Positions 1 to 55,339 of a stretch of 55,339 nt of DNA are shown here, one piece after another. Numbering within the stretch: position 1 is the stretch's first letter; each line of letters starts with the position of its first letter. The position numbers and the translations under genes were made by a program. The notes under the pieces were generated by a model, which saw only the letters and a program-made list of their open reading frames with translations, searched no databases and was not told the origin of the DNA. Location: the NCBI GenBank assembly GCA_947589225.1, contig CANQBC010000012.1, positions 1-55,339 of the forward strand, read 5' to 3'. The stretch comes from an uncultured Oscillospiraceae bacterium. GTDB taxonomy: Bacteria; Bacillota; Clostridia; Oscillospirales; Oscillospiraceae.

Positions 1-18
1 AAAATTAATCAATAATTT

Positions 19-77
19 TTATTAAGGAGGAAACACTACATGAAGACTCTGAAGAAGACCCTGTGCCTGGTCTTGGC
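19..77 (+). repeat. 59-bp inverted repeat, left copy (RBS plus S-layer signal-peptide codons)
   Basis: Bases 19-77 are identical to the reverse complement of 6311-6369. The repeat covers 21 noncoding bases including AAGGAGG and the first 38 bases of the coding region; just outside it the two loci diverge. Within it, 55-60 (AAGACC) and 69-74 (GGTCTT) form small inverted arms around an 8-bp spacer, a layout like a tyrosine recombinase core site. That reading is inference; conserved paralogous leaders could also explain part of the identity. Confidence 0.9.
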
Positions 78-2457
78 GGTAGTCATGACTGTGGGCGTTC
101 TTGTCCTCCCGGCTGCTGCCGCGGACGATGACGACGCCTTCAAGGACGAAGCCTCGATCAGCACCGAGTACCGTCAGGCGGTTGACGTACTCAACCTGCT
201 GGAGGTGCTCCAAGGCGCCAACGGCTACTTCTCCCCGAAGGGGTACCTGAAGCGCGTTGAGGCGGCCACCATCGCGGCTCGTATCGTGCTTGGGCCCGAC
301 GCGATCAGCGGACTTCCCAAGGGCGCGACCAAGTTCTACGATGTGCCCGCCAGCTACTGGGGCAGCAGCGTCATTTCCTTTGTGAACAACAAGGGGATCG
401 TCGACGGCAACCCCGATGGGAGCTTTGCTCCTGAGGGCACGCTGACCAGCTATCAGTTTGCCAAGATGCTGCTGGTTGCCATGGGCATCAACGGCGAGTA
501 CACCGGCACCTACTGGGCCACCAACGTCTACGTTGCCGCCCGCACCGCCGGCCTTTTCAACGGGCTTGACAGCCTCAAGGGCGACGTTCTGATCACCCGC
601 GAGCAGGCCGCTCAGATGGCCATGAACGCCATCACCGTTACCCGTGACCCGACCATCTGGAACGCCGACCTCAAGGCGTGGGTCAAGGACTCCAGCGCCG
701 GCGCTGTTCACACCCCCCTTATCGGTCTTGTTTTCGGACTTGAGGAAGATGACGGGACCGCCGACATTTTCGGACGTCCCACCACCGAGTGGAAGCAGGA
801 GGACGGCACTGTCGTCCTGACGGTCGCGTCTCAGTATGACGCCATTTACAAGAACGAGAAGAAGACGGGCGTTCAGCTGGGCATCACCACAGACCGCGAC
901 CTCTATGTGGACGGCGTTAAGACCGCGAGCGGCGCTACCCGCAGCAAGAATGATTACGGCGACAAGAGCGCCACGATCGAGGTCTACGGCGACCGCGTCG
1001 TTGTGATCAAGACCTACGCCAAGAAGCTCGCGAAAACTGACATCCATGACGCCACCGATACCGGCACGGCGTACATCGAGCCCGAGAGCGGCATCACCTT
1101 CGACACCACCGCCTTTAAGAAGGACGACGTGGTCGTTTACACCAAGGGTTCCAGCAATGGAACAGCCGTCAACGTCGGCGGCGAGGTCGCTCTGGCCGAC
1201 GCCACCTTCAGCTCCGTCACCGCCGTGGGCGCTTCCAACGCCTACGTCCGTCTTGCCGGCGAGATCACCTACCTGAACCCCAATGTCAGCGGCCTTACCA
1301 TTGGCACAACGGGCGGACTTAAGCTGGGCGACACCGGCACCTATTACACCGACTCCTACGGCAACATCGTCGACGTTGCTGAGGGCGCGGCTCCCGTTGA
1401 AGAAATGAATTACAAGTATGCCTACGTTCTTGAGGTCAAGGCCAAAGCCGCCGGCACCGAGGGCGGCAGCGACCTGTTCGGCACCGGCGCCACCGGCACC
1501 GCCGCTAAGGCCCAGGCCAAGATCATCGACATCGAGACCGGCGAGGTGAAGATCGTTAACCGCGCCCTGGTCGTGGACGGCGGCAAGTACTACTACGCCA
1601 ACGAGAAGGGCGAGAAGCCTTCCGGCGCCAAGGAAGTCGAGAAGATTGAAAACAACAACGACAGCAGCGCCGAGGGTTACCTTGCCGAGGGCCTCTATCG
1701 TTACGTCGAGATTGGCAGCGATTACGCCTTTGTGGGTACCAGCAGACTCGACACCGAGTCCAGCCTGACGCTTGAGAAAAACAACGCCAAGGTCGGCTCC
1801 GATTACGCCACCAACTCCACCGTTGTCCGTACCGTGACCCTTAACACGGACAAGAATACCGGCGCGCATATCTCCAAGTACAGCGGCTACAAGAACTTTG
1901 AGGCGCTTTCCGGCACCTACACCGCCGCCGTCATCAAGACCAGCAGCGGCATCATCACCCAGATCATTGTCGTAAAGAACGCCGAGGCTCCCACAACGCC
2001 GATCAACTACGCCGTGTACAAGGGCGCGGGCGAAACCGTTCAGGACGGCAAGAAGTACGCTTTCTACAAGGACGGCGAGGTCGTTGAGTACTTCGCGGCC
2101 ACCGCAAACACCACCAGCATTGATTCCGCCGTGTCCAGCAAGGAGAACGTGGTCTTTAATCTGACGCTTGACGGTGACGGCAACCTCACCAGTGTTGCTG
2201 AAATTACCACCAACAACAAGAAGGAGTCCGCTACGGTTGCCAAGGTGTCCGAGGACTACATCCTGATTGGCTCCGACGTGTACTACCTGGCTGACAACGT
2301 GGTCATCGTCGACAAGACCGACGACTACAGCGTGGTCGAGGTTTCCGATCTTGCCGAGGGCCAGACGGTTTCCCTCTACTCCAGCAAGGATATCAGCACC
2401 CCGACTGCCGATACTCCCATTGAGTTCATCGTCATCACCGCTCAGGCTGCTGAGTGA
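40..2457 (+). CDS. S-layer homology (SLH) domain protein, copy 1
   Basis: This is an 805-residue secreted, cell-wall-anchored surface protein. The start is the ATG at 40, 9 bases after AAGGAGG. Residues 1-28 are a signal peptide (KTLKK basic end, LVLAVVM core, AAA cleavage region). SLH-type motifs span about residues 35-215; the clearest is near 110-165, with the family's GNPDGSFAPEG turn, followed by a TREQAAQMA helix near 185-200. The remaining roughly 590 residues are a Thr/Lys/Asp/Gly-rich beta-type exported region that I cannot assign to a named domain. SLH domains bind pyruvylated secondary wall polymer in known families. The gene faces a second SLH gene (3889-6348) across a recombinase gene and ends in a strong terminator. 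The long antisense frame through it is a codon-bias shadow. Its promoter lies outside the window. Confidence 0.93.
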   Translation: MKTLKKTLCLVLAVVMTVGVLVLPAAAADDDDAFKDEASISTEYRQAVDVLNLLEVLQGANGYFSPKGYLKRVEAATIAARIVLGPDAISGLPKGATKFYDVPASYWGSSVISFVNNKGIVDGNPDGSFAPEGTLTSYQFAKMLLVAMGINGEYTGTYWATNVYVAARTAGLFNGLDSLKGDVLITREQAAQMAMNAITVTRDPTIWNADLKAWVKDSSAGAVHTPLIGLVFGLEEDDGTADIFGRPTTEWKQEDGTVVLTVASQYDAIYKNEKKTGVQLGITTDRDLYVDGVKTASGATRSKNDYGDKSATIEVYGDRVVVIKTYAKKLAKTDIHDATDTGTAYIEPESGITFDTTAFKKDDVVVYTKGSSNGTAVNVGGEVALADATFSSVTAVGASNAYVRLAGEITYLNPNVSGLTIGTTGGLKLGDTGTYYTDSYGNIVDVAEGAAPVEEMNYKYAYVLEVKAKAAGTEGGSDLFGTGATGTAAKAQAKIIDIETGEVKIVNRALVVDGGKYYYANEKGEKPSGAKEVEKIENNNDSSAEGYLAEGLYRYVEIGSDYAFVGTSRLDTESSLTLEKNNAKVGSDYATNSTVVRTVTLNTDKNTGAHISKYSGYKNFEALSGTYTAAVIKTSSGIITQIIVVKNAEAPTTPINYAVYKGAGETVQDGKKYAFYKDGEVVEYFAATANTTSIDSAVSSKENVVFNLTLDGDGNLTSVAEITTNNKKESATVAKVSEDYILIGSDVYYLADNVVIVDKTDDYSVVEVSDLAEGQTVSLYSSKDISTPTADTPIEFIVITAQAAE

Positions 2458-2491
2458 TTCCTTCCCACCGCGTAAAACTTAACTAAGTTTT

Positions 2492-2525
2492 CCGCCCCCG
2501 GGCTTCGGCCCGGGGGCGGTTTTTT
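2492..2525 (+). terminator. Intrinsic terminator of SLH gene 1
   Basis: A perfect 12-bp GC stem (2492-2503 with 2508-2519) is closed by a TTCG tetraloop and followed by six T. It lies 35 bases after the SLH stop. The same 12-bp arm sequence recurs in the terminator of the opposing SLH gene at 3825-3852. Confidence 0.95.
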
Positions 2526-2579
2526 GCGGTTTGGAATTGCGTCTTATGTAAAGTTGTTCCACTGACCCACCGCGCCATT

Positions 2580-2604
2580 TTGCGTCCTGCGGGTGCATTA
2601 TAAT
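2580..2604 (+). promoter_or_regulatory. Possible promoter of the recombinase gene
   Basis: A perfect TATAAT lies at 2599-2604 in the 220-bp spacer before the recombinase gene. The best -35-like hexamer (TTGCGT at 2580) is only 13 bases away, so this is a weak call based mainly on the -10 box. The rest of the spacer 2526-2745 shows nothing else I recognise. Confidence 0.3.
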
Positions 2605-2745
2605 CACGGATGACTACCATTCGCGGCGGTTTGCCGGGCGCCGCTTTCGTATTTTTTCCTCCGGGTATTGCAAAAACTTCTCAGACCCCTCATAATGCTC
2701 ATTTATCCGCAATTTTTTGCGAAAATTTTTTTGGAGGGAAGTCAA

Positions 2746-3819
2746 ATGAGAAATCCAAACGGCTACGGAGGAGTTTCAAAACTGCCTGGGAATCGGAGAA
2801 GGCCCTACCGGGCGCGGGTGACCGTGGGCTGGAGTGAACGCGACGGCGCGCGGATCCAGCAGTACGCCACCATCGGTTATTACGCCACCCGAAGCGAGGC
2901 GCTGCTGGCCCTGGCGGATTACAACCGGTGCCCATGGGACACGCGTACGCGTAACATGACCTTTAAATCAGCCTTTGACCAGTGGAGCCCCGGTTATTTC
3001 GAGAAGTACCCCAGCACACGGCGGGTCACAGAGTGCGCAATGGCGCTGTGCCGACGGATCTGGTATACTCCCATCCGCGATCTGCGGGCCTGGCACCTGC
3101 AGGAGGTGATCTCCGGTATGGACGACAAGTCACGGGGGTATCAGTCAAAAGTCCGTTCGCTTATGCACATGGTGTACCGGTGGGCCATGAGCCGTGACGT
3201 CACCCAGCGGGATATCTCCCAGTATGTGGAGCTGACAGCGGAGGAGCAGGAGTCGCCCCGGCGGGTGTTTACCCCGGAGGAGGTGCGTCTGTTGTGGAGC
3301 CTTTACGCGAACGGCGAGAGCGCGGTGCTTCGATCCCCCTATTATGACGGCTGCGGACTTCTGGAATCGGTGCTGGTGCTGATCTACACGGGAATTCGCG
3401 TGGGGGAACTTCTGTCGCTCCGGCGGGTTGACATACATATGGATCGTCGGTTTATCGACCTTCGGGGTACAAAGACCCGCGCCGCGCGTCGGACGGTGCC
3501 CCTCCACCGTGATATCCTACCGGTGGTAAATAGGCTCATGGAGCTTCGGCCCTCGGAATTCCTGTTGCCGGGAAAGGAGGGAATGGGAATGACATACAGC
3601 TCCTATAAGGGTTGGTTTGACAAGGCCATGCCGGCGCTGGGTATGCGCCACACGCCCCACGACGCGCGGCACACCTTCATCTCCGCCCTGGACACAGCCG
3701 GCGTCCGCCGCGCCGCCGTTAAATTTATCGTTGGCCACAGCCAGCAGGACGTCACCGACCGTTACACCCACAAGGATCTGAGCGAATTGATCGGTGAGGT
3801 CGATAAGGTGAAATATTGA
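2746..3819 (+). CDS. Tyrosine site-specific recombinase between two S-layer genes
   Basis: This is a 357-residue phage-integrase-family protein. I chose the ATG at 2746 because GGAGGG precedes it by 7 bases; the open frame extends 26 codons further upstream without a good ribosome site. The N-terminal part (about 1-60) resembles an arm-binding region, then comes a core-binding domain, then the catalytic domain with Arg in YTGIRVGEL, the HxxR box in HDARHTF, the VGHS box, and the nucleophile Tyr in DRYTH. All catalytic residues are present. It breaks and re-forms DNA at short sites through a 3'-phosphotyrosine. No phage structural genes are beside it; instead it sits centrally between inverted SLH genes with a 59-bp inverted repeat at their 5' ends, which suggests a DNA invertase role. 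An orphan integrase from an old element is the alternative. Confidence 0.9.
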   Translation: MRNPNGYGGVSKLPGNRRRPYRARVTVGWSERDGARIQQYATIGYYATRSEALLALADYNRCPWDTRTRNMTFKSAFDQWSPGYFEKYPSTRRVTECAMALCRRIWYTPIRDLRAWHLQEVISGMDDKSRGYQSKVRSLMHMVYRWAMSRDVTQRDISQYVELTAEEQESPRRVFTPEEVRLLWSLYANGESAVLRSPYYDGCGLLESVLVLIYTGIRVGELLSLRRVDIHMDRRFIDLRGTKTRAARRTVPLHRDILPVVNRLMELRPSEFLLPGKEGMGMTYSSYKGWFDKAMPALGMRHTPHDARHTFISALDTAGVRRAAVKFIVGHSQQDVTDRYTHKDLSELIGEVDKVKY

Positions 3820-3852
3820 AAAAACCGCCCCCGGGCCAAAGCCCGGGGGCGG
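3819..3852 (-). terminator. Intrinsic terminator of SLH gene 2
   Basis: Read on the minus strand, a 12-bp stem (3825-3836 with 3841-3852) with a 4-base loop is followed by six T (complement of 3819-3824). Its arms match those of the terminator at 2492-2519. The T run overlaps the last base of the recombinase stop codon, so it is placed to end the leftward SLH transcript. Confidence 0.92.
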
Positions 3853-3888
3853 AAGGGGTTATTCAGGGGTTAAAAAACGGATCAGGAA

Positions 3889-6348
3889 TCACTCAGCAAC
3901 GATGAAGATCAGGGACACGGCCTTCTTATCGTTCTCGATGAGGACGACCTTCATATCCTTCGCAAGAGCAGTCGCGCCCTTGCCGGTGGTGTCAACGATC
4001 TTGGCGCTGCCAATATCGTGATAATCGGTGCCGATCTTCGCGGCGCTGCCGATGATCTCGCCAACGGTCTGCGCAGTATCAGTACCAGTCTCCTTCTCGC
4101 TCTTCAGAGAACCGTCAGACATGAGCTGATAGATGCCCTTATCCTTCTTAGCGCTCTCCACAGTGATAGTACCCTTGGAGCCGTCGGCATAGTAGACCTC
4201 CATGGCGAAGAGGGCCGTGCCGTCGTCCTTCTTGGACTGCTCATAAGCGTCGGTGACATAGACATAGTCCTTGGTATCGGTAGCTTCCTCATCCTTAAAG
4301 TTCTCAGTGCCGTAGAACACAACAGCCGCAACATAGGTGTTGGTGTCACCCTTGGTAACGTCAACGACAACCGTCGCACCAGTCATTTCCTCGTTGCTGG
4401 CAAGAGAAGTGTAACCGACGCGAATCGAGGGCTTATTGTCCTTATAGGTCACGTAAACGGTCTTGTTGTTCTGGATGAGATTCTTCCCGGAATCGATGCC
4501 GTTTTCGATCACAAGCTCACGCTTGACAGTGACATTTTTCTTAACCGCAGCAACGCTCGCGGTCTCGCTGCCGTTAGCCTCCGGGAGCTTCGTGAGGGAG
4601 ATGGTGTTTCCGTTCAGTTCGTAAGCATAGACGGGGCCGTTAGTGGTGGTAATAGCAGTCTTGACGGAACTAGCACCGTCAGAGAGCGAAATTTCAACCT
4701 TATCTCCATCATCACCGTCAACCTTTTTGCCGCCGCCGATAGTGACCTTGCCGTCCTTGACAGCCAGATCATAGACACCGATCGTGCCGTCGGAAAGGAC
4801 AGCCTGAACCTTCGCTGTATAGCTCGTGTCGGGCCACGCGGACGTGTCCTCAGTAACAGTCGCGTTGACGATAACGGCGTAGTCCTTGGAAACGGTGGTC
4901 TCCTCACCGGTGTCTTCGGTGGAATAGACGATGTCCCCGTTTTTGTCAAGGTAATAGATGCAGGCCACGCCAAGGAGAGTGGTGGCGGTGTCGTCCAGGT
5001 TATAGCCCTGCACCTTGACAGCGGAGGCCGCGTGCTGCGTGCTGTTGATGGTGTACTTCTTGGCGCTGGAAGCGCTGGTCATAGTGCCCTTGAGGACTTC
5101 GGCGGCCTCATGCTCAACGACAGTATAGTTGGAGCCGTCAGTCGTCTCGGCATTGAAGATAACCACATTACCGTCGCTATAATCGTCGGTCTCAAAAGCG
5201 GCAACGGTCTTGCCGGACTTTTCAAGAGTGACCTTGCGCGGGTCGGTCGCAGTGGCATCAGTGACCTTTACAACTCCGGCGTAGGTGTTGATAACAAGGA
5301 CCTTGTCGATTTTCTTGTCAGTAGCATAGACTTCAACGGTCTTGCCGGCACCGGTGAGGCCCTTCACGGCGCTCGCCGCGTTAATAGTAGTAGAACCTTC
5401 TTTTCCGTCCTCGGTCTCTTTAAGCTCGGCCGCATAGGTGTATCCCTTGAGATCCTTGTCGACATCCTCTTGCTTGGCTTCGCCGGTGTAGACCGCCACA
5501 GGCTTAACGGGTTTGGTGTAGACGGGAGTGCCGTCCTTGAGCTGCCACTGATAGGCGACGGGACGTCCGAAGGACTCGTCCTCGATACCTTTAGTTTCCT
5601 CGGTGAGGCCAAGGGATTTCTCGAAGGTGCCGTTTTTGCGGATCGTGGCGCCCTGCTTCACGACGATGCCGCCGGGAAGCTCGATGGTGGTACCGCCCTC
5701 ATAGCGAACCTTGTCGGCCCTGGTGATGGCGTTGAAGGCCATCTGAGCGGCCTGGTCACGGGTCAGGAGACTGCCCAGGGCCAGATCGTCAAGTTCGGCG
5801 TCCAGCTCGACGGTGGGATCGATGGAGTCTTTATCGTCCACATATCTGCGGGCCGCGGACTCAACGTTGGCCTCCCAGGCCGCGCCGGCGTTCTGGAAGC
5901 CCTCGGTGTTGGGGTCATAGCCCAGAGCGCACAGGAGCATCTTGGCAAAGGCATAGCCGGTCAGCTTGCCCTCGGGAGCGAAGCTGCCGTCCGGGTTACC
6001 GGAAATGTACCCCTTGTTGGCGCAGTAAGCGATGTACTTGGCCGCCCAATGGCCCTTGACATCGTTGAAGGGGGTGACGGTGGTGGAGAGCTTTTCGGCC
6101 CCCTTCGCGCCAAGGTCGATCGCCGCGACGATTTTCGCGGCCTGGGCGCGGGTCAGGGTGTCGTTGGCCCCAAACACATTGGAGCCCGCGTACCCTCCGA
6201 GGATGTCGAGGCCGCTCAGAACCGCGACGGCCTCGTCGTGCTCGATCTTGGCATCATCATCGTAGGCGGCGCCCGCGGGGATTACGAGAACGCCAACCGC
6301 CATGATGACAGCCAAGACCAGGCACAGGGTCTTCTTCAGAGTCTTCAT
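3889..6348 (-). CDS. S-layer homology (SLH) domain protein, copy 2
   Basis: This is an 819-residue exported surface protein on the minus strand. The open frame starts 49 codons earlier, but the ATG at 6348 has AAGGAGG 9 bases ahead and begins a signal peptide nearly identical to copy 1 (residues 1-28, ending AGAA). SLH motifs lie at about residues 35-215, including a GNPDGSFAPEG turn and a TRDQAAQMAF helix. The rest is a Thr/Lys/Asp-rich region different from that of copy 1, so the two proteins share anchor and leader but would display different exteriors. I see no convincing sigma-A promoter in the 160 bases upstream (6370-6532), which fits either a silent copy or a promoter type I cannot recognise. 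Its terminator is at 3819-3852. Confidence 0.93.
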   Translation of the reverse strand: MKTLKKTLCLVLAVIMAVGVLVIPAGAAYDDDAKIEHDEAVAVLSGLDILGGYAGSNVFGANDTLTRAQAAKIVAAIDLGAKGAEKLSTTVTPFNDVKGHWAAKYIAYCANKGYISGNPDGSFAPEGKLTGYAFAKMLLCALGYDPNTEGFQNAGAAWEANVESAARRYVDDKDSIDPTVELDAELDDLALGSLLTRDQAAQMAFNAITRADKVRYEGGTTIELPGGIVVKQGATIRKNGTFEKSLGLTEETKGIEDESFGRPVAYQWQLKDGTPVYTKPVKPVAVYTGEAKQEDVDKDLKGYTYAAELKETEDGKEGSTTINAASAVKGLTGAGKTVEVYATDKKIDKVLVINTYAGVVKVTDATATDPRKVTLEKSGKTVAAFETDDYSDGNVVIFNAETTDGSNYTVVEHEAAEVLKGTMTSASSAKKYTINSTQHAASAVKVQGYNLDDTATTLLGVACIYYLDKNGDIVYSTEDTGEETTVSKDYAVIVNATVTEDTSAWPDTSYTAKVQAVLSDGTIGVYDLAVKDGKVTIGGGKKVDGDDGDKVEISLSDGASSVKTAITTTNGPVYAYELNGNTISLTKLPEANGSETASVAAVKKNVTVKRELVIENGIDSGKNLIQNNKTVYVTYKDNKPSIRVGYTSLASNEEMTGATVVVDVTKGDTNTYVAAVVFYGTENFKDEEATDTKDYVYVTDAYEQSKKDDGTALFAMEVYYADGSKGTITVESAKKDKGIYQLMSDGSLKSEKETGTDTAQTVGEIIGSAAKIGTDYHDIGSAKIVDTTGKGATALAKDMKVVLIENDKKAVSLIFIVAE

Positions 6349-6369
6349 GTAGTGTTTCCTCCTTAATAA
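6311..6369 (-). repeat. 59-bp inverted repeat, right copy
   Basis: This is the perfect inverted partner of bases 19-77. It spans the ribosome binding site, the start codon and the first 38 coding bases of SLH gene 2. The two copies bound a 6.35-kb segment holding both SLH genes and the recombinase. Confidence 0.9.
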
Positions 6370-6509
6370 CGCAAGAAAGGAATCACCGTAAAGTTTTAGG
6401 GAACGGATGGGGCGTAAAAAGACCTCTTTGGACGATTTTCGGAATGTTATTCGGTAAATCGGGTACACCGCGCGGCTTCTTCGCGTCTTATCCAATATTT
6501 ACCAAAGGC

Positions 6510-6538
6510 TTGATTATTTGCCGAAAGTATGCTATAAT
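6510..6538 (+). promoter_or_regulatory. Sigma-A promoter of the M20 peptidase gene
   Basis: TTGATT at 6510-6515 and TATAAT at 6533-6538 are 17 bases apart. A TG one base ahead of the -10 makes it an extended -10 promoter. It points to the peptidase start 36 bases downstream. Confidence 0.85.
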
Positions 6539-6573
6539 ATAAATTTACAAATACACATTACCGGAGGGCGCGT

Positions 6574-7875
6574 ATGGATACACGGATCAGGGACTATTAT
6601 GAGGCCAACGAGGAGCGGATGCTGGCGGATATCGCCGCGCTTGTGGCGGTGGACAGCGCCCGGGGCGAGAGCGCGCCGGGGGCGCCCTTCGGGCCGGGGC
6701 CGAGACGGGCTCTGGACAAGGCGCTGGAGATCGCCCGCGCCCACGGGCTGGAGGGGCGGATCCTGGGTGACCGGGTGCTGCTGGTGGAGCTGGGCGAAGG
6801 AGAGCCGGAGCTGGGGATCCTGGCGCATCTGGACGTGGTGCCGCCCGCGGGCGAGTGGAAGGTCACCGGGCCTTGGGAGATGAAGCGCGTGGACGGGAAG
6901 ATCTACGGACGCGGCGTCATTGACGACAAGGGGCCGGCGGTGTGCGCCCTGTACGCCCTGCTGTGCGCCAGGGAGCTGGGGCTTGTGAAGCGCAAGGTGC
7001 AGCTCATCCTCGGCTCGGATGAGGAGTGCGGCTCCTCCGACGTGGAGTGGTATATGGAGCGTTACGCGATGCCGCCGAGGGTGTTTACCCCGGACGGCTC
7101 GTTCCCCGTGGTGAACACCGAGAAGGGCAGGGCGCATTTTGTGCTGACCGCCCCGGCGTTCAGGGGGGAGGGCCGGCACGTCGTCTCCCTCTCCGGCGGG
7201 TCGGTGGTCAACGCCGTGCCGGCGGTGTGCCGGTGCGAGCTCAGCGATGGGGAGAGGCTTGAGACTGTGGGCCGCGCCGCTCACGCCAGCACCCCCGACG
7301 AGGGCGACAACGCCGTGACCGCCATGGTGGAGCGGCTGGCCGCCATGGAGGGCGCCGGATTTGACGTCTTTCGCGCGCTGTGCCGCGCTTTCCCCCATGG
7401 GGACAACGCCGGCCGCGCCGTGGGCGCCGCGTGCGCCGACGAGCTCTCAGGGGCCTTGACGGTGAATCTGGGCGTGATGGAGTATAGTGATAAGGGCCTC
7501 ACGGCCCATGTGGACTGCCGCGTCCCCGTGTGCGGCGACGCGGAGAAGATCGCCGGGGCGTTTCAGGCGGCGCTGGGCAGCGCGGTGAAGCTTGAGGCGG
7601 CTAGTATCTCCGCGCCCCACCACACGCCGGCGGAGTCGGATCTTGTGACGGGACTTTTGAAGATCTACGAGGAGTACACGGGGGAGCGGTGCCAGGCCCA
7701 ATCCATGGGCGGCGGCACGTATGTCCACGAGATCGAGGGCGGCGTCGCCTTCGGCGCGGAGTTTCCCGGTTCGGACGTCCATATGCACGAGCCCGACGAG
7801 CGGGTGGACGTCTCGGAGCTGCTGCTGGGCGGCGAGATGTACGCCGAGGCGGTCAAGCTGTTCTGCGGGGAATAA
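6574..7875 (+). CDS. M20-family metallo-dipeptidase (PepV-like)
   Basis: This 433-residue cytoplasmic zinc peptidase probably splits dipeptides during peptide use. The start has CGGAGGG 5 bases upstream and a strong promoter. Metal and catalytic motifs are in family order: His-Asp in AHLDVVPP (about residue 88), the bridging Asp in GRGVIDDKGP (about 113), the catalytic Glu pair in SDEECGSSD (about 150), and a C-terminal His in VHMHEPDE (about 405). A dimerisation (lid) insertion lies between. The length is close to that of PepV/Sapep enzymes. The membrane-protein gene downstream starts 54 bases after the stop, so they may be cotranscribed, though no functional link is evident. Substrate specificity within M20 cannot be read from the sequence. 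Confidence 0.9.
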   Translation: MDTRIRDYYEANEERMLADIAALVAVDSARGESAPGAPFGPGPRRALDKALEIARAHGLEGRILGDRVLLVELGEGEPELGILAHLDVVPPAGEWKVTGPWEMKRVDGKIYGRGVIDDKGPAVCALYALLCARELGLVKRKVQLILGSDEECGSSDVEWYMERYAMPPRVFTPDGSFPVVNTEKGRAHFVLTAPAFRGEGRHVVSLSGGSVVNAVPAVCRCELSDGERLETVGRAAHASTPDEGDNAVTAMVERLAAMEGAGFDVFRALCRAFPHGDNAGRAVGAACADELSGALTVNLGVMEYSDKGLTAHVDCRVPVCGDAEKIAGAFQAALGSAVKLEAASISAPHHTPAESDLVTGLLKIYEEYTGERCQAQSMGGGTYVHEIEGGVAFGAEFPGSDVHMHEPDERVDVSELLLGGEMYAEAVKLFCGE

Positions 7876-7929
7876 AGGAACGGGAGATCGCGTGCCTTAC
7901 AAACAGAGCGCTATGGAGGGATCCGGCAC

Positions 7930-8847
7930 ATGAAAAAAATAAAACGGGCCTTCGCCGTCACGGTGGATTTTTTTGACGGGATCGGTGCGCGCAAGATATG
8001 GACATTCGCGGCCGCCGCGGCGTTTTATCTATTTCTGTCGCTGGTGCCCATATTGGGCCTTGTCTGTTCGCTGCTGCCCTATACGCCCCTGACGGAGGAG
8101 ATTTTTTTGGGATTCCTGCACCGCTTCGCGCCGCAGGAGCTCTACTCCATTCTGGCCGGCATCATAACCAGCATTTACGACAGCAGCACCACCACGCTTT
8201 CCGTCACCGCCGTTGTTTCCGTCTGGTCGGCGAGCTTGTCCATGCTGGCCCTGATGCGGGGTATGGACGCCGCCCATGACCTGACGCGGAGGGAGAATTT
8301 CCTCGTTTTTCGGCTCCGGGCGATCTTCTTTATGATCATCGCCCTCGCCGCCGTACTGCTCACCCTGTGCGGCATCGTCTACGGCGGGAAGATCATCGAC
8401 CTTATTGCCGCCCACCTTGGCGGCTCCTGGGCCGAGGACTTGCTGTTTGCCATCGTCCGGATCGGGCGGTATCCGGTGATGATGCTGTTTTTGTACCTGA
8501 CGTTTCTGCTGTTGTACACCTGGATGCCCGCGGGACGGCGGAAACTCACCCGCCAGTGGCCCGGCGCCGCGTTTGCCACCGTGGCTTGGCTGGTGTTCTC
8601 CTGGGCGTTCTCTCTGTACGTGGGCTACTCAGACCGTTACGGCGTGTACGGGATCCTGGGCACGGTCATCGTGGCGCTCCTGTGGATCTACTACTGCTTC
8701 TTCATCCTGCTTGTGGGCGCGTATATAAACCGCTTTGTCCGGGAGGAACCGGAAAAGCTGAAAGCGGAGCACCCGGATCTTGACTTCACAAAGGCCGTGA
8801 AGGCCGGGGAGAGGGAGGAAAAGGAAATTGAGGGCGAAAAGGAATGA
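7930..8847 (+). CDS. YihY/virulence factor BrkB-family membrane protein
   Basis: This 305-residue integral membrane protein has about six hydrophobic helices (near residues 25-50, 85-110, 130-155, 180-205, 215-240 and 245-270) and a charged Glu/Lys-rich C-terminal tail. The AAAAFYLFLSLVPILGLV segment at the first helix and the YGTVYGILG-like loop before the last helices are typical of the family. The ATG has GGAGGG 9 bases upstream. The molecular function of the family is not settled (older ribonuclease BN labels are known to be wrong). No terminator follows before the IS at 8977; the 129 bases between hold nothing I recognise. Confidence 0.88.
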   Translation: MKKIKRAFAVTVDFFDGIGARKIWTFAAAAAFYLFLSLVPILGLVCSLLPYTPLTEEIFLGFLHRFAPQELYSILAGIITSIYDSSTTTLSVTAVVSVWSASLSMLALMRGMDAAHDLTRRENFLVFRLRAIFFMIIALAAVLLTLCGIVYGGKIIDLIAAHLGGSWAEDLLFAIVRIGRYPVMMLFLYLTFLLLYTWMPAGRRKLTRQWPGAAFATVAWLVFSWAFSLYVGYSDRYGVYGILGTVIVALLWIYYCFFILLVGAYINRFVREEPEKLKAEHPDLDFTKAVKAGEREEKEIEGEKE

Positions 8848-8976
8848 TCCCGGCCTTCGCCCATCTGTCTAAAGCATACTTTTCCTATAAGCTTTCATAA
8901 GAGATTTAACCGAGCGGCGAGGATCTTTCACCCAAGACAAGGAAGCCGGCGCGGGGAGCGCAAGCCGGCTGAGACT

Positions 8977-9867
8977 AGGGCGTATCTGAAAACCCACAAA
9001 AGTAGTGCTATTTAGACAAAAGCCAAATAGAAGCAAGGAGAATAAAGGCAAGGAAGGAAACAGCAAGTTTATCATAACGGGTAGCGACTCTGCGAAAAGC
9101 TTTGATCTTGTTAAAGAAGCATTCTACCAGATGACGCTCCTTGTAGACATGGTAATCACAAGGCCAGGGATCGGCCACGCTTTCCCTGGGCGGGATGGTG
9201 TAATCAGCACCGTGCTCGGTAATGTATTCTCGAATATGAGCCGCTCCGTATGCCTTGTCACCCAGAACATTGCTGCCGGAGATATCTACCCCGGAAAGCA
9301 GATCGATCGCCGCCTTTGCGTCATGCACTTGCCCGCCAGTGAGTATGAAGTGTACAGGGTTTCCCAGCCCGTCTACGATCGCATGGATCTTTGTGGTCTT
9401 TCCGCCCCGGCTGTTCCCGATATACTGGTTATTTTCCGAATTTACTGCCCTTTTTTTGCACCCGCGCTTTGCGGATGCGCTTTGATTGAAGTACTGTCAA
9501 TGCAGAGATTTTCGTAATCCGCTTCTTCGTTTAACGCCTGGAAGATCCGCAGGAGTGTTCCGTCATCCCGCCATTTGCAAAAACGGCTGTATACCGTTTG
9601 ATGCGGCCCATAGCGTTCAGGAATGTCGGCCCATGCCGCTCCGCTTCTTGCTAACCACAGCATGGCGTTCAGCATCAGCCGGTTATCCTTTGGAGGCCGC
9701 CCTGTTTTGGCTCGTGGAAACATTTCCTTGATCTGTTCCCATTGTTCATCGGTGATCTCATATCTTCGGACTGCCATCGTCTTTCCTCCCGCACTTTTTC
9801 TCTTATTTTACCATTCCTTCCCTTCTTGTGCAAGCTGTATATTTTTTGCCATTTTCAGATACGCCCT
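8977..9867 (-). mobile_element. IS5-family insertion sequence (IS427-like group)
   Basis: The element is about 890 bp, bounded by a 16-bp terminal inverted repeat (AGGGCGTATCTGAAAA at 8977-8992, its complement at 9852-9867), with a TA at both flanks that may be the target duplication. It carries one transposase read in two frames. Insertion removed or cut the 5' part of the radical-SAM gene to its right. Another copy begins at 55266 in the opposite orientation. Confidence 0.92.
9008..9777 (-). CDS. IS5-family DDE transposase, made by -1 frameshift
   Basis: Frame 1 (9777 to 9442) carries the N-terminal DNA-binding half (YEITDEQWEQI, then GRPPKDNR) and the first catalytic Asp in CIDSTSIKAH. 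It ends just after an A7 run (about 9449-9455). A -1 slip on that run continues as KKRAVNSENN..., giving the second Asp in GDKAYGA and the Glu in ERHLVECFFNKIK, and ends at 9008. Such programmed frameshifting on an A-run is established for this IS group. The fused protein is about 255 residues with a full DDE triad, so the element looks active. Confidence 0.88.
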
Positions 9868-10455
9868 AATGTGGATGGAAATAATGTCCAAGATTTACCT
9901 CATCTCCTTAGATACATTATTGAGAAAAAATGGAATACATATTCTTCGTTTTTCCCGTACTATTATCCGATAACCGCATCTGGGAATAAAAATTATCAGA
10001 TCACCTTATCAGAAGCGGACGTTTTTGAAAGATTGCTTAGCGTTTTGAAGGATTGTAGTGAAGAAGAACAGAAATTATGTGTTTTAAATTTTCATGGAAT
10101 CGATTACTTAACATCAATCATGAGTAATCAGATACCTGAGTTAAGAAGAAATTTCTGCGGATATTCAAGAGGACAGATTATCGTTAATAATGATGGAGAT
10201 CTATACTCCTGTTGGTGGGGAATAGGAAGCCCGTTATTCAAAATAGGAAATATAGATGATAATCCGCCCATTGATGAAGATAAAATGATAATTAACTCAT
10301 TGCGAAATGTTACAGAGATAGAACGATGTAAGGAATGTAAGTACAGATTCCTATGCGGAGCAGGATGTGCTTACAGGGAATGGCAGAACACGGGTGGTGT
10401 TCAAAACGGGAATTGTGCAGAATTTCATAAGCTATTTTCGCTACCTGGAGGATGA
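9868..10455 (+). pseudogene. Radical-SAM/SPASM peptide maturase, 3' remnant
   Basis: Only the last 195 codons remain; the radical-SAM core with its CxxxCxxC cluster is gone, replaced by the IS end at 9867. What remains is a SPASM-type auxiliary cluster domain: FCGYSRG, then NNDGDLYSCWW, then IERCKECKYRFLCGAGC and GNCAEF, i.e. the family's C-gap-GxxxxC-gap-CxxCxxxxxCxxxC-gap-C order. SPASM maturases install crosslinks or epimerise residues in ribosomal peptides. The region is visibly AT-rich against its GC-rich neighbours, a sign of transfer. It is followed 3 bases later by a SipW-like peptidase gene and then an ABC ATPase, the usual company of modified-peptide loci. Confidence 0.82.
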
Positions 10456-10458
10456 ACA

Positions 10459-10890
10459 GTGGTTACTTATAAATTGATGCAAGACGCCAAAATGAAACTG
10501 ATTAAAAAATGCGTCGAGCATGTAAACTGCGTTAGGGTTCCGGTATATGGGGACAGTATGGAACCTACTATACTTGAGGGAAGTGTAATCACAATAAAAC
10601 AGAAGGAGAGCTACTTACCAGGGGATGTTGTGTTGTTTTATGACAGCCAATACAGATTGGTAGTCCATCGAATAGTATCTGTTAGTGATGACCTTGTCTG
10701 CCTAAAAGGTGATAATGGCGATTTGTATGATTATATACCTCCGAATCAAATATTCGGGGGTATGGTGGCCAAATCTGTAGAGTCCCAAAATCTAGTTTTT
10801 GAAGAAAGATTCGAAAACATTATTTTAAGATTGACGCTTATCAATGGTGTTCTTCCGCATCATATTGAAATAACCGAGGCGATCAAGTAA
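10459..10890 (+). CDS. S26-type (SipW-like) signal peptidase family protein
   Basis: The protein has 143 residues; the start is GTG at 10459 with CTGGAGG just upstream, 3 bases after the radical-SAM stop. The nucleophile box is GDSMEPTILEG (residues about 34-44), followed by PGDVVLFY and VVHRIVSV. His in VHRIV replaces the Lys of ordinary signal peptidase I, as in the SipW/eukaryotic-type subgroup. No clear membrane anchor is visible, so it may be soluble or rely on a partner. In this context it may cut a leader from an exported modified peptide; that is inference. It shares the AT-rich composition of its two partners and overlaps none of them. Confidence 0.78.
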   Translation: MVTYKLMQDAKMKLIKKCVEHVNCVRVPVYGDSMEPTILEGSVITIKQKESYLPGDVVLFYDSQYRLVVHRIVSVSDDLVCLKGDNGDLYDYIPPNQIFGGMVAKSVESQNLVFEERFENIILRLTLINGVLPHHIEITEAIK

Positions 10891-11830
10891 ATGGGAAACG
10901 AAATTATTACTGTTAATAGATTAAGCAAGCAATATCACGTTCGTACGATAACAGAAGGAAATATTATTAAAAGGATTTTTTCGAAAAAAAAATATAAGGA
11001 AATTGACGCTCTAAACGATGTTTCTTTTTCGATACAAGAAGGGCAATATGTCGGAGTAATTGGAAACAATGGAGCGGGTAAATCAACATTGATTAAGTTA
11101 TTGACCGGAATACTGTATCCAACTGCAGGTCAAGTATCTGTCATGGGAAGGAATCCATTCAATGACAGAATCAAAAACAATAGGAACATTGGTGTGGTGT
11201 TCGGTCAAAAAACTCAATTGAAGTGGGATTTGTCACCTTTAGAGTCATATGATTTATTAAAGACTATATATGGGATAGATGACGAAACATACAAAGAAAA
11301 CATAAAAAAATTTGTTGGCCTTTTTGAAATGGAGGATTTCATAAATAACCCGGTACGTTCTTTAAGCCTTGGACAACGCATGAAATGTGAGATAGCTGCA
11401 GCATTTCTACATAATCCAAGCATTGTGTTCTTGGATGAACCCACTATAGGGTTGGATGTTTTTAGTAAGGACAGCATTTTGAGGTTCCTGCGTTCTATCA
11501 AGGAGGAGTCAAATGTAACATTAATTCTCACTACTCATGATCTTGAAGAAATGAACAGTATTTGTGATCGCCTGATAATCATTGATAAAGGAAGAATAAT
11601 TGAAGAAGACACTATAGAACATTTTACTGAACGATTTACATGTTCAAAATCAATTGTTTTTTGTATAGAAGGCGACATATGGAAAGATATTAATCCGATT
11701 GATAATGAAGTTCTGATAGTTGATAATGGAAAAGTTATTGTTTCTAACGTTCGGAAAGAAAGAGTCAATGAAATTATCTCCCTGATGTTAGCTAACAATA
11801 CCATCAATGATGTGCAGATAATCGAACGTT
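10891..11830 (+). pseudogene. ABC transporter ATP-binding protein, 3' end cut at prophage junction
   Basis: The ATG at 10891 follows the previous stop directly. Motifs are Walker A GNNGAGKST (about residues 56-64), Q-loop VFGQK, signature LSLGQRMKCE, Walker B IVFLDEPTIGLD and H-loop TTHDLEE. The family matches multidrug/peptide ABC-2 exporters with about 320-330 residue ATPases, so nearly the whole protein is present to about residue 312. Past about 11830 the open frame continues to 12051 only because it runs antisense through phage DNA, adding an Ala/Gly/Val-rich tail that is not real family sequence. The expected permease gene is absent. The ATPase is likely orphaned. Confidence 0.82.
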
Positions 11831-12033
11831 ATCTTGCACGGATTGTCCTGTCCGTAGGTGCCGGTGCCGGTGTAGCTGCCGGTCTGAATCTTGGCACGGC
11901 TGCTGAGGGCGGCGATGGCGGCGTCCAGCTTGTCCCAGTTGTCGTTGAGGGCCTGCTGGATGTTAAAGGGGATGGAGCCGTCGGTGGCGAGGTCGTATTT
12001 AAAGAGCTCCAGGGTGTCGGTGGTAGTGGACAT
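11788..12033 (-). pseudogene. Phage tail fibre/collar N-terminal fragment
   Basis: The start is ATG 12033, with GGAGGT 7 bases upstream. Residues 1-67 read as a tail-fibre N-terminus (a NDNWDKLDAAI helix followed by GSYTGTGTYGQDNP, a phrase common in Clostridia tail proteins). The frame then leaves phage-like sequence near NPCKITF and ends at 11788 inside the ABC ATPase region. The normal protein would be much longer. It overlaps the upstream baseplate gene region by spacing of one base only, as expected for a late operon. Confidence 0.72.
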
Positions 12034-12034
12034 A

Positions 12035-12568
12035 TCATATACCTCCAATGAAATAGTCAAGGGGCGTGGCGTTGAGCTCCGCCACGGTGAGGGCGTCGAC
12101 CTCCGCCACGGTGAGGTAGCGGCGGGAATAGGTGAGCTGGAGATGGGCGGGGGCGAAAGCGGCCATGGCGGCCTTGAACTGGTCGTACCACTCGGGGATC
12201 CCCAGGCGGCCCACCAGCTTAACGTCAAAGGTGTACTCGCTGTAGTGCTCCGTGACATCCACGGTGCCGCCGGAGAAGGACTCCGCCAGCAGGCGGATGG
12301 CCTCCACGGTGGCGGTTTGGGCGCTGCGGATTCGGGCCAGGACGGCCTCCCGGCGGCGCTCCGGGGAGGCGCCGGGGGCGGGGGTGATGCCGTAAGCGCG
12401 CTCCCAACGGTCCAGGCCCCAGGTAGCGGTCTCCAGCTGGAGCTGGGCCAGGGTGTCGTCCTTCGCCTCGTCGAATTTGGTGAGGACGGCGGTGAGGGCG
12501 CGCTCCAGGGCGGCCACCTCCGGGTCCGCGGCCAGGTGGGGAGGCAGGTACTCAGTGAGATCTCTCAT
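12035..12568 (-). CDS. Phage tail protein, DUF2313/YmfQ-like
   Basis: A 177-residue baseplate-associated protein. The ERAYGITP, ERREAVLARIRS and FDVKLVGRLGIPEWYDQF segments resemble the Mu gp48/YmfQ family that sits after baseplate J proteins in contractile-tail phages. It overlaps the J gene by 4 bases (ATGA coupling). It probably joins the baseplate wedge; the exact role is inferred from order. Confidence 0.82.
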   Translation of the reverse strand: MRDLTEYLPPHLAADPEVAALERALTAVLTKFDEAKDDTLAQLQLETATWGLDRWERAYGITPAPGASPERRREAVLARIRSAQTATVEAIRLLAESFSGGTVDVTEHYSEYTFDVKLVGRLGIPEWYDQFKAAMAAFAPAHLQLTYSRRYLTVAEVDALTVAELNATPLDYFIGGI

Positions 12569-13626
12569 GATGCCGCCTCCGTGACTGTGACCTCACCGAG
12601 CTTTGCGGAGACGCCGGGGGCGAGGGGCACGGGCTCCGTGCCACCGTCCAGAGTGAGCTCCGCGAAGTCCTCCACGCCGGGGATGCTCAGGAGGATATAG
12701 GCCGCGCGGTTGTAGCTGAGGGTGCCGCCGGAGATCCCCACGGAGGTGAGGTAGTCGGACAGGGCCTCAGTGAGGGCGGACTTGATGGCCTCTAGGTCGG
12801 CATCGGCGGACTTCTTGATCTGGGCGGAGACGGCGATCTCCTGCTCAGTGCAGCTCTCCACGGAGACGGTGGCGCCCACGGGGCGCTGGGTCTCGATGTA
12901 GGCCTTGACGGCGGAGACGACGCCCTCGTCCACGGTGCCGCCGTCGGGGCCGGAGAGGAGCACCGCCACGGTGCCTGGGCCGTCCCGGAGGGGGATGACG
13001 TAGGCGGAGCCCACGCCCTCCACGCTGAGGGCCCAGGTGTAGTAGTCGGAGACGTTGCCGGAGCTGGAGGGGTGCTGGCGGTAGTAGTTGATCCGGTCGT
13101 AGAGGCTCTGGTTGGACTCCACATCGGTGCCGCCGGCGGCCTCCCCGGCCTGGAAGCCGGTGAGACCCGGCAGGGCGGAGCTCAGGCGGAGAATGGTGCC
13201 GGCCGGGGTGTTGTAGGCCGCGCCCTCCTCCAGGGCCCGGAGGGTGCCCCGGGCGGTGCCGCCGGTGAGGGTGACGTCCTCGGCGAGGCGGTACTCCCGG
13301 CCGTCCTCCGTGAGGAACGCCGTCCCGGCGGGGACGGTGAGGCCGTCGGTGCCGTTGAGAGTAACCGTGGCCTCGGCCTGGGTGCCGGCCCGGCGGTAGA
13401 TGCCCAGGCGGGCGCCGTCGGCGTCCAGATAGAGGCCGGAGGTCTCGTCGGGGTAGATCATGGAGGGGACGGCCTGGAGGTCCATGTAGGCCTTGTAGAG
13501 CTCCCAGGCCAGGGGGGAGATCAGCAGATCCACAAAGGAGCCCTCGCGGGTGTCCAGGGTGCCCTCGTAGGCGTCCAGGATCTCCTGCTTGATGCTCTCC
13601 TGGGTGACGCCGTCAAAGATCGGCAC
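12565..13626 (-). CDS. Baseplate J-like protein (XkdT/gp47 family)
   Basis: A 353-residue baseplate wedge protein. The N-terminus has the family phrase REGSFVDLLISPLAWELYK, followed by LDADGARLGIYRRAGTQAEATV and the VPAGTAFLTEDGREYR beta segment. In this family the protein forms the outer ring of the contractile-tail baseplate. It is preceded by a DUF2634 gene (14-base overlap) and followed by a YmfQ-like gene, the same order as in Bacillus PBSX. Length is normal. Confidence 0.9.
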   Translation of the reverse strand: MPIFDGVTQESIKQEILDAYEGTLDTREGSFVDLLISPLAWELYKAYMDLQAVPSMIYPDETSGLYLDADGARLGIYRRAGTQAEATVTLNGTDGLTVPAGTAFLTEDGREYRLAEDVTLTGGTARGTLRALEEGAAYNTPAGTILRLSSALPGLTGFQAGEAAGGTDVESNQSLYDRINYYRQHPSSSGNVSDYYTWALSVEGVGSAYVIPLRDGPGTVAVLLSGPDGGTVDEGVVSAVKAYIETQRPVGATVSVESCTEQEIAVSAQIKKSADADLEAIKSALTEALSDYLTSVGISGGTLSYNRAAYILLSIPGVEDFAELTLDGGTEPVPLAPGVSAKLGEVTVTEAAS

Positions 13627-14044
13627 GGCCGCTCACCTCCCCGTAGACGGTCACCAGGGTGAAGGCGACCGTGAGGGTGCTGTCCGAGAATGTGACTGTC
13701 ACGTCTTTCACTCCTTGTATGTAGGGATTGATCACGAGGCACTCGGTGACGTACCGGACGGCCTCGGCGTTTTTCAGGGCGTCGGTGTAGGGGCGGCCGG
13801 TGAGGGTGTAGAGCTCACAGCCGATGTCCGGGGACAGGGCCTCAAAGAGCCCCCGCTTGATCTGGAGGGCGTTGACGGCCCAGGTCAGGACCGCCTGGGC
13901 GCCGGTGGTCTCCAGGGGTCCTCCGGCCGCGTACACGGGCCTGTTGCGCTCCAGGTCCCACTGGACCTCCCGGTACAACGGGAGGCCGCCTGCGGCCGCC
14001 TGGCCTGCCGTGGCGGGCGTCAGGGGGAAAATGCTTGTGCTCAC
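13613..14044 (-). CDS. Phage baseplate protein, DUF2634/XkdS-like
   Basis: The 143-residue protein has the family pattern of a short N-terminal strand region, then LTWAVNALQIKRG, a conserved region with EALSPDIGCELYTL, and an AVRYVTECLVINPYI stretch before a terminal beta sheet. It corresponds to XkdS (T4 gp25-like position) in PBSX-type tails. It overlaps both neighbours by a few bases. Confidence 0.82.
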   Translation of the reverse strand: MSTSIFPLTPATAGQAAAGGLPLYREVQWDLERNRPVYAAGGPLETTGAQAVLTWAVNALQIKRGLFEALSPDIGCELYTLTGRPYTDALKNAEAVRYVTECLVINPYIQGVKDVTVTFSDSTLTVAFTLVTVYGEVSGRADL

Positions 14045-14418
14045 GGTCTCACCACCTTACACAGCAGGATGAAGGACTGGTCGCCCTCGCTCAACAACAG
14101 CACCTCATCGCCGACACCTATAAGGGCGTCCATTGTCCACTCTCTGAGATCATCGCTCTGGATGTCGGCCTCCGTGGTCACCTCCCCCGAGATGAGGGAT
14201 ACGTGCCCTAACAGCCTGATCACGCGATGAGCAGCCGGAAATGACGGTAGGAGGTCAGGATTGACCCATATATTCCCGGTCATTTCCACCCCCGCTATGC
14301 GCACGGTGAGAGGCGCCATTTTCGTGACGGTCCCCCGCCGAAAAGCCGGCGGCATCGCCGGATTGCCGGAAAGCGCCACGGCGAGGGCCTCATAAGGATT
14401 CCGCTCCATGTTATTCAC
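14041..14418 (-). CDS. Phage protein, DUF2577/XkdR-like
   Basis: 125 residues (122 if translation begins at the second Met, 14409). The segments FRRGTVTKMAPLTVRI and DEVLLLSEGDQSFILLCKV are typical of DUF2577, a spike/baseplate-associated beta-rich protein. It lies between the XkdQ- and XkdS-like genes, overlapping both. Confidence 0.78.
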   Translation of the reverse strand: MNNMERNPYEALAVALSGNPAMPPAFRRGTVTKMAPLTVRIAGVEMTGNIWVNPDLLPSFPAAHRVIRLLGHVSLISGEVTTEADIQSDDLREWTMDALIGVGDEVLLLSEGDQSFILLCKVVRP

Positions 14419-15394
14419 TCCCCGCGGTCACTTCCGCCATTGTCTTTTGGTAATTGAGCACCAGTTTGTTGGTGTACATGCCCCGGCGCCAGTAGTGGTA
14501 ATCCTCATCGATCCAAAAGACGCCGTCAAGGCCGGCGCGGGGCTCACGGATCACCACGGTGCCGCCGGCCATGCAGTCGATATTGCCGAGGTTTGTGACG
14601 CTGACGGTCTGGGCGATGCCGTTGTCCCGCAACGTCTCCGCCGCGAGGCCGGCGGGATCCTCCCCCTCCCCTGCCTTGAGAACGCTTTGCAGGAGCCCGT
14701 AGGCGGCCTGGAAGTCCGTGTCGTCACGGGTCAGGAGGAGCTTATCGGACTTGTCATAGACCTGCACCCGGCTCACCAGACTCTCGATGCTGGCGGAGGT
14801 GCTGGCGGTCAGGAGGTTCGAGCCGGTCTGCAAGAGCAGGGTGTACTCCCGGAGCTGGCGGATCCGGACGCAGAGCTTGGCGCCCTCGAACCGGATGTAA
14901 TACTTCTCCCCGGTCTCACGGGAGGCCAGGGTGTAGAGGGTCTGGATGATGTTATAGAGGCTGTTGGCCCCGCCGCTGCTGGGCAGGAAGTTACGCGTGA
15001 GGCGGACGCCCGTGGGGGCGATGTCCCCGCAGGCGATGCCGAAGGACGCCGCCAGGGAGCGCGTCACGGCCTCCGGGGTCTGATCCTTGACCGCCAGGGC
15101 GGTCTCGTTGCGCTTGAGGTACCAGCCCCGGTCGTAGCAGGTGATGGACTTGCTCCAGTCGCCCAGGGCTGAGCTCTCCCGAACCACCCAGCCGTCGAAT
15201 TGGAGGGCATCGTCCACGTAGAATTCCACGTGCATACCCACCTCGCAGGGGATCTCCGGGATGAATGTGCCCAAAATGGGCACCGCCGGCGTCAGGGCCA
15301 GAGTCCGGGCGCACTGCTTAACGTTCCCCGACAGCGTGGCGGTGCCGATGAGCTGTGTGGCGTCCCGGTCGCCGAGGATCACGCGGATGCTCAT
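14411..15394 (-). CDS. Tail hub/baseplate protein, XkdQ/YqbQ-like
   Basis: A 327-residue protein with the hub layout of the XkdQ family: a beta N-terminus, a CYDRGWYLKRNETA segment, then a central QTLYTLASRETGEKYYIRFEG region and a GTVVIREPRAGLDGVFWIDEDYHYW C-terminal strand set. It probably forms the central hub below the tube, together with the LysM protein upstream. The sequence near residues 38-44 (VPILGTF) is encoded by one copy of the 17-bp palindrome at 15267-15283. Confidence 0.85.
   Translation of the reverse strand: MSIRVILGDRDATQLIGTATLSGNVKQCARTLALTPAVPILGTFIPEIPCEVGMHVEFYVDDALQFDGWVVRESSALGDWSKSITCYDRGWYLKRNETALAVKDQTPEAVTRSLAASFGIACGDIAPTGVRLTRNFLPSSGGANSLYNIIQTLYTLASRETGEKYYIRFEGAKLCVRIRQLREYTLLLQTGSNLLTASTSASIESLVSRVQVYDKSDKLLLTRDDTDFQAAYGLLQSVLKAGEGEDPAGLAAETLRDNGIAQTVSVTNLGNIDCMAGGTVVIREPRAGLDGVFWIDEDYHYWRRGMYTNKLVLNYQKTMAEVTAGSE
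15267..15283 (+). repeat. 17-bp palindrome copy 1 (perfect arms)
   Basis: GTGCCCAAAATGGGCAC; perfect 6-bp arms around AAAAT. It lies inside the XkdQ-like coding region, where the minus strand reads Val-Pro-Ile-Leu-Gly-Thr. See the finding on the dispersed palindromes. Confidence 0.85.
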
Positions 15395-16485
15395 CTTCTA
15401 CCTCCGAAATTTCCGGAATTGTTGGGGCTCCAGGTGACGGACAGGTAGCAGGCGGCATTGGCCGTGAAGTTGATGTAGCCCATGGAGGTCGCCGTATGGG
15501 CGCTCCCTGCATAGGTGGCCACGACTTTCTCGGCGTAGACGCCCTTGTCTCCCCACCAATCCGCCGCGATGGCTGTACCCTTTGGCACGATCATGTAGCC
15601 GGTGGCGGTGAAAACCTTGGATCCCAGGGACTTCCCGGCGCGATCCCGGGTCTGGATCCGAATCATGCCGTTCTTCTCGCCGGTGTATATGACGTAGACG
15701 GGGACGTTCTCGACCTTCTTTTCCCCCGGCTTGGCCGCCGGCGTGCCGGCGTCCTCCTGGGCTTTGGCCTCTTCGGCCTGGTTTTGGGCCTTCTCCCGGG
15801 GCGAGGCCGATGCCGGCGCCGGCTGGGTCTGCCGCAGCGTCGTAAACGCCGGGATGGTCAGCACCTGCCCGGGATAGATGAGGTTGGGGTTTGCGATGTT
15901 GTTTGCCGCCGCCAGCCGGTAGGCCAACGACCCGTCGCCGTAGAACTTTTTGCAGATGGACCACAGGGAGTCGCCCTTGACCACCACATAGGTCTGCTGG
16001 GACTCCTCCTGGGTCTCCGTCGCCGCCCGGGGGGCGTTTTTGGAGGCGTCGTCCGCGGTTCGCTCCACCTGGGGGGCGGTGACGTCCCGGTACCCCTTGA
16101 GCTGGATGGTGGCGTAGACGTCCCCGGTGCCGTCCTGCTCGCCGTAGGTGATGGACTCCACCAGCACAGGCTCGTTGACGTCGGTGTCGCTGACCACAAA
16201 GCGCAGCACCTCCGCGGCCTCGGAGAAGGCTTTGAACTTCTTCACGTAGTACCAGGGATCCAACACCGTGCCGGCGTTAATGAAGGGGTATGCCTGGGCC
16301 GGGAACATACACTGGATGCCCTTGTCCAGCAGGGTCTTGAGGCCCGGGAGATTGAGCGTGCCGGTCTCCTGCATATCCAGGGGCTCCACCTTCCGGCCGG
16401 CCTCCAGCTCGTAGCCGGAGGGCGTCACGGGCAGGATCAGCTCCTCGCCGGTTCGAACCGCCTTGAAGATGAAAAGTCTCTTCAT
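15391..16485 (-). CDS. LysM-domain tail protein (XkdP-like, extended)
   Basis: 364 residues. The N-terminal 165 residues are a phage tail domain (LPVTPSGYELEAGRKVE, then YVKKFKAFSEAAEVLRFVVSD). A LysM domain follows at about 183-230 (YVVVKGDSLWSICKKFYGD, then IANPNLIYPGQVLTIP), which binds peptidoglycan and probably positions the tail tip. PBSX XkdP stops near here; this protein adds an Ala/Glu/Lys linker and an SH3-like C-terminal region of about 115 residues ending in a Gly/Arg tail. It overlaps the hub gene by 4 bases. Confidence 0.85.
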   Translation of the reverse strand: MKRLFIFKAVRTGEELILPVTPSGYELEAGRKVEPLDMQETGTLNLPGLKTLLDKGIQCMFPAQAYPFINAGTVLDPWYYVKKFKAFSEAAEVLRFVVSDTDVNEPVLVESITYGEQDGTGDVYATIQLKGYRDVTAPQVERTADDASKNAPRAATETQEESQQTYVVVKGDSLWSICKKFYGDGSLAYRLAAANNIANPNLIYPGQVLTIPAFTTLRQTQPAPASASPREKAQNQAEEAKAQEDAGTPAAKPGEKKVENVPVYVIYTGEKNGMIRIQTRDRAGKSLGSKVFTATGYMIVPKGTAIAADWWGDKGVYAEKVVATYAGSAHTATSMGYINFTANAACYLSVTWSPNNSGNFGGRR

Positions 16486-16488
16486 CGC

Positions 16489-18648
16489 TTACCCCCTCAG
16501 CTGCTGGGCCTGGACCACCTTTTCGGCGATGGCCGAGGCGATGGCGTCCACGTAGTTCTGATCCTGGACGTTGATGGTGTTCCCGGTGACGGTGACAGTG
16601 ACGGCCCCGCCCCCGGCGTCGTAGCTCCGAGCCTCGGCGGCAGTCAGAATCCGCTCATCCTGATGGAGGATGGCGGGGTATCCGTCGTAAGGCACCCGGC
16701 TGAGACCGTCGGCGTGACTGCTCAGATCCCGGCCGAAGAAGTAGTCCGATAAGGTCCAGGGCGTGTCATGCTGCTTGATAATGCCCGGCACCTGTTCGAG
16801 GAATCCGCTCTCAAGGATGGCGTTGGCCATTCCCTTATTGAACTCCTGCCCCATCGTATACCCGGCGTTATAGTACTCGTCCTGGAGCGCTGCGTCAGCG
16901 CGGAGCCTTGAGATCAGGTCGACCTGGCTCTGGAGCTCCAGGTCGTAGCCCTCGCTGGCGTTGTACGCGTCGATGGCGATGGCCTGAGCTTCCGCCAGCA
17001 GGGCCCCCATCTGGGCCCCGGCATCTTCGCTCCCGCTCTCGTACTGGGCGCGGAGCTCGTCGTATTTTCCCGCCATTTCCTGGAGCCTCTGTCCGGCCTC
17101 GGTGAGCTCCCCGTCCTTCATAAAATTCTCGGAGACGCCGCCGCCCATGACGGCGGTGAGGGCGTCCCGGTTGTACTCCTCTTTCAGGTTCTCCAGGGAC
17201 GCCTTCCACTGGCCGATCATGCCGTAAGCGTCCTCCATGGCCTGTCCGTTTACGCCGTCCAGGAACTCCTGCTCCGCCTCGATGCCGGCCTTGCGGGTCT
17301 CGTTGTAGCCCTCGCCCATGGCGGCGTTGAGGTTGGTGCGGGCATCCTCCAGGTTGTCCACCATGGCGTCATAGGTGCCCGCCAGGGTCTCGGAGAGGCC
17401 GCCGAACTCCTGGTTGATGTAGTCCAGGATAGCCGCGGCCGCGTCGACGCCGCCGATCTCGCCCTTGCTGACCATGCCGGCTATCGCGGACTTGTCCGCG
17501 CCGGTGGAGTTGGCCAGGGCCTGGTAGACGTCGATACCCCGCTCGTTAAAGTAGTTGAGGTACTCCTGGGTGGCCTTGTTGGTGACCCGCATCCGGGACA
17601 GTCCGTTGATGAGGGTGCTCACATCGGAGCTATCCAGATTCAGGGCCGCCGTGGCGTCGGACAGGCTCATGAGCACGCTGAATACCTGCTCCGGATCGTA
17701 GGTGTTCAGCAGCTGCTGGGAGTACCCAACGATGTCGTCGTAGCTGTAGTTGGTGACCCCGGCGAATTCCTGCACCCGCCCGAGGTACTCGTCCGCGGCC
17801 TCCTCAGAGCCGAACCGCTGGGCGAAGGCGAGCCTGGTTTGTTCCCGGCTCCCGGCCACCTCGATCCCGGCCGCCAGGGTGTCCTCAATGGCCTGGGTCA
17901 GGGTGTTGTACTGGTCCTGGACGTAGGATTGAAAGGCGTCGTCCTTCCGCTCGAAGATCTCCGTGGCGCTGTTGACGAGCCCGGAGAGGCCCCCCACCAC
18001 GGCCCCGGCCAGCGTCCCCCAGGGCCCCGCCACGGAGCCCATGGCCGCCCCGGAGGCGACGCCGCCCAGAACCCCGCTGATATACGTCCCGGTGTCCTGG
18101 TCGTAGGCGCTGCCGATGTAGGCCCCGGCGGCGTTAGACAAAGACTGGCCCGCCATCTGGATGAGCCCGGAACGAGCAAGAGCGGAGAGCATGGAGGAAC
18201 CATCCCCTCCGCCGGAGGTCGCAGATTGACTAACTTTGCTGCTGGAGGACGAGGATTGGCCATAGGTCCCATTTTCTATTCGTCTCAGGTCATTATCAAG
18301 TTTGTTGTACTCACTTCTGGTCTTCCTGATGGAGCTGGTAACGACATCAAGGGAATTGGACAGTTCTGTGAAGTGTTCCGTAGCCTGTTTAAGCGCATTT
18401 TCCCGTTCTTCCGTTGGTTTCCTGTTAAAGGCGGCTTGGGCGGCGTCCAGTGCCTTTTGCGCTTTGCTGAGCTCCACAGCGTAATTTGCCTGTTGTTTGC
18501 TCAGCGCCTCCAACCGCTGGCCGTAATACCCCGCCTTCTGCTCCAATTCGTCCAGCTCCTTGGAAAAGCGCCCCCCGGAGTCCCGCATTCGCTCGATCTT
18601 CGAGCTGAAGTCCTCCTGAAGGGTCACCGCGATGCTGGCGTTGGGCAT
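16489..18648 (-). CDS. Tail tape measure protein
   Basis: 719 residues, the longest gene of the tail block. Residues 1-110 form a heptad-rich coiled coil (KELDELEQKAGYYGQRLEAL), then a Ser/Gly-rich stretch at about 125-150. A hydrophobic Gly/Ala-rich segment near 185-225 suits membrane insertion, and a long helical region ends in a domain with FGRDLSSHADGLSRVPYDGY, common at the ends of Clostridia tape measures. It starts 2 bases after the end of the frameshifted chaperone product. Tape length sets tail length; this one is shorter than those of many siphophages, as usual for PBSX-type contractile tails. Confidence 0.9.
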   Translation of the reverse strand: MPNASIAVTLQEDFSSKIERMRDSGGRFSKELDELEQKAGYYGQRLEALSKQQANYAVELSKAQKALDAAQAAFNRKPTEERENALKQATEHFTELSNSLDVVTSSIRKTRSEYNKLDNDLRRIENGTYGQSSSSSSKVSQSATSGGGDGSSMLSALARSGLIQMAGQSLSNAAGAYIGSAYDQDTGTYISGVLGGVASGAAMGSVAGPWGTLAGAVVGGLSGLVNSATEIFERKDDAFQSYVQDQYNTLTQAIEDTLAAGIEVAGSREQTRLAFAQRFGSEEAADEYLGRVQEFAGVTNYSYDDIVGYSQQLLNTYDPEQVFSVLMSLSDATAALNLDSSDVSTLINGLSRMRVTNKATQEYLNYFNERGIDVYQALANSTGADKSAIAGMVSKGEIGGVDAAAAILDYINQEFGGLSETLAGTYDAMVDNLEDARTNLNAAMGEGYNETRKAGIEAEQEFLDGVNGQAMEDAYGMIGQWKASLENLKEEYNRDALTAVMGGGVSENFMKDGELTEAGQRLQEMAGKYDELRAQYESGSEDAGAQMGALLAEAQAIAIDAYNASEGYDLELQSQVDLISRLRADAALQDEYYNAGYTMGQEFNKGMANAILESGFLEQVPGIIKQHDTPWTLSDYFFGRDLSSHADGLSRVPYDGYPAILHQDERILTAAEARSYDAGGGAVTVTVTGNTINVQDQNYVDAIASAIAEKVVQAQQLRG

Positions 18649-18650
18649 GA

Positions 18651-19222
18651 TTATCTCCTCCTCATCAGCGGGCAGGCCGGGGCCGGGTGGGCCTCCCGGT
18701 TATCCAGCTCCTGGAGAACAAAAGCCGCGATGACCAGCCGCTCCCCCGGCGTCCTGCCGTAGTAGTCCATGGGCGCCCAGCCCTTGTTTTTAAATAGCCA
18801 ATAGGACAGGGACAGGTCGGGGTCCCTGTCCTCCGTCAGTTTTTTTGGATCTCTTTGAGGGTGTCGCCCCTAAACCCGGTCAGCTTCTCGATCTGCCGGG
18901 CAATATCAGCGATCTCACCCGGCAGAAAGATTGCCTTGACCACATCCACCGGCGTGGCCGCCTTGTACTGGCTCAGCAGCCGCGGATCCCGCAAATTGGG
19001 CTCCACCACGCCCTCCAGCATGATGTCGATGTTGGAGAACTTGCTCCCCGCCAGATCCTGGTACTGGTTGTAGCTGAGTCCCCGGAGCTCCAGGACGAAG
19101 GGCGTCCCCAAGTCACGGGAGAGCCGCTTGACCTCAAACGCGGCCGTCTGCCGCGCCTGCACCACCTCCGGCGCGTCCGGCCGGAGGAGGAGGTCGATGG
19201 CACTTACTTTGTTCTCCGCCAT
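18651..19222 (-). CDS. Tail assembly chaperone G-T, -1 frameshift product
   Basis: The slippery heptamer A-AAA-AAC (minus strand, bases 18845 to 18839) occurs in the correct codon phase just before the TGA of the short form. After a -1 slip the frame stays open for 62 more residues (starting LTEDRDPDLSLSYWLFKNKG and containing DYYGRTPGERLVIAAF) and ends at 18651, 2 bases before the tape measure start. This matches the lambda G/GT arrangement, established for tailed phages. The product would be about 190 residues. The extension fills what would otherwise be an unexplained 185-base gap. Confidence 0.87.
18836..19222 (-). CDS. Tail assembly chaperone G (XkdN-like), unshifted form
   Basis: The 128-residue 0-frame product ends KEIQKN. 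It matches the XkdN/TAC family, with LRPDAPEVVQARQTAAFEVKRL and a GLSYNQYQDL segment. It acts transiently on the tape measure during tail assembly and is not a virion part in known systems. It starts one base after the end of the tube gene's stop region, in the same operon. Confidence 0.88.
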   Translation of the reverse strand: MAENKVSAIDLLLRPDAPEVVQARQTAAFEVKRLSRDLGTPFVLELRGLSYNQYQDLAGSKFSNIDIMLEGVVEPNLRDPRLLSQYKAATPVDVVKAIFLPGEIADIARQIEKLTGFRGDTLKEIQKN

Positions 19223-19223
19223 G

Positions 19224-19652
19224 TCACCGCTCCTCGATATGGTCCAGGTACTTGTGGCCGGTGAAGGTGAAGGGGCAGGTCACCTTGCCCAGCTGCCCGG
19301 CGGCGAAGTCCATGAGGGTGGCGTCGTCGAAACTGCAGTTGTAGAGGGCGACGCGCTCATACCCGTAGGCGTCAGGGTCGGCCAGTTTCATGATGATTGT
19401 GGCCCGGGTGTCCTTCCCGGCCAGCACCGCGTCGGCGTAGTCCCGGAACCGGCTGTACACCTTGTGCATGGTGATGGAGCCGGTGCCCTTGGTGGCCGTG
19501 ACTTTGGAGTCGGTGGCCATCTGGCCGCACATCTCCACGTCCTGCTTGGTGTGGTTCCACTTCGCCTGCCCGGCGCTGGCCTCGCTGATCTTGTACCCGT
19601 CCACCCAGACCTCCCCCCAGGTGCCGGAAATCACTCTTTTCGCGCTGTCCAT
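19224..19652 (-). CDS. Tail tube protein (XkdM-like)
   Basis: 142 residues, the usual size. The pattern starts with SGTWGEVWVDGYKISEA and continues through TKGTGSITMHKVYSRF to DDATLMDFAAGQLGKV and PFTFTGHKYLD, matching XkdM-type inner tubes of contractile tails. It follows the sheath gene by 13 bases. Confidence 0.9.
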   Translation of the reverse strand: MDSAKRVISGTWGEVWVDGYKISEASAGQAKWNHTKQDVEMCGQMATDSKVTATKGTGSITMHKVYSRFRDYADAVLAGKDTRATIIMKLADPDAYGYERVALYNCSFDDATLMDFAAGQLGKVTCPFTFTGHKYLDHIEER

Positions 19653-19665
19653 GTTTTCTACCTCC

Positions 19666-20739
19666 TCAGATCAGGTTGATGCGGATCTGGGCGTCCTCGA
19701 TGGCGTCCAGGATCTTGCAGCCGTCCACCAAAATGAATACGTTGGATCCGGCGTCGTACTGCTTGATGTCGTCGTCGGTCAGATCCGCGGTGTCCACGCC
19801 CTTGCCCTCCAGATACGTCCGCTTGCCGCTGACGTCGTAGGAGGCGCTCCAGCCCGGCCGCACCAGGCCCTCGGCCTCCAGGGTGGAGAAAAAGCTGGTG
19901 ACGGCGGTCACGAAGATGCACTCGTTGTCGTAGGTGTTCGGGTATTTCCCGACCCACTCGTCCTCGAAGAGCTGCCGCAGGGTGTACTCGATCCGGTCCC
20001 GGATCTCCACGATCTTGATCTTTTTGAAGTCCTCGGTGACGCCCTCACCCTCCACGGTGGTCATGCTGGTGACGCCCCTGGAGAGCTTCACCTTCACCCC
20101 GTCGTGGATGGGCACCAGCTTCCCGGCGTCCACCGCCGCGCCCTCGTCCTCGATGGAGAGGTGCTTGCAGTCGGAGAGCTCCCGCAGGGGCGCGTAGGTG
20201 CAGCTGTGGGTGTAGGGCGTCCCGGCGATGAGCCCCGCGATCCGGGAGCAGTACTGGGCGGCCGTGAAGCTCTTCTCCCCGGCCTTGAGCTCCTCACCAG
20301 CGAAGTTGACCACCGCGTAGCAGTCCGCCTCGTGGTTCGGCAGCACCGCCTTGGCGATGCGCCGCTGGCCACGCTGTTCCTTTATCCAGGTGACGATCTT
20401 CCCGGCGTCCTCCTCGGAGCAGTCCGGGGCCCCGGCCATCCAGTCGAAGATCTGGGTCCCCAGCCAGGTGAGGCCCGTCTGGATGTCCTCCTCCTCGCCG
20501 GAGTTGAGCACATAGACCAGCACCCGGCTGGGCTTCTCGACGTAGCCGTCAAAGGCCCTGGCGATGTAGTCCCGGTTTTCCTGGCTCAGCCCCGCGGGGA
20601 TGTCCTTGACGCTCCGCAGGACGTGACCGCCGGTCTCGGCGGTGTCCTTCACCAGCAGGGCCACGGTGCCCCTGGCGGACAGAGCGGCCACGTCCTCGGC
20701 GGCGTGGCTGAAAATGATATTGATATTGGGTGCTCCCAT
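19666..20739 (-). CDS. Contractile tail sheath protein (XkdK-like)
   Basis: A 357-residue sheath subunit. The N-terminus is GAPNINIIFSHAAEDVAALS, the middle holds a Rossmann-like segment (EKPSRVLVYVLNSG), and the C-terminal part KKIKIVEIRDRIEYTLRQLF ... KYPNTYDNECIFV is the typical handshake region. Its presence next to a tube gene marks the phage as a myovirus. Length fits PBSX XkdK-type sheaths, which lack the extra domains of T4 gp18. Confidence 0.9.
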   Translation of the reverse strand: MGAPNINIIFSHAAEDVAALSARGTVALLVKDTAETGGHVLRSVKDIPAGLSQENRDYIARAFDGYVEKPSRVLVYVLNSGEEEDIQTGLTWLGTQIFDWMAGAPDCSEEDAGKIVTWIKEQRGQRRIAKAVLPNHEADCYAVVNFAGEELKAGEKSFTAAQYCSRIAGLIAGTPYTHSCTYAPLRELSDCKHLSIEDEGAAVDAGKLVPIHDGVKVKLSRGVTSMTTVEGEGVTEDFKKIKIVEIRDRIEYTLRQLFEDEWVGKYPNTYDNECIFVTAVTSFFSTLEAEGLVRPGWSASYDVSGKRTYLEGKGVDTADLTDDDIKQYDAGSNVFILVDGCKILDAIEDAQIRINLI

Positions 20740-20750
20740 CAGATTACCTC

Positions 20751-21206
20751 CTAAACAATTTTTTTGCCGTTGGCGTGCAGGTGCTCCATGAGCTCCCGCT
20801 TGGGGCCCTCCCGGCCCGGCGTGTCGTCCATGTAGTGGAGGGTCAGCACCGCCCCGGCGTAGTCCGCCCCGTACTCCAGGGCGATGGCCTCCACCGTCAG
20901 CCGCCGGTCGGCGGCGTCCAGGGTGTGCCCTAAGAAGAGCTCCATGAGCTCATCCCCGGCCAGATCCACGACCTCGTCGTCAGCGTCCCCGTAGTCGTCC
21001 ACCGGGACGAAGGCCACCACCCGAACCTTGGCCGTCAGCTCCGTCAGGGCGCAGGCCCCGGCGGAGCTGGACTTCTCCACCATCTCCACATGCTTGCTGG
21101 GCCTCTCAAAGTCCTTGGGCAGGAGCTTGGTGTATACAGGCTCGCCGGGGTACCCCTCCTGGAGGAGAGCACCCACGGCGTCCTTGATCTCGTTGGCTTT
21201 CAGCAT
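20751..21206 (-). CDS. Probable tail terminator/completion protein
   Basis: 151 residues with an N-terminal helix (LKANEIKDAVGALLQEGYPGEPVY) and an alternating strand core (AKVRVVAFVPVDDYGD, LTLHYMDDTPG). It resembles the small completion proteins (DUF6838-like) placed between the gp10-like and sheath genes. Role is inferred from position and size. Confidence 0.65.
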   Translation of the reverse strand: MLKANEIKDAVGALLQEGYPGEPVYTKLLPKDFERPSKHVEMVEKSSSAGACALTELTAKVRVVAFVPVDDYGDADDEVVDLAGDELMELFLGHTLDAADRRLTVEAIALEYGADYAGAVLTLHYMDDTPGREGPKRELMEHLHANGKKIV

Positions 21207-21713
21207 TTATTGAGCCCCCTTCAAGAGGTTTGCCAGCTCCTGGGCGAATTGCTCCACAATGGCGCTTTTCTGGCTCTGGAACTGCCTGGCGGCCTCCGCG
21301 TAGAAGGGCCGCTTGCGAATCTGGCCGTACTTGAGCCTCGGCACATAGGGCCTCCGGCGAGGCCCGGAAGCCGGCATCCTCGTCTTTGCGCCGCTGACCA
21401 GGGCGTTGGTCAGATACCCCACGGCGTACTGGCGGGATCCCTGGACCTTGTAGGTGTTCCTCCGGGGGGCGATGGCGGCGTAGCCGCCCTTAGACCCAAC
21501 CCGGCCGGGGTTTTCCTGCCAACTTTGCACCGTTGTCCCCCGGATGGGGGGATTGGCGGCGGCGATTTTGGCGTTTACCAGCTCCGGCAGCTCCTGGGCG
21601 ATCCGCTCAAACATCTCCCGGCGGACGTCCGGGAATGTCTCCCCAGCCTCCTCGATCCGCCGCAGGAGATCCCGAAATGCCTTGCCCTCGATTATCAGAT
21701 CATTCCTGGCCAT
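21207..21713 (-). CDS. HK97 gp10-family head-tail protein
   Basis: 168 residues with a basic, helical N-terminus (FRDLLRRIEEAGETFPDVRREMF), a GRVGSKGGYAAIAPRRNTYKV segment and a C-terminal YAEAARQF helix. This is the gp10-like tail-completion family. It starts 3 bases after its upstream neighbour. Confidence 0.78.
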   Translation of the reverse strand: MARNDLIIEGKAFRDLLRRIEEAGETFPDVRREMFERIAQELPELVNAKIAAANPPIRGTTVQSWQENPGRVGSKGGYAAIAPRRNTYKVQGSRQYAVGYLTNALVSGAKTRMPASGPRRRPYVPRLKYGQIRKRPFYAEAARQFQSQKSAIVEQFAQELANLLKGAQ

Positions 21714-21716
21714 GAC

Positions 21717-22277
21717 TCACAGCTCCTTAAGTTTGCGGGCGGTGTACTCGTTTTTCGCCTCGTCCAGCGTGTGGGCCGTCAGAACCTCGTACCGCACGCC
21801 CTCCGCCTCTACAAGGCTCCCCGGCCGCAGCCGCACGATTTTGGGCGTCACCAGTGCGTAGTCGATGACGTTGACGCTCATGGGCTCCCGCTGCTCGTGC
21901 TTGATATAAAGCTCCGTAAAGACCCCGGGGAAGAAAAACATCTCCTCCCGCCTCCGCTCGGCGTTCCCGAAGCACCGGGCGACCCGGACACGGGCCGTCT
22001 CCACCGTCATGTACCCCCCGGCGGGCTTGCCGATGTTGCAAATAAAGTAGTGCTCGCTCCCCACCCGCAGGGCGTTGGCGAGGGTCAGAGGCGCGGCCCG
22101 GAGGGTGATATCCCACCCCTCGGCGGATAGACCGATGCGGGAGAAGATCCGGTTCAGGCCCGCCCGCTCCCGCCGGCACCAAAAGGATCCGACGGAGATC
22201 CAGTCAAAGCCCCCGTCCACCGCCCGGCACTCCAGCACCCGCGCCCGGGTGCGGAAGGTTCCCACATCGTACTTCAT
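21717..22277 (-). CDS. Probable head closure/minor structural protein
   Basis: 186 residues. By order it takes the head-closure slot (between the connector and gp10-like genes), and its last 60 residues (KIVRLRPGSLVEAEGVRYEVL) look like the beta-barrel of such proteins. I do not recognise the N-terminal 90 residues as a named family. It overlaps the connector gene by 4 bases. Confidence 0.55.
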   Translation of the reverse strand: MKYDVGTFRTRARVLECRAVDGGFDWISVGSFWCRRERAGLNRIFSRIGLSAEGWDITLRAAPLTLANALRVGSEHYFICNIGKPAGGYMTVETARVRVARCFGNAERRREEMFFFPGVFTELYIKHEQREPMSVNVIDYALVTPKIVRLRPGSLVEAEGVRYEVLTAHTLDEAKNEYTARKLKEL

Positions 22278-22597
22278 GTGACCCCTCCCGCCCTCGCCGC
22301 CGCTGCCACGAGTTTGAGCTGAGTGATCACCGGACGGATCCCGTTGGGGATCGAGGACTCGCTGCCCACGTCGTCCCGGTGGTCATACCAGTGGAGCACC
22401 AGCCCCTTGAGGGCCAGATCGTAAAGCTCGGATTCCCCCTCCGGCTCCGGGATCCCACCGTTTTTGAGATATTCCGCCGCCGCGGCCATCAGTCCCCGGA
22501 TCTGGGATTCCTGACGGGTGACTTCCTCCGCCGTAAGGCCCTCCGCCAGGTATTCGAACCGCATATAGTCCTTCACGGCCTCCAGATCATGTGCCAA
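22274..22597 (-). CDS. Head-tail connector (gp6-like)
   Basis: About 107 residues if started at TTG 22597, which has GGAGGTGAGG 3-4 bases upstream; the open frame extends to a GTG at 22645 without a good ribosome site. The helical pattern AVKDYMRFEYLAEG ... YLKNGGIPEPEGESELYDLALKGL is that of the gp6/DUF3199 connectors, forming the ring under the portal. With this start, the palindrome at 22619 is intergenic. Confidence 0.72.
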   Translation of the reverse strand: MAHDLEAVKDYMRFEYLAEGLTAEEVTRQESQIRGLMAAAAEYLKNGGIPEPEGESELYDLALKGLVLHWYDHRDDVGSESSIPNGIRPVITQLKLVAAAARAGGVT

Positions 22598-22618
22598 GGC
22601 CCTCACCTCCAGTTCCGT

Positions 22619-22635
22619 GTGCCCAAAATGGACAC
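22619..22635 (+). repeat. 17-bp palindrome copy 2 (one mismatch)
   Basis: GTGCCCAAAATGGACAC; the same sequence as copy 3 in the opposite orientation. It lies between the connector start and the upstream gene. Confidence 0.8.
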
Positions 22636-22648
22636 ATTTTGTCACGAT

Positions 22649-23035
22649 TCACAGTTCCGCCTCTTCCACCAGTGACTCCTCGACCCAGCCCCGGGTGACC
22701 TGCCCGTGGAAGGCCTCCGCCTCCACGCACAGCCACCCCGGCACCTTCGCCCAGTCCGGCGCCGGCGGCGCCGTGACGGTACACCCCAGGGGCAAATGCC
22801 ACTGCTCGGCGAACCGGTTCCCCGGCCCCAGCCGCAGCCCCGCCCCGGAGGGGCACCGGACGCGCAGGACTCTCTCCTCCACGTCCTCCCAGCGCCCCGC
22901 CGCCCGGACATCCACCTCATCCAGCCCCTCCGCCCCCACGCTTTTCGCGCTGAGGCTTTCGGAGCCCGAGACGTGTTCCAGCCCGTCCGGCTCGAAAAAG
23001 CCCTCAGAGGACCTCACAGGCCCCTCACCGGCCAT
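22649..23035 (-). CDS. Hypothetical structural-block phage protein
   Basis: 128 residues, not recognised. It is acidic, with a central strand-rich section (VLRVRCPSGAGLRLGPGNRF) and a C-terminal EAFHGQVTRGWVEESLVEE. Its position between the major capsid gene (1-base overlap) and the connector suggests a head decoration or accessory protein. No transmembrane segment. Confidence 0.6.
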   Translation of the reverse strand: MAGEGPVRSSEGFFEPDGLEHVSGSESLSAKSVGAEGLDEVDVRAAGRWEDVEERVLRVRCPSGAGLRLGPGNRFAEQWHLPLGCTVTAPPAPDWAKVPGWLCVEAEAFHGQVTRGWVEESLVEEAEL

Positions 23036-24246
23036 TACTCAGCCTCGGACTTACCGGCGGCCAGCTTCACGGCCACAACGGCCTCCTTGTCCACCTGCTT
23101 CATCTGGAACCGCATGATTGCGCGGGCCTCGGTGGAGTTGGTGGACCAGGCCTTACCGCCGATGTTGGTGGTGGCCAGCTCCATGACCTGCCGGTCGAAC
23201 ATGGTGATGGCGTCCGCGAAGGACCCCACATACAGCGGGGAGCCGGTCTCGTCGTCCTTCAGGAAGGCATTGCCGATGGAACGGATGCTCTTGCCCTTGA
23301 ACTGATAGCCGGTACCGGCGGTGATGTCGGGCTGCATCATGGGCCGCCCCTGGTTGTCCTCGATGTTGTCAAGCACATCGTAGCTGGTCTGGTTGCAGAG
23401 GATCCGGGCCCGGAGCGCGATGTCGGGGTCCAGGGTCACATTCAGGACCTTCTTCAGGCCCACGATCTCCTGCCCGGCCTCCAGGGTGACGGGGGCCTCC
23501 AGAGCCGCCAGGATCTTCAGGATCTCCAGATTCTCCGTGATGACGGCCTTCTTGGCCATCCAACGGGCCAGGTACTGGATGAGACCGGCGTCGTTGTCCC
23601 GGAGGAGGTCGTTGGAGATGGGCACGATCAGGCCGTAGTCCTCGACCTTGAAGTCGTACCGGCTGAATTTGGGCTGGTCGTCCTGGGGGATGTCGCCCAT
23701 CTCAGAGAGCTTGGTGAAGCCCGTGGTGGGGGCGGTGTCCAGGACCCGGAAGCCGGTCAGGGTGGTGACGGGCTCCACGTTGATGAGGTTCCGCAGGGAG
23801 ACGAACTGACGCCGCAGCTCGTTGATGCGGGTCTCCAGGTCCACCGGCACCAGGAAGCCGCCGTCGGTGTCCGTGCCCTCGGTCAGGGCGTCAGTCAGGA
23901 CGTGGTAGTCCGCGCTCCGCCGGGCGTCCCGGCGGGTGATGCCGTTGCGGATGGCGTCGCAGAAGGTCCTCACATACTCGTTGGAGGACCGGAGCTCCGT
24001 CAGGTTGGTGTTGTGCTCGCCGCCGGGGGTGTTGCCCGCGACGGTGTCCGGCTCGGGGGGCTGGTACTTGTCCAGAAGCGTCTGATTCTTGGCGATCTCG
24101 GAATCGAGCTCGTCCACCTTCGCCATAGCGGCATCGTAGGCCGCCTGGTCGTTGCCCTCCAGGGCGTTCAGGGCGGCGGTCCAGTGCTTGGCCCGCTGAT
24201 TCTTCAGGTCCAGCAGCTTTCTCAAGAGTTTTTCATGGTCACGCAT
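23035..24246 (-). CDS. Major capsid protein, HK97 fold
   Basis: 403 residues. The N-terminal 60-100 residues are a helical delta (scaffold) domain (HEKLLRKLLDLKNQRAKH). After the NEYVRTFCDAI region comes GTDTDGGFLVPVDLETRI, a hallmark of the HK97 capsid group, then an LRNLINVEPVTTLTGFRV strand and PISNDLLRDNDAGLIQY. The delta domain is probably removed by the protease encoded upstream. Standard length and position. Confidence 0.93.
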   Translation of the reverse strand: MRDHEKLLRKLLDLKNQRAKHWTAALNALEGNDQAAYDAAMAKVDELDSEIAKNQTLLDKYQPPEPDTVAGNTPGGEHNTNLTELRSSNEYVRTFCDAIRNGITRRDARRSADYHVLTDALTEGTDTDGGFLVPVDLETRINELRRQFVSLRNLINVEPVTTLTGFRVLDTAPTTGFTKLSEMGDIPQDDQPKFSRYDFKVEDYGLIVPISNDLLRDNDAGLIQYLARWMAKKAVITENLEILKILAALEAPVTLEAGQEIVGLKKVLNVTLDPDIALRARILCNQTSYDVLDNIEDNQGRPMMQPDITAGTGYQFKGKSIRSIGNAFLKDDETGSPLYVGSFADAITMFDRQVMELATTNIGGKAWSTNSTEARAIMRFQMKQVDKEAVVAVKLAAGKSEAE

Positions 24247-24269
24247 TTTCTTTTACCTCCGTTCAAATT

Positions 24270-25106
24270 TCAGTTCACGCAGAACCGTTTCTTACTCAGT
24301 TCGACCCTGGCGAGGTTCCGCCAGTCATCCTTCAGGGCCCCGCCCTGGGGCGAGGGCTCCGGTTTGGGCTCCGGCACGGCCGCCGGGGCCGCGGGGGTCC
24401 CGTCGTCGTTCACGGCCGTGGCCTTGCCCTGGTCCACCAGTTTTTGATACCGGGCCCGCAGATCCTCGGGGCTCGGCATCGCCCCGGCGCTCAGGGCCAG
24501 GGCCCGGATGCCGCCGCCCAGGGCGTTGGTGACCCGCTCCGGGATGGTCAGGGGCGCCTCCCCGTCGGCGTAGAGGATCCCGTCCGCCAGCCCCGCCGCC
24601 ACGGCCTCCTGGGCCGTCATCCAGGTCTCATTCCGGATGAGCGCGTCCAGCTGCTCCCGGCTGAGCTTCCCGGCGGACCGGAGCTCATAGGCGTTGAGGA
24701 TAGAGGCGGTAATGGCCTCCAGGATAGCGATGGACTTCCGATGCTCGGTCACGTCCCCGTCGGTGTGTGTGCTGGGCAGGTGGATCATCATCTGCGCCAC
24801 CGGCGCCATCAAGATCTGACTGCACCCCTCGACGATGGTGGAGGCCGCCGAGGCCGCGATGGACTGGACCTCCGCCACCACCCGGATGTTCCGCTCCCGG
24901 CGGGCCGTCCGAATGGCGGAATAGATCTCAAAGCCGGAGAAGACGGACCCGCCGGGGCTGTTGACCTCGAAGATCAGCTCCTCCCCCTCCGGGTTGTTGG
25001 CCAGGGCCTCCCGGACATCCCGGGGACAGATGGCCCCAAACCCGAAAAACTTATAGATCCAGGCGTCCGTGTCCTCCACCACGTATCCGTTAAGCTGTAC
25101 CCGCAT
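24270..25106 (-). CDS. Head maturation protease, ClpP-like
   Basis: 278 residues from ATG 25106 (GGAGGT upstream); the frame extends 34 codons further without support. ClpP fold: FEVNSPGGSVFSGFEIYSAI, the serine in VQSIAASAAS, the His in MMIHLPST, then helix LRSAGKLSREQLDALI and WMTAQEAVAAGLADGIL. The C-terminal 60 residues are a Pro/Ala-rich tail. It processes capsid and portal during head maturation. It overlaps the portal gene by 17 bases. Confidence 0.9.
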   Translation of the reverse strand: MRVQLNGYVVEDTDAWIYKFFGFGAICPRDVREALANNPEGEELIFEVNSPGGSVFSGFEIYSAIRTARRERNIRVVAEVQSIAASAASTIVEGCSQILMAPVAQMMIHLPSTHTDGDVTEHRKSIAILEAITASILNAYELRSAGKLSREQLDALIRNETWMTAQEAVAAGLADGILYADGEAPLTIPERVTNALGGGIRALALSAGAMPSPEDLRARYQKLVDQGKATAVNDDGTPAAPAAVPEPKPEPSPQGGALKDDWRNLARVELSKKRFCVN

Positions 25107-26391
25107 TGCTGTTACCTCCGTTTTTGTTGCGTTCAATACTGAGCTGCCGCCACAGAGACAGGGGGATGTAGTTGAGGCTGGCGTAGCGATCATCGCCGCC
25201 CTCCACATCCGGCAGATCCTCCAGGGCCAGGATGTCGTTCACAGAGAAGGCCCCGATCTCCCGCATGGTCTTGTACCAGTTGCTCCGGCTCTGGAAGTCC
25301 CCCTTCAGCTCCACCATCATGTTGGCCCGGAGCCGGAGCCCCTGGGCGATCTCAGAGTCCAGCAGCAGCTTATAGGTTCGCTCCTGGTCGTACTGGGTCA
25401 CGATGGGATGGAGGGTGGAGACCACATAGTCGATGGCGTTTTGCTCATTACTGTTGTAGGCCTGCTTCCCGGCGTAGAGCTTGGAAAGCGGCACGCCGTA
25501 GAATCGGGCGATATCCTCCACCGTCACCGCCCTGGATTCCACGAATTGGGCGTCGGCGTTGGATATAGCGATGGGCTGGTACTTGAGGCCGTAGTCCAAG
25601 ATTGCCAGCCGGTGGGAGTTATTGGGCCCGGAGTGGACCCGCTCCCAGTCGGCCCGGATGTAATCCTTCTTGGACATGATCTCCGTGGTCCCGTCGGCCT
25701 TCTTGACCTCCACGGTGCCGCTGAGGTCCGACTCCACCGTCAGCACGCCGGAGGGCTGGCCACTGTTGGCGTAGAAATTGGCCTCATACTGCTGCGCCGC
25801 CCGCCCGGCCGCTATGACCTCTGAGGCCCGCCGCAGGACCGAGATCCCCGTCAGGCCGTCGTGGGTGTAGCCCTTGTAGTGGCAGACATCCTGGCCGGAC
25901 AGCACCATGGGCTCCCCGGTGTCCGGGTGAGAGACCCCGTACCAGACCACCCCGTTCCGGTCCTTGAAGGGGTGGACCAGCTCCCAGGGCAGGGGGATGA
26001 GCTCCACCGGCCGCCCCGTCCGTGACTGTCGTATGATCCACTCATATCCGTTCCCTCCGGAGAGCCGGTTGCCCTCCACCATCTGCCGCTCCACGCTGGG
26101 CGTCATGGCCTCATTGGGCCGGATGTTCAAAAGCCGGAGAAGATCGTGATCCACCCGCCGCCGGTCCCCGTCGATGCAGTAGATGGGCATCTTGCCCATG
26201 GACTCAGAGATCAGCACCTGGCAGCGGTTCACCGCCGAGAGTTTCATGGCCCCCGTCTCCGTGGAGCCCCCCGTGGGCCATCCCTCGGGGCTCGCCAGCG
26301 TGAGAGTCGGCCCGGCGCTGCCGGTAGGGGACGCCCGCGGGGAGATCCCGCCGACCACCGCCCGGATGCCCCGCTCAAATTTGTTGCTCAT
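25090..26391 (-). CDS. HK97-type portal protein
   Basis: 433 residues. Typical portal features are AVNRCQVLISESMGKMPI, LLNIRPNEAMTPS, the GNGYEWIIR strand, a SGQDVCHYKGY segment, and FYGVPLSKLYAGKQAYNSNEQNAIDYV near the stem. It forms the dodecameric DNA entry ring. Ordered directly before the protease and capsid genes and after a small membrane protein gene that overlaps its start by 4 bases. Confidence 0.92.
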   Translation of the reverse strand: MSNKFERGIRAVVGGISPRASPTGSAGPTLTLASPEGWPTGGSTETGAMKLSAVNRCQVLISESMGKMPIYCIDGDRRRVDHDLLRLLNIRPNEAMTPSVERQMVEGNRLSGGNGYEWIIRQSRTGRPVELIPLPWELVHPFKDRNGVVWYGVSHPDTGEPMVLSGQDVCHYKGYTHDGLTGISVLRRASEVIAAGRAAQQYEANFYANSGQPSGVLTVESDLSGTVEVKKADGTTEIMSKKDYIRADWERVHSGPNNSHRLAILDYGLKYQPIAISNADAQFVESRAVTVEDIARFYGVPLSKLYAGKQAYNSNEQNAIDYVVSTLHPIVTQYDQERTYKLLLDSEIAQGLRLRANMMVELKGDFQSRSNWYKTMREIGAFSVNDILALEDLPDVEGGDDRYASLNYIPLSLWRQLSIERNKNGGNSNAGTA

Positions 26392-26567
26392 GTGTCATCA
26401 CCTCCGCCGCGTATCAGCACCACACCGGCCGCCGCCGTCAGCAAGCCTCCGGCGATCACGCCCGCCGGTAAGTAGATCATCCCGACGCCCACGGCCACCG
26501 CCGCCGCGCCCAATATCACCAGCACCGTCGGCACCGATGCCGCCAGCGCCTCCAATAAGCGCCTCAT
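26388..26567 (-). CDS. Small two-helix membrane protein
   Basis: 59 residues from ATG 26567. Two hydrophobic segments (about residues 13-29 and 31-50, rich in Ala/Val/Gly) leave a short RGGGDDT tail. Similar small membrane proteins are seen ahead of portal genes; function is unknown. A holin role is possible by size and topology but the location argues against it. Its start codon lies 18 bases after a terminator. Confidence 0.6.
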   Translation of the reverse strand: MRRLLEALAASVPTVLVILGAAAVAVGVGMIYLPAGVIAGGLLTAAAGVVLIRGGGDDT

Positions 26568-26584
26568 CCCATCACCCCCGAAAC

Positions 26585-26630
26585 AAAAAACGGGCCGGAA
26601 ACCTGGCACAACACCAGATCCCCGGCCCGT
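26585..26630 (-). terminator. Intrinsic terminator inside the late operon
   Basis: On the minus strand a 9-bp GC stem (26630-26622 with 26598-26590) encloses a smaller CTGG/CCAG hairpin and is followed by six T. It lies just after the HNH-like gene and before the portal block, so late transcripts would need read-through or antitermination to cross it. Confidence 0.88.
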
Positions 26631-26651
26631 GGTCTTATAGACTCTCGGCTC

Positions 26652-27299
26652 TCAAAAGGAATTATTTGTTTTTCTCCATCTTCTTTCGTCAACGGGCGTC
26701 GTCAACGCATCGCCGACTGCCCAACCGCGTTTGACTCTCGACAAAATGGTTTTCTCTGGAATCCCCGTTATCTCAGCCCACTCAGAGGCGACATGGGTTT
26801 CGCCGTTGAAGGTCAGGCGCGCATTCGTCCGCTTGTTTCTTTCCTGGTCTTTGATCGTTACCCATCGACAGTTCTCTGGGGAATACGGCCCGTCAAAATC
26901 GATCCGGTCGATTGTCAGGGAATCCGTATAGCCATGCGACAAAGCCCAATCGCGAAAGGCGGCGAAGTCATCCCATTCCGGGCAAACCGTGATACCGCGG
27001 GCGCCATAGTAAGTCATATTCTTGTTATTGCATCGGGCTCGCATACCGCCCCAGATACTGTATAACCGGGTATTTCTTCCGCCATGAGTCCTCTTTGCGT
27101 TCGCACGGCTAATAGCGGCCAATTGGCATCCGCAACTACAATTTCCGCCTCTAAGGAGGTTAGTCGAATGTCGAATAACCTCCTGCCCGCAATCACAGCG
27201 GCAAAGCCATTGAACATTGCCGTACTTGTCGTTTTCAGCCCTACAAAGGACCGTAAGGGAACCGATGCGCTGGCCGGTCAGGTCGATAAGTCTATTCAT
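26652..27299 (-). CDS. HNH/AP2-like homing endonuclease-type protein
   Basis: 215 residues. Four Cys-type zinc motifs occur in LCRCDCGQE and NCSCGCQ (residues about 33-55). The hallmark phage endonuclease-like phrase then follows: GARGITVCPEWDDFAAFRDWAL, then TIDRIDFDGPYSPENCRWVT and an Asn/Arg-rich stretch. A C-terminal HTH-like part (ASEWAEITGIPEKTILSRVKRGW) resembles DNA-binding modules of homing enzymes. Codon use is slightly less GC-rich than its neighbours. It probably is a selfish gene inserted in the late operon, ending in its own terminator. Confidence 0.75.
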   Translation of the reverse strand: MNRLIDLTGQRIGSLTVLCRAENDKYGNVQWLCRCDCGQEVIRHSTNLLRGGNCSCGCQLAAISRANAKRTHGGRNTRLYSIWGGMRARCNNKNMTYYGARGITVCPEWDDFAAFRDWALSHGYTDSLTIDRIDFDGPYSPENCRWVTIKDQERNKRTNARLTFNGETHVASEWAEITGIPEKTILSRVKRGWAVGDALTTPVDERRWRKTNNSF

Positions 27300-27414
27300 C
27301 GTCCGCCTCCGGCCCCCGATCCCGCTTCTCCAGCTCCCGGAGCAGCGCCAGCAGCATAAGCCGCTCGAACCTGGTCATGGAGTGGATGACCCTTCTCAGT
27401 CTTTCCTCATCCAT
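27292..27414 (-). CDS. Small hypothetical phage protein
   Basis: A 40-residue ORF, too short for standard screening. MDEERLRRVIHSM is followed by FERLMLLALLRELEKR, one amphipathic helix, and an acidic tail. Its TAG overlaps the start of the endonuclease-like gene by 8 bases, supporting translation. Function unknown. Confidence 0.55.
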   Translation of the reverse strand: MDEERLRRVIHSMTRFERLMLLALLRELEKRDRGPEADDE

Positions 27415-27417
27415 GCC

Positions 27418-27702
27418 TCACGCCGCCTTCATTCCACTGAGCTCCTGCACAATGGCCACCCCGTACTTGAACCCGTTGGCGAAGCCCTGCTTCTCGAAGG
27501 CCTTCAGCAGGCTCATCAGCTTGTCCTGGAGCTCGTCGGCGGGCTTGCCGGAGAGCTGGTCCAGGGCGTCCATGAACTCGCAGAAGAGCGCCTCCACGGA
27601 GTCGAAGTGGACATAGGGCGTGTTCAGCCGGTCGGCGGGGTCCGAAAGGTTCTCCTTGCCGAAAAGGGATGCGGATTGGTAGATTCGATTGATGATATCC
27701 AT
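27418..27702 (-). CDS. Hypothetical phage protein
   Basis: 94 residues, with a good ribosome site (AAGGAGG, 5 bases before ATG 27702). Mostly helical, with FCEFMDALDQLSG and LMSLLKAFEKQGFANGFKYGV; no known domain seen. Related short proteins occur near terminase genes of Clostridia phages. Its leader region contains an oppositely oriented promoter (27713-27741). Confidence 0.65.
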   Translation of the reverse strand: MDIINRIYQSASLFGKENLSDPADRLNTPYVHFDSVEALFCEFMDALDQLSGKPADELQDKLMSLLKAFEKQGFANGFKYGVAIVQELSGMKAA

Positions 27703-27712
27703 AAAAACCTCC

Positions 27713-27741
27713 TTGAAATTCCCCAGAGGTTTCGGTATAAT
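27713..27741 (+). promoter_or_regulatory. Sigma-A promoter of a small antisense-side RNA
   Basis: TTGAAA (27713-27718) and TATAAT (27736-27741) are exactly 17 bases apart on the plus strand, against the direction of all neighbouring genes. It overlaps the ribosome site region of the gene starting at 27702. Confidence 0.7.
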
Positions 27742-27747
27742 AGATTT

Positions 27748-27814
27748 ACCGAGCCCTCGGGTTTGGTGACTTGGAACAACCTGTTAGCTTTGCGGGCGGC
27801 AGGTTGTTCTTTTT
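27748..27814 (+). ncRNA. Predicted small RNA, about 65 nt
   Basis: From the predicted start near 27748, a 4-bp hairpin (CCGA, GCCC loop, TCGG at 27749-27760) is followed by an intrinsic terminator: a 10-bp stem (27774-27783 with 27800-27809), 16-base loop, and five T. No ORF of note lies in it. It fills the gap between the RHH gene and the 27702 gene and its tail reaches the RHH stop codon, so it could act on the late transcript. Sequence-based prediction only. Confidence 0.58.
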
Positions 27815-27986
27815 ATTTGAGCTTGTCGTACTGCTCCTGAATACCCTTTCTGACCACATCAGACCTTGACAGCCCCTCGGCATCACAGCAAGCATCCAGT
27901 TTTGACAGTGTGCCTTGATCCATCCTGACTCTGAGCATATAGGCTTTTGGGCTTTCAGTGGGACGACCTTTTTTCTTTGTAGCCAA
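27813..27986 (-). CDS. Ribbon-helix-helix (Arc/CopG-like) repressor
   Basis: 57 residues, start TTG at 27986 after AAGGCGGTG. A basic N-terminus (ATKKKGRPTESPK) precedes a strand (AYMLRVRMD), then two helices (GTLSKLDACCDAEGL and SRSDVVRKGIQEQY): the RHH fold. Such proteins bind DNA as dimers, either as antitoxins or as phage repressors. No toxin gene is adjacent. A strong promoter with a 16-bp inverted repeat over it lies upstream, so autorepression is likely. Confidence 0.78.
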   Translation of the reverse strand: MATKKKGRPTESPKAYMLRVRMDQGTLSKLDACCDAEGLSRSDVVRKGIQEQYDKLK

Positions 27987-27997
27987 ATCGTCACCGC

Positions 27998-28045
27998 CTT
28001 TCGTTGCTACAAAAGTATAGTACCATTTGTAGCAACGAAAGTCAA
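27998..28045 (-). promoter_or_regulatory. Promoter plus 16-bp inverted-repeat operator of the RHH gene
   Basis: On the minus strand, TTGACT (28045-28040) and TACTAT (28022-28017) are 17 bases apart. Perfect 16-bp arms at 27998-28013 and 28026-28041, 12 bases apart, cover the -10 and the region up to the -35. The layout is that of an autoregulated repressor. Confidence 0.85.
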
Positions 28046-28067
28046 GGGGTTTTCACAAATATTTTTT

Positions 28068-28084
28068 GTGTCCATTTTGGGCAC
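28068..28084 (-). repeat. 17-bp palindrome copy 3 (one mismatch)
   Basis: GTGTCCATTTTGGGCAC on the plus strand. It lies in the short gap between the terminase stop (28087) and the RHH promoter. Confidence 0.8.
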
Positions 28085-28086
28085 CG

Positions 28087-29835
28087 CTACATCGACCACG
28101 TCCCGGCCTCGATGGCCGCCGCCAGATCAGGCGGCTTCGCCCGGTCCACCATAGCCGCCGCCATGCAGATGATCCACGCCACCACAATGTCGATCCGACC
28201 GATGCTCCGTTTTTTCGTGGGTCTCATGTTTTCGTTTGCATCTGTAATGCACCGAATATTTCCAAAGCAGAATCTGCAAGCTGTACTATGCTCGTGGAGC
28301 ATCTCGTGCCCCCGGATGAGCCGCTCCAGCTCCTTTGTGGCCGGACTCATGCCCAGAAGCGTCTGAGGGATCTCCATGAGTTCCACGCCTGTCGCCGCCA
28401 GGCGCTGTGTCAGGGTCCGGCTAAGGTACGGGTCGACGCCCAGCTTCAGGAGCTTGAAAGTCGCCGCGCACCACTTGACCGTGTCCTCGATCTGGGTGAA
28501 GTCATTCATGTCGCCCTCGCACAGCTCCAGAAACCCCGCGCGCGCCCAGTCCCGGTACGGGACATGGTCCCGCTGCTCCGCCTCGATCACGCCGTCCAGG
28601 GGCCGCCAGGCCCAGAACAGCGCCACCCAGGTCTCCAGCCCCGGCTGGGGCGGGAAACAGAGCACAAGGGCCGACAGGTCCGTGGTGGTGCTGAGGTCCA
28701 GCCCCGCGTAACACCTTTTGCCCCGCAGGTATTCCCGCACCGCCCGGCGCCGCTCCGGGGCGCTTAAGCCCGCCCACTCCGGCCGGTTCCATTGCGTCTT
28801 GTCGTACAGCGTCAGGGGCACCCAGCCCACCTCCGCCGTGGCGATCCACTGATTGAGCCTCAGCCAGCGGAAAGTCCGCTCCGCCGCCTCGCTTTGGCGG
28901 GCGGCCCTGGCTTCCGCCCGAAACTGCCGGGGCTTGATGGTCACGCCGTAGGAGGGGTTGCACCGCCTCCACAGCGCCTCGTCGTAGATGTCCAGCTCCG
29001 CGATGGCGTCCGGCTCGTCCCCGGTCAGCACCGAGATGCCGTACATGATGGGCAGCCACTGGGGATCGTCCTGGTCCAGCTCCCGCTCCGGGTGTCCCTC
29101 CCGCCAGGCCAGGATCCGCCGGCACTTCTCATGGATGATCCAGCCGATGGACTTCCTGTCCGGGTCGTCCCCGGCGGTGGTCAGCACGATCACCGCCTGC
29201 TGGCGCCGGGCGGCGTCCGAGCCCGCTGTCAGCACGTCCCACAGCTCCGCTTTTGCCCATGTGTGCAGCTCGTCGATGATGATGGCGCTGAAGGAAAAGC
29301 CGTGCTTGTTCTCCACATCGGAGGAGTACACCTTCAGCACCCCGCCGTACCGGGTTCGGATCTCCCGAACGCTGTCCCGGCACCATACCAGCGGGTTCCC
29401 CACCGGCTGGCCCAGGGCCGTGTGCTCCACCATGTACTTGGCGCACTGGTAGATGATATCCGCGTTGACTTTGTCCGTGGCGAAGAGCCCCACCCGCGGC
29501 AGCTGCTCCCCGTCGGCGATGAGGTGGTAGAGCCCCAGCCCTGCGGCGAATTCGCTCTTGCCGTTCTTTTTGGGCAGCTCCTCATACAGGAACCGGCGGT
29601 ACCGAACCCAGTCCCCGGCGTCATCCCGGACCTGTACGCCGTAGAAATTGTCGATGGCCTCCGCCTCCCAGGACTCCAGCCGAAAGGGCCGTCCGGCCCA
29701 TTCGTTTTGGCCAAAGACAAGAAGGGAGAAAAACCGCCGGACGATCTGGGCGTCGTCCTCACTGTACCGCAACTCCTCCCCGTCCTCCGGAGCCGGCACC
29801 GTGATGCCCGGCGCCAGCGTCACAGTCTCAGGCAC
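28087..29835 (-). CDS. Phage terminase large subunit
   Basis: 582 residues. The ATPase part has a variant Walker A (LPKKNGKS, about residue 88), Walker B IIIDELHTW (about 188), and the coupling motif in VLTTAGDD. The nuclease part has GLDLSTTTDLSA (about 385) and acidic residues including GRIDIVVAW near the end. This is the HK97/Terminase_1 type. It pumps DNA into proheads and cuts concatemers. It overlaps the small subunit gene by 8 bases. Confidence 0.93.
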   Translation of the reverse strand: MPETVTLAPGITVPAPEDGEELRYSEDDAQIVRRFFSLLVFGQNEWAGRPFRLESWEAEAIDNFYGVQVRDDAGDWVRYRRFLYEELPKKNGKSEFAAGLGLYHLIADGEQLPRVGLFATDKVNADIIYQCAKYMVEHTALGQPVGNPLVWCRDSVREIRTRYGGVLKVYSSDVENKHGFSFSAIIIDELHTWAKAELWDVLTAGSDAARRQQAVIVLTTAGDDPDRKSIGWIIHEKCRRILAWREGHPERELDQDDPQWLPIMYGISVLTGDEPDAIAELDIYDEALWRRCNPSYGVTIKPRQFRAEARAARQSEAAERTFRWLRLNQWIATAEVGWVPLTLYDKTQWNRPEWAGLSAPERRRAVREYLRGKRCYAGLDLSTTTDLSALVLCFPPQPGLETWVALFWAWRPLDGVIEAEQRDHVPYRDWARAGFLELCEGDMNDFTQIEDTVKWCAATFKLLKLGVDPYLSRTLTQRLAATGVELMEIPQTLLGMSPATKELERLIRGHEMLHEHSTACRFCFGNIRCITDANENMRPTKKRSIGRIDIVVAWIICMAAAMVDRAKPPDLAAAIEAGTWSM

Positions 29836-30313
29836 GTTTGACCTCCCGGAGCCGCAAGAATGGGTTGTCCTCGCCCCGATCCTCCTTCTCCGGCACCACC
29901 AGCCGGCACCGGCTGGAGAGCGTCAGCCCCAGGTCAGTGGCGCAGGCCCGGGCCTGCTTGAAGTACCTGTCCTGTACCAGGCTCCAGGCCTGGGCCCCCT
30001 CCAGGTCCCCGGCGCTGAGAACGGCGTTTGCCAGGTTTGTGACGTGCTTCCAGCTCTCATAGATCACGCAGTAATTGGCGATGGTATCCGCGTCCGGCCG
30101 GATCACGAGCTTGGGCATCAGGTCCACCACCGCCGCCGCGATTCGGTTGAACTCCGGCCGCAGGTTGTCCGGCAACCACGCCGGCGCCACCAGCCGCTTG
30201 ACCTCCTTGGAGGGCTTGGGCTGGGCGTCCTCCCGCTCCTGCCGCTCCTGCTTTCCCATGTGCTTCCGGCCCCTGGCCTCCAGCACCTCAATCGGCAGCC
30301 TCGGTCCCGGCAT
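29828..30313 (-). CDS. Terminase small subunit, P27 family
   Basis: 161 residues from the Met at 30313, whose MPGPRLPIEVLEARGRKH opening is the family signature; a start at 30337 is possible. It shows AWLPDNLRPEFNRIA, then a helical DNA-binding region and a GLTLSSRCRLVVPEKEDRGEDNPF end typical of P27. It selects the packaging site for the large subunit. Confidence 0.9.
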   Translation of the reverse strand: MPGPRLPIEVLEARGRKHMGKQERQEREDAQPKPSKEVKRLVAPAWLPDNLRPEFNRIAAAVVDLMPKLVIRPDADTIANYCVIYESWKHVTNLANAVLSAGDLEGAQAWSLVQDRYFKQARACATDLGLTLSSRCRLVVPEKEDRGEDNPFLRLREVKRA

Positions 30314-31745
30314 TCTCACCGCCCCCTTCCTCTTCATCAGACCCGCCCAGGGCCTGCACGATCTCCAGCTCCCGCTGGGAGAGCTGCCAGCAAGTCACAT
30401 CGGCCTTTTTCACCGCGGCCTTTTCCGCCGCGGCCTTTTCCACCGCGGCCTTTTCCGCCGCGGCCTTTTCCACCGCGGCCTTTTCCGAAAGAAGCAGGGC
30501 GCCGCCGAAGATGCCGGAGTCCTTTCCAAAGTCCTTCATAGCGTCCAGCCCGGTGATCCGCACGAAGTCCGATTTCGCCACGGCGAAGTCGATGCCCAGG
30601 GTACTCCACCGCCCCATGGTCGCCGCGGTCAGCACGTGGTCCGGGAACTCATACTTCGGCAGCGTCCGCCGCGTTCCCCGCAGGTAGGCGTCCGACGCCG
30701 CCTCCACCGCCGCCGTCAGCGCGGGGGCCGTCCTGGCCGCCACGTTCTCCGGCTCCAGGTTGGTGACGAAGGAGGTCTTCACGTTCGCCCCGTTCTCGTA
30801 GGTAATATCCGCGTAGGCGGAGATACAGCACCCGGCCTCCAGCGCCGCCCTGGAGAACAGCGTCAGCGCAGGCGCGAAGAGAAAGAACCTGACGCCCCGA
30901 TCCCTGTAGAATCGGAGGATCTCCGCCAGGATGGAGAAGGGTGGGTTGTCCACCACCACGTCCTCCGGCCCGTACTCCATGGCCTGGTAGTCGCCGCCGG
31001 GGTAGAAAGGCCGGACGAAGTGGGTCCTGTCCAGGCCGTACTCCGCCGCCGTCCAGTCCGCCACGGCGTCATACACGATGTCGGGGGTGTAGCAGTCGTC
31101 CGTGGTCTTCTTGGCCTCGAACTTCTCCACAAAGGCGTTATAATCGTCATTGCCCTCCTGGCCCTTCTCGTCCCGTTCCCGGTTCTCAAACCAGTCGCCC
31201 TTCCCCTGTCCGGGGGCGGTCCGGGTGTAGGCCCCCACGTCCACCGTGCCCAGCTTGTCCGTTTTGAGGCCCAAAAGGCCGGGGTTAACGCCGAGAGAGG
31301 AGAGCCTCTTGACCTCCAGGCCCCGCATTTTCGCATCCCAGGCGGAAAGCTCCGCCAAAGCGTTGTCGGCGAGGATATAGGTCTGCCGCTCCACCTCGGA
31401 GAGTCCGGCGGCCACCACGCAGGGCACCTCTTTCATGCCCTCCGCCCGCGCCGCTTCCAGGATACCATGCCCAGCCAGCAGATTACCGGTCTCGTCCACC
31501 ACCAGCGGCTTCACGAATCCGAACTCCCGCAGGGAGCCCCGGAGCTTGGCGATTTGCCCGCCGTCATGCCTCCGGGCGTTTCGGACGTATGGGATCACGC
31601 TGTCGATGCTCCGCATCTCCATCCGCTGCCCCGTCACCCGGATATACTCCTCCAGCGCCCCGCCGACATCCTCCGCCTTCAGCACACCGGGCGCGTCCTC
31701 CTTCAGAGCTTCGCCAGTATCGGTATTTTTCGCCTTCCTCGCCAT
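30288..31745 (-). CDS. ParB-like nuclease domain fused to DNA N6-adenine methyltransferase
   Basis: 485 residues from ATG 31745 (GGAGG 10 bases upstream). Residues about 45-130 are a ParB/sulfiredoxin-like domain (MEMRSIDSVIPYVRNARRHD, FVKPLVVDETGNLLAGHG). Residues about 190-400 hold a Dam-like methylase with the catalytic DNPPFS box (motif IV) and an SFVTNLEP region. The C-terminus is a run of 5-residue EKAAV/EKAAA repeats followed by an acidic tail. Such fusions are common beside phage terminases. They may mark phage DNA against host restriction; the target site cannot be read. It overlaps the small terminase gene by 26 bases. Confidence 0.82.
   Translation of the reverse strand: MARKAKNTDTGEALKEDAPGVLKAEDVGGALEEYIRVTGQRMEMRSIDSVIPYVRNARRHDGGQIAKLRGSLREFGFVKPLVVDETGNLLAGHGILEAARAEGMKEVPCVVAAGLSEVERQTYILADNALAELSAWDAKMRGLEVKRLSSLGVNPGLLGLKTDKLGTVDVGAYTRTAPGQGKGDWFENRERDEKGQEGNDDYNAFVEKFEAKKTTDDCYTPDIVYDAVADWTAAEYGLDRTHFVRPFYPGGDYQAMEYGPEDVVVDNPPFSILAEILRFYRDRGVRFFLFAPALTLFSRAALEAGCCISAYADITYENGANVKTSFVTNLEPENVAARTAPALTAAVEAASDAYLRGTRRTLPKYEFPDHVLTAATMGRWSTLGIDFAVAKSDFVRITGLDAMKDFGKDSGIFGGALLLSEKAAVEKAAAEKAAVEKAAAEKAAVKKADVTCWQLSQRELEIVQALGGSDEEEGGGENAGTEAAD
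30412..30486 (-). repeat. Tandem 15-bp repeat within the methylase gene (5 copies)
   Basis: Five in-frame copies of a 15-bp unit (minus strand GGAAAAGGCCGCGGT/C), alternating in one base so that the repeat is also a 30-bp pair. They encode Glu-Lys-Ala-Ala-Val/Ala. Copy number can change by slippage without breaking the frame. Confidence 0.92.
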
Positions 31746-31811
31746 TCTGATTTCCTCCGATCTCTCATTCGGCCCCGTCCCCCGACTCTCCATGGGGCGA
31801 AAATCTATCAC

Positions 31812-31934
31812 GATCCTAGGCCTTGGGTATTGCGCGGCAGCCGCCCAAACTTTTTACCCCCGGGGGGAGGGTGTAAGGAATCAGCCGCAGGCGCACGCCG
31901 CCCGCGCCAGCGCCCAAGCGTCCGGCCGAAACGG
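31812..31934. other. Noncoding gap between HNH and methylase/terminase genes, possible cos region
   Basis: No gene is visible. A symmetric C5G6 tract (31858-31868) flanked by A/T-rich TTTTTAC and GAGGGTG lies here. Position next to the HNH gene fits a cos site, but nothing in the sequence proves it. Confidence 0.3.
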
Positions 31935-32306
31935 TCAGTTTTCACGCGAAACTCTTCGCCATTCTTCGCCCCGTTCCAGCGCGGTCTTTCGGTCGTGGCA
32001 CCGCTTGCACAAGCTCTGCAGGTTTTCCGGATCCGTGAAGAGATGCCAGTCGCCCCGGAATGGGACAACATGGTCGACCACCGTCGCCCGTGTCCTGATA
32101 CCGTGCCGGGCGCACTCCCGGCAGAAAGGCTCCCGCAGGAGCTGCGCTGGTCGTAGTCTGTCTATCCAGACAGGCAGCAGGTACCAGCCGTGATACTCCT
32201 CGCTGGCCCCGCGCCTGTATTTTGGGCGGTGCTTGTCGCACCAGCCATCCCGCGTCAGCTCCGGACAGCCCGGATGCCGGCACGGACGCAAGGGCTTCTG
32301 AGCCAC
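31935..32306 (-). CDS. HNH endonuclease beside the terminase
   Basis: 123 residues from GTG 32306 (GGAGGTGAG upstream); the frame extends 14 codons further. The N-terminal zinc site is PCRHPGCPELTRDGWCDKH; the core has EPFCRECARHG, then VVDHVVPFRGDWHLFTDPENLQSLCKRCHDRKT, i.e. the HNH motif with two CxxC zinc pairs. HNH proteins next to terminases are needed for cos cutting in HK97-like phages. The 123 bases between it and the next gene may hold the cos site. Confidence 0.88.
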   Translation of the reverse strand: MAQKPLRPCRHPGCPELTRDGWCDKHRPKYRRGASEEYHGWYLLPVWIDRLRPAQLLREPFCRECARHGIRTRATVVDHVVPFRGDWHLFTDPENLQSLCKRCHDRKTALERGEEWRRVSREN

Positions 32307-32323
32307 GCGCTCACCTCCCCAGC

Positions 32324-32382
32324 AAAAGAAAAAGACCACAGCCACCAATCACGCATCGAGCATGATCAATGGGCTGTGGTCT
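32324..32382 (-). terminator. Intrinsic terminator after the KTR-type gene
   Basis: On the minus strand, arms 32382-32372 and 32343-32333 (AGACCACAGCC and its complement) pair over a 28-base loop and are followed by TTTTTCTTTT. The first arm overlaps the last codons of the 32366 gene. Confidence 0.7.
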
Positions 32383-32557
32383 CAAGGACTCCCGCCTCTG
32401 CGATATTTACGACATACTTGCGTTTACAGTGCCGGCAGTAGACGACCAGGGATCTCGCCCTGGTGTCTGGCAGGACCTCCATGAGCTTGGCCCCGCACTC
32501 ACACACCAGCCATCTGTCTGTTACGATGATTTTACCACCTTTTCGCCCGGTTTGCAA
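32366..32557 (-). CDS. Small Cys-rich zinc-ribbon protein (KTR-like)
   Basis: Up to 63 residues. Paired cysteines (CECGAKL and YCRHCKR) frame a zinc ribbon, with DRWLVCECG and a YVVNI end resembling the cysteine-rich KTR family of mobile elements. The start is uncertain: TTG 32557 lacks a good ribosome site, while AAGGTGG lies before an in-frame ATC further in. Function unknown; a nucleic-acid-binding role is likely. Confidence 0.6.
   Translation of the reverse strand: MQTGRKGGKIIVTDRWLVCECGAKLMEVLPDTRARSLVVYCRHCKRKYVVNIAEAGVLETTAH
32371..32399. repeat. 29-bp direct repeat, copy A
   Basis: It matches 33401-33429 with one difference. This copy is the 3' end of the KTR-like gene (encoding EAGVLETTAH) and part of its terminator stem. 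Confidence 0.85.
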
Positions 32558-32625
32558 GACTTTTTCGCCTCTCTCCTAAAAGTTAATATACCCCCCAAGG
32601 CAGAAAAAATATAAAAAGGCTTTAT

Positions 32626-33378
32626 TTACTTTTTCCGCCGGCGTCTCCGGGAGGCTCCGGCCCTCATGCCGCGCTCCCAGCCGGGGACAAGATACTCGAT
32701 ATATTGATATAGGCCGTACTGCGTCCTCACCTTGGCCTCCTCCAGCGTCGTGGCGCCGCGTGGGACGCATAAGGTCTCATCGTCAGGTACCCGCGTACAC
32801 TCCGGCTTCGGCCGGATAAGGTTTTTTGACCCCGACCAAAGCCGCTGGCCCAATGAGTCCCGCTGCTCCTTGCACATATACTGAGCCAGAGTGCTGTAGT
32901 TTTTCTCCCGGTCAACCCGGAGGGTACGGATCTCCACGTTTTGGGCGTGGCCCCACAGGGAGACGATCTCCTTATAGTCGTTGCCCGTGGCGTTAAGGAC
33001 TACGTGATAGTGCCATCGGCCGTCGCCGTGCTTGTGCTCGATGGTGTACACGTAGCGGAGGCCGCAGCCCCGCCGCGCCCTCGCCCGCCGGAGCCGCCGG
33101 AAGAATCCAGTGATCAGCGCCTGGGCCTCCGCGCGAGATCCCGGCAGATGGCCATCGTCACAGGTCAACGTGACCCAGAGATCCCGGCGGGCAAAGTTGG
33201 CGGCCAGCAGGAGCCGGAGCTTTTGCCAGGCGTATTTGAGGTTGATCCTCTGCTGCGCCTGGGAGCTGAGGCGGGACTTTGCGGCCCGGACCTCCGGGGT
33301 GTCCCGCGGATTGGGGGCCGGATAGATGGTCTCCACCACCAGCGGCCCCGCCTCGATGATTTTGCGATATTTCGCCAC
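32626..33378 (-). CDS. HUH-type rolling-circle replication protein
   Basis: 250 residues. The strand LWVTLTCDDGHLPGS is motif 1-like; HKHGDGRWHYHVVLN carries the HUH-type metal motif (HYH) near residue 113; YSTLAQYMCKE near residue 160 offers the candidate nucleophile Tyr, with Lys four residues on. These are the three motifs of Rep/G2P-like endonucleases. The N-terminus is basic and helical, and the C-terminus ends in RRRRRKK. Its role in a phage that also has DnaB is unclear: nicking, transfer or a captured plasmid gene. Confidence 0.78.
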   Translation of the reverse strand: MAKYRKIIEAGPLVVETIYPAPNPRDTPEVRAAKSRLSSQAQQRINLKYAWQKLRLLLAANFARRDLWVTLTCDDGHLPGSRAEAQALITGFFRRLRRARARRGCGLRYVYTIEHKHGDGRWHYHVVLNATGNDYKEIVSLWGHAQNVEIRTLRVDREKNYSTLAQYMCKEQRDSLGQRLWSGSKNLIRPKPECTRVPDDETLCVPRGATTLEEAKVRTQYGLYQYIEYLVPGWERGMRAGASRRRRRKK

Positions 33379-33400
33379 GGCCTAATCCTCCTTATGGATC

Positions 33401-33429
33401 GGGCTGTGGTCTCAGGGACTCCCGCCTCT
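33401..33429. repeat. 29-bp direct repeat, copy B
   Basis: Partner of 32371-32399. Here the repeat sits between genes, directly after the 33430 gene's stop, and looks like a leftover 3' end of a second KTR-like gene. Confidence 0.85.
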
Positions 33430-33729
33430 CTATTTTGCTGTGTCACGGTCCACCGCGTCTCTCAGAGCGGTGCCCAAATTGGGCACACCCGCGATGGCGG
33501 AAAGAAACCCGGCAATGTCCGCGATCTGAGCAAGGCTGCCAGCCTTGACCTCGACGGACGCCGCGCCGGCGGAAAAGCGTAACTCCACAGGGCCTTCGCC
33601 GGGATAGAGCCGGAGGAGCGCGGCGAGGATGCCGTCCTGGCGCTGCGCCTCAGAGGAGGCCGGCTGCGCCGGAGGCGGGGAAGCCTGGTCTCCCTCACCT
33701 CCGGGAGCCGGATCAGGCGGCGGTGTCAT
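33430..33729 (-). CDS. Hypothetical phage protein
   Basis: 99 residues. The N-terminal 30 are Pro/Gly/Ala-rich and disordered-looking; the rest has alternating helix and strand (ILAALLRLYPGEGPVEL, SVEVKAGSLAQIADIAGF). Not recognised. One 17-bp palindrome copy lies in its codons near the C-terminus (reading GVPNLGT). Confidence 0.55.
   Translation of the reverse strand: MTPPPDPAPGGEGDQASPPPAQPASSEAQRQDGILAALLRLYPGEGPVELRFSAGAASVEVKAGSLAQIADIAGFLSAIAGVPNLGTALRDAVDRDTAK
33470..33486 (+). repeat. 17-bp palindrome copy 4 (perfect arms, AAATT centre)
   Basis: GTGCCCAAATTGGGCAC. It lies within the coding region of the 33430 gene. Confidence 0.85.
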
Positions 33730-33734
33730 CCCGT

Positions 33735-34013
33735 CTACCCCCCCTCGCTGGAAATACTTGCCTCCCGCGGCGCGGGTTCGGCGGATTCGCGGCTCCGCGC
33801 CGCGCTGTGGAGGCCCGGAGGGATCACGACAGTCACCTCCGGGCGTGTGCCGGTCTTAAGCGGGGGCAGATTTTTGCCCAGCCCGCGGCGGTATCGCCAG
33901 GCGGAGACAAGATTTCGGCCGACGCCCAGCCGCGCGGCGATCTCGGTGTCGGAGAGATTGGCGTCGTAAAGGCTTTTCGCCGCCGCCTCGTCAAAGGCCA
34001 GTGCTCTACTCAT
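33735..34013 (-). CDS. Helix-turn-helix protein
   Basis: 92 residues from ATG 34013 with AGGAGG 7 bases upstream. A homeodomain-like HTH is clear: FDEAAAKSLYDANLSDTEIAARLGVGRNLVSAWRYRRGL, residues about 7-45. The rest is a flexible Pro/Arg/Ser-rich tail. It may be a small DNA-binding regulator or a terminase-like HTH; context does not decide. Confidence 0.65.
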   Translation of the reverse strand: MSRALAFDEAAAKSLYDANLSDTEIAARLGVGRNLVSAWRYRRGLGKNLPPLKTGTRPEVTVVIPPGLHSAARSRESAEPAPREASISSEGG

Positions 34014-34230
34014 GTGCAACCCTCCTTACGATCGCGGTTATTGGCCTCCGATGCCGGGGATCCACCTCCCACGGCTCAAGGCCGGTGTCCTCGTAGTGCG
34101 CAAGCTTGATATAAGCCCGCAGGACGAGGCAATCCTCACACGCGCTTGGTCGCCCCCGGCAGAGATCCCGCTGCGCACAGGCGCATCGCGGGGCGTGGGC
34201 GGCCCAGTCGCTGTCGGTCAGTCGCTCCAT
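34006..34230 (-). CDS. Small Cys-rich hypothetical protein
   Basis: 74 residues from ATG 34230, overlapping the end of the MazG-like gene by 13 bases. It has CACAQRDLCRGRPSACEDCLVL, five or six cysteines that could bind zinc, followed by YIKLAHYEDTGLEPWEV, a phrase common in early-region phage proteins of Clostridia. Function unknown. Confidence 0.6.
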   Translation of the reverse strand: MERLTDSDWAAHAPRCACAQRDLCRGRPSACEDCLVLRAYIKLAHYEDTGLEPWEVDPRHRRPITAIVRRVAHE

Positions 34231-34886
34231 CCAGTGTCCCTCCCCACATAAGCCCCCGGCCGTACAGAGGGGAAAAGCTCCGGCTGGATCGCTGCAATCG
34301 GCTTTTCCGCCGTGGAGGGTCGCCATGTCACACAGCCGTCCCCGTCGTCCGAGGCTGGCTCAGAAGCCCAGAGCCACACGAGATCGACAGCAACGTTGTC
34401 ATCCCGGCTCACCCACTTCGCCCCCATCGCCCGCATGATAGCGATCTCCGGCTCGGTCAGCAGCGGGTGGCCGACAACAGCGTCGGGGTGACCGGCGTTG
34501 TCGGCCTCCTCCGGGGCGCGGCAGCCATCGGGAGCTTGCTCCTCCACAGAGGGGCCATCAGGCGGCCCGATGATGGCGCCAAGCGTATCATGTACGAGGA
34601 TACTGATTGCCACAGCCGCCACCTGGGCCGCCTCAGCCCGCATACGGTCGCGATCCCCGCGGCCAAAAGTAAGCTCGTTAAGCTCCTTTGCCAGCTCGCC
34701 CATCTCCTCGGCGAGGATGGACGACCACTCGCAGTATGTGTTGTGCTGGGGAAACCCCCATTTTTTGCCCCGGGCGTCACGTTCATGATCAACCGCGCTG
34801 CAAGCTGCGGCAGTCGCCTGAACCTTATCCCACTCCGAGCCGCTCCGAACCAACCCAGGGTACAGTCCACATCTTCCTCCTGGCAT
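34218..34886 (-). CDS. MazG-like nucleotide pyrophosphohydrolase with extra C-terminal domain
   Basis: 222 residues from ATG 34886 (AGGAGG 8 bases upstream). Residues about 45-110 look MazG-like: EWSSILAEEMGELAKELNEL and a later acidic EAAQ helix for magnesium. The C-terminal 90 residues hold LTEPEIAIMRAMGAKWVSRD and PELFPSVRPGAYV, which recur in the next gene upstream. Phage MazG-like enzymes may alter nucleotide or alarmone pools; the exact substrate is unknown. Confidence 0.68.
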   Translation of the reverse strand: MPGGRCGLYPGLVRSGSEWDKVQATAAACSAVDHERDARGKKWGFPQHNTYCEWSSILAEEMGELAKELNELTFGRGDRDRMRAEAAQVAAVAISILVHDTLGAIIGPPDGPSVEEQAPDGCRAPEEADNAGHPDAVVGHPLLTEPEIAIMRAMGAKWVSRDDNVAVDLVWLWASEPASDDGDGCVTWRPSTAEKPIAAIQPELFPSVRPGAYVGRDTGWSD

Positions 34887-34887
34887 T

Positions 34888-35343
34888 TTAAATACCTCCT
34901 TCAAAAATTTTTTGGTCCTCCACGCAAATGCACTCGCCAGGGTGGACGTGGGGGAAAAGGCTACCGGCAATTCGCCCAAGAACGACACTGTCGCCGTTCC
35001 CGAAAAAGAAGGTGTTATTGTAATTAGGCTTTTCGTCCCACAGCTCCACGATGCCATCATCACCGTTATCGTCTGTGTCCCTGCTCACCCATATGGCCCC
35101 CACGGCCTTCATAATGGCGATTTCCGGCTCGGAGAGAACTGGGGCATACCGGTGCTCTATGAACCTCGGATTGTTGATGACGGCGGTCAAAAACCGCTCA
35201 TTGTCCCCCCGCTCCCATTTGCCGCTGCGCAATATCTCGCGGATCCCGTTGTGGACCCGGCAGACAGCCGACATGGCCTCAAACACCTCATCGTCGTCAA
35301 CCCCCAGCACCTCCGCCAGGTGGGATTTACCCTTCTCCGCCAT
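34888..35343 (-). CDS. Hypothetical protein sharing a domain with its neighbour
   Basis: 151 residues, start ATG 35343. The N-terminus (residues 1-60) is helical and unrecognised. Residues 70-145 contain LSEPEIAIMKAVGAIWVSRD and GSLFPHVHPGECI, matching the C-terminal domain of the MazG-like protein. The pair look like a duplication of one domain in adjacent genes. It overlaps the next gene by 17 bases. Confidence 0.6.
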   Translation of the reverse strand: MAEKGKSHLAEVLGVDDDEVFEAMSAVCRVHNGIREILRSGKWERGDNERFLTAVINNPRFIEHRYAPVLSEPEIAIMKAVGAIWVSRDTDDNGDDGIVELWDEKPNYNNTFFFGNGDSVVLGRIAGSLFPHVHPGECICVEDQKIFEGGI

Positions 35344-35806
35344 TTTGATTGCCCTCCTTCAAAATTTTTAAGCCCTCCAACATTTTCGCCGGCGGGAGTC
35401 CGGCCCAACGCATTGCGTCCGCTATCTCTCTGGGGGACGACATGGTGGTTTCGATTTTCCAGACGTCCCCCTCTCGCCAGAACGTGAACGACTGGCCGGG
35501 GCGCAGCCGCTCGAAGTCCTCCGGGAAACGGGCAAAGCCGTTTTGTTTTGCGGCTTTGCCGGGCTTATCGTTGATGACGCACACGGACTCCGCCAGGTCA
35601 TCCAGCCTCGTTACGCCGAAAATTATCTTACCGGTCTCCTTTCCCATCGGGCAGTCCTTGATTTCCGTTACCCACTTTCCTTTGTAAGGCTCATGATAGC
35701 ACCCGAGAAACGACCACCCCGCCGCAGTAACACCACGGCCGTACTCGCACCCCTTGCAGCGTCCATCCATAAGCTTTTTGTGAAAGTCCTCATCGTCTTT
35801 CAACAT
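35327..35806 (-). CDS. Hypothetical phage protein with Cys motif
   Basis: 159 residues, ATG 35806 with AGGAGG upstream. Cysteines in RCKGCEYGRG, LGCYHEPY and KDCPMG could form a zinc site. A helical end (SPREIADAMRWAGLPPAKML) follows. Early-region hypothetical, not recognised. Confidence 0.58.
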   Translation of the reverse strand: MLKDDEDFHKKLMDGRCKGCEYGRGVTAAGWSFLGCYHEPYKGKWVTEIKDCPMGKETGKIIFGVTRLDDLAESVCVINDKPGKAAKQNGFARFPEDFERLRPGQSFTFWREGDVWKIETTMSSPREIADAMRWAGLPPAKMLEGLKILKEGNQNGGEG

Positions 35807-35961
35807 ACCCCGTCCTCCTTTGGCGGGAACGCTTCATTCCCATGCTCCCGCCTCTCCTTTCAATCGTTTATTTTAATCGTCAGTTATCTACTCGGCGCAT
35901 ATTACGATGCGACAGCTCAAATACTACCTGTAAGCCATAGAACCGACAGGAGGTAATGACT

Positions 35962-36135
35962 ATGAAAACTTATCCCGACTTATTTGCTCTGCTTCGGAGC
36001 GAGCCGAAGGCGAAGCAATATTTTGACACGCTCCCTGATTATGTCAGGGATCAGATCAGCACGCGGGCGGACGGTGTCAACTCCTTTGCGAGTCTGAAGG
36101 ACTACGCGCAAAATCTTACCCGCGGCGACGGCTGA
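35962..36135 (+). CDS. Small hypothetical protein, moron-like cassette gene 1
   Basis: 57 residues on the strand opposite to the whole early region, with AGGAGGTAA 6 bases upstream. The sequence MKTYPDLFALLRSEPKAK then YFDTLPDYVRDQIS is a conserved-looking short helical protein. I believe similar short ORFs occur in Clostridia chromosomes, but no function is known to me. It starts a three-gene cassette with its own terminator. Confidence 0.65.
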   Translation: MKTYPDLFALLRSEPKAKQYFDTLPDYVRDQISTRADGVNSFASLKDYAQNLTRGDG

Positions 36136-36154
36136 CACAGTTAGAGGTGTTTTT

Positions 36155-36322
36155 ATGAACAAACGGAAGGATCTTGAAATCCCCATTCAGCCGGGAATTT
36201 ATCCCGTTATTGACAATGACCTTGCCCGCGACAACATTGAGAACGACATCCCCGCCGCCGACCTTGAGGATCTCCGGGCCGTTCCCCACCGGGAATCCGG
36301 CGATACACCGTTCCGGAGGTGA
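36155..36322 (+). CDS. Small hypothetical protein, moron-like cassette gene 2
   Basis: 55 residues starting at ATG 36155 after TTAGAGGTG. Acidic, with PIQPGIYPVIDNDLARDNIEN and a short helix; no known domain. Nineteen bases separate it from gene 1. Confidence 0.6.
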   Translation: MNKRKDLEIPIQPGIYPVIDNDLARDNIENDIPAADLEDLRAVPHRESGDTPFRR

Positions 36323-36327
36323 TCGCC

Positions 36328-36459
36328 GTGGCGAAGAAGGGTATGAAACGTCCGGAATGGACGCATATCAAACCGAGGAATGAGGTTCCTCCGGTCCCCG
36401 AGCTTCAGGGCAAAGCCAAGAGTACAAAAGAGAAGGCCAAACCCATTACGGAGAAGTGA
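36328..36459 (+). CDS. Small basic protein, moron-like cassette gene 3
   Basis: 43 residues from GTG 36328, with GGAGGTGA 6-7 bases upstream. Basic and probably unfolded alone (GMKRPEWTHIKPRNEV, then a Lys-rich tail). It is followed within 10 bases by a terminator. Confidence 0.58.
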   Translation: MAKKGMKRPEWTHIKPRNEVPPVPELQGKAKSTKEKAKPITEK

Positions 36460-36467
36460 CTGCCCCC

Positions 36468-36491
36468 GCCGCCCAAAAGGGCGGCTTTTTT
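36468..36491 (+). terminator. Intrinsic terminator of the plus-strand cassette
   Basis: A 7-bp stem (36468-36474 with 36479-36485), AAAA loop, then six T. It closes the three small rightward genes. Confidence 0.9.
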
Positions 36492-36566
36492 CCTGGTCAT
36501 ACTTCCACCGCCTCCTTCGCTTTGTCCAGGAATACCCTCAGTGCCCGTGTGAGTCTGTCCGCGTCC

Positions 36567-37355
36567 TCATTTTTCCGCCTCCTCCGGCCACCTATCTGGC
36601 TTGCCCGTCCGCTCGAACTCGATGACCCACACCCAGGGATTTCCTATGACGAGCCAGGGCAGGCCCCGGTATGTCTTTGTTTCCCGGATATCCTCCCACG
36701 GGTAGCTTTCGTACCTGACCACCTTGCCGTGTTCCCTTACGGGCATCGGCTTGGCATAGAGGCGGTTCCAGAGATCGGAATACTCTCCTCGGACTTCGTC
36801 AAGTATCCCGCAGTCCCCGCCGTATAAGTTGGAGCCATCTTCGTCAAAAGTATCGACACAACACGGATTTCCGTATGTTTCGATGCAATCGCGGCAGTCG
36901 TTGCCTATGTCCATCCCCTCCGCCAGAAGTTCAAAAATCGGGCTTATGGGTGCGAAGAAGCTTTCCTGCAACTTTTCCGCTCTCACACTTTTGACCCGGT
37001 GAAAAATCCGCGCGGCCTCCTTCGGCATATGGATGGAGGGGAACCAGCCCTTCAGCTCAAGGTCGTCGTATGTAGCCCGGTATTCATATCCGAAATTGCT
37101 TTTGTACCACGTCTCCCGGACGTAGAGAATATCGCCGGGCTTGCAGGGTGGCCGTTTGAACTCCTTGCAGTACCATTCGACCACGCTTTGGGGCGGGTTA
37201 TCAGGATTCATCCCCTCGGCCCATCGACCGCCAAAGCAGGCGGCTTTGTACACATCGTTGACCGTGTATTTTATCACCCGCCGCGTCGCCGACTTCCGCT
37301 CCTCCAGGATGGCCCGGACCATGTCGGTGTTGAACAAAATAGGAAGGATCCTCAT
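36567..37355 (-). CDS. ASCH-like phage protein
   Basis: 262 residues from ATG 37355, overlapping the parB stop (ATGA). The opening RILPILFNTDMVRAILEERKS and the CKPGDILYVRETWY phrase mark the phage ASCH/PUA-like group; a WLVIGNPWVWVIEFER strand closes the fold. The middle has cysteines (DCRDCIETYGNPCCVD). ASCH domains probably bind RNA or modified bases; function in phages is not established. Confidence 0.75.
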   Translation of the reverse strand: MRILPILFNTDMVRAILEERKSATRRVIKYTVNDVYKAACFGGRWAEGMNPDNPPQSVVEWYCKEFKRPPCKPGDILYVRETWYKSNFGYEYRATYDDLELKGWFPSIHMPKEAARIFHRVKSVRAEKLQESFFAPISPIFELLAEGMDIGNDCRDCIETYGNPCCVDTFDEDGSNLYGGDCGILDEVRGEYSDLWNRLYAKPMPVREHGKVVRYESYPWEDIRETKTYRGLPWLVIGNPWVWVIEFERTGKPDRWPEEAEK

Positions 37356-38809
37356 TTCCCCACCTCCGGCGTTTTGGGGATTGGGTACCAGCCCACGCAG
37401 GGGGCCTCGATAACGGCCCCGTGGGGGAAAGTCCACCGCTCGCCTGTCCAATCGGCGATCTTCAGCAGGGGGGGCAGGCCGCCGCCCCTGGCAAACAGAG
37501 CCACGGCGGACACAGGGGCAGCAGGATCGCGGCCGGTGATGTATTCGCTGGGCGCCGGCGCCGTCGGGTGCAGATCGTCCGTCACCCCCAGCAGATAATC
37601 GGCGGAGCATTTAAGAACCTTCGCCGCATCAAGGGCCAGGCGCAGGGACTTCGGGGACAGCTGCGGCTCGGCAAAATATCGATGCCACCCCTTGGCAAAA
37701 TCGCCCTCGGCCCATCGCCGCAGGTTTTTGACAGTGATCTGGCCGAACCACTCCCACGGGATGGACGTAGCGTCCGAAAGCCCCGCCGCCTCCGCGGCCC
37801 TCAGGATCCGCCGCGCATTGGAGACGGTGAGACGCTGGGCCTTCGCGGTTCGAGCCTGCTCCTTCTGATCCGCTTTGGCGGTGGCCTCATCCTTCCGGGC
37901 CTTCCGGGCCGTTTTGGCCCTGGCGCACATACGGTCACAGCAATAATAATCGCATTTCGCACCATCTTGGCACTCAAGGCAGCACTTAGATCCGTCGCAG
38001 TTTCTGCTGGGGTGCTTACCGGCAACCAGGACGAAGGTGTCAGCGTGGGTGCAGGTCTTGCCGTCCGGGCATATAAGCGTCGGTGCCCACGTGGCCCCAT
38101 TCTCCGCCTGTACCCGGATCGCCGCCAGGGTGTTGGCGGAGGGGAGCTGTTTAAACTTGCTGATCCGTTGCTGGAGGGCAGCGGGCATCCGGGCCAGCTC
38201 GTAGGCCGGGGCCTCATCCAGATCGCCGGCTTGCCATTTGTCCAAAAGCGTCGGCTCAAGATGATCCTTAATGACCTTAAGCCGCGCAAGCTTGGATTTG
38301 CTGGTCTGCACCGCCTGGGCAACATGATCACGCATCCTGCCGGGGAACTCCACGCCCTCCTCCTTGAGCTGATACAGGAGGGCGGTCACCCGGTCCGCCT
38401 GGTCGGCAAGCTCCGCGCTCGTAAGCTTGCGGGTGCTGGAGTTGGCAAAGATAAGCCTCAGCTCCTGCATGGCCGCAGACTCCTGAGTGGCGTCCACAAT
38501 ACAGGGGATCGCCCGGAGATTGTCCCGGCCGTCCTCCACCAGCATCCGGATCGCCGCCCGTCTGCGGTGGCCGCTGACGATGATGTAATAGCCGGGGTAG
38601 TCCGGATTGGGCCGCACCCTCAAAGGCTGCTGGAGGCCCACCAGCTCGATGTTCTCCGCCAGCCCGTCAAGATCTGAGAGGCTGTAAAAGTTTTTCGGGT
38701 CGTCGCCCAGGCGGGCGATGTCTATGTACTCGATCCTCTCCTGCCCGGTGTCCATTTTGGGCACGGCCTTGAGATACGAGGCCAGGTCAAAGCCTTTTTC
38801 CTCAGCCAT
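37352..38809 (-). CDS. parB: ParB-family partition protein with long Cys-rich C-terminal half
   Basis: 485 residues. Residues about 25-110 form the ParB N-terminal CTPase fold (IEYIDIARLGDDPKNFY, GLQQPLRVRPN, and the key GHRRRAAIRML box). A central HTH region follows (RMRDHVAQAVQTSKSKLARL, about 155-185). The second half is unusual: about eleven cysteines in residues 255-310 (CPDGKTC, NCDGSKCCLECQDG, CDYYCCDRMC), then a basic coiled region and an HTH-like end. It overlaps parA by 8 bases. In known systems ParB loads at parS and ParA segregates the loaded DNA. A 17-bp palindrome lies in its first codons. Confidence 0.85.
   Translation of the reverse strand: MAEEKGFDLASYLKAVPKMDTGQERIEYIDIARLGDDPKNFYSLSDLDGLAENIELVGLQQPLRVRPNPDYPGYYIIVSGHRRRAAIRMLVEDGRDNLRAIPCIVDATQESAAMQELRLIFANSSTRKLTSAELADQADRVTALLYQLKEEGVEFPGRMRDHVAQAVQTSKSKLARLKVIKDHLEPTLLDKWQAGDLDEAPAYELARMPAALQQRISKFKQLPSANTLAAIRVQAENGATWAPTLICPDGKTCTHADTFVLVAGKHPSRNCDGSKCCLECQDGAKCDYYCCDRMCARAKTARKARKDEATAKADQKEQARTAKAQRLTVSNARRILRAAEAAGLSDATSIPWEWFGQITVKNLRRWAEGDFAKGWHRYFAEPQLSPKSLRLALDAAKVLKCSADYLLGVTDDLHPTAPAPSEYITGRDPAAPVSAVALFARGGGLPPLLKIADWTGERWTFPHGAVIEAPCVGWYPIPKTPEVGK
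38748..38764 (-). repeat. 17-bp palindrome copy 5, inside parB (one mismatch)
   Basis: GTGTCCATTTTGGGCAC on the plus strand, identical to copy 3. The minus strand here encodes AVPKMDT near residue 16-22 of ParB. Its position beside parAB supports a partition-site reading. Confidence 0.85.
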
Positions 38810-39572
38810 CGGATGCGCCCCCTCTCAAGAGCTGCCGGACAAAGGCCCGGTAGTCCACCGCCGCGGCGCTCCGGGGGCTTGACTCGATGAGAGGTCGCTG
38901 GGCGTAGGTCATGTCGTCCACTTTGTCGGTGCGGCGAATGTGATGGAGCACAGGGAGATCATAGAGCAGCAGGGTTCTCTCCGCTTGTATGGTACGGGCG
39001 CATGGGTACCACATCGTAGGCAGGCAGCCCAGGAGCCGGAGCGCCGGGTTGATGGCCCTCATGTTGTCGATCTGGCACAGGAGATTGGTCATCCCCCGCA
39101 GGGAGAAAGCGTCCAGTTTTATGGGGATCAACACCTCGTTTGCCGCCAGCAGCGCCGCGGCACTGGCCGCGGAAAAGGCCGGCGGGCAGTCGATAAGGCA
39201 AAAGTCGTATTGGCCCAGACGTTCAAACCCGCTTACCAGCTCTTGCAGATGCGAGACTCGGACGTCGCTTGTCTCCACCTTGGTCAAGTCAAGGTCCATA
39301 AGCTCCTCACTGCCGGGGAGGAGGTCAACGTTGTCGAGCTTAGTCGGCACGACGTACCGCTTGATGCGGATGTCCTCATCCCGGAGCAGATCCGCCAGGG
39401 TCCCCGACTGCAAGTCGTCATCGGCGAGAAACTCCGTGGCATTGCATTGACTGTCCGCGTCGACCACGAGCACCCTTTTCTCGTGGTCGCGGGCCAGGAT
39501 CGCCGCCACGTTGACCGTCGTGGTGGTCTTGGCGACCCCGCCCTTAAGATTCATAAGTGCGATTGTTCTCAT
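38802..39572 (-). CDS. parA: ParA-family partition ATPase
   Basis: 256 residues. The deviant Walker A KGGVAKTTTTVN (residues about 10-20), Walker A' VLVVDADSQCN and Walker B FCLIDCPPA are all present. There is no N-terminal HTH, so this is the Soj-like short type. It uses ATP-dependent nonspecific DNA binding to move ParB-loaded DNA. The parA-parB pair in a prophage suggests that it can, or once could, persist as an extrachromosomal element. Confidence 0.9.
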   Translation of the reverse strand: MRTIALMNLKGGVAKTTTTVNVAAILARDHEKRVLVVDADSQCNATEFLADDDLQSGTLADLLRDEDIRIKRYVVPTKLDNVDLLPGSEELMDLDLTKVETSDVRVSHLQELVSGFERLGQYDFCLIDCPPAFSAASAAALLAANEVLIPIKLDAFSLRGMTNLLCQIDNMRAINPALRLLGCLPTMWYPCARTIQAERTLLLYDLPVLHHIRRTDKVDDMTYAQRPLIESSPRSAAAVDYRAFVRQLLRGGASDG

Positions 39573-39592
39573 GGTTGGTCTCCTTTTTTTGA

Positions 39593-39799
39593 TTAATCAG
39601 TTGCGCTAAATTTAAAGCATTCGCGGAAACTGCGCCGCAGGGTACCCTCTCCCACCGACGCCTCCACCGTGTAGTGGCGGTGCGCCTGATTGACGGAGAT
39701 CACCGTCCCGGTGACAGGGTCGTGGAGCCGCTCGTGTGCGTCGTCCGTCATCCCTCCCGGTACAAACCTAACCTTGTCGCCAATCTGCACCACAGACAT
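39593..39799 (-). CDS. Small hypothetical protein, SH3-like
   Basis: 68 residues. Begins SVVQIGDKVRFVPGG, then DPVTGTVISVNQAHRHYTVE, a beta-barrel-like pattern as in KOW/SH3 modules. Located just before parA with a 20-base gap. Function unknown. Confidence 0.6.
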   Translation of the reverse strand: MSVVQIGDKVRFVPGGMTDDAHERLHDPVTGTVISVNQAHRHYTVEASVGEGTLRRSFRECFKFSATD

Positions 39800-39954
39800 C
39801 CCCTCCTTCCCCGGAGCGCCGCAGCGGCCTCGGTGAGCGCCTGGGCAAGCTCCGTATAATCATTGCGCTGCCACTCCGTGGGAGCCAGCCGGGCCAGGGT
39901 CTCATACCGGCGGATCTCACCTCGCAGCAGGTTAAAACAGTGTTGACTGATCAT
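39748..39954 (-). CDS. Small hypothetical protein
   Basis: 68 residues from ATG 39954. Helical, with LLRGEIRRYETLARLAPTEW and LAQALTEAAAALRGRRG. It overlaps the next gene by 52 bases in another frame, so its true end or start could differ. Not recognised. Confidence 0.5.
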   Translation of the reverse strand: MISQHCFNLLRGEIRRYETLARLAPTEWQRNDYTELAQALTEAAAALRGRRGCLWCRLATRLGLYREG

Positions 39955-39970
39955 CGTTGACCGCACCCCC

Positions 39971-41347
39971 TCAAAACGGTAGATTGGGGTCATTGCCCAC
40001 AATGGGGTACATGGAGACCTGATCCATGGGAGCCTTGGGCTTAGCAGACCTCGCCGCCGCCCACGCATTGTTGACCTGCTCCCCCACGGGATTTTGGGCA
40101 AGGGCGAGGGACTGGTGAGAGCCGTCAAAGTCGAGGAGGAGCCTCACCTTGGAGCCGTCCTTGTTTTTTGACACCTTGAGGGTTCGTTGGGACTGGTTAT
40201 CGTCCAGATCCGAGGGGTACAGGAGCATGGCCACGTCCGCGTCGTTCTCGATCTGGCCGCTCTCCTTAAAGCTCCACATATCCGGCGGCGCCGCCTTGCC
40301 CTTGACCTTTTCCGGGCGCGTCAGCTGCGCCAGCTCCACCACCGTCACGTTGTGGGTCTGCGCCATGGTATGGAGGCCCATGGAGACGTTGGTGATCCGC
40401 TCCCGGATGTCCCGGCCTGGAGCCGCGACGATCTGCAGGTAATCAACAAAGATCACGTCGTAGTGATAGGCGAGCGTAAGCGCCTGTATGTCCTGTACGG
40501 AGAGGTTGGCCGCGTGGATCACCTCAAAGCTGCCCTTGTAATCGCCGATCTGGATGCCCAGATCCACGGCCCGCTGGAGATCCTCCTTAGACTCGGTGCC
40601 GCGCTTGATGTCGCGGAAGTCGATTTGGGCAAACCGGGACAGGAGGCGCTCGCCCACCTTGTCCTCGTTGGTCTCCAGCGAGAAAAAGCCGACCTTATAG
40701 GTCTGCGCCATATGCAGGGCGAACTGGATTGCCAGCAGGGTCTTTCCGGCGGAGGCATACCCGCCGATGACCACCACGTCGCCGCGGCGGACGTTAAGCG
40801 CCTCATCCAGAGCATAGAGGCCAAAATCGACCCGCTCCGGCGGCGGGAGATGCTCCCGCTTGCGCTGCAGGTACCGGGAGATCAGCTCCTCGGCCCTCAC
40901 GGGGCGCACAGACTGGCGGCTCACAAGCCGCTGGGCCATCCTGTCCACGATGGGGGCCGCCTCCCGGAGGCTCGTGGCCTCCCGCAGCTCCAGCGCCATC
41001 ACCTGCAGACGCCAGAGGGCGTTGTACTCCAAGAGGAGGTCGCCGTAGTAAGCAAGATCCGTGGCCGGGCGTTTGAGGGCCTCATCAATGGCGGCCGCGT
41101 AGTCCGGCCCGGCCTCCAGCTGCAGGGTCACCCGGTCCACCGGCTTGCCGGCAAAATGGAGGCGCAGGATGGCGTCGTACAGCTGATGAGCGCCCTCATC
41201 GTCAAAGAGATCCAGCGGGAGCCGTGCCGCCGTCTCGCCGACCAGCTCCGGGGACATCAGGAGTCCGCCGATCACGGCGAGCTGCACATCCGCGAGGCTT
41301 ACATTGTCCAGGCCGGAGCGCACGTAAGCACGTTCGAGGTCGCTCAT
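39971..41347 (-). CDS. Replicative DNA helicase DnaB-like
   Basis: 458 residues. N-terminal helical domain (about 1-110) with PELVGETAARLPLDLF; helicase domain with Walker A GGYASAGKTLLAIQF (about 195), FFSLETNEDKVGERLL, Walker B VIFVDYLQIV (about 305) and QLTRPEKVKG (about 345). This is a phage DnaB of the family that replaces or supplements the host helicase. It overlaps the initiator gene by 4 bases, the lambda O/P-like order of initiator then helicase/loader. Confidence 0.92.
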   Translation of the reverse strand: MSDLERAYVRSGLDNVSLADVQLAVIGGLLMSPELVGETAARLPLDLFDDEGAHQLYDAILRLHFAGKPVDRVTLQLEAGPDYAAAIDEALKRPATDLAYYGDLLLEYNALWRLQVMALELREATSLREAAPIVDRMAQRLVSRQSVRPVRAEELISRYLQRKREHLPPPERVDFGLYALDEALNVRRGDVVVIGGYASAGKTLLAIQFALHMAQTYKVGFFSLETNEDKVGERLLSRFAQIDFRDIKRGTESKEDLQRAVDLGIQIGDYKGSFEVIHAANLSVQDIQALTLAYHYDVIFVDYLQIVAAPGRDIRERITNVSMGLHTMAQTHNVTVVELAQLTRPEKVKGKAAPPDMWSFKESGQIENDADVAMLLYPSDLDDNQSQRTLKVSKNKDGSKVRLLLDFDGSHQSLALAQNPVGEQVNNAWAAARSAKPKAPMDQVSMYPIVGNDPNLPF

Positions 41348-42141
41348 CGGATCACCTCCGGGTCATCGCTCCACCCCGTGCCCGCTGCGGCCTTGGGGGC
41401 CGGGAGGTCCTCCGCCCGCTCCCACCAGCGTCCATTGATCCAGGTGGAGGCGTGTGGGATCCCGATGCCCCGCGTCCACTCCTCGGTGGCCGCGTACCGC
41501 TTGAGGGCTTGCCCCATCTCCGCCAACAGCTCATCCGACGGACGGAGCTTGTCCCAGGCCCGGGCGGTCTTCTGGCGGTCGGAGTTGACGCCAGGCGCCA
41601 CCGAGCGGTAGTACGCCCAGAATGCTTTAAATCGTTCCGGCTTCCAGCCGGGGAGCGCGGGACTGGATCTTTTTGTTTTTAGCTCTTCTGCGGGCGGTCC
41701 CCCCTCTGGGGGGATTATGGGGGGTATATTCACTGTTTGATTATTATTATTTAATATTCTTCCTTTAGGGGTGTGGACATTTTTGTCTACACCCCCCTCG
41801 CCATTTTTGTCTACACCGGTATAGACATTTTTGTCTACACCCCCCACCTTTACCGCAAAGATGCCGGCGTAAATTCGGCGTTCGGAACCTTTCGCATTTG
41901 CCACCATCTCCGAACGAATGACCCCCAGCCGCTCCAGCTGTGAAATCCACCGAGAGACAGCCCTCTCGGAGGTCTCAAACTGCGCAGCGAGATAGTCGTT
42001 AGACGCCCAGCAAAAGCCTTCCTGGTCGCAAAGGCTGGTGATGATCGCATACAAAAGCTTGGCATTTGCGGAGAGGTGGGCGTCGAAGAGGATCACGGCG
42101 GGGATGACGGCATAATAGCCGCCCTCAAATTTTTTGCCCAT
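41344..42141 (-). CDS. Phage replication initiator (HTH), with internal 8-residue repeats
   Basis: 265 residues. Residues about 5-85 form a winged HTH (VIPAVILFDAHLSANAKLLYAI, then WASNDYLAAQFETSERAVSRWISQLERLGVI). Residues about 100-125 contain three 8-residue repeats beginning VDKN. The C-terminal half resembles DnaD/RepA-type domains (FKAFWAYYRSVAPG, then HASTWINGRWWERAEDL). The repeats correspond to DNA iterons and lie beside an AT-rich tract, so the origin is probably inside this gene. It directly precedes DnaB. Confidence 0.82.
   Translation of the reverse strand: MGKKFEGGYYAVIPAVILFDAHLSANAKLLYAIITSLCDQEGFCWASNDYLAAQFETSERAVSRWISQLERLGVIRSEMVANAKGSERRIYAGIFAVKVGGVDKNVYTGVDKNGEGGVDKNVHTPKGRILNNNNQTVNIPPIIPPEGGPPAEELKTKRSSPALPGWKPERFKAFWAYYRSVAPGVNSDRQKTARAWDKLRPSDELLAEMGQALKRYAATEEWTRGIGIPHASTWINGRWWERAEDLPAPKAAAGTGWSDDPEVIR
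41725..41844 (-). other. Candidate replication origin: three 24-bp iterons and AT-rich tract
   Basis: The segment CATTTTTGTCTACACC recurs at 41778, 41802 and 41826, exactly 24 bases apart. Directly to the left, 41725-41767 is strongly A/T (runs such as TTATTATTATTTAATATT). Iterons plus an unwinding tract inside an initiator gene are the lambda O design. Confidence 0.65.
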
Positions 42142-42300
42142 TTACCCGCCTCCCCTCTTGCAAAATCTCCGCGATGGTGATATAATACTCTTTGTTCTCA
42201 TGGCTTGCGCCATGCGCCCCGGATCCGGTGTTACCCTCACCGGCCGGGGTGTTTTTTTGTTCTCATAGCGGCTCATGGCCTGCGCCTCGCGCCCCGTCAT
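42142..42300 (-). CDS. Small hypothetical protein
   Basis: 52 residues from ATG 42300, which overlaps the previous TGA (ATGA). Basic: SRYENKKTPRPVRV, ending in FCKRGGG. It ends directly before the initiator start. Function unknown. Confidence 0.5.
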   Translation of the reverse strand: MTGREAQAMSRYENKKTPRPVRVTPDPGRMAQAMRTKSIISPSRRFCKRGGG

Positions 42301-42503
42301 GACTGACTGCCGCGCATAAAGGCGATAAACGCCCTGCGGGGGATCCTCACTCGGTGCCCTGAGACGGAGACCGGGAAACCCAGCCGCTCCGGGCACTGCC
42401 TGGCCGCCACCCGTATGTAGTGGGGGTTGCACCGCAGAACCTTTGCCGCCACGTCCGAGGTAATGATCTCGGAGTCCATAGCCTCGATGTCTTCTAGTGT
42501 CAT
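42297..42503 (-). CDS. Excisionase-like HTH protein
   Basis: 68 residues from ATG 42503. It has SEIITSDVAAKVLRCNPHYIRVAARQCPERLGF, then a wing RVRIPRRAFIAFM: a MerR/Xis-type winged HTH. Could be the excisionase partner of the integrase or an early regulator. Coupled to the next gene by ATGA. Confidence 0.72.
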   Translation of the reverse strand: MTLEDIEAMDSEIITSDVAAKVLRCNPHYIRVAARQCPERLGFPVSVSGHRVRIPRRAFIAFMRGSQS

Positions 42504-42507
42504 TGCG

Positions 42508-42960
42508 CTACTCCTTTCTTTTGGCAAACCGCATCTCAAAATATGCCTTTATCGTCTTTGACCCCATGTCCAGGATCTCCTCGAAGATCTCCGACTCCTT
42601 GTCGTCGATTCTCCCGTCGGCCACCATCCGCAGGAGCTTCCGGTCGAACCGGCCGTCCACCAGATCCAGAACACAGGATATGTAATCCGCCGCGGCCTCC
42701 GGCAGGGGCCGCCCGATCCGGATGTCCGGAATGAGCTCGTCCAACGCCGATGTGTGTTCCCGGAGGTACACCCCCGTCAGCCACGGCGCCGACAGGGCCG
42801 TGCCGAGCATATCCAGGGCGTCCAGGGGGCAGGTGCGCGCGCCGCTCTCCCAGGCCCGCACCGAATCCGGCGAGTACCCGGTTCGCTCCGCCAGTGCTTC
42901 CTGCGTCAAACCGCTACCGATCCGCGCCCTTTGTATGGCATTTCCAGGTTTTCTGTCCAT
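42508..42960 (-). CDS. XRE-family transcriptional regulator
   Basis: 150 residues. The N-terminal HTH is typical: AIQRARIGSGLTQEALAERTGYSPDSVRAWESG. The remaining 90 residues are helical and unrecognised. It lies in the leftward early operon below the lysogeny switch. Confidence 0.85.
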   Translation of the reverse strand: MDRKPGNAIQRARIGSGLTQEALAERTGYSPDSVRAWESGARTCPLDALDMLGTALSAPWLTGVYLREHTSALDELIPDIRIGRPLPEAAADYISCVLDLVDGRFDRKLLRMVADGRIDDKESEIFEEILDMGSKTIKAYFEMRFAKRKE

Positions 42961-43133
42961 GGTGTCAGTCCCTCCGTTGGGGTATAATCAATTCTGGGGT
43001 TCTGCGGGTTTGAGCAGTCCCAGGCGGACCAAATCAGCCAGATACAGGTCGTGGACGGCACTGGTCTCAAGCTGTTGTCCGTCCTCGCCAGATCGATCAT
43101 CCTGGCCTTAGTCACCGCCCAGCGGTACTTCAT
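42906..43133 (-). CDS. Small hypothetical protein, frame uncertain
   Basis: 75 residues from ATG 43133 with AAAGGAG 8 bases upstream. The first 18 residues (KYRWAVTKARMIDLAR) look real; after that another frame gives a more protein-like helix (LETSAVHDLYLADLVRLGLL) ending at 42988, without its own start. Either a frameshift mutation or a shifted product is possible. It overlaps the next gene by 55 bases if read straight. Confidence 0.4.
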   Translation of the reverse strand: MKYRWAVTKARMIDLARTDNSLRPVPSTTCIWLIWSAWDCSNPQNPRIDYTPTEGLTPWTENLEMPYKGRGSVAV

Positions 43134-43147
43134 CGTGGTCACTCCTT

Positions 43148-43360
43148 TCAAGCGCTGTCTTCGGCCTGGTCGCCAGTGAATAGATCGTCGATTGTACACC
43201 CCAGGCTTTTCGCCAATTTGGGCAGGTCGCGCGTCATCGGAAGCGAAATCTCCGCCTCCCAATTCGCTACGGCCGAACGGATTACGCCCATGCGGAAGGC
43301 AAGCTGCTCTTGGCTAAGGCCGGCCGACTGTCTCAGGGATTTGATGTTCATTAACTGCAT
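43148..43360 (-). CDS. Cro-like XRE repressor
   Basis: 70 residues from ATG 43360 (AGGAGG 8 bases upstream). Single HTH domain: NIKSLRQSAGLSQEQLAFRMGV, then SAVANWEAEISLP. As the first leftward gene after the divergent operators, it takes the Cro position. Confidence 0.85.
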   Translation of the reverse strand: MQLMNIKSLRQSAGLSQEQLAFRMGVIRSAVANWEAEISLPMTRDLPKLAKSLGCTIDDLFTGDQAEDSA

Positions 43361-43412
43361 CTCTACCACCTCCTGTCATTCAATTTGGCAATGTAAACTT
43401 TTCTTACAAGCC

Positions 43413-43435
43413 TATTGTCATAGGCTATGACAATA
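43413..43435. promoter_or_regulatory. Lysogeny operator O1
   Basis: Perfect 10-bp arms TATTGTCATA and TATGACAATA around GGC. Core TGTCA-N7-TGACA (43416-43432). It covers the predicted start of the leftward promoter. Confidence 0.88.
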
Positions 43436-43464
43436 CTTATAACACATAGTGGGATGTTTGTCAA
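43436..43464 (-). promoter_or_regulatory. Leftward early promoter (cro side)
   Basis: Minus strand TTGACA (43464-43459) and TATAAG (43441-43436), 17 apart. The -35 overlaps operator O2; O1 begins at the -10 edge. Confidence 0.82.
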
Positions 43465-43475
43465 TACTTATGACA
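43459..43475. promoter_or_regulatory. Lysogeny operator O2
   Basis: TGTCA-ATACTTA-TGACA, the same half-sites and spacing as O1, overlapping the -35 of the leftward promoter. Confidence 0.82.
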
Positions 43476-43494
43476 AAAAAATATTTACGTCCTC

Positions 43495-43523
43495 TTGATG
43501 CGTCATTTTCTATGACATATAAT
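43495..43523 (+). promoter_or_regulatory. Repressor promoter with operator O3 as its spacer
   Basis: TTGATG (43495-43500) and TATAAT (43518-43523) are 17 apart. The spacer 43501-43517 is exactly operator O3 (CGTCA-TTTTCTA-TGACA, one half-site base changed), which suggests autorepression at high repressor level. Confidence 0.8.
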
Positions 43524-43540
43524 TTTGATGAGGTGACACC

Positions 43541-44245
43541 ATGAACAGGATCAAGCAACTACGTCATTTTTTTGGTTATACACAGGAAAAGCTCGCAAAG
43601 ATGCTCAATGTAGGCCGCTCTACTGTAGCGATGTGGGAGACTTCATCACAGGAGCCAGATTACGAAACGTTAAAAAGGCTTTCGCAGATATTCGATATTC
43701 CTCCCGATTTTGTCTGTGGTGAAGGAATCTTTGAAAACTGGGACAAGATAGTTGAATACTATGAGCCGCTTTCTTTTTTCATCATAAATAGAATTCCCTC
43801 ATCTTTAGAGATGCCGTCATTTTGCGAAGACAAGGTCCTGATTGCCTGGTTGGACACGCGGCTTTATTTTGAACCCGACGAGCTGCAACTCGCACGATGG
43901 TTCAATTTCGCTGTAGCCGATATCCAGTTCACTCCATGCGAGGGACCACACGGGAAGGATGTAAAAGACGTAACTATACGGTTTACCCCTGAGTTTCAAG
44001 CATTGATTGATGCTGACAACAGGCGCGAGGCTGGTGGGCATGATATACACCCATTATCCCAAATCGAACGTGACGTGCTGACAGCAATGCGCCGATATAC
44101 ACCCGATCTCTACTTTCCGGAGCTCATCTCCTTATACTCCGTTGCCTCTGACCGTGACCGGGCGTTAGTCCGGCAGATACTGTCAGCATACGAAGAAAAA
44201 AATAGCCCCGCTCTCCCTGTGGACGCAGGCGAAAGCGTGGGCTAA
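43541..44245 (+). CDS. CI-like phage repressor (XRE family)
   Basis: 234 residues. HTH at the N-terminus (RIKQLRHFFGYTQEKLAKMLNVGRSTVAMWET). The remaining 170 residues do not show an S24/LexA peptidase (no Ser-Lys pattern), so induction would not be by RecA-stimulated self-cleavage. Its gene is divergent from the Cro-like gene across three operators, so it is the likely lysogeny repressor. Codon use is less GC-rich than the late genes. Confidence 0.8.
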   Translation: MNRIKQLRHFFGYTQEKLAKMLNVGRSTVAMWETSSQEPDYETLKRLSQIFDIPPDFVCGEGIFENWDKIVEYYEPLSFFIINRIPSSLEMPSFCEDKVLIAWLDTRLYFEPDELQLARWFNFAVADIQFTPCEGPHGKDVKDVTIRFTPEFQALIDADNRREAGGHDIHPLSQIERDVLTAMRRYTPDLYFPELISLYSVASDRDRALVRQILSAYEEKNSPALPVDAGESVG

Positions 44246-44261
44246 AAAACATAAAAAATAA

Positions 44262-44278
44262 GTGCCCAAAATGGGCAC
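44262..44278 (+). repeat. 17-bp palindrome copy 6 (perfect)
   Basis: GTGCCCAAAATGGGCAC, also flanked by A and T so the dyad extends to 19 bp. Intergenic, 16 bases before the exonuclease start. Confidence 0.88.
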
Positions 44279-44294
44279 TGGGAGAAGGGACACA

Positions 44295-45419
44295 ATGGGT
44301 AGATGTGTAAACTGTGGGAAGAAGGGTCTGTTTTTGCGTCTGAGCTGGCGCCATCTGTGCAACGAGTGTGAGGCCCAGCGGGCCCGCGAGGAGCGCGAAC
44401 GGAAGCGCGAGGAGGAGGCCGCCAAAATCATGGCGGAGTACGAATCTTCCAAAGCTTTTGAGACTGCCTGCACCGCCTACCGCGACGCCCTTGCCGGGGA
44501 GAACGCGGAAGCAATACCGGAGGTCGAGGTTGCTATGGCGGCCTGCGACGCCTTCCGCCCCGCGCTGAACGCGTTCCTGGCCTCCCCAAACGCGACGGAC
44601 ATCCTGGCAAAACATTTTGAGGGGCAGAGCATCGTCTACAAACTGCCGGACTTGGGGTATGTGGACATCAAGCGCATGGGCGGTGACCAAGTGAAGGTGT
44701 CCTTTGACAGTCAGGTCGAACGGGTCGAACGGCTCCGCCGGGAGTATGCCGAGACGATTGAAAACACGGCGGTCTTCCGGGAGAAAAAGGCCGCGCTCCA
44801 GTTTGTACCGGTCACGCTGACGGAGGGCGCCGAGCCGCAGCACTCAGACGTCCTGCTTCCGATTCAGGGGAAGAACATCACACAGTCGACCCCGGTCTCC
44901 CGCCTCAGCAACTTCATGGTCATCGACACGGAGACCACCGGCCTGTCGCCCACGGAGAACGAGATCGTGCAGCTCACCGCCATCAACTTTGTCAACCTTG
45001 TACCCACTCGGGCCTTTTCAACCTACGTCAGGCCGCGCGGGGAGATGGGGGAGAAGGCAATGCAAATCAACGGCATAACGCCGGACATGGTGAAGGACGC
45101 GCCGTACATCGAGCAGGTTCTCCCGTCGTTTTCGGAATTTATCGGAACGAAGGTTCCGCTTGTCGGGCACAATATCTCCTTTGATCTGAATTTTTTGCAA
45201 GCGTCCGGCCTTCCCGCCACTGCGTACTACAGACGCACGGTGTACGACACCCTTGACCTTTCAAAAAAGGTGTACGCCAGCCCATCCAATAAACTTACAT
45301 ACCTCTGTCGGCACACGCTCCACGTGATCCGCGACGACGCCCACGACGCCGTCAGCGACGCTCTAGCTACAGGGGAGCTCTTCCTGACTATCTGCCGGAG
45401 GAGAATAGGCGAATTGTGA
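44295..45419 (+). CDS. DnaQ-like 3'-5' exonuclease with zinc-ribbon N-terminus
   Basis: 374 residues from ATG 44295. An N-terminal zinc site (CVNCGKKG ... CNECEAQ) is followed by a basic coiled helix. The exonuclease domain (about 215-370) has Exo I DTETTGL, Exo II GHNISFDLNFL and Exo III HDAVSDALA, the DEDDh set. It degrades or proofreads DNA or RNA. Its place between repressor and integrase suggests an accessory (moron-like or defence/counter-defence) role, not replication; that is inference. Confidence 0.85.
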   Translation: MGRCVNCGKKGLFLRLSWRHLCNECEAQRAREERERKREEEAAKIMAEYESSKAFETACTAYRDALAGENAEAIPEVEVAMAACDAFRPALNAFLASPNATDILAKHFEGQSIVYKLPDLGYVDIKRMGGDQVKVSFDSQVERVERLRREYAETIENTAVFREKKAALQFVPVTLTEGAEPQHSDVLLPIQGKNITQSTPVSRLSNFMVIDTETTGLSPTENEIVQLTAINFVNLVPTRAFSTYVRPRGEMGEKAMQINGITPDMVKDAPYIEQVLPSFSEFIGTKVPLVGHNISFDLNFLQASGLPATAYYRRTVYDTLDLSKKVYASPSNKLTYLCRHTLHVIRDDAHDAVSDALATGELFLTICRRRIGEL

Positions 45420-45423
45420 TGGT

Positions 45424-45440
45424 GCGCCCAAAATGGGCAC
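45424..45440 (+). repeat. 17-bp palindrome copy 7 (one mismatch)
   Basis: GCGCCCAAAATGGGCAC, five bases after the exonuclease stop. Confidence 0.8.
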
Positions 45441-45488
45441 AACAGGGGGCGATGAGCAATAGCGGCTATAGGTCAAATCTCCAGCCGG

Positions 45489-45818
45489 GTGGAAGCCCTG
45501 CTGGGCCTCACCGTCACCGGCGACCGGAATATATACATTTCGGCCACGAATATCGCGCATATGACCAGCTCCCACCCCGCCGATTATGCCAAATACGGCG
45601 GTCAGATACAGACCATCCTGGCGGCCCCCGATTATGTGGGGCAGAACCCGAAGGACGGCTCCATCGAGTACGTCAAGGAGTACCGGGTGGACAATGAGTT
45701 TGTGAAAGTAGCCGTCCGGGTCTCTGGCAGCGGCCGGTACTATGCCCGGTCCCTGTACATACTGAATAACAACCGGGTGAAGAACTACATAGCCAAGGGC
45801 ACACTGAAAAAGACTTGA
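45489..45818 (+). CDS. PBECR-like phage nuclease-fold protein
   Basis: 109 residues from GTG 45489, although the frame is open from 45452 and a ribosome-site-like GGGGGCG leads to an ATG in the wrong frame, so the start is uncertain or frameshifted. RNIYISATNIAHMTSSHPADY, then ILAAPDYVGQNPKDGSIEY and VKVAVRVSGSGRYYARSLYIL match the pattern of Barnase/EndoU/ColicinE5/RelE-like (PBECR) phage nuclease domains. RNase activity is inferred only. Its stop codon overlaps the -35 box of the next promoter. Confidence 0.6.
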   Translation: MEALLGLTVTGDRNIYISATNIAHMTSSHPADYAKYGGQIQTILAAPDYVGQNPKDGSIEYVKEYRVDNEFVKVAVRVSGSGRYYARSLYILNNNRVKNYIAKGTLKKT

Positions 45819-45842
45819 CATAAATCGAATACGGTGTATAAT
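45815..45842 (+). promoter_or_regulatory. Strong sigma-A promoter of the structured RNA
   Basis: Consensus TTGACA (45815-45820) and consensus TATAAT (45837-45842), 16 apart. Confidence 0.87.
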
Positions 45843-45848
45843 GAAGCT

Positions 45849-45983
45849 GAGAAATCCATACTATGGAGTATGCGGAAATAGAGGACGGAACGGGCAGCCG
45901 TCGCCCTCGTTGGAGATGTGGGAGTGTCGCCCCACCTATTTCCGTTGCTTGCAAAGCGGACAGCTTCGGCTGTCCGCTTTTTT
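45849..45983 (+). ncRNA. Predicted structured phage RNA, about 135 nt
   Basis: From the promoter start to the terminator there is no supported ORF. Paired elements are visible: TCCAT/ATGGA hairpin (45855-45867); a long-range 9-bp helix CGGAAATAG (45873-45881) with CTATTTCCG (45936-45944); inside it GACGG/CCGTC (45884-45902, competing with GGGC/GCCC) and GTGGG/CCCAC (45918-45935). The end is a 9-bp stem with TTCG loop and six T (45956-45983). I do not recognise the class. It precedes the integrase gene by 36 bases. Confidence 0.72.
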
Positions 45984-45984
45984 C

Positions 45985-46001
45985 GTGCCCATTTTGGGCA
46001 C
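45985..46001 (-). repeat. 17-bp palindrome copy 8 (perfect)
   Basis: GTGCCCATTTTGGGCAC directly after the RNA terminator and 18 bases before the integrase start. Confidence 0.88.
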
Positions 46002-46019
46002 AATAGGGGAGGTGAGCCG

Positions 46020-47162
46020 GTGAACTGCCGAAAGTGTCATAAGACCATCCCGGATGAGAGCCGGTTCTGCCTGTACTGCGGGGCGGAGCAGGCGCCCAAG
46101 AACGCCCCCAAAAACCGGGGGAGTGGGCAGGGAACCGCCATCAAGCGGGGCAGCACCTGGACGGCTATCTGGACCGAGGAGACCTACATCGGCGAGGATG
46201 GCAAGCTCAAGCAGCGCCGCAAAACGAAGGGCGGATTCAAGACCAAGACCGCCGCCTTGGCCTTCGCCGCCTCTCCGCACCAAGACAAGCCTCAGGCCCC
46301 CACGCTCCGGTCTTACTGGACCGGCTACAAAAACTCTGATTACAAGGATCTGTCCCAATCCAAGCAGACGGCCTACGCCATCGCCTGGAGCCGTCTGGAG
46401 GTTCTGGCCGCCCGGAACATGGACGAGCTGGGGATATCAGATCTCCAGGACTGCATCGACAATGCCACCAGCACCTTTTACCCGGCCCGGGACATGAAGG
46501 CGGTTCTGTCCCACCTATTCAAAAGGGCCGTGGCCGAGGGACACGCCCGGACGAACCTGGCCGAATACATTCGCCTGCCGAAGCTGGAGGAAAAGGAGAT
46601 GGAGCCTTTCACGGAGGAGGAGTTGCGGAAGCTGTGGGACGCCTACGGCGCTGGGGACAGTTTCATCGGCTACATCCTCCTGATGATCTACTCCGGCATG
46701 ATGCCCGGGGAGCTCTTCGGCCTGAAAAAGAACATGATCAACTGGGAGACCCACGAGATCGTCGGCTGTGGGCTGAAAACCAAAAAGCGCAAGGAGACGC
46801 CCATCATCTTCCCGGCGATGATTGAGCCGGTCCTGCGGGACCTGGTGGATCAGAGCAAGAGCCGGGTCGACTACGTCCTCTGCCTGAACCGGGACACCTT
46901 TTATGGCAAATGGCACGAGACCCTGAACCGGGTGGGGATCCCGGATCGCGCCCCGTACTCCTGCCGCCACACCACGGCCACCGCCCTGGCCCTGGGCAAC
47001 AATGCCCCCAGCGTCATCCAGGAGGTCATGAGGCACACCAAATTTACCACCACCCAGCGGTACATCCACCCCACCAACGAGTCCGCTCACGCCGCCGTGG
47101 ACGCCCTGAGCAAGGGCAGGGAGCAGGAGAAAGAGCCGGAAAGCGCGGTCGAAACTTGCTAA
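46020..47162 (+). CDS. Prophage tyrosine integrase with zinc-ribbon N-terminus
   Basis: 380 residues from GTG 46020 (GGGAGGTGA upstream). N-terminal CRKCHKTIPDESRFCLYCG is a zinc ribbon; a SAM-like core-binding region follows; the catalytic domain has SGMMPGELFGL, PYSCRHTTATALA, MRHTKFTTTQRYIH. The Tyr nucleophile and the box II Arg are present, but the usual first Arg (GxRxxE) is Met here and the box II His is Tyr; I believe a subgroup of Clostridia integrases shares the MMPGEL form. It lies beside tRNA-Ser, its probable attachment site. Confidence 0.85.
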   Translation: MNCRKCHKTIPDESRFCLYCGAEQAPKNAPKNRGSGQGTAIKRGSTWTAIWTEETYIGEDGKLKQRRKTKGGFKTKTAALAFAASPHQDKPQAPTLRSYWTGYKNSDYKDLSQSKQTAYAIAWSRLEVLAARNMDELGISDLQDCIDNATSTFYPARDMKAVLSHLFKRAVAEGHARTNLAEYIRLPKLEEKEMEPFTEEELRKLWDAYGAGDSFIGYILLMIYSGMMPGELFGLKKNMINWETHEIVGCGLKTKKRKETPIIFPAMIEPVLRDLVDQSKSRVDYVLCLNRDTFYGKWHETLNRVGIPDRAPYSCRHTTATALALGNNAPSVIQEVMRHTKFTTTQRYIHPTNESAHAAVDALSKGREQEKEPESAVETC

Positions 47163-47265
47163 CTATAATGCTAACTATAGATTTGATTTTCTCGGTATAA
47201 GGCAGTACGCCGCAGGACACGCCACTCCCGCGCCAGAAACAACATCCTGGGCAAAAACATAGACA

Positions 47266-47310
47266 AAAAGGGCCTGAAAACCACCATTTCAGTGATTTTC
47301 AGGCCCTTTT
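47266..47310. terminator. Bidirectional terminator between integrase and tRNA-Ser
   Basis: Perfect 15-bp arms (47266-47280 and 47296-47310) with A/T ends on both sides. Its right edge touches the tRNA CCA end. It can end both the integrase and the tRNA transcripts. Confidence 0.88.
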
Positions 47311-47401
47311 GGCGCGGAAGGAGGGATTTGAACCCTCGCACGCGGTTTAGACGTCTACTCCCTTAGCAGGGGAGCCCCTTCGGCCACTTGGGTACTTCCG
47401 C
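47310..47401 (-). tRNA. tRNA-Ser (GCU)
   Basis: The 7-bp acceptor stem GCGGAAG/CTTCCGC, a long variable arm typical of serine tRNA, TTCAAAT T-loop, and anticodon loop CTGCTAA give anticodon GCU. CCA is encoded (47312-47310). Its 3' end faces the prophage, so it is the probable attachment site. Confidence 0.95.
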
Positions 47402-47514
47402 AATTATTTAATTGAATATAACCTTTCCCGTACCCCTCTCCCGGAGGGGACACAGGGCCGTTCGTTTTTTATATCCACCCTCTCCCCCAAAGGCGTCCGG
47501 CGTGCGGGCGTCTT

Positions 47515-47603
47515 TGGCGGAGAGAGTGGGATTCGAACCCACGGGCGGTTGCCCGCCGACGGTTTTCAAGACCGCTCCGTTATAACCACTTCGGTATCTC
47601 TCC
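47515..47603 (-). tRNA. tRNA-Ser (UGA)
   Basis: Acceptor stem GGAGAGA/TCTCTCC, a long variable arm, TTCGAAT T-loop, and anticodon loop CTTGAAA give anticodon UGA. CCA is encoded. It lies 114 bases upstream of the first tRNA, same strand, possibly cotranscribed. Confidence 0.95.
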
Positions 47604-47694
47604 AAACCGATGCCAGAGTATATTAGCACATTCTTTTGGTTTTGTCAATCGAATATGCGGATATTTTTCATGATTTTTTGTGGCATATCTTCAC

Positions 47695-47723
47695 TTGACT
47701 AACATACTAATACGGCCTATAAT
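47695..47723 (+). promoter_or_regulatory. Sigma-A promoter of the his operon
   Basis: TTGACT (47695-47700) and TATAAT (47718-47723) are 17 apart. The start would be near 47730, leaving about 24 bases of leader, too short for a T-box or attenuator. Confidence 0.87.
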
Positions 47724-47753
47724 ATTAAAAATACCTGCAATCGAGGGATTTTT

Positions 47754-48845
47754 ATGGCATCGACCCAGTTTTCCTCCATCACCGGCGGGGTTTTCTCAAA
47801 GCTTGAAAACCTGTGGACGGGCCGGGGTTACACGCGCTACCGGGTGAACCGGTTTGAGGAGTACGACCTGTACGCCAAAAACCGCACCTTCATTACCGGA
47901 AGTTCCATCCTCACCTTCACCGACACCGACGGCCGGCTGATGGCGCTGAAGCCCGACATCACCCTGTCCGTTATTAAAAACACGCCCAATTCCGACGCTC
48001 TCCGCAAGCTCTACTACTGCGAAAGCGTCTATCGGGCGGCGGACATAAGCTCCGGTTTTTCGGAGATTCAGCAGGCGGGTCTTGAGTGTATCGGCGGCCT
48101 GGGGCTTTTTGACGTATGCGAAGTCATTTCCTTGGCCGCCCGCAGTCTCGCCGCCCTGTCGCAAAGGTACATCCTGGACATCTCCCATCTGGGGCTTCTG
48201 AGCGGTTTTTTGGAGGACGCGGGGGTGGACGTCTCCCGGCGTCTTGAGCTTCTGCGGCTGGCTGAGGGGAAAAATTCCCACGAAGCCGCGGCGATTCTGG
48301 GACGCGCCGGCGTCTCTCCGGCGGTTTCCGCCACATTTGACGCCATGATCCATCTTCGCGCGCCCCTGGAGGACGGGGTGGCAAGGCTCTCCGTCCTGCC
48401 CCTTGGCGAGCATGCCGCGGCCGCCCTTTCTGAGCTTGCCCGCATTGCCCGTGCGCTTCGAGGCACCGGGAGTATCTACCTTGATCTCTCCCTTCGCTCC
48501 GACGAGCGCTACTATGAAGGGGTCGTAATGCGGGGTTACATACCCGGCGTCCCCTCCGCGGTGCTGTCCGGGGGGCGGTACGACGGGTTGATGCGCCGGC
48601 TTCACAGGGACGCCGGGGCCATGGGCTTTGCCATCTATTTGAATCTTCTTGAGCGTCTCATGCCCGAGCCGGAGGCCCTGGACGCGGACGTGCTCCTTCT
48701 CCATGACGGTGCGGATCCCGAGGGGCTGACGCGGGCCGTCGCCGGCCTTGAGAAGGACGGCCTTCGGGTGCGCGTCGACCGGGCCGTGCCGGAGGGCTTC
48801 CGGTACGGAAAACTGATGAACTACTCGGGAGGTGAGCTTAAGTGA
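47754..48845 (+). CDS. hisZ: ATP phosphoribosyltransferase regulatory subunit HisZ
   Basis: 363 residues, a HisRS-like protein without aminoacylation role. Class II synthetase motifs remain: LKPDITLSVIKN (motif 2-like region TLSV), YYCESVYRAAD, EIQQAGLECIGG, and motif 3-like LSGGRYDGLMRR. HisZ pairs with the short HisG to start histidine synthesis and bring feedback control. GAGGG precedes the ATG. The stop overlaps hisG by 4 bases. Confidence 0.92.
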   Translation: MASTQFSSITGGVFSKLENLWTGRGYTRYRVNRFEEYDLYAKNRTFITGSSILTFTDTDGRLMALKPDITLSVIKNTPNSDALRKLYYCESVYRAADISSGFSEIQQAGLECIGGLGLFDVCEVISLAARSLAALSQRYILDISHLGLLSGFLEDAGVDVSRRLELLRLAEGKNSHEAAAILGRAGVSPAVSATFDAMIHLRAPLEDGVARLSVLPLGEHAAAALSELARIARALRGTGSIYLDLSLRSDERYYEGVVMRGYIPGVPSAVLSGGRYDGLMRRLHRDAGAMGFAIYLNLLERLMPEPEALDADVLLLHDGADPEGLTRAVAGLEKDGLRVRVDRAVPEGFRYGKLMNYSGGELK

Positions 48846-49480
48846 GTGACTTTCTCAACGTGGCGCTTCCCAAGGGACGCTTGGGGGACAAGGTGTACGC
48901 CCTCTTTGAGAAGGCCGGCTACGGCTGCGACGAGATCGCCGATCCCGGGCGCAAGCTCGTTTTTGAATCCCCCGAACACGGCGTGCGGTATTTCTACGTC
49001 AAACCCTCCGACGTGGCCATCTACGTGGAGCGCGGCGCGGCGGACATCGGCGCGGCCGGCAAGGACATTCTCCTTGAGTATACTCCCGAGGTTTACGAGC
49101 TTCTCGACTTTGGGATCGGCCGGTGCAGGATGTGTGTATGCGGCCGTCCCGGCTTCCGGGACGACCCCAACAGGACGTTGAGGGTGGCCACCAAATTTAC
49201 GAAGATTGCCCGGGACTACTACGCGGGCCTCGGGCGGAGTATCGACATGATCCATTTAAACGGCTCCATCGAGCTTGCGCCCATTCTCGGCCTCTCCGAC
49301 GTCATCGTGGACATCGTGGAGACGGGCGCGACGCTCCGGGAAAACGGGCTTGGCGTCCTTTCGGAGGTCTGTGACATCTCCGCCCGTCTCATTGCCAACA
49401 AGGTCAGTTACAAGTTTAAATACGACGCCGTGACGGCTCTCGCCGCGCGGCTTCGTGGAACGATCGAGGTACAAAAATGA
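48842..49480 (+). CDS. hisG: ATP phosphoribosyltransferase catalytic subunit, short form
   Basis: 212 residues; start GTG overlapping the hisZ stop. It joins ATP and PRPP to form phosphoribosyl-ATP, the first step. Key parts are NVALPKGRLGDKVYALFEKAG, ADIGAAGKDIL and the PRPP loop IVDIVETGATLRENGL. The C-terminal regulatory domain of the long form is absent, which is why HisZ is needed. The hisG-hisD junction is ATGA. Confidence 0.95.
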   Translation: MSDFLNVALPKGRLGDKVYALFEKAGYGCDEIADPGRKLVFESPEHGVRYFYVKPSDVAIYVERGAADIGAAGKDILLEYTPEVYELLDFGIGRCRMCVCGRPGFRDDPNRTLRVATKFTKIARDYYAGLGRSIDMIHLNGSIELAPILGLSDVIVDIVETGATLRENGLGVLSEVCDISARLIANKVSYKFKYDAVTALAARLRGTIEVQK

Positions 49481-50757
49481 TAAAGCTTATGACGCTGGGC
49501 CAGGTGCCCGAAAGCGAGATCTTCTCCCGCGCGGAGGATCGGTGCGACGTGTCCGGCCCCGTGGCCGAGATCATAAAAAACGTCCGGGAGCGCGGCGACG
49601 AGGCCCTGCGCGAGTACGCGGACAAATTTGACGGCGGCGCGCCGGAGCGCCTTGAGGTCACGGCGGAGGAGTTCGACGCGGCCATCGCCTCGCTGGATCC
49701 CCGCTTTGTTGAGATCCTGCGGGACGCGGCGGAGAATATCCGTCTCTTTCACGAAAAGCAGCTGCGGGAGGGTTATTCGATTCGGCCCCGTGACGGTGTG
49801 ATCCTGGGCCAGCGGGTACACCCCCTGGAGAAGGTGGGCCTCTACGTCCCCGCCGGAACCGCCGCCCTGCCCTCCAGCGTCCTCATGAGCGCGGTGCCCG
49901 CGAAGATCGCCGGCTGCGGGGAGATCGTGGTGGTCACCCCCGCCAGGGGCGGCGTTGTGGCGCCCCAGATCCTTGCCGCGGCGAAGATCGGCGGGGTCGA
50001 CCGGGTCTTTAAGACCGGCGGCGCCCAGGCGGTGGCCGCCCTGGCCTACGGCACGGAGAGCGTGCCGCGGGTGGACAAGATCGTGGGCCCCGGAAACGCC
50101 TATGTGGCCGAGGCCAAGAGGCAGGTGTTCGGGACGGTGGCCATCGACATGATTGCGGGGCCCAGCGAGATCCTCATTCTGGCAGACCGCACGGCCGACC
50201 CAGAGTTTGTGGCGTCGGACCTTCTCTCCCAGGCGGAGCACGATAAAAACGCCTCCGCGGTGCTGGTCACCGACTGTGAGGAGCTGGCCGTTGCCGTACA
50301 GGCGGAGCTGGAGCGGCAGATCCCCCTGCTGTCACGCCGGGAGATTGCCCGCGCGTCCATCGACCGCAACGGGAAGATCATTGTCACCGACGACCTGGGC
50401 AAGGCCGTGGAGGTGGCCAACCGCATCGCCCCGGAGCATATGGAGATCTATACCGAGTCTCCCATGTCCTATCTTGACAGGATCACCAACGCCGGAAGCG
50501 TCTTTGTGGGCGGCGCCACGCCCGAGCCCGTGGGCGACTACTACGCCGGGTGCAACCACACCCTCCCCACCGGCGGCACGGCGCGCTTCTCCTCGCCGCT
50601 GAGCGTGGACGACTTTGTGAAGAAGTCCCAGTACATGTGCTACGAGCCCTCCGCCCTTCTCCGAGAGGGCGCGGACATCGCGTATTTTGCCCACATGGAG
50701 GGGCTTGACGGCCACGCCAAAAGCGTGGAGCGGCGGTGCGCCAGGTGGAGCCGATGA
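49477..50757 (+). CDS. hisD: Histidinol dehydrogenase
   Basis: 426 residues. It oxidises histidinol to histidine in two NAD steps, with zinc. Motifs are [17 protein letters not shown], the [19 protein letters not shown] signature (about residues 195-215), QAEHDKNA (zinc), IAPEHMEIY with the catalytic Glu-His, and [15 protein letters not shown]. Length is typical. ATGA coupling to hisC. Confidence 0.96.
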
Positions 50758-51809
50758 GCGTCTACCGTTCCTCCCGGTTTTCGAGACTTGAACCCTATGT
50801 CCCCGGGGAGCAGCCCCGGGAGAGGAAATATATCAAGCTCAACACCAACGAGTCCCCCTATCCCCCCTCCCCCGCCGTGCTTCAGGCCGTGCGGCGTGCC
50901 TCCGAGACCCTGAACCTCTACTGCGACCCCACGGCGCTGCGGCTGCGGCAGGCGGCGGCAAAGGTCTACGGCGTGGAACCGGAGTCGATCCTGCCGGTCA
51001 ACGGCTCGGACGAGATCCTGAATTTCGCCGTGATGGCCTTCTGTGACGGCCGCATCCCCATCGCCTGCCCGGAGATCACCTACGGCTTCTACCCGGTGCT
51101 GGCCGCCCTTCACGGCGTCAGGCTCCGCCAGGTTCCCTTGCGGGCCGGCTTTACCGTCGATCATCGGGACTATTTGTGCCAGAACTGCACCGTGATGATC
51201 GCCAACCCCAACGCCCCGACGGGCCTCGCCCTGACGCTCCCTCAAATCGAGGAGATCGTTCGGTCAAACGGGAAAAACGTGGTGGTCATCGACGAGGCGT
51301 ATGTGGACTTCGGCGCGGAGAGCGCCGTGGCGCTCACGAAAAAATACGACAATCTCCTGGTGACCCGCACGTTCTCCAAGTCCCACTCTCTGGCGGGGGC
51401 GCGCCTCGGCTTCGGCATCGCGGATCCCGGACTTATCGCCGACCTTGCCGCCATTAAAGACTCCACAAACCCCTACAACGTAAACGCCATGACCCAGGCG
51501 GCGGGGATCGCCGCCCTTGAGGACAACGGGTATTACATGGAAAACTGCCGGAAGGTCGCCGCGACCCGCGCCTGGGCATCGGAGGAGCTGAGGGCCCTGG
51601 GCTTCGAGCTCACCGATTCCAGCTCCAACTTCCTCTTCGCCCGCCACCCGGCCATCCCCGGCGAGGAGCTGTATGAAAAGCTCCGGGAGCGGGGGATCCT
51701 GGTGCGCCACTTCTCCACGCCGTCCATCGGCGACTACGACCGGATCACCGTGGGCGCGCCCGAAGAGATGCGGGCGCTGATCGGGGCCGTCCGGGAGATA
51801 CTGGCCTAA
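50754..51809 (+). CDS. hisC: Histidinol-phosphate aminotransferase
   Basis: 351 residues from ATG 50754, which overlaps the hisD stop. Fold-type I PLP enzyme: KLNTNESPYPPSP at the start, NGSDEILN, NPNAPTGLALT, VIDEAYVDFG, the PLP lysine in TRTFSKSHSLAGARLGFG (about residue 213), and ending RHFSTPSIGDYDRITVG. It moves the amino group from glutamate to imidazoleacetol phosphate. Confidence 0.95.
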   Translation: MSVYRSSRFSRLEPYVPGEQPRERKYIKLNTNESPYPPSPAVLQAVRRASETLNLYCDPTALRLRQAAAKVYGVEPESILPVNGSDEILNFAVMAFCDGRIPIACPEITYGFYPVLAALHGVRLRQVPLRAGFTVDHRDYLCQNCTVMIANPNAPTGLALTLPQIEEIVRSNGKNVVVIDEAYVDFGAESAVALTKKYDNLLVTRTFSKSHSLAGARLGFGIADPGLIADLAAIKDSTNPYNVNAMTQAAGIAALEDNGYYMENCRKVAATRAWASEELRALGFELTDSSSNFLFARHPAIPGEELYEKLRERGILVRHFSTPSIGDYDRITVGAPEEMRALIGAVREILA

Positions 51810-51857
51810 CCCGGCGGGACGTTTCCCGCGTCAAATCAATCACAGGAGGTACACAAG

Positions 51858-52445
51858 ATGCGCAAGGCTGACATTGATCGCGCGACGGCCGAGACCGACG
51901 TTACACTTTCTGTAAATCTCGACGGCGCGGGTATAAACGACATCTCCACCGGCGTGGGGTTTCTCGACCACATGCTGACGCTTTTTGCCGTCCACGGGCG
52001 GTTCGACCTGACCGTGAAATGCGCCGGGGACACCGCTGTTGACGACCACCACAGCGTGGAGGACGTGGGCATCTGCCTGGGAAGGGCCTTTAAGACCGCC
52101 CTGGGCGACCGGGCGGGCATCGCCCGCTACGCCGACGCGGCCGTCCCCATGGACGAGGCGCTGGTGCTGTGCGCCGTGGACATCTCCGGACGGGGGCATC
52201 TCGGCTATGACCTCCCCGTCCCCGCTCAGAAGATCGGCACGTTTGACACCGAGCTTGTAGAGGAGTTCTTCACGGCCTTCGTGAGGGAGTCCGGCGTCAC
52301 CCTGCACCTTAAATACCTGGCCGGCCGCAACGCGCACCACATCGTGGAGGGGGCTTTCAAGGCGTTCGCCCGCGCCATGCGGCAGGCGGTGAAGGTGGAT
52401 CCGGAGCTTGCCGGGGCCGTCCCCTCGTCGAAAGGCGTGTTGTGA
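51858..52445 (+). CDS. hisB: Imidazoleglycerol-phosphate dehydratase
   Basis: 195 residues, monofunctional form. GVGFLDHMLTLFAVHGRFDL and DDHHSVEDVGICLG are the two-manganese histidine motifs in the first half; GRNAHHIVEGAFKAFARAM repeats the motif in the second. AGGAGG lies 8 bases before ATG. Ends one base before hisH. Confidence 0.96.
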   Translation: MRKADIDRATAETDVTLSVNLDGAGINDISTGVGFLDHMLTLFAVHGRFDLTVKCAGDTAVDDHHSVEDVGICLGRAFKTALGDRAGIARYADAAVPMDEALVLCAVDISGRGHLGYDLPVPAQKIGTFDTELVEEFFTAFVRESGVTLHLKYLAGRNAHHIVEGAFKAFARAMRQAVKVDPELAGAVPSSKGVL

Positions 52446-52446
52446 T

Positions 52447-53055
52447 ATGGTTGTTATCATTGACTACGGCGTGGGGAACCTTTTCTCCCTCAAAAGCTCC
52501 TTTGCCGCCATCGGAGAGGACTGTACGGTTTCCGGCGACCCGGAGGTCATCCGGCGCGCCGACAGGCTTGTGCTCCCCGGCGTCGGCGCGTTCGGGGACG
52601 CGGCGCGAAAGCTCCGGGAATCCGGGCTTTTCGACCTTGTCCGGGACGAGGCGAAGGCCGGCAAGCCGCTTCTGGGCATCTGTCTGGGGATGCAGCTCCT
52701 CTTTGAGAAGAGCTTCGAGTACGGCGAGCATGAGGGCCTGGGCCTCATCCCCGGTGAGGTTGTCCCCATCGCCGGGTGCATCCCCTCCAGGCTGAAGATC
52801 CCCCACATCGGCTGGAACGCCCTCCTGATGCGCGCCCCCTCCCCCCTTTACGAAGGCGTTCCGGACGGCTCCCACGTCTACTTCGTCCACTCCTACCACG
52901 CCGACAGGTGCGGCGAATGCACCACCGCCGTCACCGAATACGGCGGGCTCCTGACGGCGTCCGTCCAGCGGGAGAACGTGGCCGGCTGCCAGTTTCACCC
53001 GGAGAAGAGCGGACAGGTGGGGCTTCGTATCTTGAAAAATTTCGCAAAAATGTGA
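52447..53055 (+). CDS. hisH: Imidazole glycerol phosphate synthase, glutaminase subunit
   Basis: 202 residues from ATG 52447. Class I glutamine amidotransferase: IDYGVGNLFSLKSS, oxyanion region PGVGAFGDAARKL, nucleophile Cys in LLGICLGMQLLF (about residue 80), YFVHSYHA and the His/Glu in CQFHPEKSG. It supplies ammonia to HisF. Confidence 0.95.
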   Translation: MVVIIDYGVGNLFSLKSSFAAIGEDCTVSGDPEVIRRADRLVLPGVGAFGDAARKLRESGLFDLVRDEAKAGKPLLGICLGMQLLFEKSFEYGEHEGLGLIPGEVVPIAGCIPSRLKIPHIGWNALLMRAPSPLYEGVPDGSHVYFVHSYHADRCGECTTAVTEYGGLLTASVQRENVAGCQFHPEKSGQVGLRILKNFAKM

Positions 53056-53070
53056 TTTCGGAGGCGGCAA

Positions 53071-53784
53071 ATGAAACTATTTCCCGCTATTGACCTCTTT
53101 GACGGCAAGGCCGTGCGGCTCCTGCACGGGGACTATGAGAAGATGACCGTCTATTCCGACGACCCCGCCGGGAAGGCGGCGGAATTTCGGGACCGGGGGG
53201 CGGAATATCTCCACGTGGTGGACCTGCAGGGCGCGCGGGACGGTGTGGGGGCGAACCTGGCGGCGGCCTCCGCCGCCGCCCGCGTCCCCGGCCTCCGGGC
53301 CGAGCTGGGCGGGGGCGTCCGCTCCGAGGACGATATAAAACGCGCCCTGGACGCGGGCTTCTTCCGCGTGATCCTGGGGACCTCCGCCCTGGAGGACCCG
53401 GCGTTTCTGCTGCGCATGGTGGAGAAATACGGCGGGCATATCGCCGTGGGCGTGGACGTGCGGGACGGCCGCGTGGCCGTCCGGGGCTGGCTGGAGACCA
53501 GCGGCACGGACTGCTTCGACTTCATCGGCCGCCTTGAGCGGGGCGGCGTCAGCGCCTGCGTCTGTACCGACATCTCAAAGGACGGCGCCATGAGAGGCCC
53601 CAATGTGGACCTCTATCGGTCCCTGCGCGGGCGCTTCACTCTGGACATCGTGGCCTCCGGCGGCGTCTCCTCCCTGGAGGACGTGGCGGCTCTGCGCGAT
53701 ACCGGCGTTCAGGGGGCGGTCATAGGCCGCGCCCTTTACGACGGGTCGTTGAACCTGGCGAAGGCCATCGAGGTGGCGGGATGA
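53071..53784 (+). CDS. hisA: ProFAR isomerase HisA
   Basis: 237 residues, a TIM barrel. PAIDLFDGKAVRLLHGD carries the catalytic Asp near residue 8; LGGGVRSEDDI is the first phosphate loop; TDISKDGAMRGPN has the second catalytic Asp (about 126); VASGGVSSLEDV the second loop. It overlaps hisF by 4 bases. Confidence 0.95.
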   Translation: MKLFPAIDLFDGKAVRLLHGDYEKMTVYSDDPAGKAAEFRDRGAEYLHVVDLQGARDGVGANLAAASAAARVPGLRAELGGGVRSEDDIKRALDAGFFRVILGTSALEDPAFLLRMVEKYGGHIAVGVDVRDGRVAVRGWLETSGTDCFDFIGRLERGGVSACVCTDISKDGAMRGPNVDLYRSLRGRFTLDIVASGGVSSLEDVAALRDTGVQGAVIGRALYDGSLNLAKAIEVAG

Positions 53785-54539
53785 TCACGAAACGAATCAT
53801 CCCCTGCCTGGACGTGCGGGACGGCCGCGTGGTCAAGGGCGTGAATTTTCAGGGCGTCCGGGACGTAAGCTCCCCGGTGGAGCTGGCCCGGACCTACTCC
53901 GCCTCCGGCGCGGACGAGCTGGTCTTTTACGACATCACCGCCTCCGCCGAGGGGCGGCGGCTCTTCACCGGCATCCTCGCCCAGGCCGCCAGCCAGGTCT
54001 TTATCCCCCTGACTGTGGGCGGGGGGATCAACACCCTGGAGGACTTCGACCGGGTACTCAAGTGCGGCGCGGACAAGGTCAGCGTCAACTCCGGGGCCAT
54101 CCGGGACCCCTCCCTCATCGGCCGCGCCGCCCGCCGCTACGGCGACCAGTGCGTGGTGATCTCCGCGGACGTGAAGCGGGTGAACGGCGTTTTCACCGTC
54201 TTTTCCCGGGGCGGGCGGGACAACACCGGCCTTGAGGCGGTGGAGTGGATCCGCCGTTGCGTGGGCGAGGGCGCGGGCGAGGTGGTCCTCAACTCCATCG
54301 ACACCGACGGCGTGCGCGGCGGCTTCGATTTGGAGATGCTGCGCGCCGTGTCCGACGCCGTCTCCGTCCCCGTTATCGCCTCCGGCGGCGCGGGGCGGGT
54401 GGAGGATTTCGTGACGCTCTTCAAGACCCTCCCCAGGGTAGACGCGGGGTTGGCCGCCTCCATCCTCCACTTCGGCGAGGTGACGGTGGCGGATATAAAA
54501 AAAGCCCTCCGGGACGAGGGCATCAACGTAAGGATCTGA
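53781..54539 (+). CDS. hisF: Imidazole glycerol phosphate synthase, cyclase subunit
   Basis: 252 residues, a TIM barrel related to HisA. RIIPCLDVRDGRVVKGVNF has the catalytic Asp near residue 11; TVGGGINTLEDFDRVL; NSIDTDGVRGGFDLEML has the second Asp near residue 130; VIASGGAGRVEDF. It makes IGP and AICAR with ammonia from HisH. Confidence 0.96.
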   Translation: MITKRIIPCLDVRDGRVVKGVNFQGVRDVSSPVELARTYSASGADELVFYDITASAEGRRLFTGILAQAASQVFIPLTVGGGINTLEDFDRVLKCGADKVSVNSGAIRDPSLIGRAARRYGDQCVVISADVKRVNGVFTVFSRGGRDNTGLEAVEWIRRCVGEGAGEVVLNSIDTDGVRGGFDLEMLRAVSDAVSVPVIASGGAGRVEDFVTLFKTLPRVDAGLAASILHFGEVTVADIKKALRDEGINVRI

Positions 54540-54542
54540 GGG

Positions 54543-55199
54543 ATGACCATGCTGAATACGGAAGAATTGAAATTTGACGAAAACGGCCTTATCCCCGCCA
54601 TTGTGGTGGACGCGGAGAGCCGGAAGGTGCTGACGCTGGCCTACATGAACCGGGAGAGCCTTCAAATCTCCATGGAAAAGGGCCTCACCTGCTTCTGGTC
54701 CCGCTCGCGGCAGACGCTCTGGCTCAAGGGCGAGACCAGCGGCCACTACCAGCACATCCGCTCCATCACCGCCGACTGCGACCGGGACGCGCTGGTGGTG
54801 GAGGTGACCAAGGACGGCCCGGCCTGCCACCTGGGGACCGACTCGTGCTTCACTGCCCCCCTCTACGAGGCCGCCGATATGCCGGAGGTCTTTTCCTATG
54901 AGGGCCTCTACGCCCTCTTAGAGGGCCGGAAGGCCGCGCCGAAGGAGGGCAGCTACACAAGCTACCTCTTCGACAAGGGCCTGGACAAGATCCTGAAGAA
55001 GGTGGGCGAGGAGAGCACCGAGGTCATCATCGCCGGGAAAGCCCAGGACAGGGCGGAGACCGTCTACGAGCTCGCCGACCTTGCCTACCACGCCATGGTG
55101 CTGATGGTGGAAATGGGCATCACCCTGGACGACCTCAAAAAGGAGCTGGCCTCCCGCCATGTCATTGACAAGAAGGTCAAACAGGAAAAAATGGTCTGA
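54543..55199 (+). CDS. hisI: Bifunctional phosphoribosyl-AMP cyclohydrolase / phosphoribosyl-ATP pyrophosphatase
   Basis: 218 residues (HisIE fusion); start ATG 54543, with ATG 54549 possible. The cyclohydrolase domain (1-115) has [30 protein letters not shown] and the zinc cysteines in [12 protein letters not shown]. The pyrophosphatase domain (about 120-205) has [19 protein letters not shown], MazG-fold. It carries out steps 2 and 3 of the pathway and closes the operon. Confidence 0.95.
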
Positions 55200-55210
55200 T
55201 CCCCCCCATA

Positions 55211-55243
55211 AAAAAAGCGGAAGCCAGCGGCTTCCGCTTTTTT
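55211..55243 (+). terminator. Intrinsic terminator of the his operon
   Basis: A 15-bp perfect stem (55211-55225 with 55229-55243), 3-base loop, A-run on one side and T-run on the other. It may work in both directions. Confidence 0.93.
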
Positions 55244-55265
55244 AACGCCAGTTTATACTAATACT

Positions 55266-55339
55266 AGGGCGTATCTGAAAACAGCAAAAAATATACAGCT
55301 TGCACAAGAAGGGAAGGAATGGTAAAATAAGAGAAAAAG
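55266..55339 (+). mobile_element. Left end of a second copy of the IS5-family element (cut by window end)
   Basis: Bases from about 55266 repeat the terminal sequence of the IS at 9867-9794 (reverse complement), with two or three base changes near 55283. The preceding CTA matches the flank of the first copy. The transposase start would lie beyond the window. Confidence 0.9.

Follow-up and report, generated by a model that had tools for sequence, protein, structure and literature searches.

Scattered palindromes in an integrated Oscillospiraceae prophage as probable parS-type sites of its own ParB

A prophage on contig CANQBC010000012.1 of an uncultured Oscillospiraceae bacterium (assembly GCA_947589225.1) carries eight 17-bp palindromes with the generalised form GTGYCCRNNNYGGRCAC, and the question arises which protein recognises them and what an integrating phage gains from a partition system. 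The window, i.e., the whole stretch of 55,339 nt analysed in this study, is summarised in Table 1; the limits of the prophage were put by us at 12000–47300. At its int end, the prophage adjoins tRNA-Ser and host genes, and no second copy of the 3' part of tRNA-Ser was found within the window. In genome G019, a related prophage is flanked by tRNA-Ser on one side and by a 60-bp copy of the 3' part of this gene on the other. The reading frames of parA and parB overlap by 8 nt.

Table 1. Palindromes and selected genes of the window (positions refer to the window)
Feature	Position	Strand	Remarks
Palindrome site 1	15267..15283	+	GTGCCCAAAATGGGCAC; within tail-protein gene (phrog_400), reads VPILGT
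Palindrome site 2	22619..22635	+	First codons of head-tail adaptor ORF 22274-22645 or just upstream
Palindrome site 3	28068..28084	-	Directly 3' of terL stop codon
Palindrome site 4	33470..33486	+	In a 99-aa ORF matching no family (reads VPNLGT); ~90 bp 5' of rep
Palindrome site 5	38748..38764	-	parB codons 16-21 (VPKMDT); kept in most ParB relatives
Palindrome site 6	44262..44278	+	Between cI stop and likely exonuclease start
Palindrome site 7	45424..45440	+	One mismatch; just past exonuclease stop
Palindrome site 8	45985..46001	-	18 bp before likely int start codon (46020)
Second ParB-like protein	30288-31811		
Replication protein (Rep)	32626..33378	-	PF23343 REP_ORF2-G2P, HUH type
parB	37352..38809	-	485 aa
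parA	38802..39572	-	256 aa; PF13614; deviant Walker A near N-terminus
DnaB-like helicase	39971..41347	-	
XRE-type regulator HTH150	42508..42960	-	Weighed as rival binder
CI-like repressor	43541..44245	+	HTH_3
Tyrosine integrase (int)	45918..47162	+	Longest ORF; likely start 46020 (judged by eye)
tRNA-Ser(GCT)	47310..47401	-	Likely attachment site

All eight palindromes named in an earlier sequence-only reading of this DNA were found at their positions. A search of the window allowing up to three mismatches returned 13 strand-wise rows, which represent the eight sites and a weak three-mismatch match at 8044. The same search in the shuffled window resulted in a mean of 0.20 and a maximum of 2 matches, and these shuffles together with the genome-wide counts rule out a chance origin. 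The division into three genic and five intergenic sites stands for the former (15267, 33470, and 38748 are coding, the last one indeed within parB, where it reads VPKMDT) and is uncertain among the latter for 22619, which may cover the first codons of an ORF.

Searching the 2.41-Mb host genome for the exact motif resulted in 16 places, namely seven in the window prophage (a count that omits 45424 with its one mismatch), another eight on contig C19, and a single further one elsewhere. C19 holds a second, related prophage, whose ParA and ParB are 78% and 66% identical to those of the window and which is collinear with the window prophage from the HTH150 regulator through the terminase, with slightly different site sequences. 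Thus, the motif is not confined to the window prophage, as had been thought, but in this genome it is nearly confined to such prophages. With only one of the 16 exact places beyond the two prophages, it is rare on the host chromosome, and host chromosomal sites were discarded as a candidate. Among 60 related genomes scanned, including that of the window, seven encode a close ParB (E-value of 1e-100 or better) and contain 16, 10, 6, 9, 11, 5, and 4 motif copies (61 in total), while the 53 genomes without a close ParB contain 23 copies together, seven of them in genome G022. Six further prophages of the genus with orthologous ParAB carry 3–11 exact copies each on their contigs (G002, nine; G010, six; G016, nine on two contigs; G019, 11; G025, five; G026, three), and parA adjoins parB in all eight near prophages. 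A site at the place of site 3, after terL, was also identified in C19, G002, G019, and three terminase fragments from other phages (L254–L256); post-terL sites are retained in four near prophages. When all perfect palindromes consisting of 6-bp arms around a 5-bp centre were counted in an unbiased manner, the motif arm proved to be the most repeated one in seven of eight contigs, the exception being G016, whose prophage is divided between two contigs. In G022, contig C72 carries six sites without parAB, and its HTH150 regulator has an in-frame stop; this contig looks like a deletion remnant.

Since a single ParB protein as query matched nothing in viral contigs, an alignment of ParBs was used as query instead; a scan of genome contigs with ParB resulted in one true relative (L057) and one short unrelated match. 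In 52 IMG/VR loci chosen by ParB alone (34–58% identity), the motif was present in 44, with 103 sites in 0.75 Mb, and the reversed motif, which served as control, in none. Likewise, 28 of 30 whole records (28 of the 52 loci and two phage records) contain the motif and none the control motif. Four of the eight loci without the exact motif have a variant that recurs at their own parB site or in a relative; the remaining ones show near matches only, with none within one mismatch in L081. Conversely, when IMG/VR was scanned for a single one of the exact motif forms, at least 120 stretches were obtained. Among the 120 matches listed, a parB homologue was detected in 33 and a parA homologue in 36, compared with four and five, respectively, of 200 loci retrieved by means of two related palindromes. 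No enrichment was seen for terminase (12 of the 120 listed vs 15/200) or portal genes (8 of the 120 listed vs 14/200), in contrast to Rep (21 of the 120 listed vs 1/200); P-values for these enrichments are nominal, as several loci lie on one contig. In 19 of the 33 ParB-bearing loci among those listed, a site is located −30 to +252 nt from the 5' boundary of the parB ORF, and these 19 include ParB clades quite unlike that of the window. From the 120 listed loci, 22 were taken as whole records, picked mainly for contig size, and a ParB was identified by profile in 13 of them. The other nine comprise eight records with one or two sites and G110 with five; in G110, no ParB was found by two profiles over the whole record or by a third over parts of it.

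Twelve relatives were identified by their terminase. Three of them, L258, L260, and L264, encode a terminase 66–73% and a Rep 37–60% identical to those of the window, and L264 also has a ParA-like gene. No ParB was detected in these three by profile or by PF02195, and their whole records of 41, 22, and 41 kb harbor no motif site, which speaks against Rep, ParA, or terminase as the reason for the motif. As PF02195 scores the ParB family of the window barely above its cut-off, its silence in 12 records searched with it says little. Of the remaining relatives, L262 possesses a ParB and three sites, the 5–7-kb terminase fragments L254–L256 have one site each with no parB on the fragment, and L257, L259, L261, L263, and L265 revealed neither ParB nor site. 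Overall, the sites track with parAB across genomes and phages and are absent in the parB-less relatives L258, L260, and L264, both of which the sequence-only reading had proposed as checks, with G022 as an exception.

The site inside parB is found near codons 16–21 in all eight near prophages, six times exactly and twice with one mismatch. After removal of four redundant sequences from 60 ParB ORFs, and with manually entered site positions for L070, L071, L073, and L091, 40 of the remaining 56 have an exact in-frame site and 52 a site with at most two mismatches; for these 52, synonymous resampling expects 2.3 exact sites. The encoded peptide follows the pattern V-(P/S)-x-x-(D/G/N)-(T/A), and residues 17–22 fall in one of two stretches with a pLDDT under 50 in a ParB model with a mean of 88.5. 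Because the codon choice is far from the synonymous expectation and the peptide lies in such a low-pLDDT stretch, the constraint acts on the DNA, as had been suspected from the coding contexts. The protein itself displays an N-terminal ParB CTPase fold, an HTH, a Cys-rich segment, and C-terminal beta strands, and models as a ParB/KorB/Noc-type clamp. S79–R83, N123, and R127, which belong to the CTP motifs of the predicted CTPase, are invariant in 45 of 45 aligned ParBs. Alignment A3 of the ParBs omits six translations with internal stops as well as L102, L104, and L118. The best PHROG match of the family is annotated as "unknown function". By sequence, the locus thus harbors what is expected of a ParABS system, i.e., a Walker-type ParA beside ParB, a CTPase fold with HTH, and a palindromic site linked to the operon.

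Residue 176, located in a helix of the model (171–183), is R in 38, N in three, K in one, and E in three of the 45 aligned ParBs. The E176 proteins are those of L112, with two perfect GTGTCGGNNNCCGACAC sites, one of them within parB, L113, with one such site, and L114, with an imperfect copy only. This strongly, though not finally, suggests that R176E in the putative recognition helix accompanies a compensatory base-pair change in two ParBs and less clearly in the third, in a set of cases that are few and partly related by descent. L112–L114 are alike and may go back to one event. A scan for the GTGTCGGNNNCCGACAC-type (G6/C12) variant yielded at least 120 stretches. Most of the 120 matches listed lack a ParB, and a ParB-type ORF was found in three of them, where position 176 is occupied by E, E, and L; one of the three is on L113's own contig, and two are divergent. 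Beside the canonical motif, all 32 readable ParBs have R176. Other variants were found in L085, with three copies of its own form GTGTCCAA(A/G)TCTGACAC, and in L095, with three 18-bp copies; a scan for the 18-bp spacing variant resulted in 96 stretches, and two of 80 loci looked at had a ParB. In general, sites within one contig resemble each other beyond chance, and covariation was seen for the paired site positions 4/14 and 7/11 but not for 8/10.

The near-even spacing that had been emphasised for the sites from 22619 to 44262 (5.4, 5.4, 5.3, and 5.5 kb) proved not to be robust, the 5.4-kb run being a post-hoc choice. For the eight sites, the sum of squared gaps gave P = 0.041 on a circle and 0.086 on a line, and the largest gap 0.027 and 0.061, respectively. 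Combining 15 phages, a set that takes in G110 and a few one-mismatch sites, resulted in P = 0.056 and 0.059, and even spacing as a functional ruler was dropped with the combined P of 0.056.

A different pattern was observed at the integrase, where three of the eight window sites lie within 1.8 kb upstream. In four near prophages, with int starts and limits set by hand, 14 of 37 sites fall in the 5 kb upstream of int (expected 4.8, P = 1e-4). A tyrosine integrase was detected in 18 of the 30 records, 13 of which were used for the same question (omitted were G063, whose sites are those of G084; G068, G069, and G081, with incomplete site lists; and G082, without a site). Six of the 13 have a site no more than 2 kb 5' of the int domain (expected 2.3, P = 0.013) and seven do not. 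Both counts are post-hoc, their cut-offs having been chosen after the cluster was noticed, and include some related phages. The crowding 5' of int suggests that ParB also controls the integration module. Taken further, ParB could bind the sites chiefly as a KorB-like long-range silencer or regulator of lysogeny and integration, with partition secondary or lost. Both int counts agree with this, as do the position of site 8 only 18 bp before int, a site near the 5' end of parB in most members, KorB as the first PDB matches in a Foldseek search with the ParB model, and the fact that these phages integrate. However, the constant pairing of parA and parB in the near prophages, the linkage of parA to the motif, which among the listed loci is as strong as that of parB, the seven records with no site close to int, and at least one site inside a structural gene all weigh against it, and we regard it as a possible but rather doubtful account.

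Other binders fare worse. Operators (stoperators) of HTH150 or of the CI/Cro repressors are improbable, even though all eight near prophages encode HTH150, as does, with its in-frame stop, G022 contig C72, where sites occur without parAB, and although HTH150 (9 of 120 listed vs 2/200) and Cro (7 vs 1) are slightly enriched near the motif. Among the seven other motif-bearing contigs of near prophages, CI either went undetected or showed only 33–62% identity, limited in C19 to the HTH part; CI is thus not conserved among near prophages sharing the motif, CI/Cro operators were rejected, and the earlier view of repressor stoperators as less likely gains support. HTH150 shares just 30% identity with its counterpart in Flavonifractor phage Cormatin (ON453905), where the motif is unchanged, it occurs together with parB in just three of the 120 listed motif loci, and a change in the motif goes with the helix of ParB. 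That the HUH-type Rep binds the palindromes as replication sequences is very improbable: its enrichment near the motif and the site ~90 bp 5' of rep would fit, but the three relatives with Rep and no ParB lack sites altogether, and the most widely kept site sits in parB and not at rep. For Rep, ParA, TerL, and the second ParB-like protein, patterns of presence and absence do not fit a role as binder. An action as RNA hairpins or terminators has almost no probability. Some sites do lie beside T or A runs, and 44262 scores as a minus-strand terminator, but several sites fall within genes, the number of terminator-like matches between 28000 and 47300 equals that in shuffles (18 vs 17.2), and C4-A14 on the coding strand, which is unpairable in RNA, occurs in nine of 36 in-parB sites vs seven with T-G; with C-A pairs as common as T-G, the hairpin was rejected.

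The proposal that the palindromes are ParB sites is thus backed by the linkage to ParB, the parB-less relatives, the co-change of helix and motif, and the rarity in the host, and ParB is very probably their binder. We put the probability that they are parS-type loading sites of the prophage's own ParB, a putative CTP clamp with HTH, at roughly 0.87. The sites, their linkage to ParB, the constraint on DNA level, the helix-motif co-change, and the fold are supported by sequence, and we infer from them binding, CTP use, partition, and regulation. A ParB dimer would recognise the 17-bp palindrome, load on DNA and spread from several single scattered sites, and partner with the ParA encoded just before parB. 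The 5' site in parB probably lets ParB regulate its own operon, as ParA starts at the Walker motif without an N-terminal DNA-binding domain. The main use would likely lie in handling the phage DNA while this is extrachromosomal (following infection or excision), together with KorB-like local silencing. Most likely, we are dealing with a dispersed-parS ParABS system with an additional regulatory role at parB and int, comparable to that of KorB on RK2. As putative roles of ParB, partition of extrachromosomal phage DNA, autoregulation, and silencing at int in the manner of KorB (PMC11790492) are mutually compatible.

Several observations count against the loading-site reading, i.e., the sites without parAB on G022 contig C72, the nine chosen motif records without ParB, the eight of 52 ParB loci without the exact motif, the enrichment of Rep, HTH150 in eight of eight near prophages, the small number of E176 cases, the lack of a 3C signal for the Cormatin prophage, and the integrated state, which renders classical plasmid partition unnecessary.

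On a broader and tentative view, which we hold to be possible rather than likely, a large and so far unnamed family of temperate phages with an integrating lifestyle may have turned ParABS into a prophage control device, in which ParB clamps would load at scattered sites, one in ParB's own coding sequence and others at the integrase, and couple the handling or partition of excised DNA to the integration decision. The loading-site reading itself provides a parS prediction for a phage ParB family that is widespread. The parB-embedded site constrains residues of ParB itself, and the natural R-to-E helix changes accompanied by a base-pair change make ParB-parS specificity directly testable.

Compared with known systems, the prophage ParB shares the CTPase-HTH fold with chromosomal ParB and Noc, and with the former also a ParA-type partner, but has a long C-terminal extension. 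Chromosomal parS and NBS are palindromic single sites, with a palindrome unlike this motif. The stoperators of mycobacteriophage L5 are many dispersed asymmetric sites of one phage repressor, whereas the sites here are palindromic and linked to ParB, not to a repressor. KorB with its operator OB on RK2 belongs to a plasmid and not to a phage, and the operator differs. Temperate phages with parA, parB, and parS are also represented by the cluster A mycobacteriophages RedRock and Miko, for which the accessible text of PMC7157519 describes parABS in place of the integration cassette and, in RedRock, a parS of two loci of eight 8-bp direct repeats. Here, parAB and integrase occur together, which is unusual in view of this replacement, and the sites take the form of palindromes scattered over the phage genome. 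Phages are included in a survey from 2025 on the ParB-CTPase fold, which reports domain fusions and NTP binding, and this motif is not described in the accessible part of it (PMC12704722). No description of dispersed parS in integrating phages was found among the titles and abstract starts listed from the open PMC literature.

The layout proposed for comparison was that of phage N15, whose IR centromere sites are dispersed over the phage genome. According to the accessible part of PMC7205306, SopAB of N15 has four natural palindromic IRs, IR1–IR4. The comparison holds for the layout, i.e., a phage ParAB-type system with several scattered single palindromic sites, and fails for the lifestyle, as N15 is a linear plasmid prophage and the present phage is integrated beside tRNA-Ser, with an integrase, rather than maintained as a plasmid; a plasmid phase of this phage is conceivable. 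Site sequence and ParB family differ as well, and one site lies within parB here. Cormatin, as far as PMC10197239 is accessible, is an inducible chromosomal prophage that gives a virome signal both in vitro and in vivo but lacks a 3C signal (Table 2 therein), the latter arguing against strong ParB compaction in lysogens. No PF00589 integrase was found in Cormatin, in which respect it differs from the window prophage. Its ParB, annotated as "hypothetical protein", is 46% identical over 84% of the query and has an adjoining ParA, and four sites of the same motif were identified, one of them in parB. Cormatin, in its cultured host Flavonifractor plautii, represents a tractable model.

Although this phage integrates and encodes an integrase, its replication set resembles that of a plasmid, with an HUH-type Rep beside DnaB and ParAB, and rep was also enriched near the 17-bp palindromic motif at other loci. 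Two further genes adjoin the terminase gene and parB, respectively; the first, a second ParB-like gene, contains a 15-bp tandem repeat (30381-30500). On visual inspection the product of the other resembles PUA/ASCH-type proteins, and a Pfam search of this gene gave no match.

Features of the window prophage and of two other ParB-bearing phage loci (L081, L115)
Feature	Location	Remark
HUH-type Rep	window 32626-33378	beside DnaB, ParAB and integrase
Second ParB-like gene, nuclease/methyltransferase-associated kind	window 30288-31811	adjoins terminase
Gene directly downstream of parB	window 36567-37373	PUA/ASCH-type by eye
20-bp palindrome	L081 8824-21012	four copies
20-bp palindrome	L115 5908-13912	three copies

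Since two related genomes (G001 and G002) carry the host stretches 2733-8780 and 47310-55195 adjacent and in opposite arrangement, the window contig may contain an inversion or a chimeric join.

Motif copies were also found apart from parAB. A 13.8-kb contig (G022:C72) with an integrase, tail genes and a regulator interrupted by an in-frame stop harbored six copies and lacked parAB; it could be a deletion remnant or an element served by the ParB of another phage. Five exact sites, one of them between genes for an S24-type repressor and an HsdR-N-type protein, were identified on a viral record of 53 kb (G110:C1), in which a profile search revealed no ParB.

Though ParB-bearing, L081 lacked the motif. 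A different 20-bp palindrome, CCTTCCCCT..AGGGGAAGG, is likewise dispersed in L081 and L115.

With respect to integration, no tyrosine integrase was detectable in Flavonifractor phage Cormatin (ON453905), which is an inducible chromosomal prophage (PMC10197239, Table 2).
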